A stretch of 57,884 bases of DNA, taken from positions 1 through 57,884 of the forward strand of contig CAIRBT010000155.1 of NCBI GenBank assembly GCA_903876875.1, given 5' to 3'. The stretch's first letter is position 1. Each line of letters starts with the position of its first letter. The translations under genes were made by a program, and so were the position numbers. A model generated the notes under the pieces. It saw only the letters and a list, made by a program, of their open reading frames with translations, did not search any database and had not been told where the DNA came from. Positions 1 to 57,884 of the stretch are shown piece by piece. The stretch is from an uncultured Geobacteraceae bacterium (lineage in GTDB: Bacteria > Desulfobacterota > Desulfuromonadia > Geobacterales > Pseudopelobacteraceae).

Positions 1-1
1 G

Positions 2-715
2 GTTGACCTGTTGACAGAAATAGATGGCGGTGAACTGGTATTGATTGAGTTGCAGGTCGAAGGTCAGTACGACTATTTTCACCGCATGTTGTATGGCACC
101 TCAAAGCTGATCACCGACTATATGGATGCCGGTTTTAACTACAACAAAGTACGTAAAATTTTATCCATAAATATTGTGTACTTTGATCTGGGGCACGGTG
201 AAGATTATGTGTATAAAGGTCTTACCGACTTTAGGGGCATCCACAAAAACGATCTTCTGAACCTGTCCGCTCTGCAGAAAAAAGAATTTATTAATTTAAC
301 GACCGTCTCCGATATATTTCCCGAGTACTATATTTTAAAAGTTAACGGTTTTAACAACGTTGCTAAAGACACCCTTGATGAATGGATGTATTTTCTGAAG
401 AATTCAGCCATAAAAAGCGAATTCAGGGCAAAAGGTCTGGAAAAGGCTTCAGTAGAACTTGATATAATGAAGCTGTCACAAGAAGACCGTGAGGAGTATG
501 AGAGTTATATTGAGGACCGTCGTATTACCGAGAGTTCCGTGAAGACATCATGGATCGAGGGTCTGATTGAAGGTGAGATTAAAGGCAAGATTGAAGGCAA
601 GATCGAAGGCAAAATCGAGGTTGGCAAACGATTGCTGCTCAGAGGGATGAGTGTTGAAGAAGCTGCAGAGCTTGCCGGGGTGGATGAGGAGTTATTGCGG
701 GGTGTGGATGGATGA
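2..715 (+). CDS. PD-(D/E)XK nuclease family transposase-like protein, 5' partial
   Basis: The frame is open to the left edge of the window, so the N terminus is missing. The first visible residues (VDLLTEIDGGELVLIELQ) fit the catalytic strand of Rpn/PDDEXK_2 nucleases, where an acidic residue is followed by an E-x-Q core. Such proteins promote recombination or act as putative transposases. The C-terminal part carries a short tandem repeat of E-G/K-x-I-E-G-K units, matched by DNA repeats near 560-620, and then a small helical tail (SVEEAAELAGVDEELL), both typical of the family. No partner gene is visible. The family assignment is fairly secure and the activity is unknown. Confidence 0.75.
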   Translation, partial: VDLLTEIDGGELVLIELQVEGQYDYFHRMLYGTSKLITDYMDAGFNYNKVRKILSINIVYFDLGHGEDYVYKGLTDFRGIHKNDLLNLSALQKKEFINLTTVSDIFPEYYILKVNGFNNVAKDTLDEWMYFLKNSAIKSEFRAKGLEKASVELDIMKLSQEDREEYESYIEDRRITESSVKTSWIEGLIEGEIKGKIEGKIEGKIEVGKRLLLRGMSVEEAAELAGVDEELLRGVDG

Positions 716-830
716 GATAAGGTTAAGAAAAGCAAAACTCCAAAACGTGTAACGTGTAATATTGTTGTGGCAGTGTGAAGAGAGTTTCACTGGAATGACA
801 TGGCTATAACCAATAGAGGTAGGTGCTATC

Positions 831-1451
831 GTGGGTAACTATACAACCATCGTTATCGACTTTGAAACAACTGGTCTTTCTCCCGGATATGGTGACCGAA
901 CGATAGAGGTAGGAGCCGTGCTGATCTCCAACCGGCAGATTATGGACCAGTTTCAAAGTCTGATGAATCCTGAAATGAGGATCCCCGGTTTCATTGAAGA
1001 GTACACCGGTATTTCAAACCGGATGTTAGCCACGGCACCAGGCATCACTGAAGTAATGCACCAACTGAAGGTCTTTCTTGCTAATCATCCTCTGGTCGCC
1101 CATAACGCCTCCTTCGATTCCCGCTTCCTTGATGCAGAGTTGCAACGTATCAACCATAAGCGCCAGAATGAATTCGCCTGTTCTCTGCTCTCATCCCGAC
1201 GATTGTACCCGGAGGCACCCAATCATACGCTTGAAACGCTGGTACGCTATAAAAAACTGAAGACGGATGGCGTCCATCACCGGGCACTTGCAGATGCCGA
1301 GATGGCTGCTCATCTCTGGATTCGCATGACAGAAGACATCCGCAACAACTATGGCCTTCAGAATGTTTCGTTTAGTCTGATGCAGCAGCTGTGCAAAGTA
1401 CCGAAGAAAAAAGTGCCGGAATTTATGCAGAAGATGAGGGCAAAGGGATAA
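831..1451 (+). CDS. DnaQ-like 3'-5' exonuclease (DEDDh)
   Basis: This 206-residue protein has the three exonuclease motifs of the DNA polymerase III epsilon superfamily: IDFETTGLSPG near residue 9 (Asp and Glu metal ligands), HNASFDSRFL near 91, and HRALADAEMAAHLW near 150 with the DEDDh His and last Asp. It should remove nucleotides from DNA or RNA 3' ends. It has no polymerase-binding extension or GIY-YIG domain, so it is a stand-alone exonuclease rather than a full DnaQ. The start is the GTG at 831, with a purine-rich AGAGGTAGG about 8 bases upstream. It is convergent with the dehydrogenase at 1485. Confidence 0.8.
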   Translation: MGNYTTIVIDFETTGLSPGYGDRTIEVGAVLISNRQIMDQFQSLMNPEMRIPGFIEEYTGISNRMLATAPGITEVMHQLKVFLANHPLVAHNASFDSRFLDAELQRINHKRQNEFACSLLSSRRLYPEAPNHTLETLVRYKKLKTDGVHHRALADAEMAAHLWIRMTEDIRNNYGLQNVSFSLMQQLCKVPKKKVPEFMQKMRAKG

Positions 1452-1484
1452 TCTGCGTGTAATTTGCTCTTCCGTCTGACCGGA

Positions 1485-2447
1485 TTATATTTCACCGCTT
1501 TTTAGTAAAGAGTACAACTTCTCAGTTCGACAGATTCCGAGCCATTCTTCGATAAAGAGGTCAAGATATTCACGACTTATGGCACTGGAGTGGGGTGTAA
1601 TCAGGACATTTTGCTTCTCCCAGAGCGGTGAGTCGGCAGGGAGTGGTTCTTCGGCAAAAACATCCAGTCCGGCACCGGCCAGGGTGCCATTGTCAAGGGC
1701 GTCCACAAGGTCGGCCTCCCGGTAACAGTTGCCCCTGCCAAGATTGTATATACAGGCACCGGGTTTCATGAGGCTGAAATGACGGGCGGTGAACATTTCA
1801 TTGGTTTCTGTGCCACCAGGAAGCAGTAATACCACATGATCTGCTTTTGGCAACTCCTCTTCTATGTTGTGAAAGGAGATGACCCGGTCGGCAACGTGGC
1901 TTCCCACTGGAAGCTGCGGATTGCGCTTGACTCCGATGACTGTAGCTCCAAACGCCTTCAGTAACTCCGCCATCGAAACTCCCAATGAACCGAAACCAAC
2001 GATCAACACTCTCTGACTGAACAGTCCGGTACATTCGCTGTACTCAAGGCGTCCCCACTTACGATCCTGCTGATCCGCCAGCGAATTTCTGAGTCGACGA
2101 TTGAAAAAGAGCATCATGGAGAGCAGACTTTCCCGCATAATACGACCGTGAAAACTGCCATGGAATGTTGGTACCCGCCCGGTGGGATCGGCTGCAACCC
2201 AGTCACGGCCTGCAGCGGGGGTGAAAACCGCCTTGAGCCGCTCTGCCCGTGCATACCACTCGGGTTTGAATATCCACACCAGGGCACATTCGGCTGCGGG
2301 GAGCCGCTCCATGAAGTCACTGTTATCTGCTGCGACGGTGAGGCGTACATCGGGCAGGGCGTGGCGAATCTCTTCGATATGGCGAGATTTCAGGGTGAAG
2401 GCATCAACACTGTTGTGAAGGTGGATGAGGATTTCGTTGATCTTCAT
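1485..2447 (-). CDS. D-isomer-specific 2-hydroxyacid dehydrogenase
   Basis: This 320-residue NAD(P)-dependent oxidoreductase belongs to the D-2-hydroxyacid dehydrogenase family, which interconverts 2-oxo acids and D-2-hydroxy acids. The Rossmann motif GFGSLG lies near residue 150. The family catalytic set is visible as NLGRGNCYREADLV (Arg), FAEEPLP (Glu) and TPHSSA (His). The N-terminal substrate domain is divergent, as in the glyoxylate/hydroxypyruvate reductase branch. It follows the flavin reductase gene on the same strand with a gap of about 60 bases and may share its transcript. The substrate cannot be read from the sequence. Confidence 0.85.
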   Translation of the reverse strand: MKINEILIHLHNSVDAFTLKSRHIEEIRHALPDVRLTVAADNSDFMERLPAAECALVWIFKPEWYARAERLKAVFTPAAGRDWVAADPTGRVPTFHGSFHGRIMRESLLSMMLFFNRRLRNSLADQQDRKWGRLEYSECTGLFSQRVLIVGFGSLGVSMAELLKAFGATVIGVKRNPQLPVGSHVADRVISFHNIEEELPKADHVVLLLPGGTETNEMFTARHFSLMKPGACIYNLGRGNCYREADLVDALDNGTLAGAGLDVFAEEPLPADSPLWEKQNVLITPHSSAISREYLDLFIEEWLGICRTEKLYSLLKSGEI

Positions 2448-2505
2448 GGTTTCGAGATGCGCGCTGACCAGGTTATCTTGCGTGTTGAATGGCAGGTGGA
2501 TGTAT

Positions 2506-3078
2506 TCATTTTAAAAATCCCTTCCCGACAGAAAATGCTTTGCCCAACAGGGATCCCACACCGTGATACCCTTTGTGCGATGGGTCGTACACCAGCGGCC
2601 TGATCTTCATGATGTCGAGCAGGCCGTCCTCACCACAGGCCGCCTGGTCACCTTTGACATCGATAATTTCACCGATGAATTGGGTGTGGATACCAAGTTC
2701 GACGGTCTGCACGAGGCGACATTCCAATACCACCGGGAATTCTTCGGCGTAGGGGGCATCGACCAGTTCGCTCCGTACCGGAGTCAATCCTGCGGCGGCA
2801 AACTTGTCAACGGAGCTCCCAGACGCAATGCCGCAGTAATCTGCTTCGGCCATTTTCCCTTCGCAGGCAATGCCAACAGTGAACGCCTGCCGCTCTAAAA
2901 TGGCATCATAGGAATGGCGAGCCTTACGGAGGGATACGGTGACGCAGGGGGGATCGGAACAGCAGAGGCCACCCCAGGCGGCATTCATCAGGTTTGGTTT
3001 GCCCTCCCGGTCATAGCTGCCGACCATGAGAACCGGTGTGGGAAAGAGGAGGGTTTTTGCTCCGAGTGATTTTTTCAT
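2506..3078 (-). CDS. Flavin reductase-like (FMN-binding split barrel) protein
   Basis: The 190-residue protein has the flavin reductase-like domain pattern: [23 protein letters not shown] at the N terminus, then [22 protein letters not shown], and a Cys-containing core ([10 protein letters not shown]). Members bind FMN and reduce it with NAD(P)H or act as small flavoproteins in anaerobes. Length and composition are normal for the family. It sits between a 2-hydroxyacid dehydrogenase and a methyltransferase on the same strand. The partner oxygenase or reductase is not identifiable here. Confidence 0.8.
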
Positions 3079-3135
3079 ATATTCTCCGTAATGTGCGTTG
3101 ACTATTTGAGAGGAGAAGGGAGTGCGCTGCCTTCA

Positions 3136-3897
3136 TTACTTGCCTTTGCAGGCTGAAAAAAGAATGCGCCGGAACGTGTAGTATACCGGGCCGGATGGCC
3201 AGATACGGCGTAGTTTTTCTTTGTAGCACGCTAGAAAACTTTCGTGCAACTCCTGTGGCAGACGTTCGAAGTACGGAACCAGTGTGGTGCCGGATGTCCA
3301 TTCGGCAACCGCTTCCGCATCTGGCATGACCGTGGGGTAGACTTTTTCGTACACGGTTATTTCACTACCACCGGAAGTATGGAGCAGTTCGGCGTAGCTG
3401 TCAATCTCCAGTACAGGGGATGTGCGGAACCATCCGTCGAGTACCGACCTGAACGGCTCCTGGAGGGCGGTGTCAATGATGGCGACATGGGCCGGGTGTT
3501 TGTGGTTTGCCGGAGTCTGCACCGCCAGCTGCCCTCCCGGAGTAACCAACGAAAACAGTCGGGGAATCAGGGAATGGTGGTCATCTACCCAGTGAATTGC
3601 GGCATGGGAAAAGACCAGATCCCACATGCCGGTCGCCCCTTCAAGGGAGCCCTGGGAAAAGTCCAGGTTGTGAGACTGCTGTAACCGGGCTTTTTCCAGC
3701 ATGGTGGAGGAGCTGTCCAGGCCAAGCACATGGGCTCCCGGCAGACGATCAGCCAGTCGGCGGCTCAATTCTCCCGTGCCGCACCCCAAGTCAACAACCG
3801 TCATCTCTTGATGGATGTGGATCAGGGTAAGGAGATCATCAAACGGTGCGAAGCGCTCAGCGCGGAATTTATGATATTGCTCGGGGTCCCAGGGCAT
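3136..3897 (-). CDS. tam: SAM-dependent methyltransferase, trans-aconitate 2-methyltransferase-like
   Basis: This 253-residue class I methyltransferase shows motif I VVDLGCGTGELSRRLA near residue 34, motif II-like GLDSSSTMLEKA, and the Tam-type HAAIHWVDDH and TPGGQLAVQTPANHKHPAH segments. The Tam family methylates trans-aconitate, a by-product that inhibits aconitase, in the cytoplasm. The start ATG overlaps the stop codon of the upstream toxin gene (TGATG), so translation of the two may be coupled. That overlap is unusual and suggests the toxin-antitoxin locus inserted directly in front of tam. The exact substrate is inferred from family similarity only. Confidence 0.75.
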   Translation of the reverse strand: MPWDPEQYHKFRAERFAPFDDLLTLIHIHQEMTVVDLGCGTGELSRRLADRLPGAHVLGLDSSSTMLEKARLQQSHNLDFSQGSLEGATGMWDLVFSHAAIHWVDDHHSLIPRLFSLVTPGGQLAVQTPANHKHPAHVAIIDTALQEPFRSVLDGWFRTSPVLEIDSYAELLHTSGGSEITVYEKVYPTVMPDAEAVAEWTSGTTLVPYFERLPQELHESFLACYKEKLRRIWPSGPVYYTFRRILFSACKGK

Positions 3898-4382
3898 CAG
3901 GGTGCTCCTTTTATGTCTATGCCAAGTTCTTTGTGATAATTTATGAGTGTGCTGGTGCGAAACTCGAATCTACTCAGTATGTTGGCGTGGTTTAACTGCG
4001 TCGCACTAATATATTGATTGACGTATTTTTCAAATTTCATTTGGATGTGATTTTCTTTTTCTCTCAATTTAACATGTTCGGAATCTGGTATTCTAAACGG
4101 AGAGGAGGATATATACGTGGGCTTTGCAAGTAGAACGGCCTTAGAAAAATCCAACCCCTTTCCCTTTACGCCTGGCATATTGCTTCTGACAACAACGTAC
4201 GACGCATCGTGTCTTATACGAGAGCGTAATGGGATACCAAAAGTTAGATTGCCGACTCTAATTATGACAATACCGTATCCCCTGGTTTTATTCTGTAGCC
4301 ATTTTCCATCCACGTAATCCAGTACCTCAACAAGATGAGTGTTCTCGATGTAGAAGGATATATCGAGCTTTTTTAAGTGCAT
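3897..4382 (-). CDS. tenpN: Type III toxin-antitoxin endoribonuclease toxin, TenpN/ToxN-like
   Basis: The 161-residue protein resembles TenpN of type III toxin-antitoxin systems. It has an N-terminal NTHLVEVLD segment, TRGYGIVIIRVGNLTFGIPLRS near residues 34-54, GKGLDFSKAVLL near 76, and a helical C terminus (MKFEKYVNQYI). ToxN/AbiQ/TenpN proteins are RNases that cut mRNA and process their own RNA antitoxin, which inhibits them as a complex. The upstream architecture matches: promoter, two repeats, intrinsic terminator, then this gene with an AAGGTG ribosome binding site before the ATG at 4382. Known members can act in phage defence by abortive infection. The family call rests on remembered motifs and the locus layout. 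Confidence 0.8.
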   Translation of the reverse strand: MHLKKLDISFYIENTHLVEVLDYVDGKWLQNKTRGYGIVIIRVGNLTFGIPLRSRIRHDASYVVVRSNMPGVKGKGLDFSKAVLLAKPTYISSSPFRIPDSEHVKLREKENHIQMKFEKYVNQYISATQLNHANILSRFEFRTSTLINYHKELGIDIKGAP

Positions 4383-4402
4383 AGAGTCACCTTACGCGTG
4401 AT

Positions 4403-4434
4403 AAACAAAAACCCCCTCTGGGTAAAAGGGGGCT
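4403..4434 (-). terminator. Intrinsic terminator between TenpI RNA and toxin gene
   Basis: On the minus strand, CCCCCT pairs with AGGGGG around a loop of about nine bases, followed by a run of five T and then GTTT. In type III systems this terminator sets the ratio of antitoxin RNA to toxin mRNA by letting only part of transcription through. Confidence 0.8.
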
Positions 4435-4439
4435 TCGGT

Positions 4440-4554
4440 GGTCCATTCTGTGTGGAGTCTTCAGTTTTTAACGTGGGGGAACTCCTCCCACCACAACATT
4501 CATCATGGAGTCTTCAGTTTTTAACGTGGGGGAACTCCTCCCACCACTGACCAC
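4440..4554 (-). ncRNA. tenpI: TenpI-like antitoxin RNA with two tandem repeats
   Basis: Two identical 42-base units lie at 4453-4494 and 4506-4547, separated by an 11-base spacer, giving a 53-base period. On the minus strand each unit begins GTGGTGGGAGGAG, contains the complementary CTCC/GGAG and CCCAC/GTGGG tracts needed for a compact fold, and ends in an A-rich single-stranded stretch. A partial third unit may follow toward the terminator (CCACCG near 4435-4440). Repeats of about 35-50 bases directly upstream of a ToxN-family gene are the signature of the RNA antitoxin, which the toxin cuts into monomers that form pseudoknots and bind it. Confidence 0.8.
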
Positions 4555-4560
4555 ATGGCT

Positions 4561-4589
4561 ATTAGACTACGGTTGATATCTTTTGTCAA
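4561..4589 (-). promoter_or_regulatory. Promoter of the TenpIN locus
   Basis: On the minus strand there is a consensus -35 TTGACA (4589-4584), a 17-base spacer and TCTAAT (4566-4561, 5 of 6 matches to TATAAT). Transcription would begin just before the first repeat. Confidence 0.75.
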
Positions 4590-4706
4590 TTGTAAAGTAT
4601 CGGTATTTTGAAGTATCAATGCCCCAGATAGGCGGCAATAACGCGCAAGTTTTACGGTAATTCCTCCGGAACACCTTCAACCAAAGGTAATTCGACGTAA
4701 ATATTC

Positions 4707-4736
4707 TTGACATTACGCTGGTACATACTATATAAA
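4707..4736 (+). promoter_or_regulatory. Sigma-70 type promoter for block A
   Basis: TTGACA (4707-4712) is followed 18 bases later by TATAAA (4731-4736). An ATCTATA motif directly follows the -10. The expected start lies close to leader A. Confidence 0.7.
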
Positions 4737-4760
4737 ATCTATATAAATAATATCACATGA

Positions 4761-4809
4761 CTGACTGGAAAACCAGAGGTCAAGGGACAATGCCCCTTGG
4801 CCTCTTTTT
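4761..4809 (+). promoter_or_regulatory. Leader A: covarying hairpin plus terminator (attenuator)
   Basis: CTGAC is followed by the hairpin CTGG-AAAA-CCAG (4765-4776), then AGGTCAAGGG as the 5' arm of a terminator whose 3' arm CCCTTGGCCT runs into TTTTT (4805-4809). Relative to the other copies (CCAG-AAAA-CTGG), both sides of the first hairpin are swapped so that pairing is kept, which is compensatory evidence for an RNA structure. TGAC can also pair with GTCA of the terminator arm, giving a possible antiterminator. It precedes the corrinoid methyltransferase operon. Confidence 0.75.
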
Positions 4810-4843
4810 GCGTTTTACAGCCTGCTGTTACAAAGGAATGAAC

Positions 4844-5800
4844 ATGGGGATAGTGCGCAGATGTACATTCGTGCTCGGCATCTTACTAACGGTTTCTGTA
4901 GGTCTGTGCGGTGGGGCAGTTTCGAGCAAGGCAGATGCACCGGGCACAATTATCGTCTCGGATGCCAAGTCTCTCAACCATGTTAATCTGTATGTTGCAG
5001 ATGCTCTTGGTCTTTTCAAAAAACATGGTGTCGCTGTTACCATCAGTGAAACCAGGGATCAATCGGCTTCTCTTGATGCGGTTGTCACCGGAAGAGCAGA
5101 TCTGTTCTGGTCCTGCCCGTCCGTCGGCATATCTGCCATTGGCAATGGTGCTCCTCTCAAAATTATCTCACAGGTTAAATCACCCTGCAGTTGGGTGCTG
5201 GTTGCCGGAAAGAAGTCACACCTTACGAGCTGGAGGGATTTGAAAGGTAAGCACATTGCAGGTACCTCGGCAACCTGCGAAGGGGTTATCGCCTACCAAA
5301 AGAGAGCAAAAAACGCCGGAGCGGAGTTTGTGCTGGAAACTCTGGCCAGAGGACAGGCACTGGTAGCCCTGGAAACGGGAAAGATTGACGGGGCAATTCT
5401 GGAAGAACCGTATGTCAGTAGTGCTGAAAGAAAAGGGTTTTCTCTATTCTTCTGTGACACGGCTTCTCAGGTGCCGTGTCGGGTCATCACAGCCCGCACC
5501 GGATATCTGACAGAGAATCCCGTAGCTTTGAAGCGTTTTGTTGCAGCGATCCAGGAAGCAAACTCCATTATTCTCAAGGATCCACAGGGGACAGTGGTGA
5601 CTGAAATTGCCAAGAGATATACCGGTATTCCTGACCATACTGTCAAACAGGTTATCAGTCACCTCCATTTTACTACCACAATCCAGGAACAGGGGCTGCT
5701 GTCACTGGCAGACGATCTTGTTGCACTGAAAAATATCAGGGAAAATCCCGAGAAGAGACTCTTTGCAAAAGAATTCAGAGGAATTACCTGGGGAAAGTAA
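4844..5800 (+). CDS. Periplasmic substrate-binding protein, NMT1/SsuA-like
   Basis: This binding protein of the NMT1/THI5 and SsuA type has a signal peptide (MGIVRRCTFVLGILLTVSVGLC) and the family sequence LNHVNLYVADALGLFKKHGV near residue 40, LIDAVVTGRADLFWSCPSVG-like ligand contacts, and TGKIDGAILEEPY near 180. The start at 4844 is chosen because AAAGGA lies at 4832-4837 and the upstream in-frame ATG at 4757 falls inside leader A. It is the first gene of block A and has no permease beside it, so it probably delivers its ligand to the importer of block B. The ligand may be a small methylated or sulfur compound, by context only. Confidence 0.75.
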   Translation: MGIVRRCTFVLGILLTVSVGLCGGAVSSKADAPGTIIVSDAKSLNHVNLYVADALGLFKKHGVAVTISETRDQSASLDAVVTGRADLFWSCPSVGISAIGNGAPLKIISQVKSPCSWVLVAGKKSHLTSWRDLKGKHIAGTSATCEGVIAYQKRAKNAGAEFVLETLARGQALVALETGKIDGAILEEPYVSSAERKGFSLFFCDTASQVPCRVITARTGYLTENPVALKRFVAAIQEANSIILKDPQGTVVTEIAKRYTGIPDHTVKQVISHLHFTTTIQEQGLLSLADDLVALKNIRENPEKRLFAKEFRGITWGK

Positions 5801-5825
5801 TACTACATTTCACGGAGCTGCGCAG

Positions 5826-6479
5826 ATGAGTGTATTGACACCGGAAGCATTGTTTGAAGAGTTATCGAATGCGGTTGTAGAGATGGATGAAGAGAGAGTG
5901 ATAACAGGATCTGAGGCTGCACTTGCTGCGGATATTGATGCCTATGATGCTATTCAGCAGGGGCTTTCCCACGGTATGGAACGGGCCGGGCAGCTCTTTG
6001 AGGATGAAGAATATTTTATTCCTGAATTACTGATGTGCTCCGATGCCATGTATGCCGGTCTGGAGGTACTCAAGCCCCATCTGAAAAGAACTACCGAGAG
6101 CAGGGGGACTGTGGTCATCGGCGTGATTGAAGGGGATACCCACGATATTGGCAAGAATATGGTGCGTATCATGCTCGAATCGGGTGGATTCAAGGTCATC
6201 GATTTGGGACGTGACGTGACACCTCAACGTTTTGTGGATACGGCGCGTGAGTCGAAGGCCGATATAATCGCACTGTCCACACTGATGACCACCACCATGG
6301 ACGGCATGGGTACCGTGGTCAGGTTGCTGGAGGAAGCTGATCTTCGGGGGGGGGTAAAGGTAATGGTGGGGGGTGGTCCCATCTCGACCGGTTTTGCCAA
6401 GCGTATTGGTGCCGATGGCTATGCGGTTAATGCAGCGGAAGCGGTGAAGGTTGCCCGGGAACTTGTGGGGAACGCCTGA
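5826..6479 (+). CDS. Methyltransferase cognate corrinoid protein
   Basis: This 217-residue protein has an N-terminal helical cap (residues 1-90) and a cobalamin-binding Rossmann domain with the base-off motif D104-x-H106-x2-G109 in IEGDTHDIGKNM, followed by GGGPIS near 195. Such proteins (MtbC, MttC, MtsB-like) carry a methyl group on cobalt between two methyltransferases. The start is the ATG at 5826, since the frame extends upstream into the preceding gene. It overlaps the start of the next gene by one base. It is the only corrinoid protein seen in the window, so all three neighbouring methyltransferases may use it. Confidence 0.88.
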   Translation: MSVLTPEALFEELSNAVVEMDEERVITGSEAALAADIDAYDAIQQGLSHGMERAGQLFEDEEYFIPELLMCSDAMYAGLEVLKPHLKRTTESRGTVVIGVIEGDTHDIGKNMVRIMLESGGFKVIDLGRDVTPQRFVDTARESKADIIALSTLMTTTMDGMGTVVRLLEEADLRGGVKVMVGGGPISTGFAKRIGADGYAVNAAEAVKVARELVGNA

Positions 6480-7549
6480 TGGCGGGTGTGGGTATGACAT
6501 CACTGGAACGGTTCGCCGCCTACGGGCGGGGTGACGCTATTGACCGGCTTCCCTGTGTACCTATCGTGGGGAACGGTGCTGCGCGGGTTATCGGTGCAAA
6601 AATTTCCCATTTTCGTGGTAACGGTCGGCTTATTGCCGAGGCCCAGACAGCCGCGTACCGCAGATTTGGCTATGACGTCATACGGGTGTTTACCGACCTC
6701 TACACTCTGGCAGAGGCCATGGGAGCCGGAGTCCACTATCCGGAAGATGAAACCGCCTATCTTTCGGTGCCGGCGATCCCGTCGGTGGAGAATATTTCCC
6801 GATTGCAGCCGGTAACCCCGGAACGGGACGGTAATCTGCCATCACACCTGGAGGCCATGCAACGGGTTATTGCAGAAGTCGGCTCTGAGGTGCCGGTCAC
6901 CGGTGCGGTTACCTGCCCCTTCACTACCGCCTCTTTTTTAATCGGGGCGGAAAATCTGGCACGGCTGATACTGAAAAACCCGGCAGCGGTGCATCAACTG
7001 TGTGAGGTTGCCCTTGAGTCGGCCATTCGGTACGCCGCCGCCATTATGGCGACCGGCTGTACGCCGAGCCTGACCGATCCGATGTCTTCCAGCACGGTCA
7101 TTGGACCCCGGCAATTCAGGGAATTTTCATTGCCCTACCTGAAGCGTCTGATTACTTTTATTCATGATCAGGGGCGCAGTGTGACCCTGCATATCTGCGG
7201 TAAAACCGACAAGATCTGGCATGACATGGTTGATGCCGGTGCCGGTTGTCTCAGTATCGATAACGATGCCAGTCTTGCCGGTGCCGTGGCGACGGTGGGG
7301 GGGCGGGTGCGTCTCATGGGCAATATCCACCCGTCGGAGATTATGCTTCAGGGGGCTCCTGCAGATGTGCGTCGGGCGGTGTTCAACTGCATTTCGCAGG
7401 CGGGCACCAGTCCGAAAGGGTATATCGTCGCGTCCGGCTGCAGCCTGCCGACCGAAACCCCCGCTGCCAACATTCAGGCAATGATGGATGCAGTCAGAGA
7501 GATTGGCTGGCCGCTCAAGCCGGAAGTACTTTCAGGGGGCATACTATGA
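6479..7549 (+). CDS. UroD/MtaA-family corrinoid methyltransferase 1
   Basis: This 356-residue zinc methyltransferase of the uroporphyrinogen decarboxylase fold shows the metal-binding triad H238-x-C240 (LHICG) and C321 (ASGCSLP), as in MtaA, MtbA and CmuA C-terminal domains. These enzymes move a methyl group between a corrinoid protein and a thiol or between a methylated substrate and the corrinoid. It starts within the stop codon of the corrinoid gene and overlaps the next gene by four bases (ATGA), so it is translationally coupled. It is clearly paralogous to the gene at 10262. Its direction and substrate are not readable. Confidence 0.82.
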   Translation: MAGVGMTSLERFAAYGRGDAIDRLPCVPIVGNGAARVIGAKISHFRGNGRLIAEAQTAAYRRFGYDVIRVFTDLYTLAEAMGAGVHYPEDETAYLSVPAIPSVENISRLQPVTPERDGNLPSHLEAMQRVIAEVGSEVPVTGAVTCPFTTASFLIGAENLARLILKNPAAVHQLCEVALESAIRYAAAIMATGCTPSLTDPMSSSTVIGPRQFREFSLPYLKRLITFIHDQGRSVTLHICGKTDKIWHDMVDAGAGCLSIDNDASLAGAVATVGGRVRLMGNIHPSEIMLQGAPADVRRAVFNCISQAGTSPKGYIVASGCSLPTETPAANIQAMMDAVREIGWPLKPEVLSGGIL

Positions 7550-8586
7550 ATGACGCAAGTCCAAAAGAGAGATTGCTCGATACGCTGGCGAAGAAAACGG
7601 TTGATCGTCCCCCGGTAATCTGTACCGGCGGTATGATGAATTCGGCCATTGTGGATGTCATGAACAAGACCGGTCATACCCTGCCGGAGGCACATTTTGA
7701 AGCGGCCCGGATGGCTGATCTTGCTACTGGTATTCATACTGAAACCGGTTTTGAAAATATGGGTATTCCGTTTTGTATGACTGTTGAGGCAGAAGTGCTC
7801 GGTAGTGTGATCGATTTTGGCTCCCGTGCCTGTGAACCAAAAATTGCCCGGGAACTGTATCCATCGGCCAAAGATGTTGTTTTCAAAGATATCAGCTCTC
7901 TTCTGCGCGTCGGGCGTATTTCTGAGGTGGCCGGTGCTGCCGAACTCCTGGTTCGGCATAACCCGGAACAGCCGGTTATCGGCAGTCTGACCGGTCCGAT
8001 CAGTACCGCTGCCTCAGTGGTCGATCCGCTGCAGTTTTTGAAAGAGTTGCGTAAAGACAGGGATTCGGCCCATCGTCTGCTTGACTATGTCAGCTCTTTT
8101 CTCATCGGTTTTGCCCGTATTCTGGTTGACAGCGGAGCAACGGCAATCTGCATCGGCGATCCGACCGCGACCGGTGAAATACTTGGTCCCCGTATGTTCG
8201 ATGAATATGCCGTGACCTATCTGAACAGGATCATCGACGGAATCCATGCTTCCGGAGTCCCGGTGCTGGTGCATATTTGTGGAGAGATGAAGGCGGTCAA
8301 GGGATCGATTCCGCTCCTTCACTCGGACGCCATCAGTACTGACGCCTTTGTGAATCTGAAACTCCTGAAACAAGAATACCCCCAGTTGACAACCATGGGG
8401 AATCTGAGCACCATTCTTCTGGAAAGTGGCGACCCGGAAAAGGTCGCCCAGCGGACTACGACGCTGGTGCGGGAAGGCATTGATATTATTTCACCCGCCT
8501 GTGGTCTCAGTACCTCCACCTCCCTTGCCACAATCCGGGCCATGACCGATACGGTGAAAGAAGGCGTCAGGGGTGCTGGCATATGA
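7546..8586 (+). CDS. UroD/MtaA-family corrinoid methyltransferase 2
   Basis: The 346-residue protein belongs to the same zinc methyltransferase fold with H243-x-C245 (VHICG) and C319 (SPACGLST). It is more MtbA-like (NSAIVDVMNKTG at the N terminus and GNLSTILLESGDPEKV near residue 280) and is distinct from the 6479 and 10262 pair. Within the operon it could be the methyl-accepting partner that moves the methyl group to a thiol, while the other two act on substrates; this is inference. It overlaps both neighbours by four bases. Confidence 0.82.
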   Translation: MNDASPKERLLDTLAKKTVDRPPVICTGGMMNSAIVDVMNKTGHTLPEAHFEAARMADLATGIHTETGFENMGIPFCMTVEAEVLGSVIDFGSRACEPKIARELYPSAKDVVFKDISSLLRVGRISEVAGAAELLVRHNPEQPVIGSLTGPISTAASVVDPLQFLKELRKDRDSAHRLLDYVSSFLIGFARILVDSGATAICIGDPTATGEILGPRMFDEYAVTYLNRIIDGIHASGVPVLVHICGEMKAVKGSIPLLHSDAISTDAFVNLKLLKQEYPQLTTMGNLSTILLESGDPEKVAQRTTTLVREGIDIISPACGLSTSTSLATIRAMTDTVKEGVRGAGI

Positions 8587-10241
8587 GTATGGTACACTTT
8601 TTACCCGGCGGCAGAGTTGTTGAGGTCGGGGTTGGCACGACTATTCTTGAGGCTGCCCGCTCGGCTGGGGTACTGATTGAGGCTCCGTGTAACGGTGCGG
8701 GGCAGTGCGGTAAATGTGCCGTGCTGGTCCCGGTTGATGAGTTGCTACATCTGGTACTCCACGAACCGGCCACACCGCTTGACGGGAAAACCGCCCGGGT
8801 ACTTGCGTGCCATGCCGATGTAACCGGTGATGTGACCGTAACCGTTCCCGTACGTGGCGAGAAGGGACTGGTTGCCATTGACGCCGGTCTGTCCCGGTTC
8901 GTGCCGCTGCTTCCCCACATTACCACACAATTCCATCCGGAACGCTCGATGACCACCGTATGGGCCGGGGATTTCGCTCTCGCCGAAGAGTCGGGTGATA
9001 CTCGTTTATCTCTCTTTGGTATTGTCTTTGACATCGGAACGACCACTCTGGTGGGAGCACTGATAGATTTGAACAGTGGCACAGAGGTGGCAACCGCTTC
9101 AGCACTGAATCCCCAAAGTCTCCATGCCCAGGATGTATTGTCGCGGATACGCTTTGCTTCCAATCCGGACGGGCTTGCACAGTTGCAAAGTGAACTGATG
9201 GCAGTTTTGAACCGCATGACTACAGAAGTCTGCGGAGAGGCCGGTATTGCCCCATCCCGGATATTTGAAGCCATTTTCAGTGGCAATACCTGCATGGTGC
9301 ATCTTGCTGTGGGCGTTGACCCGGAACCGCTTGGCAAAATTCCCTTCACTCCAACAATCCGGGGGGGTAATCACCTCCCTGCGACAGACATCTCTCTGCA
9401 GATCGCTCCGAACGGTATCGTCTATCTGCCAGAGATAATCTCAGCGTATGTCGGGGCTGATATCAGTGTGGGGATCCTGGCTGCCGATCTTGCCGCTCTT
9501 TCCGGCGTATCACTGTTTATTGACATCGGTACCAATGGTGAACTGGTAGTGGCTGTAGACGGTCTGTTAACCGCCTCGGCGACCGCCGCCGGTCCCGCTT
9601 TTGAAGGGATGAATATATCCTCCGGTATGCGGGCGGCTTCCGGTGCCATCGAGCGTGTTTCTCTTAACGGGGACGGTACCCTGGAAATCGGTGTCATCAG
9701 TGCCGCAGAGCCACGGGGAATCTGCGGCAGTGGGTTAATGGATCTGGTCGCCCTGCTTCTACAACAGGGCCTTATCGGCCCGAGCGGGCGTTTTACCGTT
9801 CCGGCAGCTGCTCTTTCCACATTGGTGGAACGGCTTGAGGGGGAGGGAGCGGGGCGTGCTTTTCGTGTCTCGCCGGGGGTTACTCTGACTCAGAAGGACA
9901 TCCGACAGGTTCAGCTTGCCAAAGGAGCTATTCGTGCAGGCATTGAGCTGCTCCTCGAAAGTGCGGCTGTTTCTCCTTCAAAATTGGATCGGGTTCTGAT
10001 TGCCGGTTCATTTGGCTATCATTTGAGTGAAGAGAGTCTACTGACGTTGGGACTTTTGCCGCCCGAGGCTGTCGGAAAAGTTTCCTTTCTTGGCAATACC
10101 TCGCGCAGCGGCGGTGAAATGCTTCTTGTTAATCGCACGCTTCGAGCAGAACTGGCATCTGTGGTCTCCCGAGTGACAACGGTGGAGCTTGCAGCCAATC
10201 CGTGTTTTGAGCGGGCTTTTGTCGAAGCAATGAAATTTTAG
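8583..10241 (+). CDS. Reductive activator of corrinoid proteins (RACE), [2Fe-2S] plus ASKHA domains
   Basis: The 552-residue protein has an N-terminal plant-type [2Fe-2S] domain with C36, C42, C45 and C76 (C-x5-C-x2-C...C), a linker, and a DUF4445 ASKHA ATPase-like domain with FDIGTTTLVGALIDL near residue 153 and FIDIGTNGELVVA near 312. RACE proteins use reduced ferredoxin and ATP to rescue accidentally oxidised Co(II) corrinoid proteins to Co(I). Its place among the corrinoid protein and methyltransferases fits. The [2Fe-2S] type differs from methanogen RamA, which has C-terminal 4Fe-4S motifs. Confidence 0.88.
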   Translation: MSMVHFLPGGRVVEVGVGTTILEAARSAGVLIEAPCNGAGQCGKCAVLVPVDELLHLVLHEPATPLDGKTARVLACHADVTGDVTVTVPVRGEKGLVAIDAGLSRFVPLLPHITTQFHPERSMTTVWAGDFALAEESGDTRLSLFGIVFDIGTTTLVGALIDLNSGTEVATASALNPQSLHAQDVLSRIRFASNPDGLAQLQSELMAVLNRMTTEVCGEAGIAPSRIFEAIFSGNTCMVHLAVGVDPEPLGKIPFTPTIRGGNHLPATDISLQIAPNGIVYLPEIISAYVGADISVGILAADLAALSGVSLFIDIGTNGELVVAVDGLLTASATAAGPAFEGMNISSGMRAASGAIERVSLNGDGTLEIGVISAAEPRGICGSGLMDLVALLLQQGLIGPSGRFTVPAAALSTLVERLEGEGAGRAFRVSPGVTLTQKDIRQVQLAKGAIRAGIELLLESAAVSPSKLDRVLIAGSFGYHLSEESLLTLGLLPPEAVGKVSFLGNTSRSGGEMLLVNRTLRAELASVVSRVTTVELAANPCFERAFVEAMKF

Positions 10242-10261
10242 CATGGAAAGGAGCAGGTGCC

Positions 10262-11347
10262 ATGGCCGGAAAATTTTTTGAATGTATGACCGCAAAGGAG
10301 CGGGTAGTTGCTGCGTTGACCGGGCAGCCCTATGACCGTATCCCGGTGTTTATGCTCCTGAGTGACCAGGCTTCCCGGACGATCAACGTCACCGTCGGCG
10401 AGTACCAGAACTCTGCACATCTGCTGGCACAGGGACAACTCACCGCCTGGCGGGAGTACGGGATGGATATGATTAATACCGGCCCCGGTTTGACCGGTAT
10501 TGCCGAAGCAGCGGGGAGTCGACTGGCCTTTCCCGATGATACGGCCTATGTAGTGGAGACGGCCCTTACGAAACCGGAGGATCTTGATCGTTTGATAATT
10601 CCCGATCCGCTTCGTCAGGGGCGCTTGCCGCTGTTTCTGGAGGCGACGGAAACGGTTTTGCGGGAGGTGGGGGAACAGGTGCTGGTCTCCCTGACCACGG
10701 CCGGTCCCTTTACCACGGCGTCAGGATTGCGCGGAACCGAACATCTGATGCGTGATCTTCGCCGAAATCCGGAATTTGTCCATCGCCTGATGCGTTTTGC
10801 GACCGACAGCACCATTCCATTTGTTACTGAGGTCATGAAACGGGGAGGGCGGATCGGCATTGCGGAGCCGGTGGCATCGGGAACGCTGATCAGTCGGGGG
10901 CAGTTTCAGGAATTTGTACTCCCCTACCTGAAAGAACTTATCACCGTTATCAAAAATCTTTCCGGCTCTGCACCATCCCTCCACATCTGTGGTAACAGTT
11001 CCCGCATCTGGCATGACATGGTGGAGAGTGGTGCCGGCACCCTGAGTCTTGATGACGAGGTTGATCTTGGCGATGCACGGGAGGCGGTGGGTGACCGGGT
11101 CGCATTGGTCGGAAATATCCGTCCTACGACAACCATGGCCCTCGGCACGCCGGAAGATGTGAGGCGCAATGTCATTGAGTGTTTGCAAAAGGGGGTCGGC
11201 AGTCCGAAGGGGTTCATACTTGGTTTGGGATGTGCGTTACCGATCAATACGCCGAGAGAAAATATCCATGCCTTGATGGCAGCCGCACGGGAATACGGTC
11301 GTTGGCCTAGTGATTCAGAGCGGTTGTCTGCGGTAGTTGTCTCATAA
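10262..11347 (+). CDS. UroD/MtaA-family corrinoid methyltransferase 3
   Basis: This 361-residue paralogue of the 6479 gene has the zinc triad H241-x-C243 (LHICG) and C324 (GLGCALP). N-terminal sequence (TAKERVVAALTGQPYDRIPVF) is typical of the UroD-like branch. An AGGAG lies just upstream of the ATG. It closes block A; a 220-base intergenic stretch with leader B follows. Having two close paralogues with one corrinoid protein suggests two methylated substrates. Confidence 0.82.
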   Translation: MAGKFFECMTAKERVVAALTGQPYDRIPVFMLLSDQASRTINVTVGEYQNSAHLLAQGQLTAWREYGMDMINTGPGLTGIAEAAGSRLAFPDDTAYVVETALTKPEDLDRLIIPDPLRQGRLPLFLEATETVLREVGEQVLVSLTTAGPFTTASGLRGTEHLMRDLRRNPEFVHRLMRFATDSTIPFVTEVMKRGGRIGIAEPVASGTLISRGQFQEFVLPYLKELITVIKNLSGSAPSLHICGNSSRIWHDMVESGAGTLSLDDEVDLGDAREAVGDRVALVGNIRPTTTMALGTPEDVRRNVIECLQKGVGSPKGFILGLGCALPINTPRENIHALMAAAREYGRWPSDSERLSAVVVS

Positions 11348-11464
11348 AATAAATAAAATATAAATAATAGAGGTTTTATAGTTGTTTGTTTTTTGTAAAA
11401 GTGTTAGTGTGACAAACGTCAATATGGTACTACGTTTTTAGGTATGCCTTAAGGGAAATTTCGA

Positions 11465-11528
11465 CTGACCAGATAACTGGAGGTCAAGACACAGCGGTCA
11501 ACAACCGTTGTGTCTTGACCTTTTTTTT
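11465..11528 (+). promoter_or_regulatory. Leader B: covarying hairpin plus terminator
   Basis: CTGAC leads into CCAG-ATAA-CTGG (11469-11480), then AGGTCAAGACACA, which pairs with TGTGTCTTGACCT ahead of eight T residues. TGACC can alternatively pair with GGTCA across the first hairpin. The 118 bases upstream (11348-11464) are AT-rich with no clear consensus promoter and no gene. Confidence 0.75.
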
Positions 11529-11566
11529 GTGCTGAAATCAACGATCTGCGTGATGGAGAGAAGAGA

Positions 11567-12382
11567 GTGCATGAAGTCGTTCTAAATAACGTCAGCTATT
11601 TCTATGGCACTGCACGGGTGCTGAAAGATATTATCTTTACCGCAGAAGCGGGGGATTTTGTCTGTCTACTTGGCCCTTCCGGATGTGGAAAAAGCACGCT
11701 GTTACGACTTTTGGCCGGACTTGCCCGACCGTCAAGCGGAGAGATAACCATCGGGGGGAGCGAAATAACCGGCCCCGGCCTTGATCGAGGCGTGGTGTTT
11801 CAGGACTATTCCTTGTTTCCCTGGATGACCGCCGGGCAGAATATCATTCTGGCTTTACAGCAGGCATTTCCCGGCAAGAAAAAGAGTGACTACCACGAGG
11901 CGGCCCAGGGGTATCTGGAGATGGTTGGTCTCGGTACGTCCTTTGCCAAGCTTCCGGGTCAGATGTCGGGAGGTATGCGACAGCGGGTGGCCATTGCCCG
12001 GGCCTTTGCCGTCAATGCTCCTGTTCTCTTGATGGATGAGCCCTTTGGTGCCCTTGATGCCATTACCCGTGCCCGGCTTCAGGATATGCTGCTCCAGTTG
12101 TGGCAACAAAAAGAAGGGGAACGGAAGACGGTTTTCTTTGTCACCCATGACGTTGAGGAGGCCATTCTGCTGGCCAACCGGATTGTTGTTCTTGGACTTA
12201 ATCCGGGCAGTATTAAAGGTGCCTTTGAGGTCAATCTTCCCCGACCGCGGATTCGGCAGGAATTATACCATGAGAAACAGTTTCTTGAATTGCGTGATCA
12301 ATTGGTGACCGTACTCCATGAGAATATTCTCCACGAACTTGATGGCGGGCAGACCGTGCGTCCTCTGGGAGAAGGCATTTGA
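11567..12382 (+). CDS. ABC transporter ATPase, nitrate/sulfonate/taurine (SsuB/TauB) type
   Basis: The 271-residue ATPase has Walker A GPSGCGKST at residues 36-44, the Q-loop in VVFQDYSLFPWMT, signature MSGGMRQRVAIARA, Walker B LLMDEPFGALDA and the H-loop THDVEE. It starts at GTG 11567 with GGAGAG upstream. It powers the importer whose permease is at 15249, possibly paired with the second ATPase at 17698. First gene of block B behind leader B; the next gene overlaps its stop codon. Confidence 0.9.
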   Translation: MHEVVLNNVSYFYGTARVLKDIIFTAEAGDFVCLLGPSGCGKSTLLRLLAGLARPSSGEITIGGSEITGPGLDRGVVFQDYSLFPWMTAGQNIILALQQAFPGKKKSDYHEAAQGYLEMVGLGTSFAKLPGQMSGGMRQRVAIARAFAVNAPVLLMDEPFGALDAITRARLQDMLLQLWQQKEGERKTVFFVTHDVEEAILLANRIVVLGLNPGSIKGAFEVNLPRPRIRQELYHEKQFLELRDQLVTVLHENILHELDGGQTVRPLGEGI

Positions 12383-13143
12383 ACCGGTGCCGGGTGAATA
12401 TTCTCGCGGTTTTGATACTTTTTGCCGCCCTGCTCAGTGTTACTACCGCACACGGGGGTACAGCACCCGGAGCAGTGCTCCGCTTTGGTTATCTGGACGT
12501 TCCCGGGAGCAGACTCTGCCGCACTGCCGCTACCCATGGTCATTTCAGTGAAGAGGGTCTGCAGGTGAAACTGGTCAGGTTCGAGAGTTCCGCTGCCGGA
12601 CTGGCCGCCCTTGCAGCGGGTGCGGTGGATGTGGGAGCTTTTGGCGTTGCTGACACGTTACGAGCCATTGCCGGTGGGAAGGGATTTCGGATTATTGCCG
12701 GTGGAGGTACGCCGGAAGCCGGTAACCTGTCGCAGCAGAAGCATGGCGGTATATCGCTGCCCACTGAACAACACGATGGTGTCGTTGTACTGATAGCTGC
12801 CGATTGGCCGTTTTCCGAAAAAGGCACACTGATCCAGCTCACAGCGGCACTTATCAGGGCCTATCATACGGAGTATCAACAGGTCGCCACTCCGCTCCCG
12901 GAGACAAGAATCACTTTTGATCCCAACCCCGATTACTGGAGGCTTGAGCGAATCTGGCATTCACTGGGTCTACAGCATGCCACGATGAAACGGGATTTTC
13001 TCGCCCGTCATGTCTATGAGGAAATTTATTGCGATGCCCTTGATCGTCTGTTGCTGGGGGAAACCGATGCTGTTCTGCAAGAGCTTTTCAGCAAGGCGAT
13101 CTGCACACCAAACTGCTGCCCTGCATCTGCAGCAAAACCATAA
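12379..13143 (+). CDS. Internally shortened NMT1-like substrate-binding protein
   Basis: This 254-residue protein has a signal peptide (VNILAVLILFAALLSVTTAHG) and the first lobe of an NMT1/SsuA binding protein (LRFGYLDVPGS to AGAVDVGAFGVADTLRA). By eye against its neighbour at 13156 it lacks roughly 100 residues of the second lobe, replaced by about 15, and resumes at the helix LTAALIRAYHTEYQ. The usual length is about 340. The frame is open, so it is not obviously dead. A Cys pair sits at the C terminus (ICTPNCCPA). The TTG start at 12379 overlaps the ATPase stop codon. It could be a degenerate copy or a small accessory lipid- or metal-binding unit. Confidence 0.55.
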   Translation: MNRCRVNILAVLILFAALLSVTTAHGGTAPGAVLRFGYLDVPGSRLCRTAATHGHFSEEGLQVKLVRFESSAAGLAALAAGAVDVGAFGVADTLRAIAGGKGFRIIAGGGTPEAGNLSQQKHGGISLPTEQHDGVVVLIAADWPFSEKGTLIQLTAALIRAYHTEYQQVATPLPETRITFDPNPDYWRLERIWHSLGLQHATMKRDFLARHVYEEIYCDALDRLLLGETDAVLQELFSKAICTPNCCPASAAKP

Positions 13144-13155
13144 GGAGGAGAATGT

Positions 13156-14184
13156 ATGAAGAAAATTGTCTTGTTGACTCTGTTGTTGCTGTCCCTTGGG
13201 GCGGGTGCCATGGCGGCACAACTCCCCAAACTACGGGTTGGCTATGTCCCTGAGCCGGCCCATGGTCTCTATTTTGTTGCCAAGGAAAAGGGGTATTTTA
13301 AAGAAGAGGGGGTTGATGTTGAGCTGTTCCAGTTTGCCAGTGCCGCCGAGGGGGTTGCTGCCGTTAATGCCGGAAAACTCGACGTCGGTACCTTTGGCAC
13401 TACCGCTCCGCTGCTCTTTATCAGTAAAGGCAGTGATTTTACCTTTATCGGCGGCATGATGATTGGCGGCCAGGCGATAATTACCAGACCGGAACGATTG
13501 GCAGAGCTTTCGGGTAAGGATCTCAAGGTATATAAGGGGAAAAAGATCGGCCTGGTGAAACTTTCTACCGGCGATGTGGTCTTTAAAGGTGCGTTGAAAA
13601 AGGCCGGCATTGATTACAAAAAAGATGTCACCTTCACTGAATTTGGCTCTGCCGCCGCAGTGGTTGAAGCGGTCAAAAAAGGAGCCGTTGATGCCGGGTT
13701 GGTCTGGCCGCCCCATTTCTCCCTTGCCGAGAAAAACAGCGGTCTCAAGGTGGCCCACTACGTTTCGGAATTTTACCCCAATTACACCTGCTGCCGGATT
13801 TTTGCCCATACCGACAAGGTAAAAGCCGACCCGGAAACCTACAAAAAGTTCCTTACCGCACTGATTCGTGCCTACCGGTTCTACAAGACCAACGAGGAAG
13901 AAACGGTGCAGATTTACACCAAATCACTGAAAATCGATGAAGATATCGTACGTAACGAAACGTATGTCAAAAAAGTTGCCGAATCAAATCCTGACCCGCT
14001 CCGCAAAGGAATACTCGATTTCTGGCAGCACATTCGGGATGCCGGATATATCCCCCAGGATTACCCGATTGATAGCCATATCAACACCGAGTTGTACAAA
14101 AGTGCCCTCGATTCGGTTATCAAAAAGAATCCAAAGGATAAGATCTATAAAGATATGCAGACTTTTTTCAAAAAGAACAATTAG
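13156..14184 (+). CDS. NMT1/SsuA-like substrate-binding protein with vicinal Cys pair, copy 1
   Basis: The 342-residue exported binding protein (signal MKKIVLLTLLLLSLGAGAMA) has KLRVGYVPEPAHGLYFVAKE, GKLDVGTFGTTAPL and VKKGAVDAGLVWPP, all typical of NMT1/SsuA-like receptors. A Cys pair, C212-C213 in YTCCRIFA, is shared with the next gene and lies in the ligand-facing lobe. AGGAGG precedes the ATG. It is a close paralogue of the 14197 product; together they would feed the permease at 15249 with related ligands. Confidence 0.85.
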   Translation: MKKIVLLTLLLLSLGAGAMAAQLPKLRVGYVPEPAHGLYFVAKEKGYFKEEGVDVELFQFASAAEGVAAVNAGKLDVGTFGTTAPLLFISKGSDFTFIGGMMIGGQAIITRPERLAELSGKDLKVYKGKKIGLVKLSTGDVVFKGALKKAGIDYKKDVTFTEFGSAAAVVEAVKKGAVDAGLVWPPHFSLAEKNSGLKVAHYVSEFYPNYTCCRIFAHTDKVKADPETYKKFLTALIRAYRFYKTNEEETVQIYTKSLKIDEDIVRNETYVKKVAESNPDPLRKGILDFWQHIRDAGYIPQDYPIDSHINTELYKSALDSVIKKNPKDKIYKDMQTFFKKNN

Positions 14185-14196
14185 AGGAGTGTCACC

Positions 14197-15240
14197 ATGA
14201 AACGTATTTTTACACTGTTTATGTTGCTGGCATTGATGCTTGTCGGCGTGGCCCATGGGACGGATCTCACAAAGCTGAAAGTCGGCTATCTCCCGACGTC
14301 AGGGCATTTACTGTACTTCGTTGCCAAAGAGAAGGGGTATTTTCAGCAGGAAGGGCTTGATGTGGAACTGGCCCGCTTCACCAATTCGGGCGAGGGGTTG
14401 ACCGCCATCAAATCGGGGAAACTCGATGCCGGTTCATTTGGAACGTCTGCACCGTTGGCATTTATTGCCAAAGGGGCTGACTTTACGATCTTCGGCGGGC
14501 AGATGGGGGAGGGGCACGGGCTGGTTGCCAAGCCGGAGAACGCCGAACGTTTCAAGGATCTGAAAAATTTCCGGGGTGCCACCATTGGTGCGGTACGACT
14601 GGCCACCGGTGATGTGGTGTTTCGGGCGGCTTTACATGAAGCGGGTGTGGATTGGAAAAAGGATCTGACCATCAAGGAGTTCGACTCTCCGGCGGCGGTA
14701 CTGGAAGGGGTCAAGAAGGGCAGTCTGGATGCCGGTCTGGTCTGGATCCCCTATTTCACCCTGGCTGAGAAGCAGGGGCTCAAAGTTGTGAAATATTCCG
14801 GTGAAGTTATCAAAGGACATACCTGCTGCCGCCAGGTGGCCCTGGCGTCAACTCTCAAGGAACGTCAGGACGACTTTGAACATTTTCTGGTAGCTCTGTT
14901 GAAAGCCTATCGGTTCTATCTGACGGACAAAAACGGCACGGTGGACGTGGTAGCGAAGTATGTGCAGATAGACAAGGGCGATCTGCTGACCGATATCTAT
15001 GGCGGTCATCTGCTGGTCAGTCCTGACCCCCATCGGAAATCAGTGCTACAATTCTGGGATTTCATGAAAAAGATTGATTATGTCTCCTCAAATGAATCTA
15101 TCGATAAGCATATCAATGTCAAGCTGTATGCCAATGCACTGGCAACACTGCAAAAGAAAGAGCCAAAGGAAAAACTCTGGAAAACCCTGGAAAAAGAATT
15201 CAAGGGTGGCGACCCGTCACTGCATATCAAGTCCCATTAG
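14197..15240 (+). CDS. NMT1/SsuA-like substrate-binding protein with vicinal Cys pair, copy 2
   Basis: This 347-residue paralogue of the preceding gene has a signal peptide (MKRIFTLFMLLALMLVGVAHG), KLKVGYLPTSGHLLYFVAKEKGYF, GKLDAGSFGTSAPL and a Cys pair C210-C211 in HTCCRQVA. Tandem duplication of the receptor indicates selection for dosage or for two ligands. It is 12 bases after copy 1 and 8 bases before the permease. The ligand is unknown; the sulfur and methyl context suggests a small organosulfur compound. Confidence 0.85.
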   Translation: MKRIFTLFMLLALMLVGVAHGTDLTKLKVGYLPTSGHLLYFVAKEKGYFQQEGLDVELARFTNSGEGLTAIKSGKLDAGSFGTSAPLAFIAKGADFTIFGGQMGEGHGLVAKPENAERFKDLKNFRGATIGAVRLATGDVVFRAALHEAGVDWKKDLTIKEFDSPAAVLEGVKKGSLDAGLVWIPYFTLAEKQGLKVVKYSGEVIKGHTCCRQVALASTLKERQDDFEHFLVALLKAYRFYLTDKNGTVDVVAKYVQIDKGDLLTDIYGGHLLVSPDPHRKSVLQFWDFMKKIDYVSSNESIDKHINVKLYANALATLQKKEPKEKLWKTLEKEFKGGDPSLHIKSH

Positions 15241-15248
15241 GATGTGTC

Positions 15249-16151
15249 ATGAAACGGATAGTTACCGCGTCACATTTTTTGTTAATCGCTCTGCTGACAG
15301 CTCTTCTCTGGCCGTCAGCGGATGAGCTCCCCCGGTATCTGCTGGCTCTTGCGGGCAGTATTGAGGTAATCACCCAAATTAGATACGCTGTAACGAAAAG
15401 TGAGGATGCCCGGCGGGGTGTCAGCGATGTCAGTGCCATTCTTTTTACCGTCCTGCTCTTCTGGTACCTGGCCACCAGCCGTTTTATCGTTCTTGACAAG
15501 ATGCTCTTTCCCAAGCCGGAACTGGTATTGCGGCTGTTTGTGGCCGAACTGCCGGATATGCTCAAAGGGTTGGTAAATTCACTGATTCTTCTGGTGAGCG
15601 GGTATCTGCTGGCACTGGCAACTGCCTTGCCCCTTGGTTTGCTGGTGGGATGGCGAACCCGCCTGTACCGGGCGGTTAATCCGCTCACCAAGGTGCTCGG
15701 GCCCATACCGCCGATTGTATATATCCCCTATGCCATCGCCCTGCTCCCCTCATTTCGGGCTGCTTCGATCTTTGTGATATTTATCGGGGCGTTCTGGCCG
15801 ATTTTTATTAACACAATCAACGGGGTATTCAGTATCCCCCATGGGTTGCTGGATTCGGCACGGGTGCTTAATCTGAAGGAACGTACCCTGCTGTTTCGGG
15901 TCATCCTGCCGGGTGCCATGCCGTCCATCTGCACCGGGGCTACCCTTGCACTGGTCTTTGCCTTTGTACTGTTGGCCGCTGCCGAACTTATCGGTGCCAA
16001 TTCGGGTATCGGCTGGTATATCAAAAACTTTGCCGATTTTGCCGATTATCAGCGAGTTATCGTGGGTATTATTTTTATCAGCCTTGTGGTGACCGCACTG
16101 ACCTGGGGAACGGAACGACTGGAACGGCATCTGTTGCGCTGGAGAAATTGA
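15249..16151 (+). CDS. ABC transporter permease, SsuC/TauC type
   Basis: This 300-residue inner-membrane protein has about six to eight hydrophobic segments and the permease coupling loop with the EAA-like sequence SARVLNLKERTLLFRVILPGAMPSI near residue 205. The N-terminal 80 residues add two extra membrane segments compared with minimal SsuC proteins. As the only permease in block B, it must serve the ATPases at 11567 and 17698 and the three nearby receptors. Confidence 0.87.
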   Translation: MKRIVTASHFLLIALLTALLWPSADELPRYLLALAGSIEVITQIRYAVTKSEDARRGVSDVSAILFTVLLFWYLATSRFIVLDKMLFPKPELVLRLFVAELPDMLKGLVNSLILLVSGYLLALATALPLGLLVGWRTRLYRAVNPLTKVLGPIPPIVYIPYAIALLPSFRAASIFVIFIGAFWPIFINTINGVFSIPHGLLDSARVLNLKERTLLFRVILPGAMPSICTGATLALVFAFVLLAAAELIGANSGIGWYIKNFADFADYQRVIVGIIFISLVVTALTWGTERLERHLLRWRN

Positions 16152-16175
16152 AATGAGAAAGGAACCGCACTGCCA

Positions 16176-17693
16176 ATGAGTCATATCGATCTGAAAACCG
16201 CTCCGAAACGTGAAGACCGCCTTAATGCGTGCATCGCCCACGGCAGTACCATTTGTGAAATGGCGGGTGCCAAAGGTAAAAAATCCTGTCTGCACAACGA
16301 TGGTGACCGCGCCTTTACCCAAGGTTCTATCTGCTTGCTATTGCCCGCCCTTGCCATGCTCAATACGCTGCCGGACAACGTCGTCTTACAGCACAGTGCC
16401 ATCGGGTGCGGCAGTTGTACCCATTCCCAAAATGCCAATGTGCGTTTCGGCAGTGGCATACGTCAGGGTAAGCCGAAGGACGGGGTCTGGCTTTCTACCG
16501 CACTGAACGAGACCGATGTGATTATCGGAGGTGAAAGCAAGCTGGCACAGGCCATTATTGAAGCTGACAGACGCTATAAACCGTTCAGTATCACGGTGGT
16601 GTCCGGTTGTGTGCCCGGCATCATCGGTGATGATATTGACACCGTCATTTACCAGATTCAGCCCGAAGTCAACGCCCGGCTACTGCCGATTCACTGCGAA
16701 GGATTTAAAACCAAAATCTGGGCCACTGCCTATGATGCGGTGTATCACGGTATTGGACGCACGCTGCTGCGACGGGGCGAGCAGGTGGATGCCGGGGATG
16801 GTCTGCTGCCGTTTAAGGGGCTCACCCGGTTACCGAATACGGTTAATCTGATGAATGTTTCTTCCATGGGCAGAATTGATGAACTGGAACTTGAGCGGCT
16901 CCTGAAATCTCTTGCCCTTGAGGTCACTATTTTCCCGGTGTTCGCCCATCCTGAAAGCATGGTAACGGCCACCCAGGCGGCACTTTCCATCAGTACCTGT
17001 CCGACCCATGATGATTATTTTCTTTCCTATCTTGAAGAACGATTCGGTGTGGCATCGCTGATTCAGCATATGCCGATCGGTATTGAGAATACCGGCCTCT
17101 GGCTGCGGGATGTGGCGGCCCGTTTTGGCCGAGAGGAGGAAGCTCAGGTGATCATTGAGCGGGAGGAAAAGGAACTGAAGGAGGCACTTGCCCAATTCAG
17201 GCCGCTCTTTGAGGGGAAAAAGGTGTTTATCAGTGCCGGTGAATTCCGGGCACTGGCAACGGCACGTTTACTGGAAGAGATCGGCTTTACCGTGGTGGGT
17301 ATCCGCTCGTTCCACCACGATCATTTTGCCGAAGTTGAGTATGCCAAACTAGCGGAGTCGTCAAGCGGGGATTACGTCATTGATATTGCCAATGTGCAAC
17401 CATTTGAAGAGGCAAACCTGCTGCGTCGTCTCAAGCCTGACCTGTTCCTCGGTCATGCCAACGGCAATGGTACCGCTGCAAAGCTCGGCATCCCCACCCA
17501 TGCCATCTATCACACCGCGTTGGCCTACATTGGCTATAAGGGGGTATTTGAACTTGCCCGTCGGCTCCATCGTCAGCTGAAAAACCCGGTTTACAACCGC
17601 AATATGATGTTGCTCGGTTTTGTCGGTTGGTTTCTGACAGAGATCCTGAAATATATTGAATTAAAACTTACCGTGTGGCGGATCGACAGGTGA
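16176..17693 (+). CDS. Nitrogenase component 1-like protein (NifD-like)
   Basis: This 505-residue protein is of the nitrogenase molybdenum-iron family. P-cluster-type cysteines are visible at C53, C78 (QHSAIGCGSC) and C145 (SGCVPGIIGDDI); the spacings of 25 and 67 match NifD/NifK. A cysteine at C275 (ISTCPTHDDYF) and a histidine at H446 (YHTALAYIGYKG) align with the NifD cofactor ligands Cys275 and His442, including the trailing G-Y-x-G. This is the pattern of a protein that holds both a bridging cluster and a catalytic cofactor. No NifK-like gene is adjacent; the enzyme could be homomeric or its partner lies elsewhere. Embedded in an importer operon, it may be a reductase of a C-S or similar bond in the imported compound, as in methylthio-alkane reductase. 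It is not a BchN/ChlN or CfbD by context. Confidence 0.85.
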   Translation: MSHIDLKTAPKREDRLNACIAHGSTICEMAGAKGKKSCLHNDGDRAFTQGSICLLLPALAMLNTLPDNVVLQHSAIGCGSCTHSQNANVRFGSGIRQGKPKDGVWLSTALNETDVIIGGESKLAQAIIEADRRYKPFSITVVSGCVPGIIGDDIDTVIYQIQPEVNARLLPIHCEGFKTKIWATAYDAVYHGIGRTLLRRGEQVDAGDGLLPFKGLTRLPNTVNLMNVSSMGRIDELELERLLKSLALEVTIFPVFAHPESMVTATQAALSISTCPTHDDYFLSYLEERFGVASLIQHMPIGIENTGLWLRDVAARFGREEEAQVIIEREEKELKEALAQFRPLFEGKKVFISAGEFRALATARLLEEIGFTVVGIRSFHHDHFAEVEYAKLAESSSGDYVIDIANVQPFEEANLLRRLKPDLFLGHANGNGTAAKLGIPTHAIYHTALAYIGYKGVFELARRLHRQLKNPVYNRNMMLLGFVGWFLTEILKYIELKLTVWRIDR

Positions 17694-17697
17694 AAAG

Positions 17698-18543
17698 GTG
17701 ATACAGGCACGGCAGATCAGCAAAACCTTTGGTTCAGAGAGCCAAGGGGGTGGAGGGAGGATCTTCCCGGTACTCGACTCCATATCACTCACCATTGAGG
17801 ATGGATCATTCGTATCAATCATCGGTCCGTCCGGTTGTGGTAAATCTACGTTCCTTGAAATTCTTGCCGGATTGCAGGCACCGACCACAGGTGACGTCAG
17901 GATTGATGATACACCGGTGATGGGGGGATTACCCACTGCTGCTGGTGACCGGGGATCCTTCCTCAAAAAGTTCCGTTTTCTCTCGCCATTTTCAAATGGT
18001 CTCTTCCGTGACAACTCCCGCCATAATGTTGCCATGATATTTCAGGATTACGCCATATTTCCCTGGATGACGGTAAGAGGAAACATTCTTTTTACCCTCA
18101 AGCTGCGTGGCGTGGCCCGTCATGAACGAAACAAGACGGCGGATTATTATCTGTCACTGGTCGGTTTGACCGGTTCAGAGCAGAAGTATCCATCCCAACT
18201 ATCGGGGGGAATGCGTCAGAAATTGGCCCTGGCACGGGCCCTCTCTGTAGAGCCGCGTATTATCCTGATGGATGAACCGTTTGCCGCCGTGGATGCTCTG
18301 ACCCGGGAGCGGTTACAGGAGGAACTGCTGCAGTTGTGGCAGAAAACGAAGAAGACCATTGTTCTGGTCACTCACGATGTGGCAGAGGCGGTGTATCTTT
18401 CTGACGAAGTCGTGGTTTTTTCACCCCAACCAGCGTCTATTCGTTATCGGGTAGCCGTAGATATTGCGTATCCCCGGCGTCGCTCGTCAGATGAGGTCAG
18501 GGAGCTGACCGATCAGTTAACGGCCCTGCTCTCAGAAGGGTAA
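17698..18543 (+). CDS. ABC transporter ATPase with extra loop, SsuB/TauB type
   Basis: This 281-residue ATPase has Walker A GPSGCGKST near residue 44, signature LSGGMRQKLALARAL, Walker B IILMDEPFAAVDA and H-loop THDVAEA. An insert of about 35 residues (around GDRGSFLKKFRFLSPFSNG) lies just before the Q-loop AMIFQDYAIFPWMT, absent from the ATPase at 11567. It starts at GTG 17698, five bases after the NifD-like stop. Two different ATPases with one permease suggest a heterodimeric motor or ATPase exchange. Confidence 0.87.
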   Translation: MIQARQISKTFGSESQGGGGRIFPVLDSISLTIEDGSFVSIIGPSGCGKSTFLEILAGLQAPTTGDVRIDDTPVMGGLPTAAGDRGSFLKKFRFLSPFSNGLFRDNSRHNVAMIFQDYAIFPWMTVRGNILFTLKLRGVARHERNKTADYYLSLVGLTGSEQKYPSQLSGGMRQKLALARALSVEPRIILMDEPFAAVDALTRERLQEELLQLWQKTKKTIVLVTHDVAEAVYLSDEVVVFSPQPASIRYRVAVDIAYPRRRSSDEVRELTDQLTALLSEG

Positions 18544-18577
18544 ACCGGTAATATCTAAAATCACCCTCCCTGAATAA

Positions 18578-18598
18578 ACGATCATTACTTTTGATCGT
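18578..18598. promoter_or_regulatory. Palindrome upstream of the metY promoter
   Basis: ACGATCA and TGATCGT form a perfect 7-base inverted repeat with a 7-base spacer. It is not followed by a T run, so it is a weak terminator candidate. Its place 15 bases before the -35 box of metY suits an operator for a dimeric regulator. Confidence 0.4.
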
Positions 18599-18613
18599 GA
18601 CGTAATTATGTTG

Positions 18614-20065
<1,452 letters not shown>

Positions 20066-20125
20066 AAACTGTAATCAAACGATCAACGGGAGTATCCCGA
20101 AACTATCAATAAAAGGAGCAGAATT

Positions 20126-20998
20126 ATGAAAAAGTTCTCAAGAATTATGGCGGCTGCATCTCTGTCGGCACTGTTAACCACCGGTTTGGCCTATGGTGGA
20201 GTGCCACTGGTTAACCTTGAAGGTGTGGGTGGGGTCGCGTTCAACCCGTTGGCCTATACGGCGGCCACATTCAGCAAGGACGATGGACAGGGGACAGTTG
20301 CCAAGCCCCGGTTTGGTACCTGGTATGTCAATCTTAAGGATGCAAATGTGGATTGGTCAACGATTGGCGTTGCCGATACGTTCTATAAAAGAGTTGAGCT
20401 TTCATACGGGTATGAGTCGGTCAATATCGGTTCCAAGCTGTTTGCCTTGAACCAGCCTCTGGGCGGATTGAGCCAGAATATTCACAAGAGCAATATCGGT
20501 GCAAAAGCTCTGCTTCTTGAAGAAAACAGTTTCGATACCAAGTTTGTACCGGCAGTTTCGGTCGGGACGATCTATAAGCATACTGACTTTGATGTGGCAA
20601 AGTTGGGTAACGACAAAGACAATAATGGATTTGATTTCTATGCAGTTGCTACCAAGCTGATTCCTGAACTGCCCCGTCCGGTATTACTCTCTGCCGGGGT
20701 TCTTTCAACCCGCGGTCAGGTAAATGGCATTCTCGGTTTTAACGATAAACGGGATACTGTTTTTTTCGGAAATGTGGACATTCTCCCCCTTGATAATGTG
20801 GCTCTTGGTTTCGAGTATAAACAGGGTGCACAATTTAATGATTTCAAAAATGATAATTATTGGAATGCCCATGCTGCCTGGTTTGCTAATAAAAATCTTA
20901 GTTTAGTGCTCGCCTATACCGATGCCGGCGACAGACGTTCACCGACAAAAGTTGGTCTTGGAGGCGGTACGGTTGTCAGTGCCCAGTACGAATTTTAA
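20126..20998 (+). CDS. DUF3034 family outer-membrane beta-barrel protein
   Basis: This 290-residue protein has a signal peptide (ending near LTTGLAYG) and alternating beta strands ending in a C-terminal Phe (VVSAQYEF), the usual mark of an outer-membrane barrel. It fits the DUF3034 family, whose members are little studied. Between metY and nifH-like genes, it probably lets the substrate of this locus cross the outer membrane. AGGAG lies upstream of the ATG. Confidence 0.72.
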   Translation: MKKFSRIMAAASLSALLTTGLAYGGVPLVNLEGVGGVAFNPLAYTAATFSKDDGQGTVAKPRFGTWYVNLKDANVDWSTIGVADTFYKRVELSYGYESVNIGSKLFALNQPLGGLSQNIHKSNIGAKALLLEENSFDTKFVPAVSVGTIYKHTDFDVAKLGNDKDNNGFDFYAVATKLIPELPRPVLLSAGVLSTRGQVNGILGFNDKRDTVFFGNVDILPLDNVALGFEYKQGAQFNDFKNDNYWNAHAAWFANKNLSLVLAYTDAGDRRSPTKVGLGGGTVVSAQYEF

Positions 20999-21014
20999 TG
21001 TATAGGGAGACCAC

Positions 21015-21665
21015 ATGTCACAAAAAAAAGTAAAGACTATTACTATCTACGGCAAAGGTGGCATCGGGAAGTCAACAACAACTTCGAATATCAGTGCTGC
21101 CCTTGCCGATTCCGGACTGAAAGTGTTACAGCTTGGCTGCGATCCAAAGAGTGATTCGACAACTACCTTGCGGGGCGGTGGGTATATACCGACTATTCTG
21201 GATACACTGCGCGAAGGTTTGGCGGAGCATGCTTTTACGGTTACGTCATCTGATTTTATGTCAGTATATGCGTCAAACAATCTGTTCAAGGGGATTCAGA
21301 AGTACTCAAACACCGGAGGAGCACTGCTTGGTGGCGTCATCGCCAACTCAATGAACTCAACATATCACCAGGCGATCGTTGATGATTTTGTTGAACATAC
21401 CAAAACAAAAGTTGTTGAATATGTTCCCCGATCAGTCACGGTAACCCAATCGGAGCTTCAGGGGAAAACCACTATTGAAGCATTTCCTGATTCGGCTCAG
21501 GCGACGGTATACCGCCAGTTGGCCAGTACTATCTTCAATCATAATGAATCAAAGGTACCTGCACCGCTCAGCGAAAATGATTTGCGCGCATGGGCCATGA
21601 AATGGGCTGATACTCTGTTAGCCATAGAAAGTGGCGAAGTACGCAGTTCCGGGGCAAGCATTTGA
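21015..21665 (+). CDS. NifH-like P-loop protein lacking the Fe-S cluster segment
   Basis: This 216-residue protein matches nitrogenase Fe protein at both ends: P-loop [13 protein letters not shown] (G13-S20), switch [10 protein letters not shown] (C42-D47), and then [28 protein letters not shown] and [19 protein letters not shown]. Between residues about 70 and 75 it skips roughly 70-75 residues relative to NifH (normally 270-290), including both cluster cysteines (Azotobacter Cys97 and Cys132) and the switch II D-x-x-G-D loop. Only one Cys remains, in switch I. The reading frame is intact and an AGGGAGA precedes the ATG. It may be a deleted pseudo-enzyme, a nucleotide-binding assembly factor, or an assembly artefact. 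It is third in block C. Confidence 0.8.
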
Positions 21666-21705
21666 TAGAGTATTCTGTCGTCAACAGATAGTGTTAGTAA
21701 ACGGG

Positions 21706-21749
21706 AGGCCCGGCGTTGCAGGAACTTTTCGTCGGTGCCGGGCCTTTTG
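21706..21749 (+). terminator. Intrinsic terminator after block C
   Basis: AGGCCCGGC (21706-21714) pairs with GCCGGGCCT (21737-21745) and is followed by TTTTG. The start of the stem (AGGCC) resembles the leaders, but the TGAC and the AAAA-loop hairpin are absent. Confidence 0.75.
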
Positions 21750-21774
21750 TTCAAAAGAAAACTAGGAGCCTGTT

Positions 21775-22050
21775 ATGGGAAAAGACACGGTTTCAACAGA
21801 ACTGAATGGTGATTGGACGCTTGCCGGTATAACAAGGCACTTTGAGTCACTTATGAAGCTTTCTTATGAAAGCAGAGGATCTCAGAGGGAAATCCGCATT
21901 GATTGCAGCAAAATAGACAACATTGACGCTGCTGGTTATCAGTTTTTATCAAGTTGGTTGCAGTGCCTGTATTTTCGAGGTAACATGCCAAAGATAATAA
22001 ATTTCCCTCAAAAGTTTGGTATGACTCTCCCGTATCAGAGTTTTGTATGA
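21775..22050 (+). CDS. STAS-domain protein
   Basis: This 91-residue single-domain protein fits the STAS fold (IRIDCSKIDNIDAAGYQFLSSWL near residues 40-63). The position of the phosphorylatable Ser in anti-sigma antagonists is Ala here (DAAG), so it is not obviously controlled by a kinase. It is followed after 27 bases by the hemerythrin gene and may be cotranscribed. Similar STAS proteins occur in chemotaxis and signalling modules. The partner is unknown. Confidence 0.65.
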   Translation: MGKDTVSTELNGDWTLAGITRHFESLMKLSYESRGSQREIRIDCSKIDNIDAAGYQFLSSWLQCLYFRGNMPKIINFPQKFGMTLPYQSFV

Positions 22051-22077
22051 GATACCGCGTGTAAGTTGGAGACGCAT

Positions 22078-22500
22078 ATGGCGATTACATGGCAAAAAGA
22101 AATGTCGATAGGCTTCGATGCTCTTGATTCACAGCATAAGGAATTGCTGCAACGATTCAACAGTTTTCTCCACGCCTGTAAGGGTAATAAAGGGAGTCAA
22201 GAACTGTCAAGTTTGCTGACGTTTCTTGATGAATATATGGAACATCATTTTACTGATGAAGAACAGATCATGATCCACTATCAGTTTCCTGAATACATAG
22301 CGCATAAAAAAGAACATGACGGTTTTGTTGCCTGGCTTGATACCTTAAAGAGGGAAATCACTCAGGATGGTTTTTCTGTCTACAGCGTTATTGCAACCAA
22401 TAGTTTCTTACTCAACTGGCTGCAAAAGCACATTGCTGAAAGCGATAAAAAAATTGGCCTGTTTTTTCAGACGACGTCACATTTTGCGGATTTTATATAA
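22078..22500 (+). CDS. Bacteriohemerythrin
   Basis: This 140-residue protein has the diiron ligands of bacteriohemerythrin: H in DSQHKEL, HHFTDEEQIM, HKKEHDGF and LLNWLQKHIAESDKKI. It should bind O2 reversibly at a non-heme diiron site, for O2 sensing, storage or delivery. The start is taken at ATG 22078 with TTGGAGA upstream rather than the upstream in-frame TTG. It may guard the oxygen-sensitive enzymes of the locus. Confidence 0.85.
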   Translation: MAITWQKEMSIGFDALDSQHKELLQRFNSFLHACKGNKGSQELSSLLTFLDEYMEHHFTDEEQIMIHYQFPEYIAHKKEHDGFVAWLDTLKREITQDGFSVYSVIATNSFLLNWLQKHIAESDKKIGLFFQTTSHFADFI

Positions 22501-22583
22501 AATTTATAGATAATATATATTGTTATTATGCCGGAGTGGCTTCGGTTGGAAACTCATGTACCAATAATGCTCTCCTTGGTCAA

Positions 22584-22853
22584 TCAGGTGGTCCCCGTTT
22601 TCCGCAGGTACTCTCTTTCCGACATCAAATCTCTGCTGCTTTCGATACGATCAATAAAGACCATACCCTTGTAGATGGTCGAACTCATGTTGAAATACCC
22701 GGGCGAGGAAACTGTCAAATTCAGTTTCATGTGGCACCCCTTCTCGTGTGAGGTAACGTACTGCGATCCGTCTGCCGTTGCACATACCAACATGAAAGAC
22801 GCTATTGTTCGCAAGGTCATTTCTCTCTGTACCACGATAATCTCCTGTTTCAT
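22584..22853 (-). CDS. Small hypothetical protein (weak)
   Basis: This is an open frame of about 89 residues from a minus-strand ATG at 22853, four bases after the DUF2325 stop codon. No clear ribosome binding site and no recognised domain are seen. The rest of the stretch 22501-22857 is AT-rich at its left end and holds nothing else I can support. Confidence 0.25.
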   Translation of the reverse strand: MKQEIIVVQREMTLRTIASFMLVCATADGSQYVTSHEKGCHMKLNLTVSSPGYFNMSSTIYKGMVFIDRIESSRDLMSEREYLRKTGTT

Positions 22854-22857
22854 CAAA

Positions 22858-23241
22858 CTACGGCTTAGTTTTTTTACCAGCCACTCGTTCCTGAGCCATT
22901 GTCTTGAGAAGTGAATTGACGGCATTTGCCTTCTTATGCTGATGAGTTGCTGATTGTGCGATTATTTCCAGACAATTCAGACATTCCCGCAGACTGCATA
23001 CACCGCACGAATGATGTAACATGACAGGTATTCCTTGGTTTTTAGCGGCGTTAACGGCACGGTTACGTGCCTGATGCGAAATCATGTTGGTAAAGATGAC
23101 CACACCTTCGGCCTTGCGTATTTTAGAGCACATAGTGCGGTCATCCTGGCTGAATATCTGAATATCCATGCCGTGCCGTTGTGCCTCCATCCGGTATTGG
23201 TCGTCCAATCTGTCCATACCGCCCACAAGAATAATACCCAT
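22858..23241 (-). CDS. DUF2325 family protein with Cys cluster
   Basis: The 127-residue protein has the DUF2325 pattern: LVGGMDRLDDQYR at the start, AEGVVIFTNMISHQARNRAV in the middle and GIPVMLHHS. Near residues 79-90 it carries C-x2-C-x4-C-x2-C (CGVCSLRECLNC), a possible zinc or Fe-S site not general in the family. GGAGGGG precedes the ATG. It is expressed from leader E, divergently from block D. The function is unknown; association with the shared leader suggests a role in the same metabolism. Confidence 0.7.
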   Translation of the reverse strand: MGIILVGGMDRLDDQYRMEAQRHGMDIQIFSQDDRTMCSKIRKAEGVVIFTNMISHQARNRAVNAAKNQGIPVMLHHSCGVCSLRECLNCLEIIAQSATHQHKKANAVNSLLKTMAQERVAGKKTKP

Positions 23242-23261
23242 GATTTACCCCTCCATTTGCT

Positions 23262-23335
23262 AAAAAAATAAAGGCCGGAATAGATAGGTGGATGTTATCC
23301 CATTCTATTCCGGCCTCCAGATCCTTTGGTCAGCC
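23262..23335 (-). promoter_or_regulatory. Leader E: hairpin plus terminator (minus strand)
   Basis: On the minus strand CTGACCA, a loop and TCTGG are followed by AGGCCGGAATAGA, which pairs with TCTATTCCGGCCT ahead of an A-interrupted T run. The first hairpin is the weakest of the working copies (3-4 pairs, loop AAGGATC). It sits in the 5' UTR of the DUF2325 gene. Confidence 0.7.
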
Positions 23336-23348
23336 TTGCGTATGATAA

Positions 23349-23377
23349 ACAGTATCAATACGACTGCTGTTTGTCAA
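23349..23377 (-). promoter_or_regulatory. Promoter for the DUF2325 transcript
   Basis: On the minus strand TTGACA (23377-23372), 17 bases, then TACTGT (23354-23349). It is back to back with the promoter of block D, 40 bases away. Confidence 0.6.
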
Positions 23378-23416
23378 GAATTAAATATAAAATTTATAGA
23401 TAAGGTATTTTAGTTG

Positions 23417-23445
23417 TTGACTGCCTGTGCCGCGTGTGGTAAAAG
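23417..23445 (+). promoter_or_regulatory. Promoter for block D
   Basis: TTGACT (23417-23422), a 17-base spacer and TAAAAG (23440-23445). The central stretch between the two divergent promoters carries ATAAAATTTATAGATAA, found again just after the hemerythrin gene. Confidence 0.6.
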
Positions 23446-23460
23446 TTTAAATAATAATGG

Positions 23461-23524
23461 TTGACCAGAAAACTGGAGGCCGGACGCAATGGAATTAATT
23501 TTCCTTTCTGTCCGGCCTTTTTTT
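23461..23524 (+). promoter_or_regulatory. Leader D: covarying hairpin plus terminator
   Basis: TTGAC overlaps CCAG-AAAA-CTGG (23465-23476), then AGGCCGGAC (23477-23485) pairs with GTCCGGCCT (23510-23518) before a T run. It sits 42 bases ahead of the radical SAM start. Confidence 0.78.
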
Positions 23525-23566
23525 ATTCGTGCAATGGAGTCAAACGGAACAAGGGGATAACTGGTA

Positions 23567-24823
23567 ATGTCGCATACGGTGAAACATACACGAAAACCGG
23601 AACTTTCTCTCGATGAAGTCGTTGCCAAGTATCCCCATTTCCCCCGTCTGATCGCCCTTAAGATCGACGTGCAGCGGCGTGGGGTACACTATACGGAAAA
23701 GGCTCTCGCTGCTGTTGATTACTCCATACATCAGATGCGGAGCCCCTATCTGTTTGGCTCGCGGGATGGTCAGATCAAGGATCTGCCCGAATCACTGCTG
23801 CTCCGTGACGGTACGACAATCCTGACCGATCCTACACCCGTGGAGCAGGATCCCTATCTGGTTGATCTGGTGGATGGTAAATTTGCCTTGGTGGATCAGG
23901 GGCGTTTTGTCGAATATACCGATTTATGGCCCAAGCCGCTTTACTACGATAAGAAAACCAGTTCCGGCATACCGATGAGTCATATTGCCAGTGCCCGGCC
24001 ACAACGCCTGAATGTGTTTCAGTCGAGTTATTGTCATTTCTGGGCTGAGGATGAAGGGTGCAAATTTTGTGACATCGTAACCCACACCAAACAGCAGAAA
24101 AGCGAACTGGGGGTGCCAAGTCGTCTCAATCCCGGTGATATTTCCGAGACCATCCGGGAAGCATTGAAAGAGCCGGGGCGTTTTACCAACATCTGCCTGA
24201 CATCCGGTTCAGTACTGAAAGGCAAGGAGCTGTTTGATCAGGAGGTGGATTTTTATATCGAAACCCTTCAGGCTATTGGTGAAAACTTCACCACAAAGAA
24301 ATTTCCGAGTCAGCTGATTTCATCGTCATTTAATGAAAAACAGCTTGCCCGGCTCTACGAACAGACCGGCCTCATGAGTTATACCAGCGACCTTGAGGTG
24401 CTGAACGAAGGGGTGTTTAATTGGGTCTGCCCCGGTAAAGCCTCAAAGTTGGGGTATCAGGAATGGAAAAACCGTCTGGTGCGAGCGGTGGATATCTTTG
24501 GCCGGGGCAATGTTGGAACCGGGCTGGTATCCGGCTCTGAACTGGCACAGCCCCACGGTTTCACCAGTGAACATGATGCCCTGAAAGCGACTCTGGAAGA
24601 GGCGGAGTATCTGGCGGAACGGGGAGTGACCACCGTGTTTATTGTCTGGGTGCCGAGACCCGGTTCGTATTTTCATGATCAGCAGAACGCCTCACTGGAA
24701 TATTACGTTCAGCTAGCCCAAGGGCTGCACGATCTGCGGGTAAAGTACAACCTTGGTGTTGATTTTGATGACTATCGTCGCTGTGGCAACCATCCTGACA
24801 GCGATTTGTCACGACTATTATAG
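23567..24823 (+). CDS. Radical SAM protein with C-x8-C-x2-C cluster motif
   Basis: This 418-residue protein has a probable [4Fe-4S] radical SAM motif at C156, C165 and C168 (YCHFWAEDEGCKFC), which has eight rather than three residues between the first two cysteines. Downstream are ICLTSGSV near residue 210 (SAM-binding strand) and VGTGLVSGSE near 310. Such enzymes generate a 5'-deoxyadenosyl radical. The unusual spacing recalls cofactor-building families such as HmdB-like proteins (C-x5-C-x2-C), but I cannot name it. It leads block D behind leader D, with AAGGGG before the ATG. Confidence 0.75.
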   Translation: MSHTVKHTRKPELSLDEVVAKYPHFPRLIALKIDVQRRGVHYTEKALAAVDYSIHQMRSPYLFGSRDGQIKDLPESLLLRDGTTILTDPTPVEQDPYLVDLVDGKFALVDQGRFVEYTDLWPKPLYYDKKTSSGIPMSHIASARPQRLNVFQSSYCHFWAEDEGCKFCDIVTHTKQQKSELGVPSRLNPGDISETIREALKEPGRFTNICLTSGSVLKGKELFDQEVDFYIETLQAIGENFTTKKFPSQLISSSFNEKQLARLYEQTGLMSYTSDLEVLNEGVFNWVCPGKASKLGYQEWKNRLVRAVDIFGRGNVGTGLVSGSELAQPHGFTSEHDALKATLEEAEYLAERGVTTVFIVWVPRPGSYFHDQQNASLEYYVQLAQGLHDLRVKYNLGVDFDDYRRCGNHPDSDLSRLL

Positions 24824-24836
24824 GCGGGGAGAGTAT

Positions 24837-25301
24837 ATGGGTGCACATTTATCAGAAGAAATCAGAGAATTACTGGCATCGCAGGATACCACTGCGGTAT
24901 TGGCCACGGTAGACGCCCAGGGCTCCCCCCATGTCGTTGCCGGTGTGCCGCTTCGGGCTACCGGTGAGGGGGCACTGCTCTATCTTGAGTATTTTGAATC
25001 ATCTCTCACCAACAAGAATCTGACCCGTAGTATCTGGTTTGACGGGAAAGTGGCTATCGCTCTCTCAAATAGCCAGGGGCAGTCGTTTCAGATTACTGGA
25101 AAGCCGATTAAAAATCATATCACCGGCCCACTGTTTCTGGAGTATTACGGTCAGACTAACGAGAAAGAATCATTGAATCTTGCTGCTGTATGGGAAATAG
25201 AGCCGTTAGCAATACGTAACGAAGGGGTGCGTTTTAGAAAGGAACAGGAAGAACGCACCCACCCGTTTTATACCCATCTTGACCGGCTTACGGCGGCCTA
25301 G
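24837..25301 (+). CDS. Pyridoxamine 5'-phosphate oxidase-like FMN-binding protein
   Basis: The 154-residue protein has the split-barrel flavin fold: TTAVLATVDAQGSPHVVAGVPLRA near residue 20 and VAIALSNSQGQSFQITGKP near 85. The start ATG at 24837 has GGCGGGGAGAG upstream; the longer in-frame version overlaps the radical SAM gene. It probably binds FMN or a related cofactor and performs a small redox step. It lies between the radical SAM gene and the importer. Confidence 0.75.
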   Translation: MGAHLSEEIRELLASQDTTAVLATVDAQGSPHVVAGVPLRATGEGALLYLEYFESSLTNKNLTRSIWFDGKVAIALSNSQGQSFQITGKPIKNHITGPLFLEYYGQTNEKESLNLAAVWEIEPLAIRNEGVRFRKEQEERTHPFYTHLDRLTAA

Positions 25302-25306
25302 TCAGT

Positions 25307-26140
25307 ATGGAATTTATCGATATAAACAGCAGAAACGAAGGGAAAGAACGCTGTACCGCTCAGGTACAAGCGGTCTCTGCAGGTGCGGAACACCGGTGGG
25401 GCTTTTTCCTCCTGCCGTTGGCACTGCCGGTTATGCTGCTTGTCGTCTGGGAGGTGTTGAGCAGAAAAGGTTTCATTAGGCCGACAATACTACCACCACC
25501 GACTGATATCTGGCAGGTAGTGGTTGAAATGACGGTTTCCGGTGAACTGCTGAAGCACCTCCTGATCAGCCTGGAGCGTGTCGTTAAGGGGTTCTCGGTG
25601 GGGGCGGTGTTGGGACTTATTTCAGGAATACTGATCGGCCTTTCGCCCCGTATCGAACGGGCAGTTGCACTGGTTACGGGTCTGTTGCGTCCCATTCCGA
25701 TCATTGCCTGGGTGCCGGTTCTTATCCTCTGGATGGGTATTGATGAAGCGTCAAAAATAACCGTTATCGCCATCGGCAGCTTCTGGCCGGTGTTGTTGAA
25801 TGTGATCCAGGGCATTCGAAGCACCGACCGAAAGTATCTGGAAGTTGCCACCATTCTGGAAAAGAGTCGCTGGATGCTGCTCACCAAGGTGATACTGCCC
25901 TCTGCACTGCCGTCAATCTTCACCGGCATCAGGATTGGCATCGGTATTGCCTGGATGAGCGTCGTCGGTGCCGAACTGATCGCAGCCTCCTCCGGCGTGG
26001 GGTACATGATCATGTATGCCCGTGAACTGTCACAGGCCGACGTGATGCTGGTGGGGGTGTTTTCCATCGGTATTACCGGTCTGTTGATCGATTATATCAT
26101 TCGTACCGTGGAATCACGGCTTCTCAAATGGAATGTCTGA
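25307..26140 (+). CDS. ABC transporter permease (SsuC/TauC-like)
   Basis: The 277-residue membrane protein has six predicted hydrophobic segments and the EAA-type loop YLEVATILEKSRWMLLTKVILPSALPSIFTG near residue 182. It forms an SsuABC-like importer with the ATPase at 26153 and receptor at 26974. It lies five bases after the FMN protein. Family substrates include sulfonates, taurine, nitrate and pyrimidine precursors; the choice here is not readable. Confidence 0.9.
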   Translation: MEFIDINSRNEGKERCTAQVQAVSAGAEHRWGFFLLPLALPVMLLVVWEVLSRKGFIRPTILPPPTDIWQVVVEMTVSGELLKHLLISLERVVKGFSVGAVLGLISGILIGLSPRIERAVALVTGLLRPIPIIAWVPVLILWMGIDEASKITVIAIGSFWPVLLNVIQGIRSTDRKYLEVATILEKSRWMLLTKVILPSALPSIFTGIRIGIGIAWMSVVGAELIAASSGVGYMIMYARELSQADVMLVGVFSIGITGLLIDYIIRTVESRLLKWNV

Positions 26141-26152
26141 GGTACCAGGTTC

Positions 26153-26938
26153 ATGTCTTCACTTACTCAACAGTTACTTTCAATAACCGGACTCTCTAAA
26201 CAGTTTGCCATCAATTCGGAGACGGTACAGGCACTGACCGACATCAACCTGCAGGTTACGCCGGGAGAGTTCATTAGTATCGTTGGTGCCAGTGGCTGCG
26301 GCAAGAGTACGCTGCTACGAATTATTGTTGGTCTGGATTCGCAAAGCAGTGGTGAAATAACCCTTGGTGGTCAGGCCATCCACAAACCGGGGGTGGATCG
26401 GGGTATGGTGTTTCAGGAAGCCCGGTTACTTCCGTGGCTTACGGTGCGTGACAATATTGCTTTTGGCTGTCGGAGTAATGCTACAAACGTCGAAAAGTGC
26501 CGCCTGGTCGACGAACATATTGCACTGGTGGGGCTTGCCGGATTTGAAAGTGCCTATCCCCATCAACTGTCCGGCGGCATGCAGCAGCGGGCCAGTATTG
26601 CACGAGCTCTGGTGAACCGTCCCAAGGTGCTGCTGCTGGATGAGCCGTTTGGCGCCCTTGACGCTTTCACCCGCATCAATATGCAACAGGAGGTGCTGCG
26701 GATCTGGGAGGCGGAAAAAACCACCATGATTTTAGTGACCCACGACATTGATGAGGCGATTTATCTGGGAGATCGGGTGGTTGTCATGTCAAGCCGTCCC
26801 GGCACCATCAAGAAAATAGTGCCGGTGACTCTGTCTCGGCCCAGGGACCGGAGTGATTATGATTTTGTGCAGATCAGGAAAGAAATATATGCGGAATTTT
26901 TTGAACAGAGTCCCAAACCATTTGCCTACGCAATTTGA
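26153..26938 (+). CDS. ABC transporter ATPase (SsuB/TauB-like)
   Basis: This 261-residue ATPase has Walker A GASGCGKST near residue 45, Q-loop VFQEARLLPWLT, signature LSGGMQQRASIARAL, Walker B VLLLDEPFGALDA and H-loop THDIDEA. It drives the block D importer together with the adjacent permease and receptor. Confidence 0.9.
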   Translation: MSSLTQQLLSITGLSKQFAINSETVQALTDINLQVTPGEFISIVGASGCGKSTLLRIIVGLDSQSSGEITLGGQAIHKPGVDRGMVFQEARLLPWLTVRDNIAFGCRSNATNVEKCRLVDEHIALVGLAGFESAYPHQLSGGMQQRASIARALVNRPKVLLLDEPFGALDAFTRINMQQEVLRIWEAEKTTMILVTHDIDEAIYLGDRVVVMSSRPGTIKKIVPVTLSRPRDRSDYDFVQIRKEIYAEFFEQSPKPFAYAI

Positions 26939-26973
26939 TGTGTGAAGATAATCAAACAAAAGGAGTTTTTCCC

Positions 26974-27936
26974 ATGAAAAAAAAGTTGATAGCATTTCTC
27001 ACGGTAGCAGTTGCTCTGGTTGCCTCGCTGGCGGTGGCCGCCCCGGAGGCGGTTAAAGAGGTTAATATCGGTTATCAGGCAGCCAGCACCATCATTCTGC
27101 TTGGCAAGGCCAAGGGGTATTATGATGAGGAGTTTGCCAAGGAGGGGGTCAAGGTCAAGTACAGCCTGTTTCTGGCCGGGCCTCCCATGATTGAAGGTTT
27201 GTCGGGTGGTCGCCTTGATCTGATTCATACCGGTGATATGCCGCCGGTTTCAGGACGTGCGGCCGGAATTGACCTTAAAGTTATCGCTAACGCGGGGCTC
27301 GATCCTGCCCACAATGCCGTCTCCGTTGCACCTGATTCTCCCATCAAGTCACCGAAGGATCTGAAAGGGAAGAAGATCGGTCTGCCGATCGGTTCAAGTG
27401 CCCATCATTTCCTGTTTCTGCTGCTCGCCCACAATGGTCTGAAAGCGAGCGATGTACAATTGGTCAACCTTCCCGCACCGGATCTGGCACATGCCCTGGA
27501 AACTAAGAATGTTGATGCCATTGCCGTCTGGGAACCTATTACCACCAATATCGAGTTGCAGGGTAAGAGCCGGGTACTGGCCGACTCTACCAAGATTAAA
27601 CGGGCGGTAAATGTCTATCTGACCCGCAATGATTTTGGTAAACAGAATCCGAAATTGGTGGAAGCGTTCCTCCGGGCCACCAAACGTGCCGTGGATTTCT
27701 ATCGAAAAAATAACGCTGCAGCACAAAAGGCGATATCAGACGAAAGCAAATTCCCGCTGCCGGTCATCACCAGAATCACCAAACGCTACGATTTTAGCCT
27801 TGCCATTACTGATAAAGACATCGCCGCACTGGAGCAGGTTAAGAGCTTTCTGCGGGAATCCAAAGTCCTGAAAAAGGAGTTTGAGATTAGCGAGCTGTTT
27901 GATTTGAGTTATCTGAAACGTACCGGTCTCAAATAA
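26974..27936 (+). CDS. Periplasmic substrate-binding protein (SsuA-like)
   Basis: This 320-residue receptor has a signal peptide (MKKKLIAFLTVAVALVASLAVA) and SsuA features: VNIGYQAASTIILLGKAKGYYD, GGRLDLIHTGDMPP, LKGKKIGLPIGSSAHHFL and KNVDAIAVWEP. It is closer to classical aliphatic sulfonate receptors than the three in block B and lacks their Cys pair. The ATG at 26974 with AGGAG upstream is preferred over the earlier in-frame ATG. Confidence 0.87.
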   Translation: MKKKLIAFLTVAVALVASLAVAAPEAVKEVNIGYQAASTIILLGKAKGYYDEEFAKEGVKVKYSLFLAGPPMIEGLSGGRLDLIHTGDMPPVSGRAAGIDLKVIANAGLDPAHNAVSVAPDSPIKSPKDLKGKKIGLPIGSSAHHFLFLLLAHNGLKASDVQLVNLPAPDLAHALETKNVDAIAVWEPITTNIELQGKSRVLADSTKIKRAVNVYLTRNDFGKQNPKLVEAFLRATKRAVDFYRKNNAAAQKAISDESKFPLPVITRITKRYDFSLAITDKDIAALEQVKSFLRESKVLKKEFEISELFDLSYLKRTGLK

Positions 27937-27941
27937 CCGCC

Positions 27942-28667
27942 ATGTGTACTCTCGGTGCCGTCAATGGCAGGTATCTTTTCAAAAACCGGGATCTCTGGTG
28001 TGATTCGAGTCGGGTCGAAGAGGTGGTGTGCGGTCAGGGGAACTATCGCTACCGGGGCATTCGGGGGCACGCTTCCCCCCTTGAACGGGGGCTGAACAGC
28101 GGTATTAATGAAAAGGGGGTTGCTGTGGCTATTACTTTTGTCGATAACGTCCCCCTTGCCGAGGCATTGCTGACCAAAACGCCCCGAGGCGTATTGGTTG
28201 AGGAGATACTTGGAAGCTGTGGCGACCTTGCGTCTGCCGTGACTGTCATCACAGAATATATGAAAAAACCGCTGGTGGGGGGGAATATCATGGTGGCAAC
28301 CCCCCAGGGTGGAGTTGTTCTGGAACAGTTGTATCCCCGTTTTGTCTGTGAATATTTCATTAATCCGATTGTGGTGAGAACCAACCACTTTCTCAATCTG
28401 CCTATGGAACAGAGTAATCAGCACGAGCACAACAGCAGTCATGACCGCTCCCGACGGATGTGTGAGTTGCTGGGGAATGGCGACAATGCGTCACTGACAT
28501 CAATTCAGGGGGTTCTGGCAGACCATGGCGGGACTCACCGGATATGCAGCCACGAAGGGACATTACGTACGGTATCTGCGGTTGTCTATGATGTGAAAGC
28601 GGCTGTCATGCATTATGCGTCAGGCCCCCCCTGCAACACTCCCTGGCAGCGGTTTACGGTGAATTGA
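27942..28667 (+). CDS. C45-like Ntn hydrolase (acyltransferase/amidase)
   Basis: This 241-residue protein begins MCTLGAVNGRYLFKNRDLW, with Cys2 as the likely N-terminal nucleophile after Met removal, as in the isopenicillin N acyltransferase/C45 family of Ntn hydrolases. Later segments (GLNSGINEKGVAVAITFVDN; ICSHEGTLRTVSAVVYDVKAAVMHYASGPPC) fit the family. Such enzymes hydrolyse or transfer acyl groups on amide bonds. Directly after an importer and before an acyl-CoA ligase, it may release an acid from an imported N-acyl compound; this is inference. It overlaps the next frame. Confidence 0.65.
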   Translation: MCTLGAVNGRYLFKNRDLWCDSSRVEEVVCGQGNYRYRGIRGHASPLERGLNSGINEKGVAVAITFVDNVPLAEALLTKTPRGVLVEEILGSCGDLASAVTVITEYMKKPLVGGNIMVATPQGGVVLEQLYPRFVCEYFINPIVVRTNHFLNLPMEQSNQHEHNSSHDRSRRMCELLGNGDNASLTSIQGVLADHGGTHRICSHEGTLRTVSAVVYDVKAAVMHYASGPPCNTPWQRFTVN

Positions 28668-28672
28668 TCGTT

Positions 28673-30235
28673 ATGGCTCATTCAGCACTCCATACCATCG
28701 GTACATTGCTTGACAGGCAGGCCGAGCGTCTCGGTAACTCCCCGTTTCTCATCCTCCCGGAAGCCGATGAACTGCTTACATTTGCCGAGGTGGCGACCGG
28801 TGCCCGTACCATTGGTCATACTCTTGCCCGCAACGGATGTCGTGCGGGTGACCGGGTTGTGCTGATTCTGCCCAATGGTAAGGAATCGACACTCTCACTG
28901 TTGGCGGTGATGGGGGCGGGTGGGGTGGCGGTGCCGCTCAATCCCCGGCTTACCGACGAAGAAATCGGCGTGGCTATTGAGGACTCCGCTGCCCGCTTTA
29001 TTATCCGGCTCGCTTCTCGTAGTCCCGGAGAGAAGAGTGGCTGCCATGGCTTTACCCCGGTTACCGATGATCCGTTGGCTGATATCGGCATTGTACTCCT
29101 GTCACGGCTACCAGAAACGGCTCATTCTGCCCCGGTTGCTGTGCCAATTGCCGCTGCCGCACCTGCCCTGATACTCTTTACTTCAGGGACAACCGGTCGC
29201 CCCAAGGGGGTGCCGTTATCCCATGCCAATCTGCTTGCCAACGCGTCATTCGTTCAGGTTGCCCACTCCCTGTCAGCGACAGATACCGCCCTCTGCATAC
29301 TCGGTCTGTTTCACATTAACGGGCTTGTGGTTACCTTGTTAACGCCACTTCTGACCGGAATGCCGGTGGTACTGCCTACCCGTTTTGACGTAACTCACTT
29401 TTGGTCATGGGTTTCCCGGTACGGGGTTAGCTGGTTCAGTGCCGTACCCACCATACTGTCACTTCTCCTTTCCCATGGCATACCAGACAGAGCGGCACGG
29501 GGGCGGCTCCGTTTTGTCCGTTCGGCTTCTGCCCCCCTGCCGGTGGCAATTATGGAGGAATTCGAGCGGCAGTGCGGGATTCCGGTGATTGAAACGTACG
29601 GAATTTCCGAAGCGGCCTGTCAGGTTACCGCCAATCCGTTGCCGCCGTTACTGCGTAAGCCAGGCTCGGCCGGTAAGGCGGTTGGCAATGAATTGAAGGT
29701 ACGAGATGAGCAGGGTGTCGAGCTTCCCTGTGGGGTAGCCGGTGAAGTTGTTATACGGGGATCCAATCTCTTTGGCGGATATCTTACTAATCCGCTGGCT
29801 GATAGTGAAGCCCTCCGGCAGGGATGGTTCCACACTGGTGACCTCGGATACCTTGATGGGGAGGGGTATCTGTTTCTTACCGGTCGCAAGAAGGAAATAA
29901 TAAACCGTGCCGGTGAGAAAATTTCGCCCCGGGAGGTTGAAGAGGTCATTCACCGATTGGCCGAGGTGGAGGCGGTCGGAGTGGTGGGGGTACCCCATCA
30001 GCTCTATGGAGAGGAGGTGACCGCCTTTATTACCTTACGACCCGGTGCCGTAGTTACTAATGACGAAATCCGTGATTTTTGCCGCCACCATCTGGCCGGT
30101 TTCAAAGTTCCGCGAGAGTTGTTTTTTATTGATGAATTTCCGAAAGGCCCCAGTGGCAAGATTCAGCGTCGTCGTCTGGTCGATCTCTATCTGGAACTAC
30201 AGAAAAGCACACAATCTGTGAGGCATACAACATGA
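28673..30235 (+). CDS. AMP-forming acyl-CoA synthetase
   Basis: The 520-residue adenylate-forming enzyme shows the AMP motif LILFTSGTTGRPKGVPLSH near residue 165, the A5 segment VIETYGISEAA, and the C-terminal TGRKKEIINRAGEKISPREVE and catalytic-lysine region GKIQRRRLV. It activates a carboxylic acid to its CoA thioester with ATP. The ATG at 28673 is chosen over a TTG at 28664. It overlaps the oxidoreductase alpha gene by four bases. A methylthio acid such as 3-methylthiopropionate is a conceivable substrate from context, not from residues. Confidence 0.85.
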   Translation: MAHSALHTIGTLLDRQAERLGNSPFLILPEADELLTFAEVATGARTIGHTLARNGCRAGDRVVLILPNGKESTLSLLAVMGAGGVAVPLNPRLTDEEIGVAIEDSAARFIIRLASRSPGEKSGCHGFTPVTDDPLADIGIVLLSRLPETAHSAPVAVPIAAAAPALILFTSGTTGRPKGVPLSHANLLANASFVQVAHSLSATDTALCILGLFHINGLVVTLLTPLLTGMPVVLPTRFDVTHFWSWVSRYGVSWFSAVPTILSLLLSHGIPDRAARGRLRFVRSASAPLPVAIMEEFERQCGIPVIETYGISEAACQVTANPLPPLLRKPGSAGKAVGNELKVRDEQGVELPCGVAGEVVIRGSNLFGGYLTNPLADSEALRQGWFHTGDLGYLDGEGYLFLTGRKKEIINRAGEKISPREVEEVIHRLAEVEAVGVVGVPHQLYGEEVTAFITLRPGAVVTNDEIRDFCRHHLAGFKVPRELFFIDEFPKGPSGKIQRRRLVDLYLELQKSTQSVRHTT

Positions 30236-31404
30236 AGCGAATATTTGACACCGGTAATGCGGCCATAACCGAAGGAGCCATCAGGGCAGGGTGTAATTTG
30301 TTTGCCGGATATCCGATTACTCCGGCCACCGAGATAGCTGAGAATATGTCCCGTCGTTTACCTCAGGTGGGGGGCTATTACCTGCAGGCGGAAGATGAAA
30401 ATGCCGCCCTGCATATCTGTAATGGCGGTTCCATCGGGGGACTCAAGGCCATGACTGCCACCTCCGGACCCGGGTTTATTCTGTTTGCCGACGCCTTCGG
30501 TTGGGCTGTCAGCAGCGAAGTGCCGGTGGTCATTGTCAACTCACAAAGAGTCGGGCCGGTGAGCGGTATTACCGGGGCACCGGGGCAGGGAGAGTTCTAC
30601 TTAAGCCGCTATCTTACCCATGGCGGTAATTATGAAACCATCGTCCTTGCACCGGCTTCCGTGCAGGAAGCCTATCGGCTGACGGTACGGGCCTTCGCCC
30701 TTGCCGAACGTTTCCGTACTCCGGTCATCGTGCTGGCAGATCAGATGGTCACCGATGGCTGGGAAACCCTGGAACTGCCGGAGACCGACGACGAATTCGC
30801 CGCCCTTGGACTGGAAGTGGTTCCCCGCCGGATCAATCCCGGCCCCGAATTCTATCCCGCCTCCGATGAAATTGATGTGCCGCCGGTGGTGCTGGGGCAC
30901 AACACCGGAGCCGCCTGTTCTGACTGGACGCCGACGGATCGTGGCCACGACACTGAGGATATCACCTGGCAACATAAGCATGCCTGGCGGCTCATCCATA
31001 AAATAGTGAACAACCGTCAGTTGATAGATGAAGCCGATGAATGGTTTCTTGATGATGACCCGGAGATTATACTGGTCGGGTACGGTACCCCGTCCCGGGT
31101 AATCCGGAGTGCCGTAGGAGAGGCCAGAAAGAGTGGACTCAAGGTGGGTGGCATTCGCCTGATATCACTCTGGCCGTTTCAAAGCCATCTGTTTACCCGC
31201 ACCGCCTGCTATCTGGTGGTGGAGTTGAATTGGGACGGGCAGTTGGTCCGTGAAGTGGAGAGAGCGGCTGCCGATGGCAGCAACGTTCACTTCTGGGGGC
31301 GGTGCGGGGAACTGCCCTCGATGGCGGAGCTGCTCGATACGGTTCGGCAGTTGCTTGACAATGAACCGTTGCAGCGTGACGGTTGGCGTACGGAGAAATG
31401 GTGA
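30232..31404 (+). CDS. 2-oxoacid:ferredoxin oxidoreductase, alpha subunit
   Basis: The 390-residue subunit has the pyrimidine-binding and domain II features of KorA/VorA-type proteins: AGCNLFAGYPITPATEIAENMSR, GYYLQAEDENAALHICNGGSIGG and KAMTATSGPGFILF. With the next two genes it oxidatively decarboxylates a 2-oxo acid to an acyl-CoA, reducing ferredoxin. The order alpha, beta, gamma without a ferredoxin-type delta gene fits the KorABC layout. Ferredoxin made here could feed corrinoid activation or the nitrogenase-like enzyme. Confidence 0.87.
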   Translation: MKRIFDTGNAAITEGAIRAGCNLFAGYPITPATEIAENMSRRLPQVGGYYLQAEDENAALHICNGGSIGGLKAMTATSGPGFILFADAFGWAVSSEVPVVIVNSQRVGPVSGITGAPGQGEFYLSRYLTHGGNYETIVLAPASVQEAYRLTVRAFALAERFRTPVIVLADQMVTDGWETLELPETDDEFAALGLEVVPRRINPGPEFYPASDEIDVPPVVLGHNTGAACSDWTPTDRGHDTEDITWQHKHAWRLIHKIVNNRQLIDEADEWFLDDDPEIILVGYGTPSRVIRSAVGEARKSGLKVGGIRLISLWPFQSHLFTRTACYLVVELNWDGQLVREVERAAADGSNVHFWGRCGELPSMAELLDTVRQLLDNEPLQRDGWRTEKW

Positions 31405-31405
31405 T

Positions 31406-32254
31406 ATGAGCGATTTACTGGAAACATACGTCCGACCGGAAAAAAATCCCGGCACGGCGTGCAAGGGGTGTGGGTTACGATTGGCTCACCGGAACGTGCT
31501 TGAAGCCATCGATGAATTGAAACTGTCAACCGGTGATGTCGTGTGGGGTACCGGCATTGGCTGCTCGGGACGGCAAACCTTCGCGACCTGGCGAGGAGAT
31601 ACCTTCGCCGGTACCCACGGACGGGTCTATGCCATGGCTACCGGTTTGCGGCTGGCGTTGCCTCCGGAAAAACGTCTGATTTTAACCGTTGGGGACGGTG
31701 ATGCCTTTACCATCGGTTTTCTGCATCTGCTCAATGCGGCACGCCGTAACGTTGACATGACGGTGGTGGTTTTTGACAACCTTGGATACCAGTCAACCGG
31801 CGGGCAATACGGGGTTACAACACCACTGGGAAGTCGTACCGACAGCAGTCCCTACGGAGCCTGGGAGCCGAACTGGACCCAGGGGGGCTTTGATGTGCTG
31901 CGGATACTCAAGGAGGCGGGGGCAACGTTTTTGGCACGACATACGGTGCTTCAGGGACACGAACCGGTGGAAAGCCTGAAGAAGGCCATCGGGAACCGGG
32001 GCTTTTCTCTGGTACAACTCATCTATCCCTGCGTAACCCACTTTGGTGTCCAAGCCTTGGAAACCCGTAATATCGCGACTGTCTATGACTGGTTTCGAGA
32101 GCGCACCAGCGACGATCTTGCGGCAGATTCCAACACACATTTTACCACCGGTATTGTTCATGATGCCGCCGGTTCACGACCGGAATTTTCCGTAGCAGTG
32201 AGAGATTTTGTTGCTTCGGTGCAGAAAGGGGGCAGCCGTGGTGGCACGAATTGA
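31406..32254 (+). CDS. 2-oxoacid:ferredoxin oxidoreductase, beta (TPP-binding) subunit
   Basis: The 282-residue subunit has NPGTACKGCGLRLAHRNVLEA with cluster-type cysteines, IGCSGRQTF, and the thiamine diphosphate motif GDGDAFTIGFLHLLNAARRN followed by DNLGYQSTGGQ. The start at ATG 31406 lies one base after the alpha stop codon; a longer upstream frame overlaps alpha and is not used. It contains the active-site cofactor and one [4Fe-4S] cluster. Confidence 0.87.
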   Translation: MSDLLETYVRPEKNPGTACKGCGLRLAHRNVLEAIDELKLSTGDVVWGTGIGCSGRQTFATWRGDTFAGTHGRVYAMATGLRLALPPEKRLILTVGDGDAFTIGFLHLLNAARRNVDMTVVVFDNLGYQSTGGQYGVTTPLGSRTDSSPYGAWEPNWTQGGFDVLRILKEAGATFLARHTVLQGHEPVESLKKAIGNRGFSLVQLIYPCVTHFGVQALETRNIATVYDWFRERTSDDLAADSNTHFTTGIVHDAAGSRPEFSVAVRDFVASVQKGGSRGGTN

Positions 32255-32771
32255 AATTCTGATCAGCGGTTTTGGCGGTCAGGGGGTGGTGCGTATCGGC
32301 CAGATACTGGGGCAGGCGGCCGTTAACCAAGGTCTGTACACCACCATGCTTATCAGCCATGGGACGGAAACCAGGGGAGGGTATGTCCGGAGCCAGGTAG
32401 TCATCTCCGATGCTTTCATTGACAGCCCGGTAGTTGAAAATCCCGCCTACTTTTGTGCTTTCTCTCCAATTGCCTACGGCATGTTCAAGCATCTCTGTAA
32501 CCGACAGACGGTGATACTGCACAATCCGAATCTGGTTACCGCCGATCCGGCATCTGATGCATGTCACAGGGCGATTGCCGGGGAGACGCTGGCAGAGCGG
32601 GAGCTGGGAAACGCTCAGTATGCCAATGTTATCTATCTTGGTGTCTTGAGTGCCCACTGTGGTTTGCTTGTGCCGGAACACATTGTCACTGCCATCAGGC
32701 AGCGGCTTCCGGAACGCTCCCATGAAAACAATATACGGGCCTTTGAGCTGGGACGTGAATATACGCTGTAA
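32238..32771 (+). CDS. 2-oxoacid:ferredoxin oxidoreductase, gamma subunit
   Basis: The 177-residue subunit has the gamma signature EILISGFGGQGVVRIGQILGQAA and SHGTETRGGYVRSQVVISD. GTG at 32238 (or the next GTG at 32241) follows a GGGGG ribosome binding site and overlaps the beta gene. It completes the enzyme. Confidence 0.85.
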   Translation: MVARIEILISGFGGQGVVRIGQILGQAAVNQGLYTTMLISHGTETRGGYVRSQVVISDAFIDSPVVENPAYFCAFSPIAYGMFKHLCNRQTVILHNPNLVTADPASDACHRAIAGETLAERELGNAQYANVIYLGVLSAHCGLLVPEHIVTAIRQRLPERSHENNIRAFELGREYTL

Positions 32772-32783
32772 CAGGAGTGAAAA

Positions 32784-33761
32784 ATGAATTTTATCATTAT
32801 CAATACGATCTGCACGGTTCTGTTACTGTTCGTATCCGTCGCAACAATTCTGGCCGAGGATAGCGGGTACAAGGGGTTTAAGCGGGGTACCGCACTGATC
32901 ACCGCGAAGGAACTGAAAAAAAAGCTCGATGGTGAGAATAAAAACCTCATTGTCCTGGCGGCGGAAAGCGATGTCGAATATCGACTGGGGCATATCCCCG
33001 GTTCCCATCAGGTCGATAGACCGGCAATTGAAGCGGCGCCTGAAACACAGAACGGCATCACTGGCAATATAATCGACGCGGCCGGTTTTACCCGTCTAGC
33101 CCGGAGTCTCGGCATTAATCGGGATACCACGGTGGTCATATACGATACCAAATACGACGCTACCCGGCTCTGGTGGGCTTTTACCTATTACGGTAAAAAC
33201 AACATCCGGTTGTTGGATGGGGGAGTAAAAGCCTGGCGTGATGCCGGGTATACGGTCGATCTTTTCGCACCGGATAAGCCGCAGCCGGGCAGTTATACTG
33301 CGTCCATAGCAAAACCGACCTTACGGGTGGATACGGCTGATATCCTCAGATTAAAGACGGCTCACTCTTCACAACTCTGGGATGCCCGTGACCGCAAGGA
33401 GTATTGCGGTGAAGAATTAAAAAAGGGGGCGGTGAGGGCGGGGCGAATTCCCTGGGGGATTCACAGCCCCTGGTTACAGTTTAAAAAGAAGGAGAATCAG
33501 GCGGAATGGCTATCTGCAGCTGAAGTGAAGAGCGTTATCGAGAAACTTGGATACGATCCTGCTAAAGAGCAGTATTTCTACTGTCAGTCTGGGGTGCGAT
33601 CTACTCAAGCAATATTTGCTCTTTATCTATCGGGTTGGCCACTTGAGAGGTTACATAATTATGACAGCTCGTGGATAGGCTGGTCGAGGGATCAAAGACT
33701 GCCTATAGATTCTGGTTGTAGTGAGAATGTAGCTTCAGAAGTAAGTCTGACAAATAAATAG
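32784..33761 (+). CDS. Exported tandem rhodanese (sulfurtransferase)
   Basis: The 325-residue protein has a signal peptide (residues 1-24) and two rhodanese domains. The first (LIVLAAESDVEYRLGHIPGSHQVDR; VVIYDTKYDATRLWW) lacks the active Cys. The second carries Cys267 in YFYCQSGVRSTQA, so it should be active. Two-domain thiosulfate or mercaptopyruvate sulfurtransferases move sulfane sulfur; here the location is periplasmic. It is the last gene of block D and connects the block to sulfur metabolism. Confidence 0.83.
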   Translation: MNFIIINTICTVLLLFVSVATILAEDSGYKGFKRGTALITAKELKKKLDGENKNLIVLAAESDVEYRLGHIPGSHQVDRPAIEAAPETQNGITGNIIDAAGFTRLARSLGINRDTTVVIYDTKYDATRLWWAFTYYGKNNIRLLDGGVKAWRDAGYTVDLFAPDKPQPGSYTASIAKPTLRVDTADILRLKTAHSSQLWDARDRKEYCGEELKKGAVRAGRIPWGIHSPWLQFKKKENQAEWLSAAEVKSVIEKLGYDPAKEQYFYCQSGVRSTQAIFALYLSGWPLERLHNYDSSWIGWSRDQRLPIDSGCSENVASEVSLTNK

Positions 33762-33967
33762 TTATGGCTAACAGCCGATCTCTGGAACTGTACAGTTGTC
33801 ACGTATAAACGGTGTTCACCTGTTGGGAAGTGTCCGTGATGAGGTATCTGTTAGAGTAGAACAGTATAAAGTCAACAGCGCGGTTTGAGGGTTTTATGGC
33901 CAATGTTGCACTGCCAGGTGGTGGAAATATCAGCCTTCTATCCATCTTTTAACGTGACACCAAAAAG

Positions 33968-34429
33968 TCAGAACAGCTCCTCTACACCCTCCATTTTCAA
34001 CTTTCTAGCTCTTTGACAGAGGTTTTCCAGGGTTATAGAGCCAAAATAACTTTCAAGGAGAGTGCATGCCTCAGTCCAGATTGCCTGATCCACGCACCAC
34101 CCTTCAGGTTGTTGTTCTAATAAATGAGTTGGTTTCATTGTTGTTTTAGCGGTACGGCCATCGAGAGCTACATGCTGTTCAGTACCAGCGATTATCTCTA
34201 AAATTGAGATATTTTCTGATTCCCGCGAAAGAATATAGCCACCTTGTGGCCCACGCTTACTTATTGACAGTCCGGCACGTATATAATGCTGAAAAAGTTG
34301 TTCCAGGTAACGTGGAGGAAACTGCTGCCGACGGGCAATATCCAGTAATTGTTCCGGTTTGCCACAACCATTGTAAGCTATGTCAAACATGGCACGAAGA
34401 CTATGCACGTATTTATTCGATATTTTCAT
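33968..34429 (-). CDS. Rrf2 family transcriptional regulator (copy at end of block F)
   Basis: The 153-residue protein has the Rrf2 winged-helix pattern: SNKYVHSLRAMFDIAYNG, PPRYLEQLFQHYIRAGLSISKRGPQGGYILSRE and SILEIIAGTE. Cysteines in GWCVDQAIWTEACTLL and NLCQ could bind a metal cluster, but the spacing is not IscR-like. It is the last gene of the Rrf2-cysK-nifB-nifX-Rrf2 series. The 206 bases to the rhodanese stop hold no gene. Confidence 0.82.
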   Translation of the reverse strand: MKISNKYVHSLRAMFDIAYNGCGKPEQLLDIARRQQFPPRYLEQLFQHYIRAGLSISKRGPQGGYILSRESENISILEIIAGTEQHVALDGRTAKTTMKPTHLLEQQPEGWCVDQAIWTEACTLLESYFGSITLENLCQRARKLKMEGVEELF

Positions 34430-34439
34430 ATGGTAACGA

Positions 34440-34784
34440 TTATCTTGTTAAAGCGAATCGTTTTGATTTGATCAGTGCTTCGAATGCCTCCGTTATCGTC
34501 CCCGGAAGGGTGAACGCCATTATACGGTGGCCAATGAGCACATCAATGGCTCCGGAACCTATCTGGCAGACAATAACTCCCCGACAATCAGAAATGCCTT
34601 GTGCTGCCAGCTCAAGTGCATTGTCGTCGTGAGTATGTGAGGCACAGAAGGGGCGTACTTCCCGTTGTTCGATGAAATCAACGCCGTCATCGTGCAAGCG
34701 GAATATTCTGAAACTATGTGATTTACCAAAATGCTGATCCACATGTACTCCGTCACTGCTCCCAACCGCAATCCTGACGTCCAT
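34440..34784 (-). CDS. NifX/NafY-like dinitrogenase Fe-Mo cofactor binding protein
   Basis: This 114-residue single-domain protein matches the dinitrogenase iron-molybdenum cofactor family: RIAVGSSDGVHVDQHFGKSHSFRIF, RPFCASHTHDDNALELA, and ISDCRGVIVCQIGSGAIDVLIGHRIMAF. In nitrogenase systems such domains (NifX, NafY, NifB C terminus) bind NifB-co or the cofactor and pass it on. Immediately downstream of NifB, it fits a cofactor carrier for the NifD-like protein. Confidence 0.85.
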   Translation of the reverse strand: MDVRIAVGSSDGVHVDQHFGKSHSFRIFRLHDDGVDFIEQREVRPFCASHTHDDNALELAAQGISDCRGVIVCQIGSGAIDVLIGHRIMAFTLPGTITEAFEALIKSKRFALTR

Positions 34785-34814
34785 CTCCAGCTCTCCCTGG
34801 AATTAGCTTCTCAA

Positions 34815-35657
34815 TCAGACTGATGAACAACCGGTACCTACAAGTCCAACAGCATCGGCACGGCACTGCTGACAACCACGAAACTGGGCTATGCTCCGTT
34901 CATTTTGCGTGCGAACCGACTCCAAATACTCGCCCGTTGGTGGGGATATGCTTGACAACTCGGCCCGTGGAATGAGAGGCATTATATTCATAACAAAAGC
35001 ACCGGCCTGACTGACCCGTTCAGCAATGAGTGGAATTTGCGAATCGTTAATTCCAGGTATGAGTACCGTATTTACCTTGATAACCAACCCCTGTTCGGCC
35101 GCACGACGCAAGCCCTCAAACTGATTATGTATGAGAATGTCAGCACCCTCTTCACCCCGATAACACTGCCCTTCGTGTATGACATGGCTATAAATCCGGG
35201 CACCGACAGCAGCATTAACCGCATTGATGGTTACCGTAAGACTATGGAGGTTTAGTTCTGCCAGGTCAGAAATTCGCTCTGGCAGGGCAAGGCCATTTGA
35301 GCTCAGGCAGAAGAGCAGGTCGGGAAATTCTTCCTTTACCAGTCGAAATGTTTCAAAAGTGCTCTCATTGGCGAGAGGTTCTCCCGGTCCGGCAATACCG
35401 ATGACTTTTATTACCGTGCTGAGTTCGTCATCTGCCATTACCTCACGAACTTTTCCAAGAGCTTGAGCGGGGGTTAAAACCAGGCTGGTAACGCCGGGAC
35501 GTGACTCATTGGCACAATCATGCTTCCGTTCGCAGTAGCCACACTTGATATTGCATCGGGGTGCAACGGCAAGATGAATCCTTCCATTCTTGTGGCGATT
35601 GCCCCCGAAGCATGGGTGTCCATAAATAACTCGGTCTTTGATGATGTGCATCGCCAT
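34815..35657 (-). CDS. nifB: NifB-like radical SAM cofactor synthase, no NifX domain
   Basis: The 280-residue protein has the NifB hallmarks: HPC at residues 14-16, RIHLAVAPRCNIKCGYC with the radical SAM cluster C35-x3-C39-x2-C42, RKHDCANESRPGV, KVIGIAGPGEPLAN, and the C-terminal GCQQCRADAVGL. NifB builds the carbide-containing [8Fe-9S-C] core used by all nitrogenases. The start at 35657 is set just past the cysteine synthase stop, with GAGGG upstream; a longer frame overlaps that gene. Its presence indicates that the NifD-like enzyme may receive a NifB-derived cofactor, unless the genome also has a true nitrogenase elsewhere. Confidence 0.9.
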   Translation of the reverse strand: MAMHIIKDRVIYGHPCFGGNRHKNGRIHLAVAPRCNIKCGYCERKHDCANESRPGVTSLVLTPAQALGKVREVMADDELSTVIKVIGIAGPGEPLANESTFETFRLVKEEFPDLLFCLSSNGLALPERISDLAELNLHSLTVTINAVNAAVGARIYSHVIHEGQCYRGEEGADILIHNQFEGLRRAAEQGLVIKVNTVLIPGINDSQIPLIAERVSQAGAFVMNIMPLIPRAELSSISPPTGEYLESVRTQNERSIAQFRGCQQCRADAVGLVGTGCSSV

Positions 35658-35661
35658 GTTA

Positions 35662-36615
35662 TTAAATGCCCTCAAATAATGCCGTTGACAGATAACGCTC
35701 TGCACCATCAGGCAGCACAACAACAATGGTTTTACCGGCAAATTCATCGAGTTTGGCAAGACGCACCGCTGCAGCTACTGCTGCACCACTTGAAATTCCG
35801 ACAAGAATTCCCTCTTCTTTGGCAAGGCGCTTGGCGTACTCTATGGCGTCGTTGCTTGAAACCTGCTCTACTCTGTCAATGACGCTCAGGTCAAGGTTGT
35901 CGGGAATGAACCCTGCGCCGATACCTTGGATTTTATGAGGTGCTGGCTTAATCTCCTGTCCTGCCAGTTTTTGGCTGATAACTGGGCTTTCTGCCGGTTC
36001 AACCGCAACCGAGATAATTGACTTACCCTTAGTATTCTTAATATAGCGTGACACTCCTGTTATCGTACCTCCAGTACCGACGCCAGCAACCAGAACATCT
36101 ATTTCTCCATCGGTATCATCCCATATTTCCGGTCCAGTGGTCTTTTCATGGATTTCCGGGTTAGCTGGATTCTTGAATTGCTGAGGAAGAAAGTATTTTT
36201 CCGGTTCTGCCGTTGCGATCTGTTCAGCCCTGTTAATGGCACCTTTCATTCCTTCCGGTCCGGGAGTGAGGATGAGGTTGGCACCGAGGGCGGCCAATAC
36301 GCGACGCCGCTCGATGCTCATGGTTTCCGGCATGGTGAGTGTCAGTTTGTATCCCCGTGCAGCGGCCACATACGCAAGTGCGATGCCGGTATTACCGGAT
36401 GTTGGTTCAATAATTTCAACTCCCGGTTTGAGTACCCCCCGTTTTTCTGCATCCCATATCAGATTGGCACCAATGCGGCACTTCACCGAATAAGCAGGAT
36501 TACGACCTTCAATTTTGGCAAGTACGGTGGCTTTGGCGCCATCGGTGATGTGGTTAAGTTTCACGAGTGGAGTGTTGCCGATGGATTGCGAGTTGTCTGA
36601 AAAAAAATTGCTCAT
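35662..36615 (-). CDS. cysK: Cysteine synthase (O-acetylserine sulfhydrylase)
   Basis: The 317-residue PLP enzyme has K45 in [10 protein letters not shown] as the Schiff-base lysine, the substrate loop [11 protein letters not shown] at residues 70-80, and the PLP phosphate loop [10 protein letters not shown]. It makes cysteine from O-acetylserine and sulfide. It is 30 bases downstream of the Rrf2 regulator at 36645. In Gram-positives CysK also binds the Rrf2 regulator CymR to sense O-acetylserine, which makes this pairing suggestive. Confidence 0.92.
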
Positions 36616-36644
36616 GGTATTCCTCCTGAAAATGTGTTGCTGAT

Positions 36645-37106
36645 TTAGATGGCGTAGTCAATTATGTTAGCCTTACGCAGGCTTTCCCTCTGTGATTTTT
36701 CAATCATATCTGCAAGGGTGGTGTTTTCTAGCACTGATTGGATTGAATTCTTCAAATCCTGCATGACCAGATGTATTCCGCAACAAGAAGAGTCATGTCC
36801 CTCTTCGCAAAGACTGTTGTTATTATCTTTCAAGCAATGGACGAGTGTGATGCCTCCATCAAGAATTCTTACAACTGAGTCAATGGTAATTTGAGATGGG
36901 TGTCGTGCTAGACTGTACCCCCCACCTTTTCCAACGCGGCTTGAAAGAACACCACCTTTCTTTAAGGTAAGCAGAATGAACTCCAAAAATTTTTTCGGAA
37001 TATTCTCCACTTCAGCTAGTCCGGCAATCAATATCGGTTGGTTATCGTTATGCTGAGCCATGTAGCTTAGTGCTTTAAGGGCGTACTTCGATTTTTTGGA
37101 AATCAT
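36645..37106 (-). CDS. Rrf2 family regulator with Cys cluster (IscR/CymR-like)
   Basis: The 153-residue regulator has the Rrf2 DNA-binding part ([51 protein letters not shown]) and cysteines C91, C100, C108 and C109 in a loop ([11 protein letters not shown]...SSCC), compatible with Fe-S binding though not with exact IscR spacing. First gene behind leader F, so it may be autoregulated and control block F or the whole regulon. Confidence 0.85.
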
Positions 37107-37126
37107 AGCGTTCGGGTCTCACAATA

Positions 37127-37176
37127 CAAAAAGAGGTCAAGGAAATTTCCTTGACCTCTAGTTTTTCTAGTCAGTC
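37127..37176 (-). promoter_or_regulatory. Leader F: covarying hairpin plus terminator (minus strand)
   Basis: On the minus strand CTGAC leads to CTAG-AAAAA-CTAG (37170-37158), then a perfect 28-base palindrome (37132-37159) with arms AGAGGTCAAGGAAA and TTTCCTTGACCTCT and a T run. CTAG/CTAG is a third sequence version of the first hairpin with pairing kept. Confidence 0.78.
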
Positions 37177-37208
37177 AAAATAGTATAGTATATATAGATT
37201 GTAGATAT

Positions 37209-37236
37209 ATAGTATGTTGTTTTCTGGTTTTGTCAA
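37209..37236 (-). promoter_or_regulatory. Promoter for block F
   Basis: On the minus strand TTGACA (37236-37231), 16 bases, then TACTAT (37214-37209). ATCTATA-type repeats (37190-37210) cover the region just after the -10. Confidence 0.7.
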
Positions 37237-37320
37237 GAAAAATTTTAAAAAATGGTCGCCGTCGCTGTGTGGTGCAAGATTGATGTACCCGTGTTTCCTC
37301 TTGAGTGTCTTTTATTTCAA

Positions 37321-37370
37321 GAGCTGACCAGAAAACTGAAGGCCGTGGGAATTACTCCCTCGCCCTCTTG
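37321..37370 (+). promoter_or_regulatory. Decayed orphan leader G
   Basis: CTGACCAG-AAAA-CTGA followed by AGGCCGTGGG and CCCTCGCCC keeps the leader pattern, but the first hairpin has lost a pair (CTGA), the terminator arms no longer match fully and the T run is gone. No plus-strand gene follows; the next gene is the reverse-strand flavoenzyme. The rest of 37237-37431 shows no gene. Confidence 0.6.
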
Positions 37371-37431
37371 ATTGTCGTATATGTCAAAAAGGACGCAACA
37401 CCACACCACTGTCGGGCGGATGAGCGGATTC

Positions 37432-38493
37432 TCACCGCGTGTGTGGTAACACCGGATAATCGATATAGCCCGTAGACCCCCCGCCAAAAAACGTTGTCTG
37501 ATCCCCCGTATTCAACGGTGCTTTTGCTGCAAACCTTGCAACAAGATCGGGGTTGGCGATAAATGACTTGCCGAAGGCAACGGCGTCGGCCACGCCGTCG
37601 ATAAGTGCCTGTTCGGCTGCTTCAGCGGTAAAGTTTTCGTTAACAATGTATACGCCGCCAAACGCTTCACGGATGTAGTGCCCGATACTGTCCTCCTGGC
37701 GGGCTTCTCGGGAGCAGATAAAGGCAATCATTCGCTTCCCCAGTTCACGAGCCACGTAAGTGAAGGTGGCATGGCGGTCAGAATCTCCCATGTCGTGGCT
37801 GTCGCAACGGGGGGCAAGGTGGACGCCAACCCGGTCAGCACCCCAGACCTCGATTGCCGCGTCGGTAACTTCCAATAACAGCCGTGCTCGATTTTCCAAT
37901 GAACCACCATAGGTGTCGGTTCGTTTATTGGTGCTATCCTGAAGGAACTGGTCAAGCAGATAGCCGTTGGCACCATGGATCTCAACACCGTCAAAACCGG
38001 CAGCCTTTGCGTTGACCGCCCCTGTTCGGAAAGCGGAGATAATTTCAGCTATTTCCGCTGTCTCCACTGCTCGCGGGACCGGAAACGGGCGCTCCGGTCG
38101 GAGCAGACTGACATGGCCGTTGGCAGCGATGGCACTGGCCGATATCGGTCGTTGGCCGTCAAGCAGACTGGGGTCGGAAATTCTCCCCACATGCCAGAGC
38201 TGCATGACGATACACCCCCCTGCGTCATGGACGGCCTTAGTCACCATTTTCCACCCCTCGACCTGCTCTTTCGACCAGATGCCGGGGGTTGCCTCGTAGC
38301 CGACGCCCATCCGGTCAACCACGGTGGCTTCCGAGATAATCAGGCCGGCGGTGGCACGCTGGGAATAATAATCGGCCATCATCGGCACGGGAACTCTGGT
38401 ATCGGCAGTGGCACGGCAACGGGTCAGCGGTGCCATAATAATCCGGTTAGGAAGGTGCAGTGCTCCGATGGTAAGAGGGGTAAAAAGTGACAT
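37432..38493 (-). CDS. Old Yellow Enzyme family flavoprotein (NemA-like alkene reductase)
   Basis: The 353-residue FMN enzyme begins MSLFTPLTIGALHLPNRIIMAPLTRCRA and carries GFDGVEIHGANGYLLDQFLQDSTNKRTDTYGGSLENR near residue 170, standard for OYE proteins that reduce activated C=C bonds or nitro groups with NADPH. The start at 38493 with AAGGAG upstream is preferred to an in-frame ATG 21 codons earlier. It is divergent from the Rrf2 gene at 38641, so that regulator may control it. Confidence 0.9.
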   Translation of the reverse strand: MSLFTPLTIGALHLPNRIIMAPLTRCRATADTRVPVPMMADYYSQRATAGLIISEATVVDRMGVGYEATPGIWSKEQVEGWKMVTKAVHDAGGCIVMQLWHVGRISDPSLLDGQRPISASAIAANGHVSLLRPERPFPVPRAVETAEIAEIISAFRTGAVNAKAAGFDGVEIHGANGYLLDQFLQDSTNKRTDTYGGSLENRARLLLEVTDAAIEVWGADRVGVHLAPRCDSHDMGDSDRHATFTYVARELGKRMIAFICSREARQEDSIGHYIREAFGGVYIVNENFTAEAAEQALIDGVADAVAFGKSFIANPDLVARFAAKAPLNTGDQTTFFGGGSTGYIDYPVLPHTR

Positions 38494-38535
38494 GGGAAAG
38501 CTCCTTGAGCGTGGTATGATTACACACCTCACATA

Positions 38536-38564
38536 AATTACCTCAGATGTATCCATACCGTCAA
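38536..38564 (-). promoter_or_regulatory. Promoter of the OYE gene
   Basis: On the minus strand TTGACG (38564-38559), 17 bases, then GTAATT (38541-38536). It is 17 bases from the -35 box of the divergent Rrf2 promoter. Confidence 0.6.
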
Positions 38565-38580
38565 TCAGGTATTTTTTTTA

Positions 38581-38609
38581 TTGACATGCTGAAATAATGT
38601 AATTACTAT
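38581..38609 (+). promoter_or_regulatory. Promoter of the Rrf2-pseudo-CysK pair
   Basis: TTGACA (38581-38586), a 17-base spacer and TACTAT (38604-38609). No shared leader element follows. Confidence 0.7.
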
Positions 38610-38640
38610 TCCTATCAAATTAGTCGGGTAAGGTGGCTGT

Positions 38641-39039
38641 ATGAAGTTGACCTCTAAAAGTGAATACGCCCTTTTGGCACTTATCTATCTGGCGCGGAGT
38701 GGGGACAGCTATGTCCCTGTCCAGTTGATCGCCTCTGCCCAGGGGATTCCACCGAAATTTCTTGAACAGATATTGCTGATTCTGAAACGTGCCAAATATC
38801 TGCGCAGTCACCGGGGGCAGGCGGGTGGTTACACCCTTGCCAAGCCGGCTGAACTTATCCATCTGGCAGAAATCATCCGTCTGTTTGATGGTGCCCTGGC
38901 TCCGACCGAGTCGGTTAGTTCCTATTTTTATGAATCCACCCCCATTGAAAAGGAACAAAATTTACTGGCTGTTTTTCGTGATATCCGCAATTACGTGGCG
39001 GAGAAACTGGAAAATACCACGCTGGCCGATGTGAGTTGA
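38641..39039 (+). CDS. Rrf2 family regulator without cysteines (CymR-like)
   Basis: The 132-residue regulator has MKLTSKSEYALLALIYLARS, PPKFLEQILLILKRAKYLRSHRGQAGGYTLAKP and the dimer helix [16 protein letters not shown]. It contains no Cys, so it cannot hold an Fe-S cluster and resembles CymR, which senses through CysK. It is followed 65 bases later by a cysteine-synthase-like gene lacking the catalytic lysine. Confidence 0.85.
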   Translation: MKLTSKSEYALLALIYLARSGDSYVPVQLIASAQGIPPKFLEQILLILKRAKYLRSHRGQAGGYTLAKPAELIHLAEIIRLFDGALAPTESVSSYFYESTPIEKEQNLLAVFRDIRNYVAEKLENTTLADVS

Positions 39040-39103
39040 TTTTTTTTATTTTAAATATGACTAATTCTATAGGAATAAATTTATAGCAACGGAGAATGTA
39101 AGC

Positions 39104-39721
39104 ATGAGCCAGAGAGAAAATAGTATTTCTTGTTGTAGCAGCCAGGCTGCCCACCAAACGTTTCTCCACATCATTGAAGGTCAACCAATGTCAGGGGAAG
39201 CCACCTTTGGGGGGAGCATTTCCGACTATCTGGCCTCGTACCGGGCTGCCATGAATCTTATCAAGAGTGCGGAAGAACAGGGTACCTTAAAACCGGGTAT
39301 GGAGATTGTCGGCCCTGCCTGGGGGAGTTGCAGCATCGCCATGGCTTCGATTGCGGTGGACAGGGGGTATGAACTGACGCTGACAGCTCCCGAATCCATT
39401 GGCGTTGAACAAAAGATACTGCTCTCCAAACTCGGTGTGCATGTGGTGTTGACCCCCGCTGTCGCTGGCGAGAGGGGTGCCATTTCCCGTGCTGAAGAGC
39501 TTGCCTCGGCCGAACCGGGTCGTCGCTTTCTCCCCCACATTTACCAGATGCCGGATGGAACGCCACGCTATGGGACGCCGCGCTATGGAACTACGGCTGA
39601 CGGGGACATCCCGTCCTATCCGCACGGAACCATAACGGTGACATTGACAGAAAAAGCTGCGGATACACCCTCGTTTGGTAGATCCCACTATACCAGTCGT
39701 ATCAGGGGACGTCAGAACTGA
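39104..39721 (+). CDS. Truncated, catalytically dead cysteine-synthase paralogue
   Basis: The 205-residue protein aligns without gaps to residues 41-150 of the CysK at 35662; by hand count about half of residues 51-150 are identical. The PLP lysine K45 is Ser45, and the substrate loop TSGNTG is AWGSCS, so it cannot be a normal synthase. The PLP phosphate loop domain is absent and the last 55 residues are unrelated, with a short repeat (GTPRYGTPRYGT). The N terminus has a Cys pair (ISCC). Either a decaying duplicate or a dedicated partner of the neighbouring Rrf2 regulator. Confidence 0.75.
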   Translation: MSQRENSISCCSSQAAHQTFLHIIEGQPMSGEATFGGSISDYLASYRAAMNLIKSAEEQGTLKPGMEIVGPAWGSCSIAMASIAVDRGYELTLTAPESIGVEQKILLSKLGVHVVLTPAVAGERGAISRAEELASAEPGRRFLPHIYQMPDGTPRYGTPRYGTTADGDIPSYPHGTITVTLTEKAADTPSFGRSHYTSRIRGRQN

Positions 39722-39835
39722 GCGATTTTGAACCTTCCGGGCCACTCTTGTGTGGTAATTCTTTCACTTACCTGAGTTTGCCTTTAACATAAAGAGAACC
39801 GTGGCCAAAAAACAGTTAAGCCTTAATAAATAACC

Positions 39836-39929
39836 TTGACTAACCTATGAATCCTGTATACTTATTAGGATTGTTATTTTTTGAAATAACAATACCAAAA
39901 ATGACATCGGCACGCAAAGGCGCGTGTCC
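39836..39929 (+). promoter_or_regulatory. Promoter and structured leader of the chemoreceptor gene
   Basis: TTGACT (39836-39841) with TATACT at 39857 or TACTTA at 39859. A perfect 9-base inverted repeat TTGTTATTT/AAATAACAA follows at 39871-39892, and GGCACGC...GCGTG..CC can fold at 39909-39929. The untranslated leader is long (about 190 bases). I could not match it to a known riboswitch. The stretch 39722-39835 holds no gene. Confidence 0.45.
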
Positions 39930-40055
39930 GGTAGTTTGTTGCTTTTTAAGTTGTTTCGGCATCCGTCACCGGAAAGAGCTGTAGGGGGCGAGGCTGAAAG
40001 CTGGTTCGTTGGGTAACACACAGATGAAGACTACAAGCATTCTCAAGGGGGAGAT

Positions 40056-41675
40056 ATGTTACACAACCTGAAAGTTGGCACGAAACTCTATACACTTATT
40101 ATTTTTCTGTCATGTTTATCCATCGTGATTGGTGCCCTGGGGTTGCACAGCAGCAAGCTTTCTAATGATGGGTTAGATACCGTGTATAAAGACCGGGTCG
40201 TTCCGCTGAAAGATTTGAAAGTTATCGCTGACATGTATGCGGTCAATATTGTGGATACGTCCCACAAGGTGCGAAACGGTAACTTGAAGTGGGATGAAGG
40301 CAAAAAGAATGTTGATGAAGCGGTAAAGACTATTAGCGAACGATGGAAAGCCTACCTTGCAACAACTCTTGTGGCAGAAGAGACAAAGCTGGTTGAAGAG
40401 ATAAAACCATTAATGAAGTCAGCCGATTCCGCTGTCGCTAATCTCTCCGAAATTTTCAAAAGACAAGATCTTGAAGCGTTAACAAAATTTACCATTACCG
40501 AACTCTATCCGGTTATCGATCCTGTGTCAGGTAAGTTTAGTGATCTGGTTGATGTGCAACTCAAGGTTGCCAAGGAAGAGTATGACAAGAGCGAACGAGC
40601 TTATAAGCAGAGTATAATAATATCAGTTGCGGCGATAGTATTTGGAGTGTTGTTTGCCGCTTTTTCCGGGTTTTTGATTGTTCGTTCAATTACCACACCC
40701 CTTGCCTCCGGGGTACGGATTGCCAACAGGTTGGCACAGGGCGATCTTGCCGTGGAGGTGATCGTTACCGGTACCGATGAGCCTGGTCAACTGTTGGCCG
40801 CCTTGAAAACCATGGCCGAAAATATTCGTACTACCATTGCTCTCATATCCAGTACCTCAACTCAAGTGGCAGCTGCTTCATGCCAACTGCACTCCACCGC
40901 TGAACAAATTGCCACGGGGACTGAAGAAGTCGCAGCACAGTCGGCAGCCGTTGCTACTGCCGGCGAAGAGATGGCTGCCACCTCAAGGGATATTGCCCGC
41001 AACTGTCAGTTTGCTGCCGATGGGGCCAGGTTAGCTTCTAACTCCGCAAGCAATGGTGCCCAGATAGTTGAAAAAACGGTCAGCGTAATGGGACAGATCT
41101 CGACAAAAGTGCAGGAATCGGCCAGAACGGTAGAAAGTTTGGTTGAACGGTCTGATCAGATTGGTGCGATTATCAGTACCATCGAAGACATTGCCGACCA
41201 GACGAACCTGCTTGCCCTGAATGCTGCAATTGAGGCGGCCCGTGCCGGTGAGCAGGGGCGCGGTTTTGCTGTTGTTGCCGATGAAGTTCGGGCGTTGGCC
41301 GAACGTACTACCCGTGCTACAAAAGAGATTGGTGAAATGATCAAGGCGATCCAGCGGGAAACCAAAGGTGCCGTTGAGGCGATGGATCTCGGTGTTCAAC
41401 AGGTGAACGTGGGCACCTGTGAAGCTTCAAAATCAGGTGTTGCACTGCGCGACATTTTGGTACAGATAAACGATGTTGCGATGCAGGTTAATCAAATTGC
41501 TTCAGCTGCTGAAGAGTTGACTGCAACAACCAGCGAAATTTCCAGCAATATGCATCAAGTAACCGAAGTGGTTCAAACCAGTTCTCAAGGAGCGCAAGAA
41601 ACCGCAACCGCTTCTGCACAGCTCAATGGCAATGCTGAAGAACTCCATCGGATGGTTCGGCAGTTTAAGTTATAA
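40056..41675 (+). CDS. Methyl-accepting chemotaxis protein
   Basis: The 539-residue receptor has an N-terminal membrane segment (residues 12-32), a four-helix-bundle sensor (35-185), a second membrane segment (188-212), HAMP, and the signalling hairpin [38 protein letters not shown] near 380. It binds a ligand outside and signals to CheA. The ligand is unknown. It has no CheB/CheR-tethering pentapeptide at its end. Confidence 0.9.
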
Positions 41676-41705
41676 TTCACCGGGAACAACAATGGCTACC
41701 TTTTG

Positions 41706-42869
41706 ATGATTCTGTCAGATGAACAAAAACCAATGTATCGCTTTCTTGCCGTGATGACTGCAGCATCAATGATCGGTTTGCAGGGGTATTCAATTTTATT
41801 TAATAATTATGCGGTTGAGGTCGTTGGTATCGACGGCAACGGCATTGGCATTATCCAGTCGGTTCGGGAGATACCCGGATTACTCTCCGTTCTGGCACTG
41901 GTTCTGCTCCTGTTTGTGAAGGAACATCGTTTGTCGGCTCTTTCAATAGTGGTTCTTGGTATCGGTACTGCGGTTACCGGTTTTTTTCCTACCAGTTACG
42001 GCCTGGCTCTCACAACACTGCTCATGAGCTTCGGGTTCCACTATTTTGAAACAACCAACCAGTCATTGACGCTTCAGTATTTTGCCTCCGGCATATCACC
42101 GCTGGTACTTGGTCGGCTCAGGAGCATTGCCGCCGTATCAAGTATCGCCTCGGGTGTTCTCATCTGGTTACTGGGAATGAAGCTGGACTATCGGGCAATA
42201 TTTCTTATTATTGGCTCGTTGGTAGCCATTGTCGGATTATGGGCTCTGATGCAGGATCCAACCCATAAAGACCTGCCGATCCAACGGCAGAAAATGTTTC
42301 TGCGAAAAAAGTATGCACTGTTTTATTTTCTTACCTTTATGTCCGGAGCACGGCGACAAATATTTGTCGTATTTTCCATATTCCTGCTGGTGAAGTTGTT
42401 TCATTTTTCAGTACGGGAAATGACGGTGTTGTTTATCATCAACAACTGTGTCGCCTATGTGATGAATCCGCTTATCGGGAGGGCCATTGTCACCTTTGGT
42501 GAACGAAAAATCTGCTCAATCGAGTATATCGGAGTCATCGTCATTTTTCTGACGTACGCTTGTACCTCGTCCAAACTTCTCGTCTCTTGTATGTATATAA
42601 CAGATGCACTTCTCTTTAATTTTTCAGTTGCCATCCGGACGTACTTTCAGAAAATCGGTGATCCCAAGGACACGGCGTCATCAATGGCGGTAGGTGTTAC
42701 CATTAACCATATCGCAGCGGTGTTCCTGCCGGCTTTGGGGGGGTATCTCTGGATGATAGATTTTCGCATTCCGTTTTACGTGGGGGCACTGTTGGGATGT
42801 GTCTCACTTGTCGCCGCCCAGTTTATCCGGATCCCTTCCCCCGTGTCGGAGGAAACTTCCGGGTGCTGA
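41706..42869 (+). CDS. Major facilitator superfamily transporter
   Basis: The 387-residue membrane protein has about 12 hydrophobic segments, and KDLPIQRQKMFLRKKYALFYF marks the central cytoplasmic loop. The N-terminal half contains GIGIIQSVREIPGLLSVLALVLLLF. No substrate-specific motif is recognised. ATG 41706 is used instead of the TTG three bases earlier. It is 30 bases after the chemoreceptor and may be cotranscribed. Confidence 0.8.
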   Translation: MILSDEQKPMYRFLAVMTAASMIGLQGYSILFNNYAVEVVGIDGNGIGIIQSVREIPGLLSVLALVLLLFVKEHRLSALSIVVLGIGTAVTGFFPTSYGLALTTLLMSFGFHYFETTNQSLTLQYFASGISPLVLGRLRSIAAVSSIASGVLIWLLGMKLDYRAIFLIIGSLVAIVGLWALMQDPTHKDLPIQRQKMFLRKKYALFYFLTFMSGARRQIFVVFSIFLLVKLFHFSVREMTVLFIINNCVAYVMNPLIGRAIVTFGERKICSIEYIGVIVIFLTYACTSSKLLVSCMYITDALLFNFSVAIRTYFQKIGDPKDTASSMAVGVTINHIAAVFLPALGGYLWMIDFRIPFYVGALLGCVSLVAAQFIRIPSPVSEETSGC

Positions 42870-43291
42870 AGCTCTTGGGTTAAAATGGTCATGTCCTGGG
42901 CAGTCAATTACCGCACGGACAGTTGTTATGCGGGTGTGGTCTAACCGTCGATGTCCCTTCGTTTTACCGCTATTTCCCGCAACCCCAACCTCTGCCATAC
43001 CCGCGACACCATGATTTGCTGGTTCGCCGACTACGTTTAAAAAACAGCAGTACCAGCATAGATTCTCCCCTCAGAACCAGTGTTGTCCGGCTAGAAAACG
43101 GTGCCACTTGCAAAAAACTAACCTGATAACACTGCATCAGAACAGCCCATGGGGTCGGATACCGCGTTTCTGCACCGATAACGATCGTATGTTACACGTA
43201 CGCTTCGACCAGAGCTGTCCCCTCAAAATCCGTCATCACTGATCATATTTCAGATGGAAAAATACGACATAAAATATTTGCATTAAATTTG
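42870..43291. other. Intergenic stretch without recognised gene
   Basis: There is no convincing gene here. Short frames have no ribosome binding site or known domain. Base composition shifts to AT-rich from about 43250, where the adhesin promoter region begins. Confidence 0.5.
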
Positions 43292-43319
43292 TTGATATTA
43301 ATTATTATTGTGATATTAT
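43292..43319 (+). promoter_or_regulatory. Promoter of the two-partner secretion operon
   Basis: TTGATA (43292-43297), 16 bases, then TATTAT (43314-43319), about 27 bases before the riboswitch. Confidence 0.6.
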
Positions 43320-43345
43320 TGTATGTTGCAATTGTAGTTCTAATG

Positions 43346-43415
43346 AAAAGAGCAAACTTAGGGTGACCTAAGGACGCAAAGCTACGAGTCCATTTTACGG
43401 ATAGTCGGGTTGCCA
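43346..43415 (+). promoter_or_regulatory. c-di-GMP-I (GEMM-I) riboswitch aptamer
   Basis: The order is diagnostic: AGCAAAC, a hairpin CTTAGG-GTGA-CCTAAG with a GNRA tetraloop, GACGCAAAGCTACGAGTCC, then GGATAGTCGGGTTGCC. The tetraloop and the ACGCAAAGC receptor are the conserved c-di-GMP pocket elements. A terminator follows, so the ligand should control readthrough into the adhesin secretion operon. The sub-type for c-di-GMP rather than 3',3'-cGAMP depends on one pocket base and was not assigned with certainty. Confidence 0.9.
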
Positions 43416-43426
43416 GAGAATTTACT

Positions 43427-43464
43427 ACGGCTCCTCTTACTGTTTTGTAAGAGGGGCCGTTTGT
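43427..43464 (+). terminator. Expression-platform terminator of the riboswitch
   Basis: ACGGCTCCTCTTAC pairs with GTAAGAGGGGCCGT (one G-T pair) around TGTTTT, followed by a short T-rich tail. It lies directly after the aptamer and about 65 bases before tpsB. Confidence 0.78.
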
Positions 43465-43527
43465 ATGTATGGGCTTTGAAGTGGGTGCTATCTGCCCAGA
43501 AGAGATGCGTTTTACCAGGAGAAGTCA

Positions 43528-45234
43528 ATGCGTTCATATCTGTACTCTGCGGTTATCCTCTGTAGTATAACTTTTACCGGTGCTGTTGTTGCTTTAGCCG
43601 CACAACCCGATGCCGGTTCGATTCTGCGTGACATCGGTGACCGTCCAAAACCTTTTCCGGAGCGGCAACTGGAGCGTCCGACCAGCAGTGAGCAGGCTCT
43701 GCCGGATCTGCACCAGGGGATAAAGGTCACGGTTAAGGGCTTCCGTGTTACCGGAGCCACACAGTTTTCTGAAGCAGAGTTACAGAACGTTATGGCTGCT
43801 TATGTTGGCAAGGATATGACCTTCAATGAATTGAACCTGGCAATTCAGCAGCTCTCCTCCTTCTATATGTCGAAAGGGTTGATGGTACAGGCATTGCTTC
43901 CCCCCCAGGATGTGATTGAAGGCATCATTACCATCCAGCTTCTGGAAGGGAGGCTGTCTTCTGTTGTCGTTGAGCGTCTTCGGGGTGTCCGCTTCAGCGA
44001 AGATCGGGTGAAGAAGTTCATCGTTGGCAGGCAACCGGTTGGACAGCCGATTCGCGTTGATGCCATTGAAGAGGCGTTGCTGCTTCTGAATGATGTTCCC
44101 GGTGTGGTCGCCACCGCCAATTTACAGGCAGGAAACGAAACCGGAGCCACTGACCTGCTGGTCAAGCTTGATCGAAGCCCGTTGATAACCGGTGCCCTCA
44201 CCGGAGATAATAACGGCAGTATTTCGACCGGGGAATATCGCCTGACAGCCGATCTGAATGTCAACAACATGACCGGTATCGGCGATCAGGTCAGCGTGAA
44301 GGGGCTGTTTACCGATGGTAGCAGCTATGGTCGCATCGCCTACGGTCTGCCTGCCGGTTCGGGCGGTACCCGGCTGAATATCAATTACTCCACTCTGCAT
44401 TACGAGTTAGGCGGTGACTTCAAAGCATTGGTGGCTGCCGGTGATGCGGTAACGGCCGGTGCCGCACTCAGCATCCCCTTTATCCACCGGCGTTCACAAA
44501 ATTTCTACGGCACAGTTGGCTATGATTACCGAAACTATAACAACAGTTCCCATGGCCTCACCACCAGTGCCAAGGTTATTCAGGCCGGTACCATTGGACT
44601 CTCCGGTGACTTCTACGATAACTTATACGGTGGCGGATATAATTCGCTTTCAGTGAATGGAAACGTCGCCAACCTTGATCTGTCCGGTAACGGGGCTAAC
44701 AAGGCGGCGGATCAAGCCGGTCCCGGTACCGATGGGGTCTATAGCAAGCTCAGTTACAGCCTGTCGCGGGTGCAGAAAATCCAGGGGGATAAGACCTCCG
44801 TGCAGGTGAGTATCAACGGTCAGTTTGCCTTCAAGAACCTTGATTCATCGGAAAAAATCAGTCTTGGCGGTCCGGGTGCCGTTCGGGCACTTCCCCCCAA
44901 TGAGGGGAGTGGCGATGAAGGTTTTGTCATGAACGCCGAGCTGCACCATAATCTCACCGATACTCTCCAGTTCTTCGGTTTTTACGATTACGGCTGGCTG
45001 AAACAGCATCATTCTCTGTACAACGGCTGGAACTCCACCTTCGGAGCACCAAATACCTATAGTGCCGACGGTGTCGGTCTGGGTATTGCCTGGGGTAAGC
45101 AGGGGTTGTTCAGCGTCAAGGCGATTGTTGCCGAGCGGTTGAGTGCCAACCCGGGTGCCAATGCCCAGGGGAACGACAGCGATGGCACATTGCGGGAGCC
45201 GCGCTTTTGGCTGCTTGCCAGTGTCTTTTATTGA
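43528..45234 (+). CDS. Two-partner secretion transporter TpsB (ShlB/FhaC/HecB family)
   Basis: The 568-residue outer-membrane protein has a signal peptide (residues 1-23), a POTRA region (GIKVTVKGFRVTGATQFSEAELQNVM and GIITIQLLEGRLSSVVVERLRGVRF), and a beta-barrel ending LLASVFY with a terminal aromatic residue. It exports the adhesin at 46612 by recognising its N-terminal TPS domain in the periplasm. AGGAG precedes the ATG. Confidence 0.9.
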   Translation: MRSYLYSAVILCSITFTGAVVALAAQPDAGSILRDIGDRPKPFPERQLERPTSSEQALPDLHQGIKVTVKGFRVTGATQFSEAELQNVMAAYVGKDMTFNELNLAIQQLSSFYMSKGLMVQALLPPQDVIEGIITIQLLEGRLSSVVVERLRGVRFSEDRVKKFIVGRQPVGQPIRVDAIEEALLLLNDVPGVVATANLQAGNETGATDLLVKLDRSPLITGALTGDNNGSISTGEYRLTADLNVNNMTGIGDQVSVKGLFTDGSSYGRIAYGLPAGSGGTRLNINYSTLHYELGGDFKALVAAGDAVTAGAALSIPFIHRRSQNFYGTVGYDYRNYNNSSHGLTTSAKVIQAGTIGLSGDFYDNLYGGGYNSLSVNGNVANLDLSGNGANKAADQAGPGTDGVYSKLSYSLSRVQKIQGDKTSVQVSINGQFAFKNLDSSEKISLGGPGAVRALPPNEGSGDEGFVMNAELHHNLTDTLQFFGFYDYGWLKQHHSLYNGWNSTFGAPNTYSADGVGLGIAWGKQGLFSVKAIVAERLSANPGANAQGNDSDGTLREPRFWLLASVFY

Positions 45235-45270
45235 AAATCTCAGCACCACATCAAACAGAGGAGTCTACAC

Positions 45271-45789
45271 ATGAAGCGTCTTATCGTAACAGGAGTATTA
45301 GTAGCGGGTTTGGCCGCACTGCCCGGTTTTGCCTCGGCTGAAACCAAAATCGGTGTTGTTGACATGCAGCGTGCCGTCAGCGAAACAGCGGAGGGGGTTG
45401 CAGCCCGGGCAAGCATCTTCAAGAAAAGTGAACAGCTGAACAATGAGTTAAAGGGTATTCAGAGCGATTTTGAAAAACTTAAGGCGGAGTTGGAGAAGGA
45501 TGGCAGCAGCATGAAACAGGAGATGCGTGCTGATAAAGAACAACAGTTGCAGCAGAAAAGCCGTGATTTTCAGAAACGTCAGCGGGATGCCCAGGAAGAA
45601 CTTAAACAGATGGAGGCTGACATATTACAGAAACTGGTTGGCAGGCTGTCACTGCTGATTGGAAAAATCGGCGAAAGTGAAAAAATCGAACTCATTCTGG
45701 ATCAGAGTGCCGGAGTGAGATTCTACAGTAAAAGCATCGATATCACCCCCCAGTTGGTTAAAATGGCCGATGAAACAAACGGTAAATAA
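45271..45789 (+). CDS. OmpH/Skp-like periplasmic chaperone
   Basis: The 172-residue protein has a signal peptide (MKRLIVTGVLVAGLAALPGFASA), the OmpH start KIGVVDMQRAVSETAEGVAA, a long charged coiled coil (LKGIQSDFEKLKAELEKDGSS and following), and the family tail LILDQSAGVRFYSKSIDITPQLVKMAD. Skp-like trimers hold unfolded outer-membrane and secreted proteins in the periplasm. Its place between tpsB and tpsA suggests it escorts the very large adhesin. Confidence 0.87.
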   Translation: MKRLIVTGVLVAGLAALPGFASAETKIGVVDMQRAVSETAEGVAARASIFKKSEQLNNELKGIQSDFEKLKAELEKDGSSMKQEMRADKEQQLQQKSRDFQKRQRDAQEELKQMEADILQKLVGRLSLLIGKIGESEKIELILDQSAGVRFYSKSIDITPQLVKMADETNGK

Positions 45790-45818
45790 CGTATGCCATA
45801 TTACAGGAGATTATGCAC

Positions 45819-46565
45819 ATGACTGAAACAGCCGCAGCAAACAGTATGCCGTTGTATTACAAAGAACCGATAGTTCTTGATCTGGTACAACATCGGGAAA
45901 TGACAGTAGCCACCAGTCCAACCGGTTTTGCCTATGCGGCCGAATCTCAAACCGTCATGCTGAACGCCGATGAATTTTATGATGCCTGCCGTGAATACCC
46001 CATCATTTTCGCCCCTGCTGAAGATGGTACGGTCAAGCCCTTGGCACTGCTCGGTGTGCAGGCAGGTGAAAACCTTTTCGTTGACGCCGATGGTGCCTGG
46101 AAAGGTACCTATATTCCGGCCTACGTGCGGCGCTATCCCTTCATTCTGGCCGATAACGGCACCAATGAATTCCCCATTTGTATCGATCAAAAATTCGATG
46201 GCCTTACTATTGAAGGTGGCCAGCGGATTTTTACGGAAGAGGGTGAGCTGACCGACTACTGCCGCCACGTCCAGACCTTTATTCAGAACTTCCAGAGCCA
46301 GTTGGCCCCTTCGGCACAGTTTGCCGCCAAGCTCACGGAGCTTGCGCTGCTAACGCCGGTTGATGCCAATATTCAGCTGGGTGATGGCCGCACCTTTTTG
46401 CTGCAGGGGCTGCTTGTTGTCGATGAAAACCGTCTCGCCCGTTTGGGGGATGTTGTGGTGCTGGAACTGTTCCGCAGCGGTTACCTTGGTCTGATTTATG
46501 CCCACATGGCATCGGTAAAAAATATCGCCCGTTTGCATGATATGAAGGCGGCTCGCGGTAACTGA
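45819..46565 (+). CDS. SapC family protein
   Basis: The roughly 248-residue protein matches the SapC-like family: MPLYYKEPIVLDLVQHREM, YAAESQTVMLNADEFYDACREYPIIF, and the tail SGYLGLIYAHMASVKNIARLHDMKA. SapC was first linked to S-layer secretion in Campylobacter, but its role is unclear. An in-frame ATG at 45813 is also possible; AGGAGA fits 45819 better. It lies within the secretion operon. Confidence 0.75.
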   Translation: MTETAAANSMPLYYKEPIVLDLVQHREMTVATSPTGFAYAAESQTVMLNADEFYDACREYPIIFAPAEDGTVKPLALLGVQAGENLFVDADGAWKGTYIPAYVRRYPFILADNGTNEFPICIDQKFDGLTIEGGQRIFTEEGELTDYCRHVQTFIQNFQSQLAPSAQFAAKLTELALLTPVDANIQLGDGRTFLLQGLLVVDENRLARLGDVVVLELFRSGYLGLIYAHMASVKNIARLHDMKAARGN

Positions 46566-46611
46566 AGCAAGCGGTAGGGCAGTATGATGAGATCGCATAC
46601 CTGAGGAACTT

Positions 46612-49600
46612 ATGAACAAGTCATTTCGTCTGATATGGAACAATGCCAAGCAACTCTGGATTATTGCTGCTGAGATAATTAAGGGTAATGGTGGCCCGCC
46701 CCCGGTGAAGGGGGCGGTAGTCACCGCTGCAACCATGATGGTATTGACCGGTGCTATGGGCTCATCTGCCGCCACACTGCCCCAAAGCGCACTGCCCACC
46801 GGTGGCCAGGTTGCGGCCGGACAGGCGGTTATCAGCCAGAGCGGCACGCGGATGAATATCAACCAGTCCACTCAGAGTGCCATTCTCAACTGGCAAACGT
46901 TCAATATCGGTGCCCAGTCCCTGGTAAATTTCACCCAGCCGAACAGCACATCAACCGCCCTTAATCGGGTACTCACCACCGACCCTTCACAAATCTACGG
47001 TTCTCTCAGCGCTACCGGTCGGGTTTTTCTGATTAACCCCGCGGGTGTCCTGTTTGGACCAAGTTCCAGTGTTAATGTCGGCGGTCTGGTTGCCTCTACC
47101 ATGGATATCGCCGATAACGATTTTATGGCGCGGCGCTATACCTTTAACCGTAACGGCTCCACCGGCAGCATCATTACTCAGGGAACCATAACCGTTGCCG
47201 AGGGTGGTTTTGCTGCCTTACTGGCACCGGAGGTACGAAACGAGGGGATAATCACCGCCCGCATGGGAAGTGTGGCATTGGCGGCGGGGGAGAAGGTTAC
47301 CCTGAATTTTAACGGCAGCAATCTGCTGGGGGTATCGGTTGATCCTGCTACTATTGCAACCCTTATCGAAAACAAGCATCTGATACAGGCCGAAGGGGGG
47401 CAGGTTGTCATGGCTGCCAGTGCGGCCAACAAACTGTACGGTTCCACGATCAACAACAGCGGCACGGTTTCTGCCACCTCACTGGTCAATATGGGGGGTG
47501 TCATCAAGCTGGTAGGTGATACCATCAACGTCACGTCGGGAAGTGTTATTGAAGCGAAGGGTGCCACCGGTGGCGGAACTATCCTCATCGGCGGGGAAGC
47601 CCATGGTAGTGGTACGACCCCCCATGCTCAGACGGTGACGGTGGAGAGTGGTGCGGCCATTGATGCCTCGGCCACCCAGACCGGTGCGGGGGGGAGGGTG
47701 GTGGTCTGGTCCGACACTGCAACGAACATGTACGGGGCGATTGTGGCCCGCGGTGGTCTGCAGGGGGGGGATGGGGGTTGGGTGGAAACCTCCGGGCCCA
47801 CGCTCAATCTGAGCGGAACCGTTGATGCGGGGAGCAATTCCGGCGCCCATGGTTACTGGTTGCTTGATCCGAACGATTTGACGATCACCAGCAGTGGCAG
47901 CAGTGTGACCGGTGGTACGGCATACCAGCCGGGTACCACCGGCACCATTCTCAATACTTCCATCAACAGTGCCCTCAATGCCGGCAGCAATGTCACCATT
48001 GCCACCAGTGCTGCGGGCACTGGCGGTTCCGGTAATATTACGGTGTCGGCGGCCATCACGGCAACAACCAATGCGTCAGCCACCACGGCGGCAAATTCAC
48101 CGACCCTGTTGTTGCAGGCTGATAATGATATTACCATTGGTGCCGGGATAGATGTCAGGGCCAATGTGCAGCTCAAGGCCGGCAGGAATATTACTGATAC
48201 CGGTGGCTATACGCTGAAAACCTATGGTCAGGATGTGGTTTTTAATAGTCGGGCGAATAATGCTACCTACGGAACCATTGACGTTGAGAGTGCGACGATC
48301 CAAACCAATGGCGGCAACATAAGTATGTATGGTGGCACGGCAGTTGGCGGGTATGCCGTTGGTGGCAGCTGGGGACTTTATACGTCGAGCGACACGATTA
48401 ACGCCGGTGGTGGCAACATCCTGATGGCAGGGCAATCGCTCACTGGCAACTATTACGGTGGCTTGCGGATAGGCTATGACAGTATAGTCACGAGCGGTAG
48501 CGGCACCATTACGTTGAAGGGTGATGCCACTCTGGGTAACAGTGGCAATCATGGCACGGGTCTGTATCTTGGAGCGAGCAGCATAACGACTGGTAGTGGT
48601 GCCTTGAGTATCACTGGTACCACCAATGGTTGGTATGGCAATCCTGCCGGTACAAGCATAGTCCAGAACGGTATTTTTATAGAAGCCAATGTCGGAGCCC
48701 TCAACATAACCTCCTCTGGTGGCAACATAACGTTGACCGGAACGAACAGTTCCACGTCCGGGTATGCCCAGGCTGGTATCCAGCTCATGTACGGCAACTC
48801 TTCAACGACGATATCAACGACCGGCACCGGTAGTGTAACGATTAACGGTACGGGGGGCAGCGGATATTATTATTATGGTCCGAACGGTGCGATCGTTTTT
48901 GGTTCGAACTATTATGGTAGTAATCCTGCGAGTACGTGGAACTACAATCCACCGGTGTACATCAGCACCGTCGCCGGTGACATTAACATCAACGCCACCA
49001 GCGGAGGCTCCACAGCCCTCTATATCTACAGTTCTGCCTCAAAAATATATTCAACCAGCGGCAATATTACCATAACTGCCACAAACCCCGGTACCACCAT
49101 CGCCACCCCTTCCGGGAGCCAGATTGGCTATAACAGCGGTGCCGGTACCACCGGTAACATCACCCTCATTGCCGACAATCTTGCCAGCTTTTACTCCACC
49201 GTCAAAGGTACCGGCACCCTTACGTTCCAACCGGCTTCCACTTCAGCTTCCATCGGCCTTGGCGGCTCATCGGGCTACACCTTGAATATCCCCTCCTCCT
49301 GGCTCACGGGGGGCTCGTACTTTACCACCGGATTCAGCTCCTTTGTGGTCGGGCGGGGTGATAGCACAGGCGGCATCACCGTCAATTCGTCGCTCAGTAA
49401 CGTGACCGGTAGTCTGAGCCTGCTTGAGGGTACCGGTGCCATTACCATCAGTAACGCTATCTCACTCTATAATGGCATCACCAACGGGTATAACTTAACC
49501 CTGCAATCCCGTGGCAGCGTGACCCAGAGTGCCGCCTTTACCAATGTGGCCGGCCTGGAACTGCTCGGTACCGGCGGCAGCTTTACCCTGCAAAATGCCG

Positions 49601-52600
49601 GTAATAGCTTTGCCAAACTTGCCGCAGCCACCGGCTCACTCAAATTGGTTAATTCCCGTTCATTACTCATTGATGAAGTGGGGGGGACGGCTGGTGTTAC
49701 CACGACCGTCGCTACCAACTGGACTGACATTGCGGTTACTGGTGCCTCCAGTGACCTGCAGGTGAATGCTCCCATCGTTACGGTCAACAGCCTGGATCTG
49801 GCGGTCGGTCGCAATTATCTTAACTATTATGGTTCCAATGCCCTAACTGCAAGTCGCTGGCTGGTGTACTCGGCCTCGCCGGTGGGTGATATTTTTAACG
49901 CACAGGATAGTACCAATGCTGCGGTCTGGAGTAAAACCTCCGCTGGCTATGCACCGGCGGCCGTGACAGAAACCGGTAATCGCTACCTGTTTGCCTCTGC
50001 ATCGGCACCGCTTGCGGTGGTTTTCTCCAAAATGTACGACGGTCTTGCCACGGTTACCGGCACCGCTTCAGTTGATAATGCCGTGTTTGGTATGGCGGTG
50101 ACCTTTACCGGTTCCGCTGCTACCGCCGACAAAAATGTTGGCAGTGGCAAGGCACTTACCTCAAACAGCCTGGCACTGACAGCCGGTTCTCCTCTGTATA
50201 CCTTGACTGGTGCCACGGTCACCATTACCCCCCGTCCGTTGGCTCTCACCGCCACGTACAACGGTTTGACTGCGGTTACCTCCGGAGCCACGGTCACCAA
50301 TCTGGTGTCCGGAGATGCTGCCAATACGGTGGTTTTATCCGGCACCGGCTGGATGGCCAATCGGAATGCGGGTACCAGCAAAGTTTACAGCTCCGGAACC
50401 CTCACCCTCAGTGGCAGTAATGCGGCAAATTACACGGTGAATAATGGCCGTATCACCATTAATCCGCTGGCGGTTACCTTGAGCGGCAGCAGGGTCTATG
50501 ACGGCACGGCAACCGCAGCGGCGGCTGTTGTAACTGTTACCAATGCAATCGGTTCCGATGTGGTAACCCTCTCCGGGAGCGGTACGTTGGCAAGCAGAAA
50601 CTCCGGTGCCGAGTCAATCAGCAGTATGACCGGTCTGACCTTGACCGGTGCCGCTGCGGCGAATTATACCCTGAGCGGTGCCACCGGTTCGGTTACCATC
50701 GCCAAGGCTCCGCTGATTCTTTCCGCTATTCCCGATGCAAAAACCTATGATGGCCTTCTCACTGCGGCAGCAACACCGGTGATAAGCGGCAGTGTGGGAA
50801 CCGGAGATACCCTGTCCGTTTCGGAAGCGTACGCTACGGTCGGTGTGGCATCGGGTAAAACCTTAACGGTCAGCTACTCCTTAAGTGACGGTAACAGCGG
50901 TAATAACTACACCGTGACGACCATCAGCAACAGTAATGGCCAGATTTTCAAGGCTCCACTCACCATTACCCTGACCCCCAACGGGGCAACCAGGGTCTAT
51001 GACAGTACGACCACCACCAATAACTCTGCGTTTACCACCAGTATGCTGGCCGCCTATAGTCCGGTCGGTCTGGTGAATAGCGAGACCGCCAATGGCATTG
51101 GTCTGACCCTGAGCGGCCTGCTTGCCTTTAACGGCTCGACTTCGACGGTCATCAAGGGGGTTGGCAGCTATTCACCGGATCGGGGGACGCTGGCTTTTAC
51201 CGAGTCATCGGGGAATTATGCGATAACCACGAACTTTGTTAATGCGTCCAATAATCAGTATGTGATTACCAAGGCTCCTCTCACCATTTCCGGCACTCGG
51301 GTGTACGACGGCACCACCAACGCTTTTGCTGCTAATTTGTCCATCAGTTCGGGAAAATATAGCTCTGATACCGTAACTCTGACCGGTGCGACAACCGTGG
51401 CTGACAAGAATGTCGGCAGTAACAAAACCCTGACATCGGTGACCGGTATCACCCTGGCCGGTGCCGATGCCGGTAACTATGTGGTGACCGGCGGTACCCT
51501 GTCGATTACCGCCCAGACTATTACCCTGACGGCCCAGGCCAATACCAAATATTATGACGGTACTACCGCTGCGGCCGCCACACCGGTGGTCTCCGGTATG
51601 GTGTTTGCCGGTGATACCCTAGCTGCCAATGAGACCTATACCAGTACCACGGCCGGTACCGGTAAGACCCTTGCGGTTAATTACTCCCTGAGTGACGGTA
51701 ATAGTGGCGGCAATTACATCGTCAATCTGACTAATAATACCAGCAGTGTTATTAATAAAGGATCATTGACTATTTCTCTGATCCCCAATAGGGTTACCAA
51801 GGTCTATGACGGAACCACACTCAACACAACTACCTTCTCCCAGGATCTCTCCAACTATACCATAACCGGGATCGCCAGTGGCCAGACCGCAACCAGTATC
51901 GGCCTTACCATTAGTGGCAGCATGGCCTTCAACGGTTCCACCAGTACGGTGGTGAAAAATGCCGGTACCTATGGGATGAGTTCCGGAACCCTGTCGCTGT
52001 CGGAATTGACCAACAACTATTCGGTCTCCTTTGATAACACGGTGGGGAACCAGTACGTGATAACCAAGGCACCACTGACGGTGTCCGGAACCAGGGTCTA
52101 TGATGCAACGGCGACCGTTGCATCGACCGCTTTGACGACGTTTAGCGGTCTGATCGGCCAGGATTCGGTGTCGATGTATGGCGGGAATGGTACCCTTTCC
52201 AGTAAAGCTGTCGGAACGAACCGGAGTGTGACCCTGGGGACGCTTGCCATCGGTGGTACCGATGGGGGCAATTATAGCTTGACCGGGGCGACCCTGACCG
52301 TTACCCCTGCCACCGTGACGGTGACGGGACTCAGTGCCGCTAACAAGGTCTACAACCAGTCTGCGACGGCGACGCTTTCTGGCGGTACCCTTTCCGGCGT
52401 TATTTCAGGGGATACGGTTACTCTCTCCCTTGGTACGGCGACCTTTGCCGATAACAATGCCGGTAACGGCAAGAGCGTGACGGTGACCGGTACGACCATC
52501 GGGGGCACCGATCAGAGTAACTATATTCTGGTGGCACCCACCGGTTTGACCGCCAACATCACCCCCAAGGCTCTGACCATCACCGGTGTTACCACCAGCG

Positions 52601-55600
52601 ACAAGGTGTATGACGGTACGACGGTTGCTGCGCTTTCGGGCGGCACCATTTCCGGCGTTATCAGTGGCGATACGGTGACCGTCGGTGCTGCCACCGGCAG
52701 TTTTGCCGATGCCAATGCCGCCTCCGGTAAGGCGGTTACGGTGAAGGGTTTTGCCCTCAGCGGTCTGGATGCCACGAATTACAGCCTGACCCTCCCCACA
52801 TCACTTACCGCGACGATTACCCCGGCACCGCTCACCATGACGGCGGTTTCCGATGCCATTGTCTATGGTGATACCCAGCCGGCTACCTTTGCCGTCAAGT
52901 ACAGCGGTTTTGTCAATGGTGAAAACGCTTCGACCTTGAGTGGTGCGGTTGTCATGCGGACGAGCAGCTCCATCGACGCCGGAGTGTACAGCGGTGACCT
53001 GGTTCCCTATGGTACCGCCCAGAACTATACCATTACCAAAGTGAGTGCTGATTATACCATCTATCAGGCCGGCACTCTGCTGATTAAGGCGGACTCCACC
53101 AGTCGGGTTTATGGTGCTGCCGATCCTACCTTTACCTACACGGTCGGTGGCCTCAAAAATGGCAATAGTGCCGCCCAGGTGGTTTCCGCTGCCACCGTGA
53201 CTCCATCGTCGACCTCGACGAGTGGTGTCGGCAATTATACCCTGACGCCCAGTGCCGTTAATTTGACAACGTTGGGTTCTACTAATTATGACATCAACCA
53301 GGTCGTTTATTTTACGGGAAATTATAGCATAATTCCCAAAAACCTCACGGTGACAGCCGCCAGTGGGGTTACCAAAACCTATGATGGCACGACGAATTTA
53401 CCGGGGAGTGGTTATACGGTGTCGGGCATTGTTGGCAGTGATGCCGTCTCGGTTGGCGGAACCGGAGCCTTTAGCGGTAAAAATGTCGGTACGGGTATCA
53501 GCTTTACGGTGTCTGACTTAAGTCTGACCGGTGCCGGTGCAGCCAATTATGCCCTGGCTACCTCTTCTGTCTCGGGTAGTGGCACTATCACCGCCAAAAC
53601 CCTTGGTGTCAGTAATGTAACCGTGGCAGACAAGGTCTATGACGGAGCCCGGACGGCAACGGTGAGTGGTGGTGACCTTTCCGGACTGATAGCGGGGGAT
53701 ACGGTAACCTTCTCCCTTGGTTCGGCAACCTTTGCCGACAAAAATGTGGCTAACAACAAAGCGGTCACGGTGACCGGTACCACGATCTCCGGCATGAACA
53801 GTGGCAACTACCTGATCTCCAACCCTTCGGGACTTACGGCCAGCATCACTCCGGCAGCTCTTACCATCACCGGCGTTACCGCTGCCGATAAAGTTTACAA
53901 CCGATCAACGGCGGCGACCATCTCCGGTGGTGCGCTCAGTGGTAAGGTGAGCGGCGACACTGTTACCCTGACCCTTGGCACGGCCAGTTTTGCCGACTGG
54001 AATGTGGGGAGTAATAAGGCGGTCACGGTGGCCGGTTCCACCATTGGTGGCAGCGATGCCGGAAACTACACGGTGACCAATCCTGCCGGACTGACGGCCA
54101 GTATTACCCCCTTTGCCCTCACCGCCACCGGTGTTACTGCCGGTAACAAGGTCTATGACCAGACGGCTACGGCGACTATTCAGGCCGGTGGTTCCCTCAA
54201 TACGTTCAGCGGTGATACGGTTACCATTACCGGTGGCAGCGGGAATTTTGCCGATAAAAACGTGGCCAATGGCAAAACGGTTACCATCACCGGACTGACC
54301 CTGTCCGGCAGTGCCGCCGGTAACTACACGGTGAATATTCCCACCGGCATCACGGCGGATATTACGCCCCTTACGCTGACCGCCACCACCCTTGTTACCA
54401 CCAATAAAGTGTATGATGGGACCAGGACGGCAACCTTTACCGGTGGTGTTATGGATGGCATCTATAGTGGGGATGTGGTTACTCTTGCGCTGGGGGCAGC
54501 GAATTTTGATACGAAGAATGTAGGGGATAACAAAGCTGTTACCCTGAGTTCCGCCGGTCTCGCCGGCTATGATGCGGGCAATTACACGCTTACCACGCCA
54601 ACCGTCACCGCCGCTTCCATCACCAAGGCACCGTTGACCGTTTCCCTGTCTGCTTCAAACAAGGTGTACGACGGTACGGATACCGCCTCGGCAACGTTGA
54701 GGATTACGTCCGGTCTGGTGGGGAGTGAAACCGTCACCGCCAGTGGTTCGGCGACCTTTAATAGCAAAAATGTACTGACCGCCAATCTGGTTACCGTCAA
54801 TAGCACGGCTCTGGCGGACGGCAGCAACGGTGGTCTGGCCAGCAACTACAGTCTGGCTGCCGGTCAGACCGTGGCGGCTGCCATTACGCCCGCTTCGTTG
54901 ACCGCCACGGTGGCGGCTCCCAATAAGGTCTATGACGGTACCACCGCCGCCACACCAACCCTGACCATCACCGGTGGGCTTGTCGGTTCGGAAATTGTTA
55001 CCGCCACCGGTTCGGCAACCTTTAATAGCAGGAACGTACTGGATGCCAATCTGGTAACCGTCAACAGCGTTGCCCTTGCCAACGGGTCAGGTGGCGGTCT
55101 GGCCAGCAATTATACTCTGTCGGCAGGGGAAACCGTTGCTGCAAGCATTACCACCAAGGGGTTAACCGTCACCGGGCTTTCCGCCGCCAATAAAATGTAT
55201 GACGGCACGACTTCCGCAGTGGTGTCTGGGGGTGCCCTGCAAGGTATCGTCGGTTCAGATACGGTGAACCTTGTGCAAGGAGCGGCCACCTTTGCCAGCA
55301 AAAATGTTGGAACCGGTCTCATGGTGACGGCTGTGGCCTCCTCACTCACCGGGACAGATGCCGGGAATTACACCGTTTCCGCCGCCACCTCTTTCACTGC
55401 CTCCATTACGAAAGCACCACTGACTCTTACTACTTCCAGTGACTCAAAACCCTATGACGGTACGGTGACCTCTGCGGGTAACGTGCTGGTCAGCGGGAGC
55501 AAGGCCACCAACGATACGGTGACGGTTGCCCAGGTGTTTGACTCGAAAAATGCCGGTTCGCGGTCGCTGGTTATTACGCCGGCCACCTATACCATTGTCG

Positions 55601-57834
55601 ATACCCTTGGCAATAACATGGCTGACAATTATGCCATTTCGACGGTTACCACAACCGGCAGCATCAGCACCGCACCGATTACCATAACCGTTGCCAATGT
55701 TACCAAAACCTATGATGGCGGTACCTCAGCCATCAGTACCCCGGTTGTCTCCAGCGGTACCCTGTTTACCGGCGATTCCATCAGCGGCACCATCGCCTTT
55801 GCCGACAAAAATGTCGGTATCGGCACCAAAACCGTAGCCATCAGTAATGTCACTGTGGGCGATGGTATCACCAACAGTAACTATGCCGTGACGCTGGTTG
55901 ATAACACCACCAGTACCATCAGGCCCTATGCGGTTAATCTGACCGGAAGCCGGGTCTATGACGGCACCGCTTCCGTTGCCAGCGGCATCTTTACCATGGG
56001 AACCCTGGTTGGCAGTGAAACCCTCACCCTGACCGGCAGCGGCACTCTGGAAAACAAGAATGTCGGCAGTGGCAAGGGTGTCGCCATTGCTACACTTTCC
56101 CTCGGCAACGGTACCCTTGGCGGCCTTGCTGCCAACTACACCCTGACCGGCGGCACGCTGACGGCAACCATTACCGCCGCACCGCTCACCATAAGTACCG
56201 GTAATGTTACGAAAACATATGATGGGGGGCTGTCAGCGGCCGGCAGTGCCACGACGACCGTCGGTACCCTGTACAGTGGCGATACGCTGGTCGGCGGCAG
56301 TTTTGCCTTTACCGATAAGAATGCCGGATCGGGAAATAAAACCGTCACCGTGGGGGGCGTTACGGTCAATGATGGCAATGGTGGAGCCAATTACTCGGTT
56401 ACCTTTGCCCCCAATACCACAAGTAGTATCAGTCCGAAACTGCTCACCTCGACGTTTACCGGTGAAGTGAGCAAGGTCTATGACGGGGTGACCGGTGCCG
56501 ACCTCTCCAGCGGCATAACCTGGAACGTTATTGGCGCCGTTGCCGGTGAGACCGTTGCCTTGACCGCTGCCGCTCCGACTTCCGGCAGTTATGCCGGGAG
56601 TAACGTCGGCTACGGCCAGGTGGTTTCGGCAAACATCTCCGGCAGCACCTTCAGTTACACCAATGCAGCGGCAGGAAACTATACCGTGCCGACGACAAGC
56701 ACCGGTTTCGGTGATATTACCCCCCGTGCAATCACGGTAACCGCCAATGACCGGAACAAAACCTATGGTTCCTCACTGACACTTGGCAGCAGTGCCTTTG
56801 CCATTGGCGGGGCGGGGATGGCCACCGGCCAGGATATTTCTGCCGTTACCCTGACCTCGGCAGGTGCCGCGGCAACGGCACACCGTGCCGATGGCGACCT
56901 GGGGATGGGGCTTTATGCGCTTACGGCCAGCGGTGCCACCGGCACCTTTACGTCGAGTAACTACACTATTTCCTATGTGCCGGGCACCTTGACGGTCGCA
57001 CCGAAAGCGTTGACGGCAACGGTTGCCTCAACCAGCAGCACCTATGGTACCCTTGCCGGTACCGGTGCGGTTACCCTGACCGGTAAGGTGACCGGTGACG
57101 CCCTGGCCACCATGGTTGGTACCTTTACTGATGCTGGTCTCGGCACGCCGGTCACCCTGTCCGCAACGACGAATGCCGGTGCGTACACCCAGTCCGTCAC
57201 CGCCCTGACCGGCGTGCGGGCCTCCGATTACTCGCTGGCTTTGAGTGATATCACTGCCGGTACGTTGACGATTAACCCGAAACAGTTGACCGCCAGCATC
57301 AGTGGGACGGCGGACAAGGTTTATGACGGCACCACCGCCATCAGCCTCACCGGTGCGGGATATACCCTCTTTGGCCTGGTTGGCAGCGAGAGCTTTACCG
57401 TGAGCAATACACCGTTAACCGGAACGCTTTCCTTGAAGGATGCCGGAGTCCGCACGGTTACCGTTGACCTGACAGCCGCCACGTTCACTGCAGGTAATAA
57501 TGCGTTGACCACCAACTACCTGCTGCCGGTTGCCACCGGCAGTGCCACCGTGACGCCTCGACCGATTACCATAACCGCAGGAGATGGCAGTAAGAGCTAT
57601 GGTGCTGCGTACAGTGGGGTTGGCAGCGGGCAGACGTCGTTTACCGTTGGTGGCAGTGGTATGGCGGTTGTGGACTCTGTCAGTGAAACCATTGACAGCG
57701 TGACCCTGGCTTCTGCCGGTGCTGCGGCATCGGCACACCGGGCTAAACCGAATCGCGAAAATTTTGGCCCTAAACTCACGAAAACGCCAAATCAACTGTT
57801 TTCATATTTTGAACCTGCCGTATCATATTTTTGA
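46612..57834 (+). CDS. Giant TpsA-type filamentous adhesin with YDG/MBG repeats, probably truncated
   Basis: The 3740-residue exoprotein begins with an extended signal peptide (MNKSFRLIWNNAKQLWIIAAE), followed by the TPS/haemagglutination domain (about residues 60-300: GTRMNINQSTQSAILNWQTFNIG; INPAGVLFGPSSSVNVGG), a Gly/Ser/Thr-rich beta-helix passenger (about 300-1135) including GGDGGWVETSG, and about thirty YDG/MBG repeats to about residue 3705. It is exported by the TpsB at 43528 and should mediate surface or cell-cell attachment under c-di-GMP control. The last 25 residues (AKPNRENFGPK onward) leave the repeat pattern abruptly, so the 3' end is probably interrupted by an insertion. Confidence 0.9.
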   Translation: MNKSFRLIWNNAKQLWIIAAEIIKGNGGPPPVKGAVVTAATMMVLTGAMGSSAATLPQSALPTGGQVAAGQAVISQSGTRMNINQSTQSAILNWQTFNIGAQSLVNFTQPNSTSTALNRVLTTDPSQIYGSLSATGRVFLINPAGVLFGPSSSVNVGGLVASTMDIADNDFMARRYTFNRNGSTGSIITQGTITVAEGGFAALLAPEVRNEGIITARMGSVALAAGEKVTLNFNGSNLLGVSVDPATIATLIENKHLIQAEGGQVVMAASAANKLYGSTINNSGTVSATSLVNMGGVIKLVGDTINVTSGSVIEAKGATGGGTILIGGEAHGSGTTPHAQTVTVESGAAIDASATQTGAGGRVVVWSDTATNMYGAIVARGGLQGGDGGWVETSGPTLNLSGTVDAGSNSGAHGYWLLDPNDLTITSSGSSVTGGTAYQPGTTGTILNTSINSALNAGSNVTIATSAAGTGGSGNITVSAAITATTNASATTAANSPTLLLQADNDITIGAGIDVRANVQLKAGRNITDTGGYTLKTYGQDVVFNSRANNATYGTIDVESATIQTNGGNISMYGGTAVGGYAVGGSWGLYTSSDTINAGGGNILMAGQSLTGNYYGGLRIGYDSIVTSGSGTITLKGDATLGNSGNHGTGLYLGASSITTGSGALSITGTTNGWYGNPAGTSIVQNGIFIEANVGALNITSSGGNITLTGTNSSTSGYAQAGIQLMYGNSSTTISTTGTGSVTINGTGGSGYYYYGPNGAIVFGSNYYGSNPASTWNYNPPVYISTVAGDININATSGGSTALYIYSSASKIYSTSGNITITATNPGTTIATPSGSQIGYNSGAGTTGNITLIADNLASFYSTVKGTGTLTFQPASTSASIGLGGSSGYTLNIPSSWLTGGSYFTTGFSSFVVGRGDSTGGITVNSSLSNVTGSLSLLEGTGAITISNAISLYNGITNGYNLTLQSRGSVTQSAAFTNVAGLELLGTGGSFTLQNAGNSFAKLAAATGSLKLVNSRSLLIDEVGGTAGVTTTVATNWTDIAVTGASSDLQVNAPIVTVNSLDLAVGRNYLNYYGSNALTASRWLVYSASPVGDIFNAQDSTNAAVWSKTSAGYAPAAVTETGNRYLFASASAPLAVVFSKMYDGLATVTGTASVDNAVFGMAVTFTGSAATADKNVGSGKALTSNSLALTAGSPLYTLTGATVTITPRPLALTATYNGLTAVTSGATVTNLVSGDAANTVVLSGTGWMANRNAGTSKVYSSGTLTLSGSNAANYTVNNGRITINPLAVTLSGSRVYDGTATAAAAVVTVTNAIGSDVVTLSGSGTLASRNSGAESISSMTGLTLTGAAAANYTLSGATGSVTIAKAPLILSAIPDAKTYDGLLTAAATPVISGSVGTGDTLSVSEAYATVGVASGKTLTVSYSLSDGNSGNNYTVTTISNSNGQIFKAPLTITLTPNGATRVYDSTTTTNNSAFTTSMLAAYSPVGLVNSETANGIGLTLSGLLAFNGSTSTVIKGVGSYSPDRGTLAFTESSGNYAITTNFVNASNNQYVITKAPLTISGTRVYDGTTNAFAANLSISSGKYSSDTVTLTGATTVADKNVGSNKTLTSVTGITLAGADAGNYVVTGGTLSITAQTITLTAQANTKYYDGTTAAAATPVVSGMVFAGDTLAANETYTSTTAGTGKTLAVNYSLSDGNSGGNYIVNLTNNTSSVINKGSLTISLIPNRVTKVYDGTTLNTTTFSQDLSNYTITGIASGQTATSIGLTISGSMAFNGSTSTVVKNAGTYGMSSGTLSLSELTNNYSVSFDNTVGNQYVITKAPLTVSGTRVYDATATVASTALTTFSGLIGQDSVSMYGGNGTLSSKAVGTNRSVTLGTLAIGGTDGGNYSLTGATLTVTPATVTVTGLSAANKVYNQSATATLSGGTLSGVISGDTVTLSLGTATFADNNAGNGKSVTVTGTTIGGTDQSNYILVAPTGLTANITPKALTITGVTTSDKVYDGTTVAALSGGTISGVISGDTVTVGAATGSFADANAASGKAVTVKGFALSGLDATNYSLTLPTSLTATITPAPLTMTAVSDAIVYGDTQPATFAVKYSGFVNGENASTLSGAVVMRTSSSIDAGVYSGDLVPYGTAQNYTITKVSADYTIYQAGTLLIKADSTSRVYGAADPTFTYTVGGLKNGNSAAQVVSAATVTPSSTSTSGVGNYTLTPSAVNLTTLGSTNYDINQVVYFTGNYSIIPKNLTVTAASGVTKTYDGTTNLPGSGYTVSGIVGSDAVSVGGTGAFSGKNVGTGISFTVSDLSLTGAGAANYALATSSVSGSGTITAKTLGVSNVTVADKVYDGARTATVSGGDLSGLIAGDTVTFSLGSATFADKNVANNKAVTVTGTTISGMNSGNYLISNPSGLTASITPAALTITGVTAADKVYNRSTAATISGGALSGKVSGDTVTLTLGTASFADWNVGSNKAVTVAGSTIGGSDAGNYTVTNPAGLTASITPFALTATGVTAGNKVYDQTATATIQAGGSLNTFSGDTVTITGGSGNFADKNVANGKTVTITGLTLSGSAAGNYTVNIPTGITADITPLTLTATTLVTTNKVYDGTRTATFTGGVMDGIYSGDVVTLALGAANFDTKNVGDNKAVTLSSAGLAGYDAGNYTLTTPTVTAASITKAPLTVSLSASNKVYDGTDTASATLRITSGLVGSETVTASGSATFNSKNVLTANLVTVNSTALADGSNGGLASNYSLAAGQTVAAAITPASLTATVAAPNKVYDGTTAATPTLTITGGLVGSEIVTATGSATFNSRNVLDANLVTVNSVALANGSGGGLASNYTLSAGETVAASITTKGLTVTGLSAANKMYDGTTSAVVSGGALQGIVGSDTVNLVQGAATFASKNVGTGLMVTAVASSLTGTDAGNYTVSAATSFTASITKAPLTLTTSSDSKPYDGTVTSAGNVLVSGSKATNDTVTVAQVFDSKNAGSRSLVITPATYTIVDTLGNNMADNYAISTVTTTGSISTAPITITVANVTKTYDGGTSAISTPVVSSGTLFTGDSISGTIAFADKNVGIGTKTVAISNVTVGDGITNSNYAVTLVDNTTSTIRPYAVNLTGSRVYDGTASVASGIFTMGTLVGSETLTLTGSGTLENKNVGSGKGVAIATLSLGNGTLGGLAANYTLTGGTLTATITAAPLTISTGNVTKTYDGGLSAAGSATTTVGTLYSGDTLVGGSFAFTDKNAGSGNKTVTVGGVTVNDGNGGANYSVTFAPNTTSSISPKLLTSTFTGEVSKVYDGVTGADLSSGITWNVIGAVAGETVALTAAAPTSGSYAGSNVGYGQVVSANISGSTFSYTNAAAGNYTVPTTSTGFGDITPRAITVTANDRNKTYGSSLTLGSSAFAIGGAGMATGQDISAVTLTSAGAAATAHRADGDLGMGLYALTASGATGTFTSSNYTISYVPGTLTVAPKALTATVASTSSTYGTLAGTGAVTLTGKVTGDALATMVGTFTDAGLGTPVTLSATTNAGAYTQSVTALTGVRASDYSLALSDITAGTLTINPKQLTASISGTADKVYDGTTAISLTGAGYTLFGLVGSESFTVSNTPLTGTLSLKDAGVRTVTVDLTAATFTAGNNALTTNYLLPVATGSATVTPRPITITAGDGSKSYGAAYSGVGSGQTSFTVGGSGMAVVDSVSETIDSVTLASAGAAASAHRAKPNRENFGPKLTKTPNQLFSYFEPAVSYF
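50020..57735 (+). repeat. About thirty YDG/MBG repeats within the adhesin
   Basis: Units of about 75-90 residues each start with a K-x-YDGTT-like strand and contain FADKNVGxxK and NYT-like segments. By eye I counted about thirty starts. Several units vary the core (YNQS, YDQT, YGDT, YGAA), with MBG-type units near 52850-53330 and 56740-57240. Similar DNA units favour recombination and length change. Confidence 0.8.
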
Positions 57835-57884
57835 TTGATTTACATCTTTTTGAACAGTCCACCAGCAAGCCTGTCAAAGTCGAA
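57736..57884 (+). other. Breakpoint sequence ending the adhesin frame
   Basis: After CACACCGGGC the DNA departs from the repeat seen at 56880-56950 and becomes more AT-rich, with a stop at 57832-57834. It looks like the edge of an inserted element, but the window ends before inverted repeats or a transposase can be seen. Confidence 0.4.

Follow-up and report, generated by a model that had tools for sequence, protein, structure and literature searches.

Six operons in the window (the whole 57,884-nucleotide stretch analysed here, from an uncultured Geobacteraceae bacterium) are preceded by leaders of a common design, which raises the question of what element they share, which genes it governs and what acts on it. 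The six leaders and one decayed copy have the same hairpin, composed of a stem P1, a conserved GA/A internal loop, a 4-bp stem P2 and an ANA(N)A loop. All seven places at which an earlier note had claimed the element are present in the sequence, and they are listed here with the genes behind them.

4757..4811, plus strand: copy A, putative antiterminator hairpin overlapping an intrinsic terminator; P1 TGAC/GTCA, P2 CTGG/CCAG
4844 to 11347, plus strand: copy A genes; substrate-binding-like, B12-binding-like and corrinoid-methyltransferase-like frames, by resemblance
8583-10241, plus strand: RACo-type activator of the copy A operon, by Pfam
11461..11529, plus strand: copy B; P1 GAC/GTC, P2 CCAG/CTGG, long terminator
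11567-18543, plus strand: copy B genes; ABC-importer-like, and Oxidored_nitro, NifD-like protein 16176-17693
18670..18724, plus strand: copy C; P1 18673-18675/18691-18693, P2 18678-18681/18686-18689, terminator from 18690
18776-20065, 20126-20998 and 21015-21665, plus strand: copy C genes; metY-like, porin-like and NifH-like, in that order
22858-23241, minus strand: copy E gene, DUF2325
23264..23337, minus strand: copy E; covariance-model match, P2 imperfect
23457..23526, plus strand: copy D; covariance-model match
23567 to 33761, plus strand: copy D genes; radical-SAM-like, ABC-importer-like and further frames, rhodanese 32784-33761
33968-34429, 34440-34784, 34815-35759, 35662-36615 and 36645-37106, minus strand: copy F genes; Rrf2, NifX-like, radical SAM (nifB-like), cysK-like and Rrf2, in that order
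37126..37178, minus strand: copy F; P1 TGAC/GTCA, P2 CTAG/CTAG with AAAAA loop
37209..37236, minus strand: promoter-like TTGACA-16-TACTAT some 30 bases upstream of copy F, a consensus match alone (one found, 1.1 expected in shuffles)
37320..37374, plus strand: copy G, decayed; P2 mismatch, weak U-tract, facing the 3' end of an opposite-strand frame

A hairpin that shares a strand with an intrinsic terminator

The P1 strands read xRYU and GGYx and enclose the GA/A internal loop, and the terminal loop has 4 or 5 nt (ANAA or ANANA), giving a hairpin of some 24 nt in which few unpaired bases are conserved. The 5' arm of the intrinsic terminator is at the same time the 3' strand of P1, so that the hairpin and terminator forms are mutually exclusive; predicted folding energies are -8.3 and -8.5 kcal/mol for the hairpin alone versus -24.4 and -35.9 for the terminator form. 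The pairing of TGAC with GTCA that had been suggested for copies A, B, and F as an antiterminator proves to be the P1 stem; it is full in A and F and shortened to GAC/GTC in B, where the outer pair is C/A. Copies C, D, and E had been described as pairing less well there, and in them P1 can still be drawn, shortened and with a U.G pair. One correction concerns TGA: the conserved internal loop is GA/A, and the U is paired, as U.G, C-G or U-A. The three P2 variants CCAG/CTGG, CTGG/CCAG, and CTAG/CTAG are real.

We built a covariance model from an alignment of three window copies and 43 of 57 non-redundant sequences, leaving out the decayed copy and loci L090, L027, and L040; eight of 55 stretches were dropped for want of a convincing terminator (L042, L047, L051, L052, L054, L064, L065, and the borderline L075). 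In the window it returns seven matches, copies A to F at E 5.1e-15 to 6.6e-11 and copy G at 1.5e-6, values that are not independent because the six copies were used in building the model. Independent support comes from the core with at most one mismatch, which is present in 23 of 58 genomes, the host's included, and in 0 of 58 for a reversed-pattern control. A consensus scan allowing up to three mismatches finds four window copies against 0.07 expected from shuffles.

Covariation beyond the terminator, which the earlier note had made a test of its reading, is present in both P1 and P2. Among 147 matches (137 distinct sequences), the three P1 pairs are GC 109, AU 16, GU 3, and other 9; CG 117, UG 15, UA 4, and other 1; and UG 124, CG 11, and UA 2. 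Those of P2 are CG, UA, or GC; CG, UA, or UG; and AU 107, GC 24, and GU 3. Cells changed on both sides number 79 versus 16.3 in shuffles, and the 3' arm of the terminator covaries with the GGYx columns as well, so that both forms covary across the 137 distinct sequences. Two further counts are null: further pair types in the model alignment show no excess (5 versus 5.8 in shuffles), and pairs changed on both sides in the larger alignment number 6 versus 4.6, with 75 of 500 shuffles equally high, a less clear null. An antitermination system would have a terminator and an antiterminator hairpin with a strand in common, both conserved, and this is what we find; the sequence evidence thus supports well the reading of the element as a transcription terminator/antiterminator switch.

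The element leads a sulfur regulon in several phyla

The element is found in 69 of 141 genomes of the host's order (E ≤ 1e-8) and outside it in Bacillota, Chloroflexi, Treponema, and others. The genes that it leads include those for sulfate adenylyltransferase (ATP-sulfurylase), PAPS reductase, cysK, metK, metY, and Cys/Met PLP enzymes, as well as sulfate-binding protein, SsuA, NlpA, TauE, DsrE2, rhodanese, sulfonate/sulfate importers, and nitrogenase-like clusters. For a survey of first genes the 147 matches were reduced to 133 by removal of 4 antisense echoes and 10 duplicates; 128 of these have an open reading frame of at least 90 aa within 400 nt, from 122 distinct starts, of which 121 were used (one nested duplicate was dropped). 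Many first genes behind the element carry no sulfur name, and the matches in two genomes (G416 and G631) resemble chance by eye and are retained in the counts. The element is not scattered without regard to function, leading many sulfur genes in several phyla, though not exclusively. The regulon of six operons proposed earlier is supported and is wider, with one further strong copy in the host genome outside the window (C167:11301-11369) and many in other genomes. That the element-led genes form a sulfur regulon is well supported by these gene neighborhoods.

Comparison with known regulators

The earlier note recognized no known riboswitch class, and no Rfam riboswitch or leader family matches the element: at the gathering score the sole match in the window is a c-di-GMP-I riboswitch at 43341-43417, and at E ≤ 10 none of eight element loci gives a match at the element. 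The antiterminators BglG, SacY, and LicT stabilize RAT hairpins, which have internal loops and overlap the 5' arm of an intrinsic terminator; the overlap layout is alike in our element, whereas RNA sequence and loop layout differ. ANTAR proteins, of which GnfR is a Geobacter example, target two hexaloop hairpins with A1 and G4. Protein-dependent antitermination of Geobacter metabolic operons is the mode that we propose here too, but the single hairpin with its ANA(N)A loop does not fit an ANTAR target, and the regulon is one of sulfur. Nor does the element fit a T-box, in which an invariant UGGN bulge pairs with the tRNA end, as UGGA is lost in copies A and F, where P2 is CTGG/CCAG or CTAG/CTAG. 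CymR/CysK exemplifies control of sulfur genes by Rrf2 proteins, which are DNA-binding regulators; the copy F operon similarly pairs Rrf2 with an adjoining cysK-like gene, but our element works as RNA structure, and 6 of 25 genomes have Rrf2 in their element regions. In Geobacter, methionine genes are controlled by SAM riboswitches (S-box) linked to terminators (PMC545781, PMC2700814); the element is far smaller.

Among the open-licence papers listed in literature searches (including passages of PMC2700814, PMC11109978, PMC545781, PMC2864571, PMC2996968, PMC3596284, and PMC7953295), no description emerged of the element or of DUF2292, the protein family considered below, as an RNA binder; the supplementary motifs of PMC11109978 and PMC2700814 could contain an unlabelled earlier sighting.

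A small protein family accompanies the element

DUF2292 (Pfam PF10055) proteins are about 60 aa long, conserved in sequence, and related to OscA and to YezD of Bacillus. They co-occur with the element in three genome samples (Fisher p 4.8e-23, 1.6e-20, and 1.5e-8).

The order: both 59, element only 10, DUF2292 only 5, neither 67
Bacillota: both 27, element only 6, DUF2292 only 19, neither 247
Chloroflexi: both 4, element only 1, DUF2292 only 0, neither 296

A candidate protein for antitermination thus travels with the RNA. Of 16 distant genomes chosen by the element alone, 15 hold DUF2292, which ends 6 to 70 nt before an element in 10. Gene order is one-sided: 38 distinct DUF2292 frames in the scanned loci have an element within 300 nt downstream in 28 cases, within 700 nt upstream in 0, and neither in 10. 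In six fully listed genomes an element follows within 300 nt for 8 of 12 DUF2292 matches, and a Cytobacillus spongiae record has the operon order yezD-element-cysH. The host genome has one DUF2292 gene (G000:C167:10461-10562; E 2.8e-17, above the Pfam gathering score).

The exceptions lie on both sides. Elements occur without DUF2292 in ten strong-element genomes of the order (eight with one or two copies, and G052 and G118, 98% and 88% complete, with six copies each), where a profile search for DUF2292 gives nothing at a convincing level, in six Bacillota genomes, and in G154 and G631. Conversely, DUF2292 lacks an accompanying element, at the thresholds applied, in 5 genomes of the order and in 19 Bacillota genomes; when 20 DUF2292 regions were scanned with high sensitivity, 4 yielded elements below E 1e-5, one of them from the element-positive G423. 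Plasmid-borne DUF2292 genes of Paenibacillus and Novosphingobium have no element nearby.

Four DUF2292 proteins from element-bearing genomes match the OscA model NF033785 at E 1.3e-9 (host genome), 1.6e-8, 6.8e-8, and 5.6e-7 (Treponema), their 29.5 to 37.9 bits against an equivalog cut-off of 85 marking them as OscA relatives that are not called OscA. Three DUF2292 proteins searched against Pfam (E ≤ 0.01) match PF10055 alone, with no CAT RNA-binding domain, which speaks against membership of the BglG/SacY/LicT family. Among solved RNA-binding proteins, none resembles the predicted DUF2292 model, which is of modest confidence. The oscA gene of Pseudomonas corrugata, small and without an assigned function, is co-transcribed with a sulfate-binding protein gene, and its inactivation results in chromate sensitivity; the OscA paper cited there bears a title on sulphur starvation and Cr(VI) resistance, and the available parts of these sources describe no RNA element or RNA binding (PMC2996968, PMC3596284).

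A proposed mechanism and its alternatives

The hairpin is so closely tied to DUF2292 that the protein is its probable binder. As judged from sequence, DUF2292 probably works the element in trans as a sulfur-starvation terminator/antiterminator switch, holding the hairpin so that transcription continues; that it binds RNA, that binding is the ON state, and that sulfur limitation is the signal we infer, all three. In the nascent RNA, as the polymerase leaves the promoter, the P1-P2 hairpin would fold first. If unheld, the longer terminator would capture the GGYC strand of P1 and transcription would stop; if DUF2292 is present and active, it would clamp the hairpin, the terminator would be blocked, and the sulfur genes would be transcribed. 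Because duf2292 often lies directly before an element, its synthesis there would be independent of antitermination, and the protein could then open its own operon and other element-led operons in trans, such as the six in the window.

The earlier note left the choice between a small riboswitch and the target of an RNA-binding antiterminator, and the DUF2292 link favors the second. It is unlikely that P1-P2 acts as a riboswitch whose tiny aptamer binds a sulfur metabolite (e.g., O-acetylserine, SAH, or SAM), with DUF2292 just a co-member of sulfur operons: the metabolite-like regulon, which includes metK, the spread over several phyla, and the genomes with copies in which DUF2292 is not found would suit it, but at some 24 nt, and with few of its unpaired bases conserved, the hairpin would make a very small aptamer, and neither the co-occurrence nor the one-sided gene order is predicted. 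Slightly less likely still, another RNA-binding protein holds the hairpin, with DUF2292 a regulated passenger or accessory factor. The six copies each in G052 and G118 and the lack of a recognized RNA-binding fold in the DUF2292 model point that way; the one-sided position of DUF2292 would go unexplained, and the protein groups common to the element-rich regions of at least 3 of 25 genomes are, by eye, enzymes, transporters, and Rrf2 (6 of 25), a comparison whose 60-residue minimum could hide small proteins and to which partners encoded elsewhere are invisible.

Attenuation in cis, in which translation of duf2292 up to a stop codon beside the element selects the hairpin, is very improbable; the stop codon does lie within 27 nt of the modelled element in 18 of 27 upstream cases, yet for 106 of 133 distinct elements, including those of the window, the 250 nt upstream contain no DUF2292 frame (some loci being truncated), and it is the protein sequence itself that is conserved. 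It is scarcely credible that the element is a palindromic DNA operator or just an unregulated, constitutive terminator: P2 is indeed palindromic (CCAGnnnnCTGG), but P1 and P2 show compensatory changes, strand and spacing to the terminator are fixed, and the two forms are mutually exclusive.

Implications

On balance, we favor DUF2292/OscA/YezD as a new family of sequence-specific RNA-binding antiterminators with the hairpin as their target, serving a sulfur-starvation regulon across Desulfobacterota, Bacillota, Chloroflexi, Spirochaetes, and several more phyla. The hypothesis is directly testable, involving one RNA, one protein, and one assay. If true, it would assign a role to a widespread family of about 60 residues, so far of unknown function, and a molecular explanation for the sulfur-starvation and chromate phenotypes of OscA. 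It would also place a new class of sulfur-regulation RNA beside the S-box, the T-box, and DNA-binding repressors, comparable in kind to the S-box and T-box, and the element would serve as a marker pointing to a sulfur role for operons that are uncharacterised, among them the window's nitrogenase-like and corrinoid clusters.

A terminator-overlapping element in the Geobacterales and beyond

The seven places that the earlier note had singled out all bear the same element, a P1-P2 RNA hairpin overlapping an intrinsic terminator, as seen by sequence inspection, a consensus scan, and a covariance model. The source genome is a 3.93-Mb draft, of which the window is contig C155, and a further strong copy lies on its contig C167.

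4757-4811, plus strand, element copy ahead of genes
11461-11529, plus strand, element copy ahead of genes
18670-18724, plus strand, element copy ahead of genes
23457-23526, plus strand, element copy ahead of genes
23264-23337, minus strand, element copy
37126-37178, minus strand, element copy
37320-37374, plus strand, decayed element copy
C167:11301-11369, strong element copy outside the window

Beyond the decayed copy is a short cysK-like frame of 205 aa (39104-39721, plus strand) that looks like a remnant.

With up to three mismatches the element core matches four times in the window, versus 0.07 expected from shuffles of the window. With at most one mismatch it matches 23 of 58 genomes, the source genome among them, and a reversed control pattern matches 0 of 58. 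A search of related genomes had been suggested in the earlier note, and a covariance model built from 46 sequences does find the element widely in the window's order, in 69 of 141 genomes at E ≤ 1e-8 and in 96 of 141 at E ≤ 1e-3, the weakest of which are perhaps partly chance. An exact scan of a species-genome collection returned 55 stretches, 47 with a terminator or terminator-like hairpin downstream by script scores and by eye (locus L090 weakly). Named element-bearing records are mostly Geobacter, Geomonas, Geotalea, and other Geobacteraceae or Desulfuromonadales. The 47 also include records labelled Treponema, Syntrophomonas, Lachnospiraceae, Armatimonadota, Chloroflexi, Nitrospirota, Auribacterota, and Actinomycetes; the distant records are mostly metagenome assemblies, so single taxon labels may err. 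At E ≤ 1e-5, the model matches in 33 of 299 genomes from G145's phylum (labelled Bacillota), a count that includes two seeds, and in 5 of 301 from that of G155 (labelled Chloroflexi), including one seed.

Hairpin anatomy and terminator overlap

The structure was assessed in 147 matches (137 distinct rows), 4 of them antisense echoes, aligned by a model that had no P1 pairing. P1 joins columns 3-6 with 30-33 and P2 joins 9-12 with 25-28, separated by an internal loop in which GA of the 5' strand faces A of the 3' strand, and closed by an ANAA or ANANA terminal loop. Among the 137 rows, P1 pair 4-32 is GC in 109, AU in 16, GU in 3, and other in 9; pair 5-31 is CG in 117, UG in 15, UA in 4, and other in 1; and pair 6-30 is UG in 124, CG in 11, and UA in 2. 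Pair 3-33, the outermost, is weak and unpaired in 49. P2 changes include CG to UA and AU to GC. Across the whole hairpin there are 79 both-sides-changed cells versus a shuffle mean of 16.3; six pairs have such a change, a number equalled or exceeded by 75 of 500 shuffles.

The terminator 5' arm begins with an invariant A followed by the GGYC strand of P1. With P2 counted, the terminator has 332 both-sides-changed cells versus 81.8 in shuffles. Since hairpin and terminator both covary, the same Y column has two mutually exclusive pairings. The hairpin alone folds at -8.3 and -8.5 kcal/mol (copies C and B, respectively), and once the 3' arm is included the terminator is the favoured form (-24.4 and -35.9 kcal/mol). 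At loci L037, L085, L013, and L142 one operon is preceded by tandem elements that have separate terminators and are spaced ∼90 to 130 bases start to start.

Genes led by the element

First genes after the element include those for ATP-sulfurylase, S-adenosylmethionine synthetase, PAPS reductase, Cys/Met PLP enzymes, a sulfate-binding protein, SsuA-family proteins, NlpA lipoprotein, TauE exporter, DsrE2, rhodanese, NifH-like, NifB-like, and corrinoid proteins. Among 121 first-gene proteins, counted over the 25 commonest families, are NMT1 (9), SsuA_fam (7), radical SAM (6; NifB in NCBIfam, 6), ATP-sulfurylase (5), rhodanese (5), metK (4), PALP (4), NifH (4), and Cys_Met_Meta_PP (3). The remainder are varied, and for some, among them CbiM, an efflux adaptor, and a cell-wall-binding protein, no role in sulfur metabolism is apparent. 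Genes of these same kinds, named by eye, follow the element in two Treponema genomes, one Syntrophomonas genome, and one Bacillota genome bearing eight copies. The window's gene cluster may resemble methylthio-alkane reductase clusters. Its NifH-like protein (21015-21665, plus strand) has just 216 aa versus 291 in relatives; the best Pfam NifH stretch aligns residues 65-196 with profile positions 136-267 and, a second stretch counted, the protein seems internally short of ∼70 positions.

The C167 copy leads DsrE2, an SrpI-like type 2A encapsulin, and a class-V aminotransferase, with frames resembling TusA, CysE, and MetB by eye. In this region (L175, 9126-12331), the encapsulin shell carries a cyclic-nucleotide domain and the aminotransferase a long N-terminal extension; together they possibly form a sulfur-storage compartment governed by the element regulon. 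Elsewhere in the window, a c-di-GMP-I riboswitch (43341-43417, plus strand; 63.6 bits) precedes both a two-partner secretion gene of ShlB/FhaC type, at 43528, and a reading frame of 3740 aa, at 46612.

DUF2292 as a candidate partner

A small frame recurs just upstream of the element in the fetched loci, and three were called DUF2292 by Pfam. These proteins resemble the NCBIfam sulfur starvation response protein OscA, with scores under the cut-off. Counted in the same genome samples and with shared ancestry ignored in all p values, both occur in 59 genomes of the order, the element only in 10, DUF2292 only in 5, and neither in 67 (p 4.8e-23); the corresponding counts are 27, 6, 19, and 247 in Bacillota (p 1.6e-20; 25, 6, 19, and 247 minus two seeds, p 4.5e-19) and 4, 1, 0, and 296 in Chloroflexi (p 1.5e-8; minus the seed, p 9e-7). 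The co-occurrence agrees across three phyla. DUF2292 is present in 42 of 44 order genomes with at least three element copies, and in 15 of 16 distant genomes picked by the element alone (the exception is G154).

In 10 of the 16 distant genomes a DUF2292 frame ends 6 to 70 nt upstream of the element (in G142 it is a fragment at a contig end). Among 38 distinct frames in the alignment's source loci, 28 have an element ≤300 nt downstream, none has one ≤700 nt upstream, and 10 have neither; the direction is more telling than the proportion, because these loci were mostly picked for the element. Conversely, 27 of 133 distinct elements have a DUF2292 frame ≤250 nt upstream. Counted by hand in six genomes whose elements are listed in full, 8 of 12 DUF2292 matches have an element ≤300 nt downstream. 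Of 16 DUF2292-centred loci, 10 have a downstream element somewhere within the locus (6 close, 4 at ∼1 kb). In G148 and for one G121 gene, DUF2292 instead lies 1.2 to 1.6 kb downstream of the element. The window's own genome has one DUF2292 gene (C167:10461-10562, 60 aa), separated from the C167 element by a single methyltransferase-like frame. In Cytobacillus spongiae the element (29.2 bits; P2 CTAG/CTAG) directly follows annotated yezD and precedes genes for phosphoadenylyl-sulfate reductase, a phosphate-type transporter, sat, cysC, and nitrite/sulfite reductase.

Counting against DUF2292 as the partner, G052 and G118 each have six element copies and no detectable DUF2292, and none was detectable in eight further order genomes with one or two copies. 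Six element-positive Bacillota genomes also lack it, and a renewed search of four found none. DUF2292 also occurs without the element at the thresholds applied. When 20 DUF2292 regions (18 from 17 DUF2292-without-element genomes and 2 from element-positive G423) were scanned at high sensitivity, elements below E 1e-5 appeared in L321, L315, L325, and G423's L329 and weaker ones in L320, with nothing convincing in the other regions. Plasmid-borne DUF2292 genes of Paenibacillus and Novosphingobium are without a nearby element. Loci L312 (G222) and L311 (G178) carry a subgroup with the sequence MEFGSLHIVVHEGQIVQMERTERKRF and no element found downstream, possibly a paralogue with a different target. 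DUF2292 is predicted to fold as one helix plus two strands (pTM 0.45, mean pLDDT 73.3), a model with no match among solved structures, so that RNA binding is a candidate role.

Proposed mechanism

A protein clamping P1-P2 would deny the terminator its GGYC strand, and its binding should therefore allow read-through; DUF2292 is a fitting candidate for the hairpin-holding protein. As its gene is often upstream of the element, DUF2292 could be made without antitermination, and a single gene could act in trans on many operons. Passages of two reports describe Pseudomonas corrugata as chromate-sensitive once oscA is inactivated, place oscA with sulfate transport genes, and note strong oscA-sbp overexpression upon chromate exposure (PMC2996968; PMC3596284), all compatible with a positive role.

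The earlier note recognised no known riboswitch class, and an Rfam check of the element likewise yields no fitting family; in the open-licence literature, no account of it appears among the matches listed. By its proposed mechanism the element would be a variant of protein-dependent antitermination, and both the RNA class and the role proposed for the DUF2292 family appear to be new.
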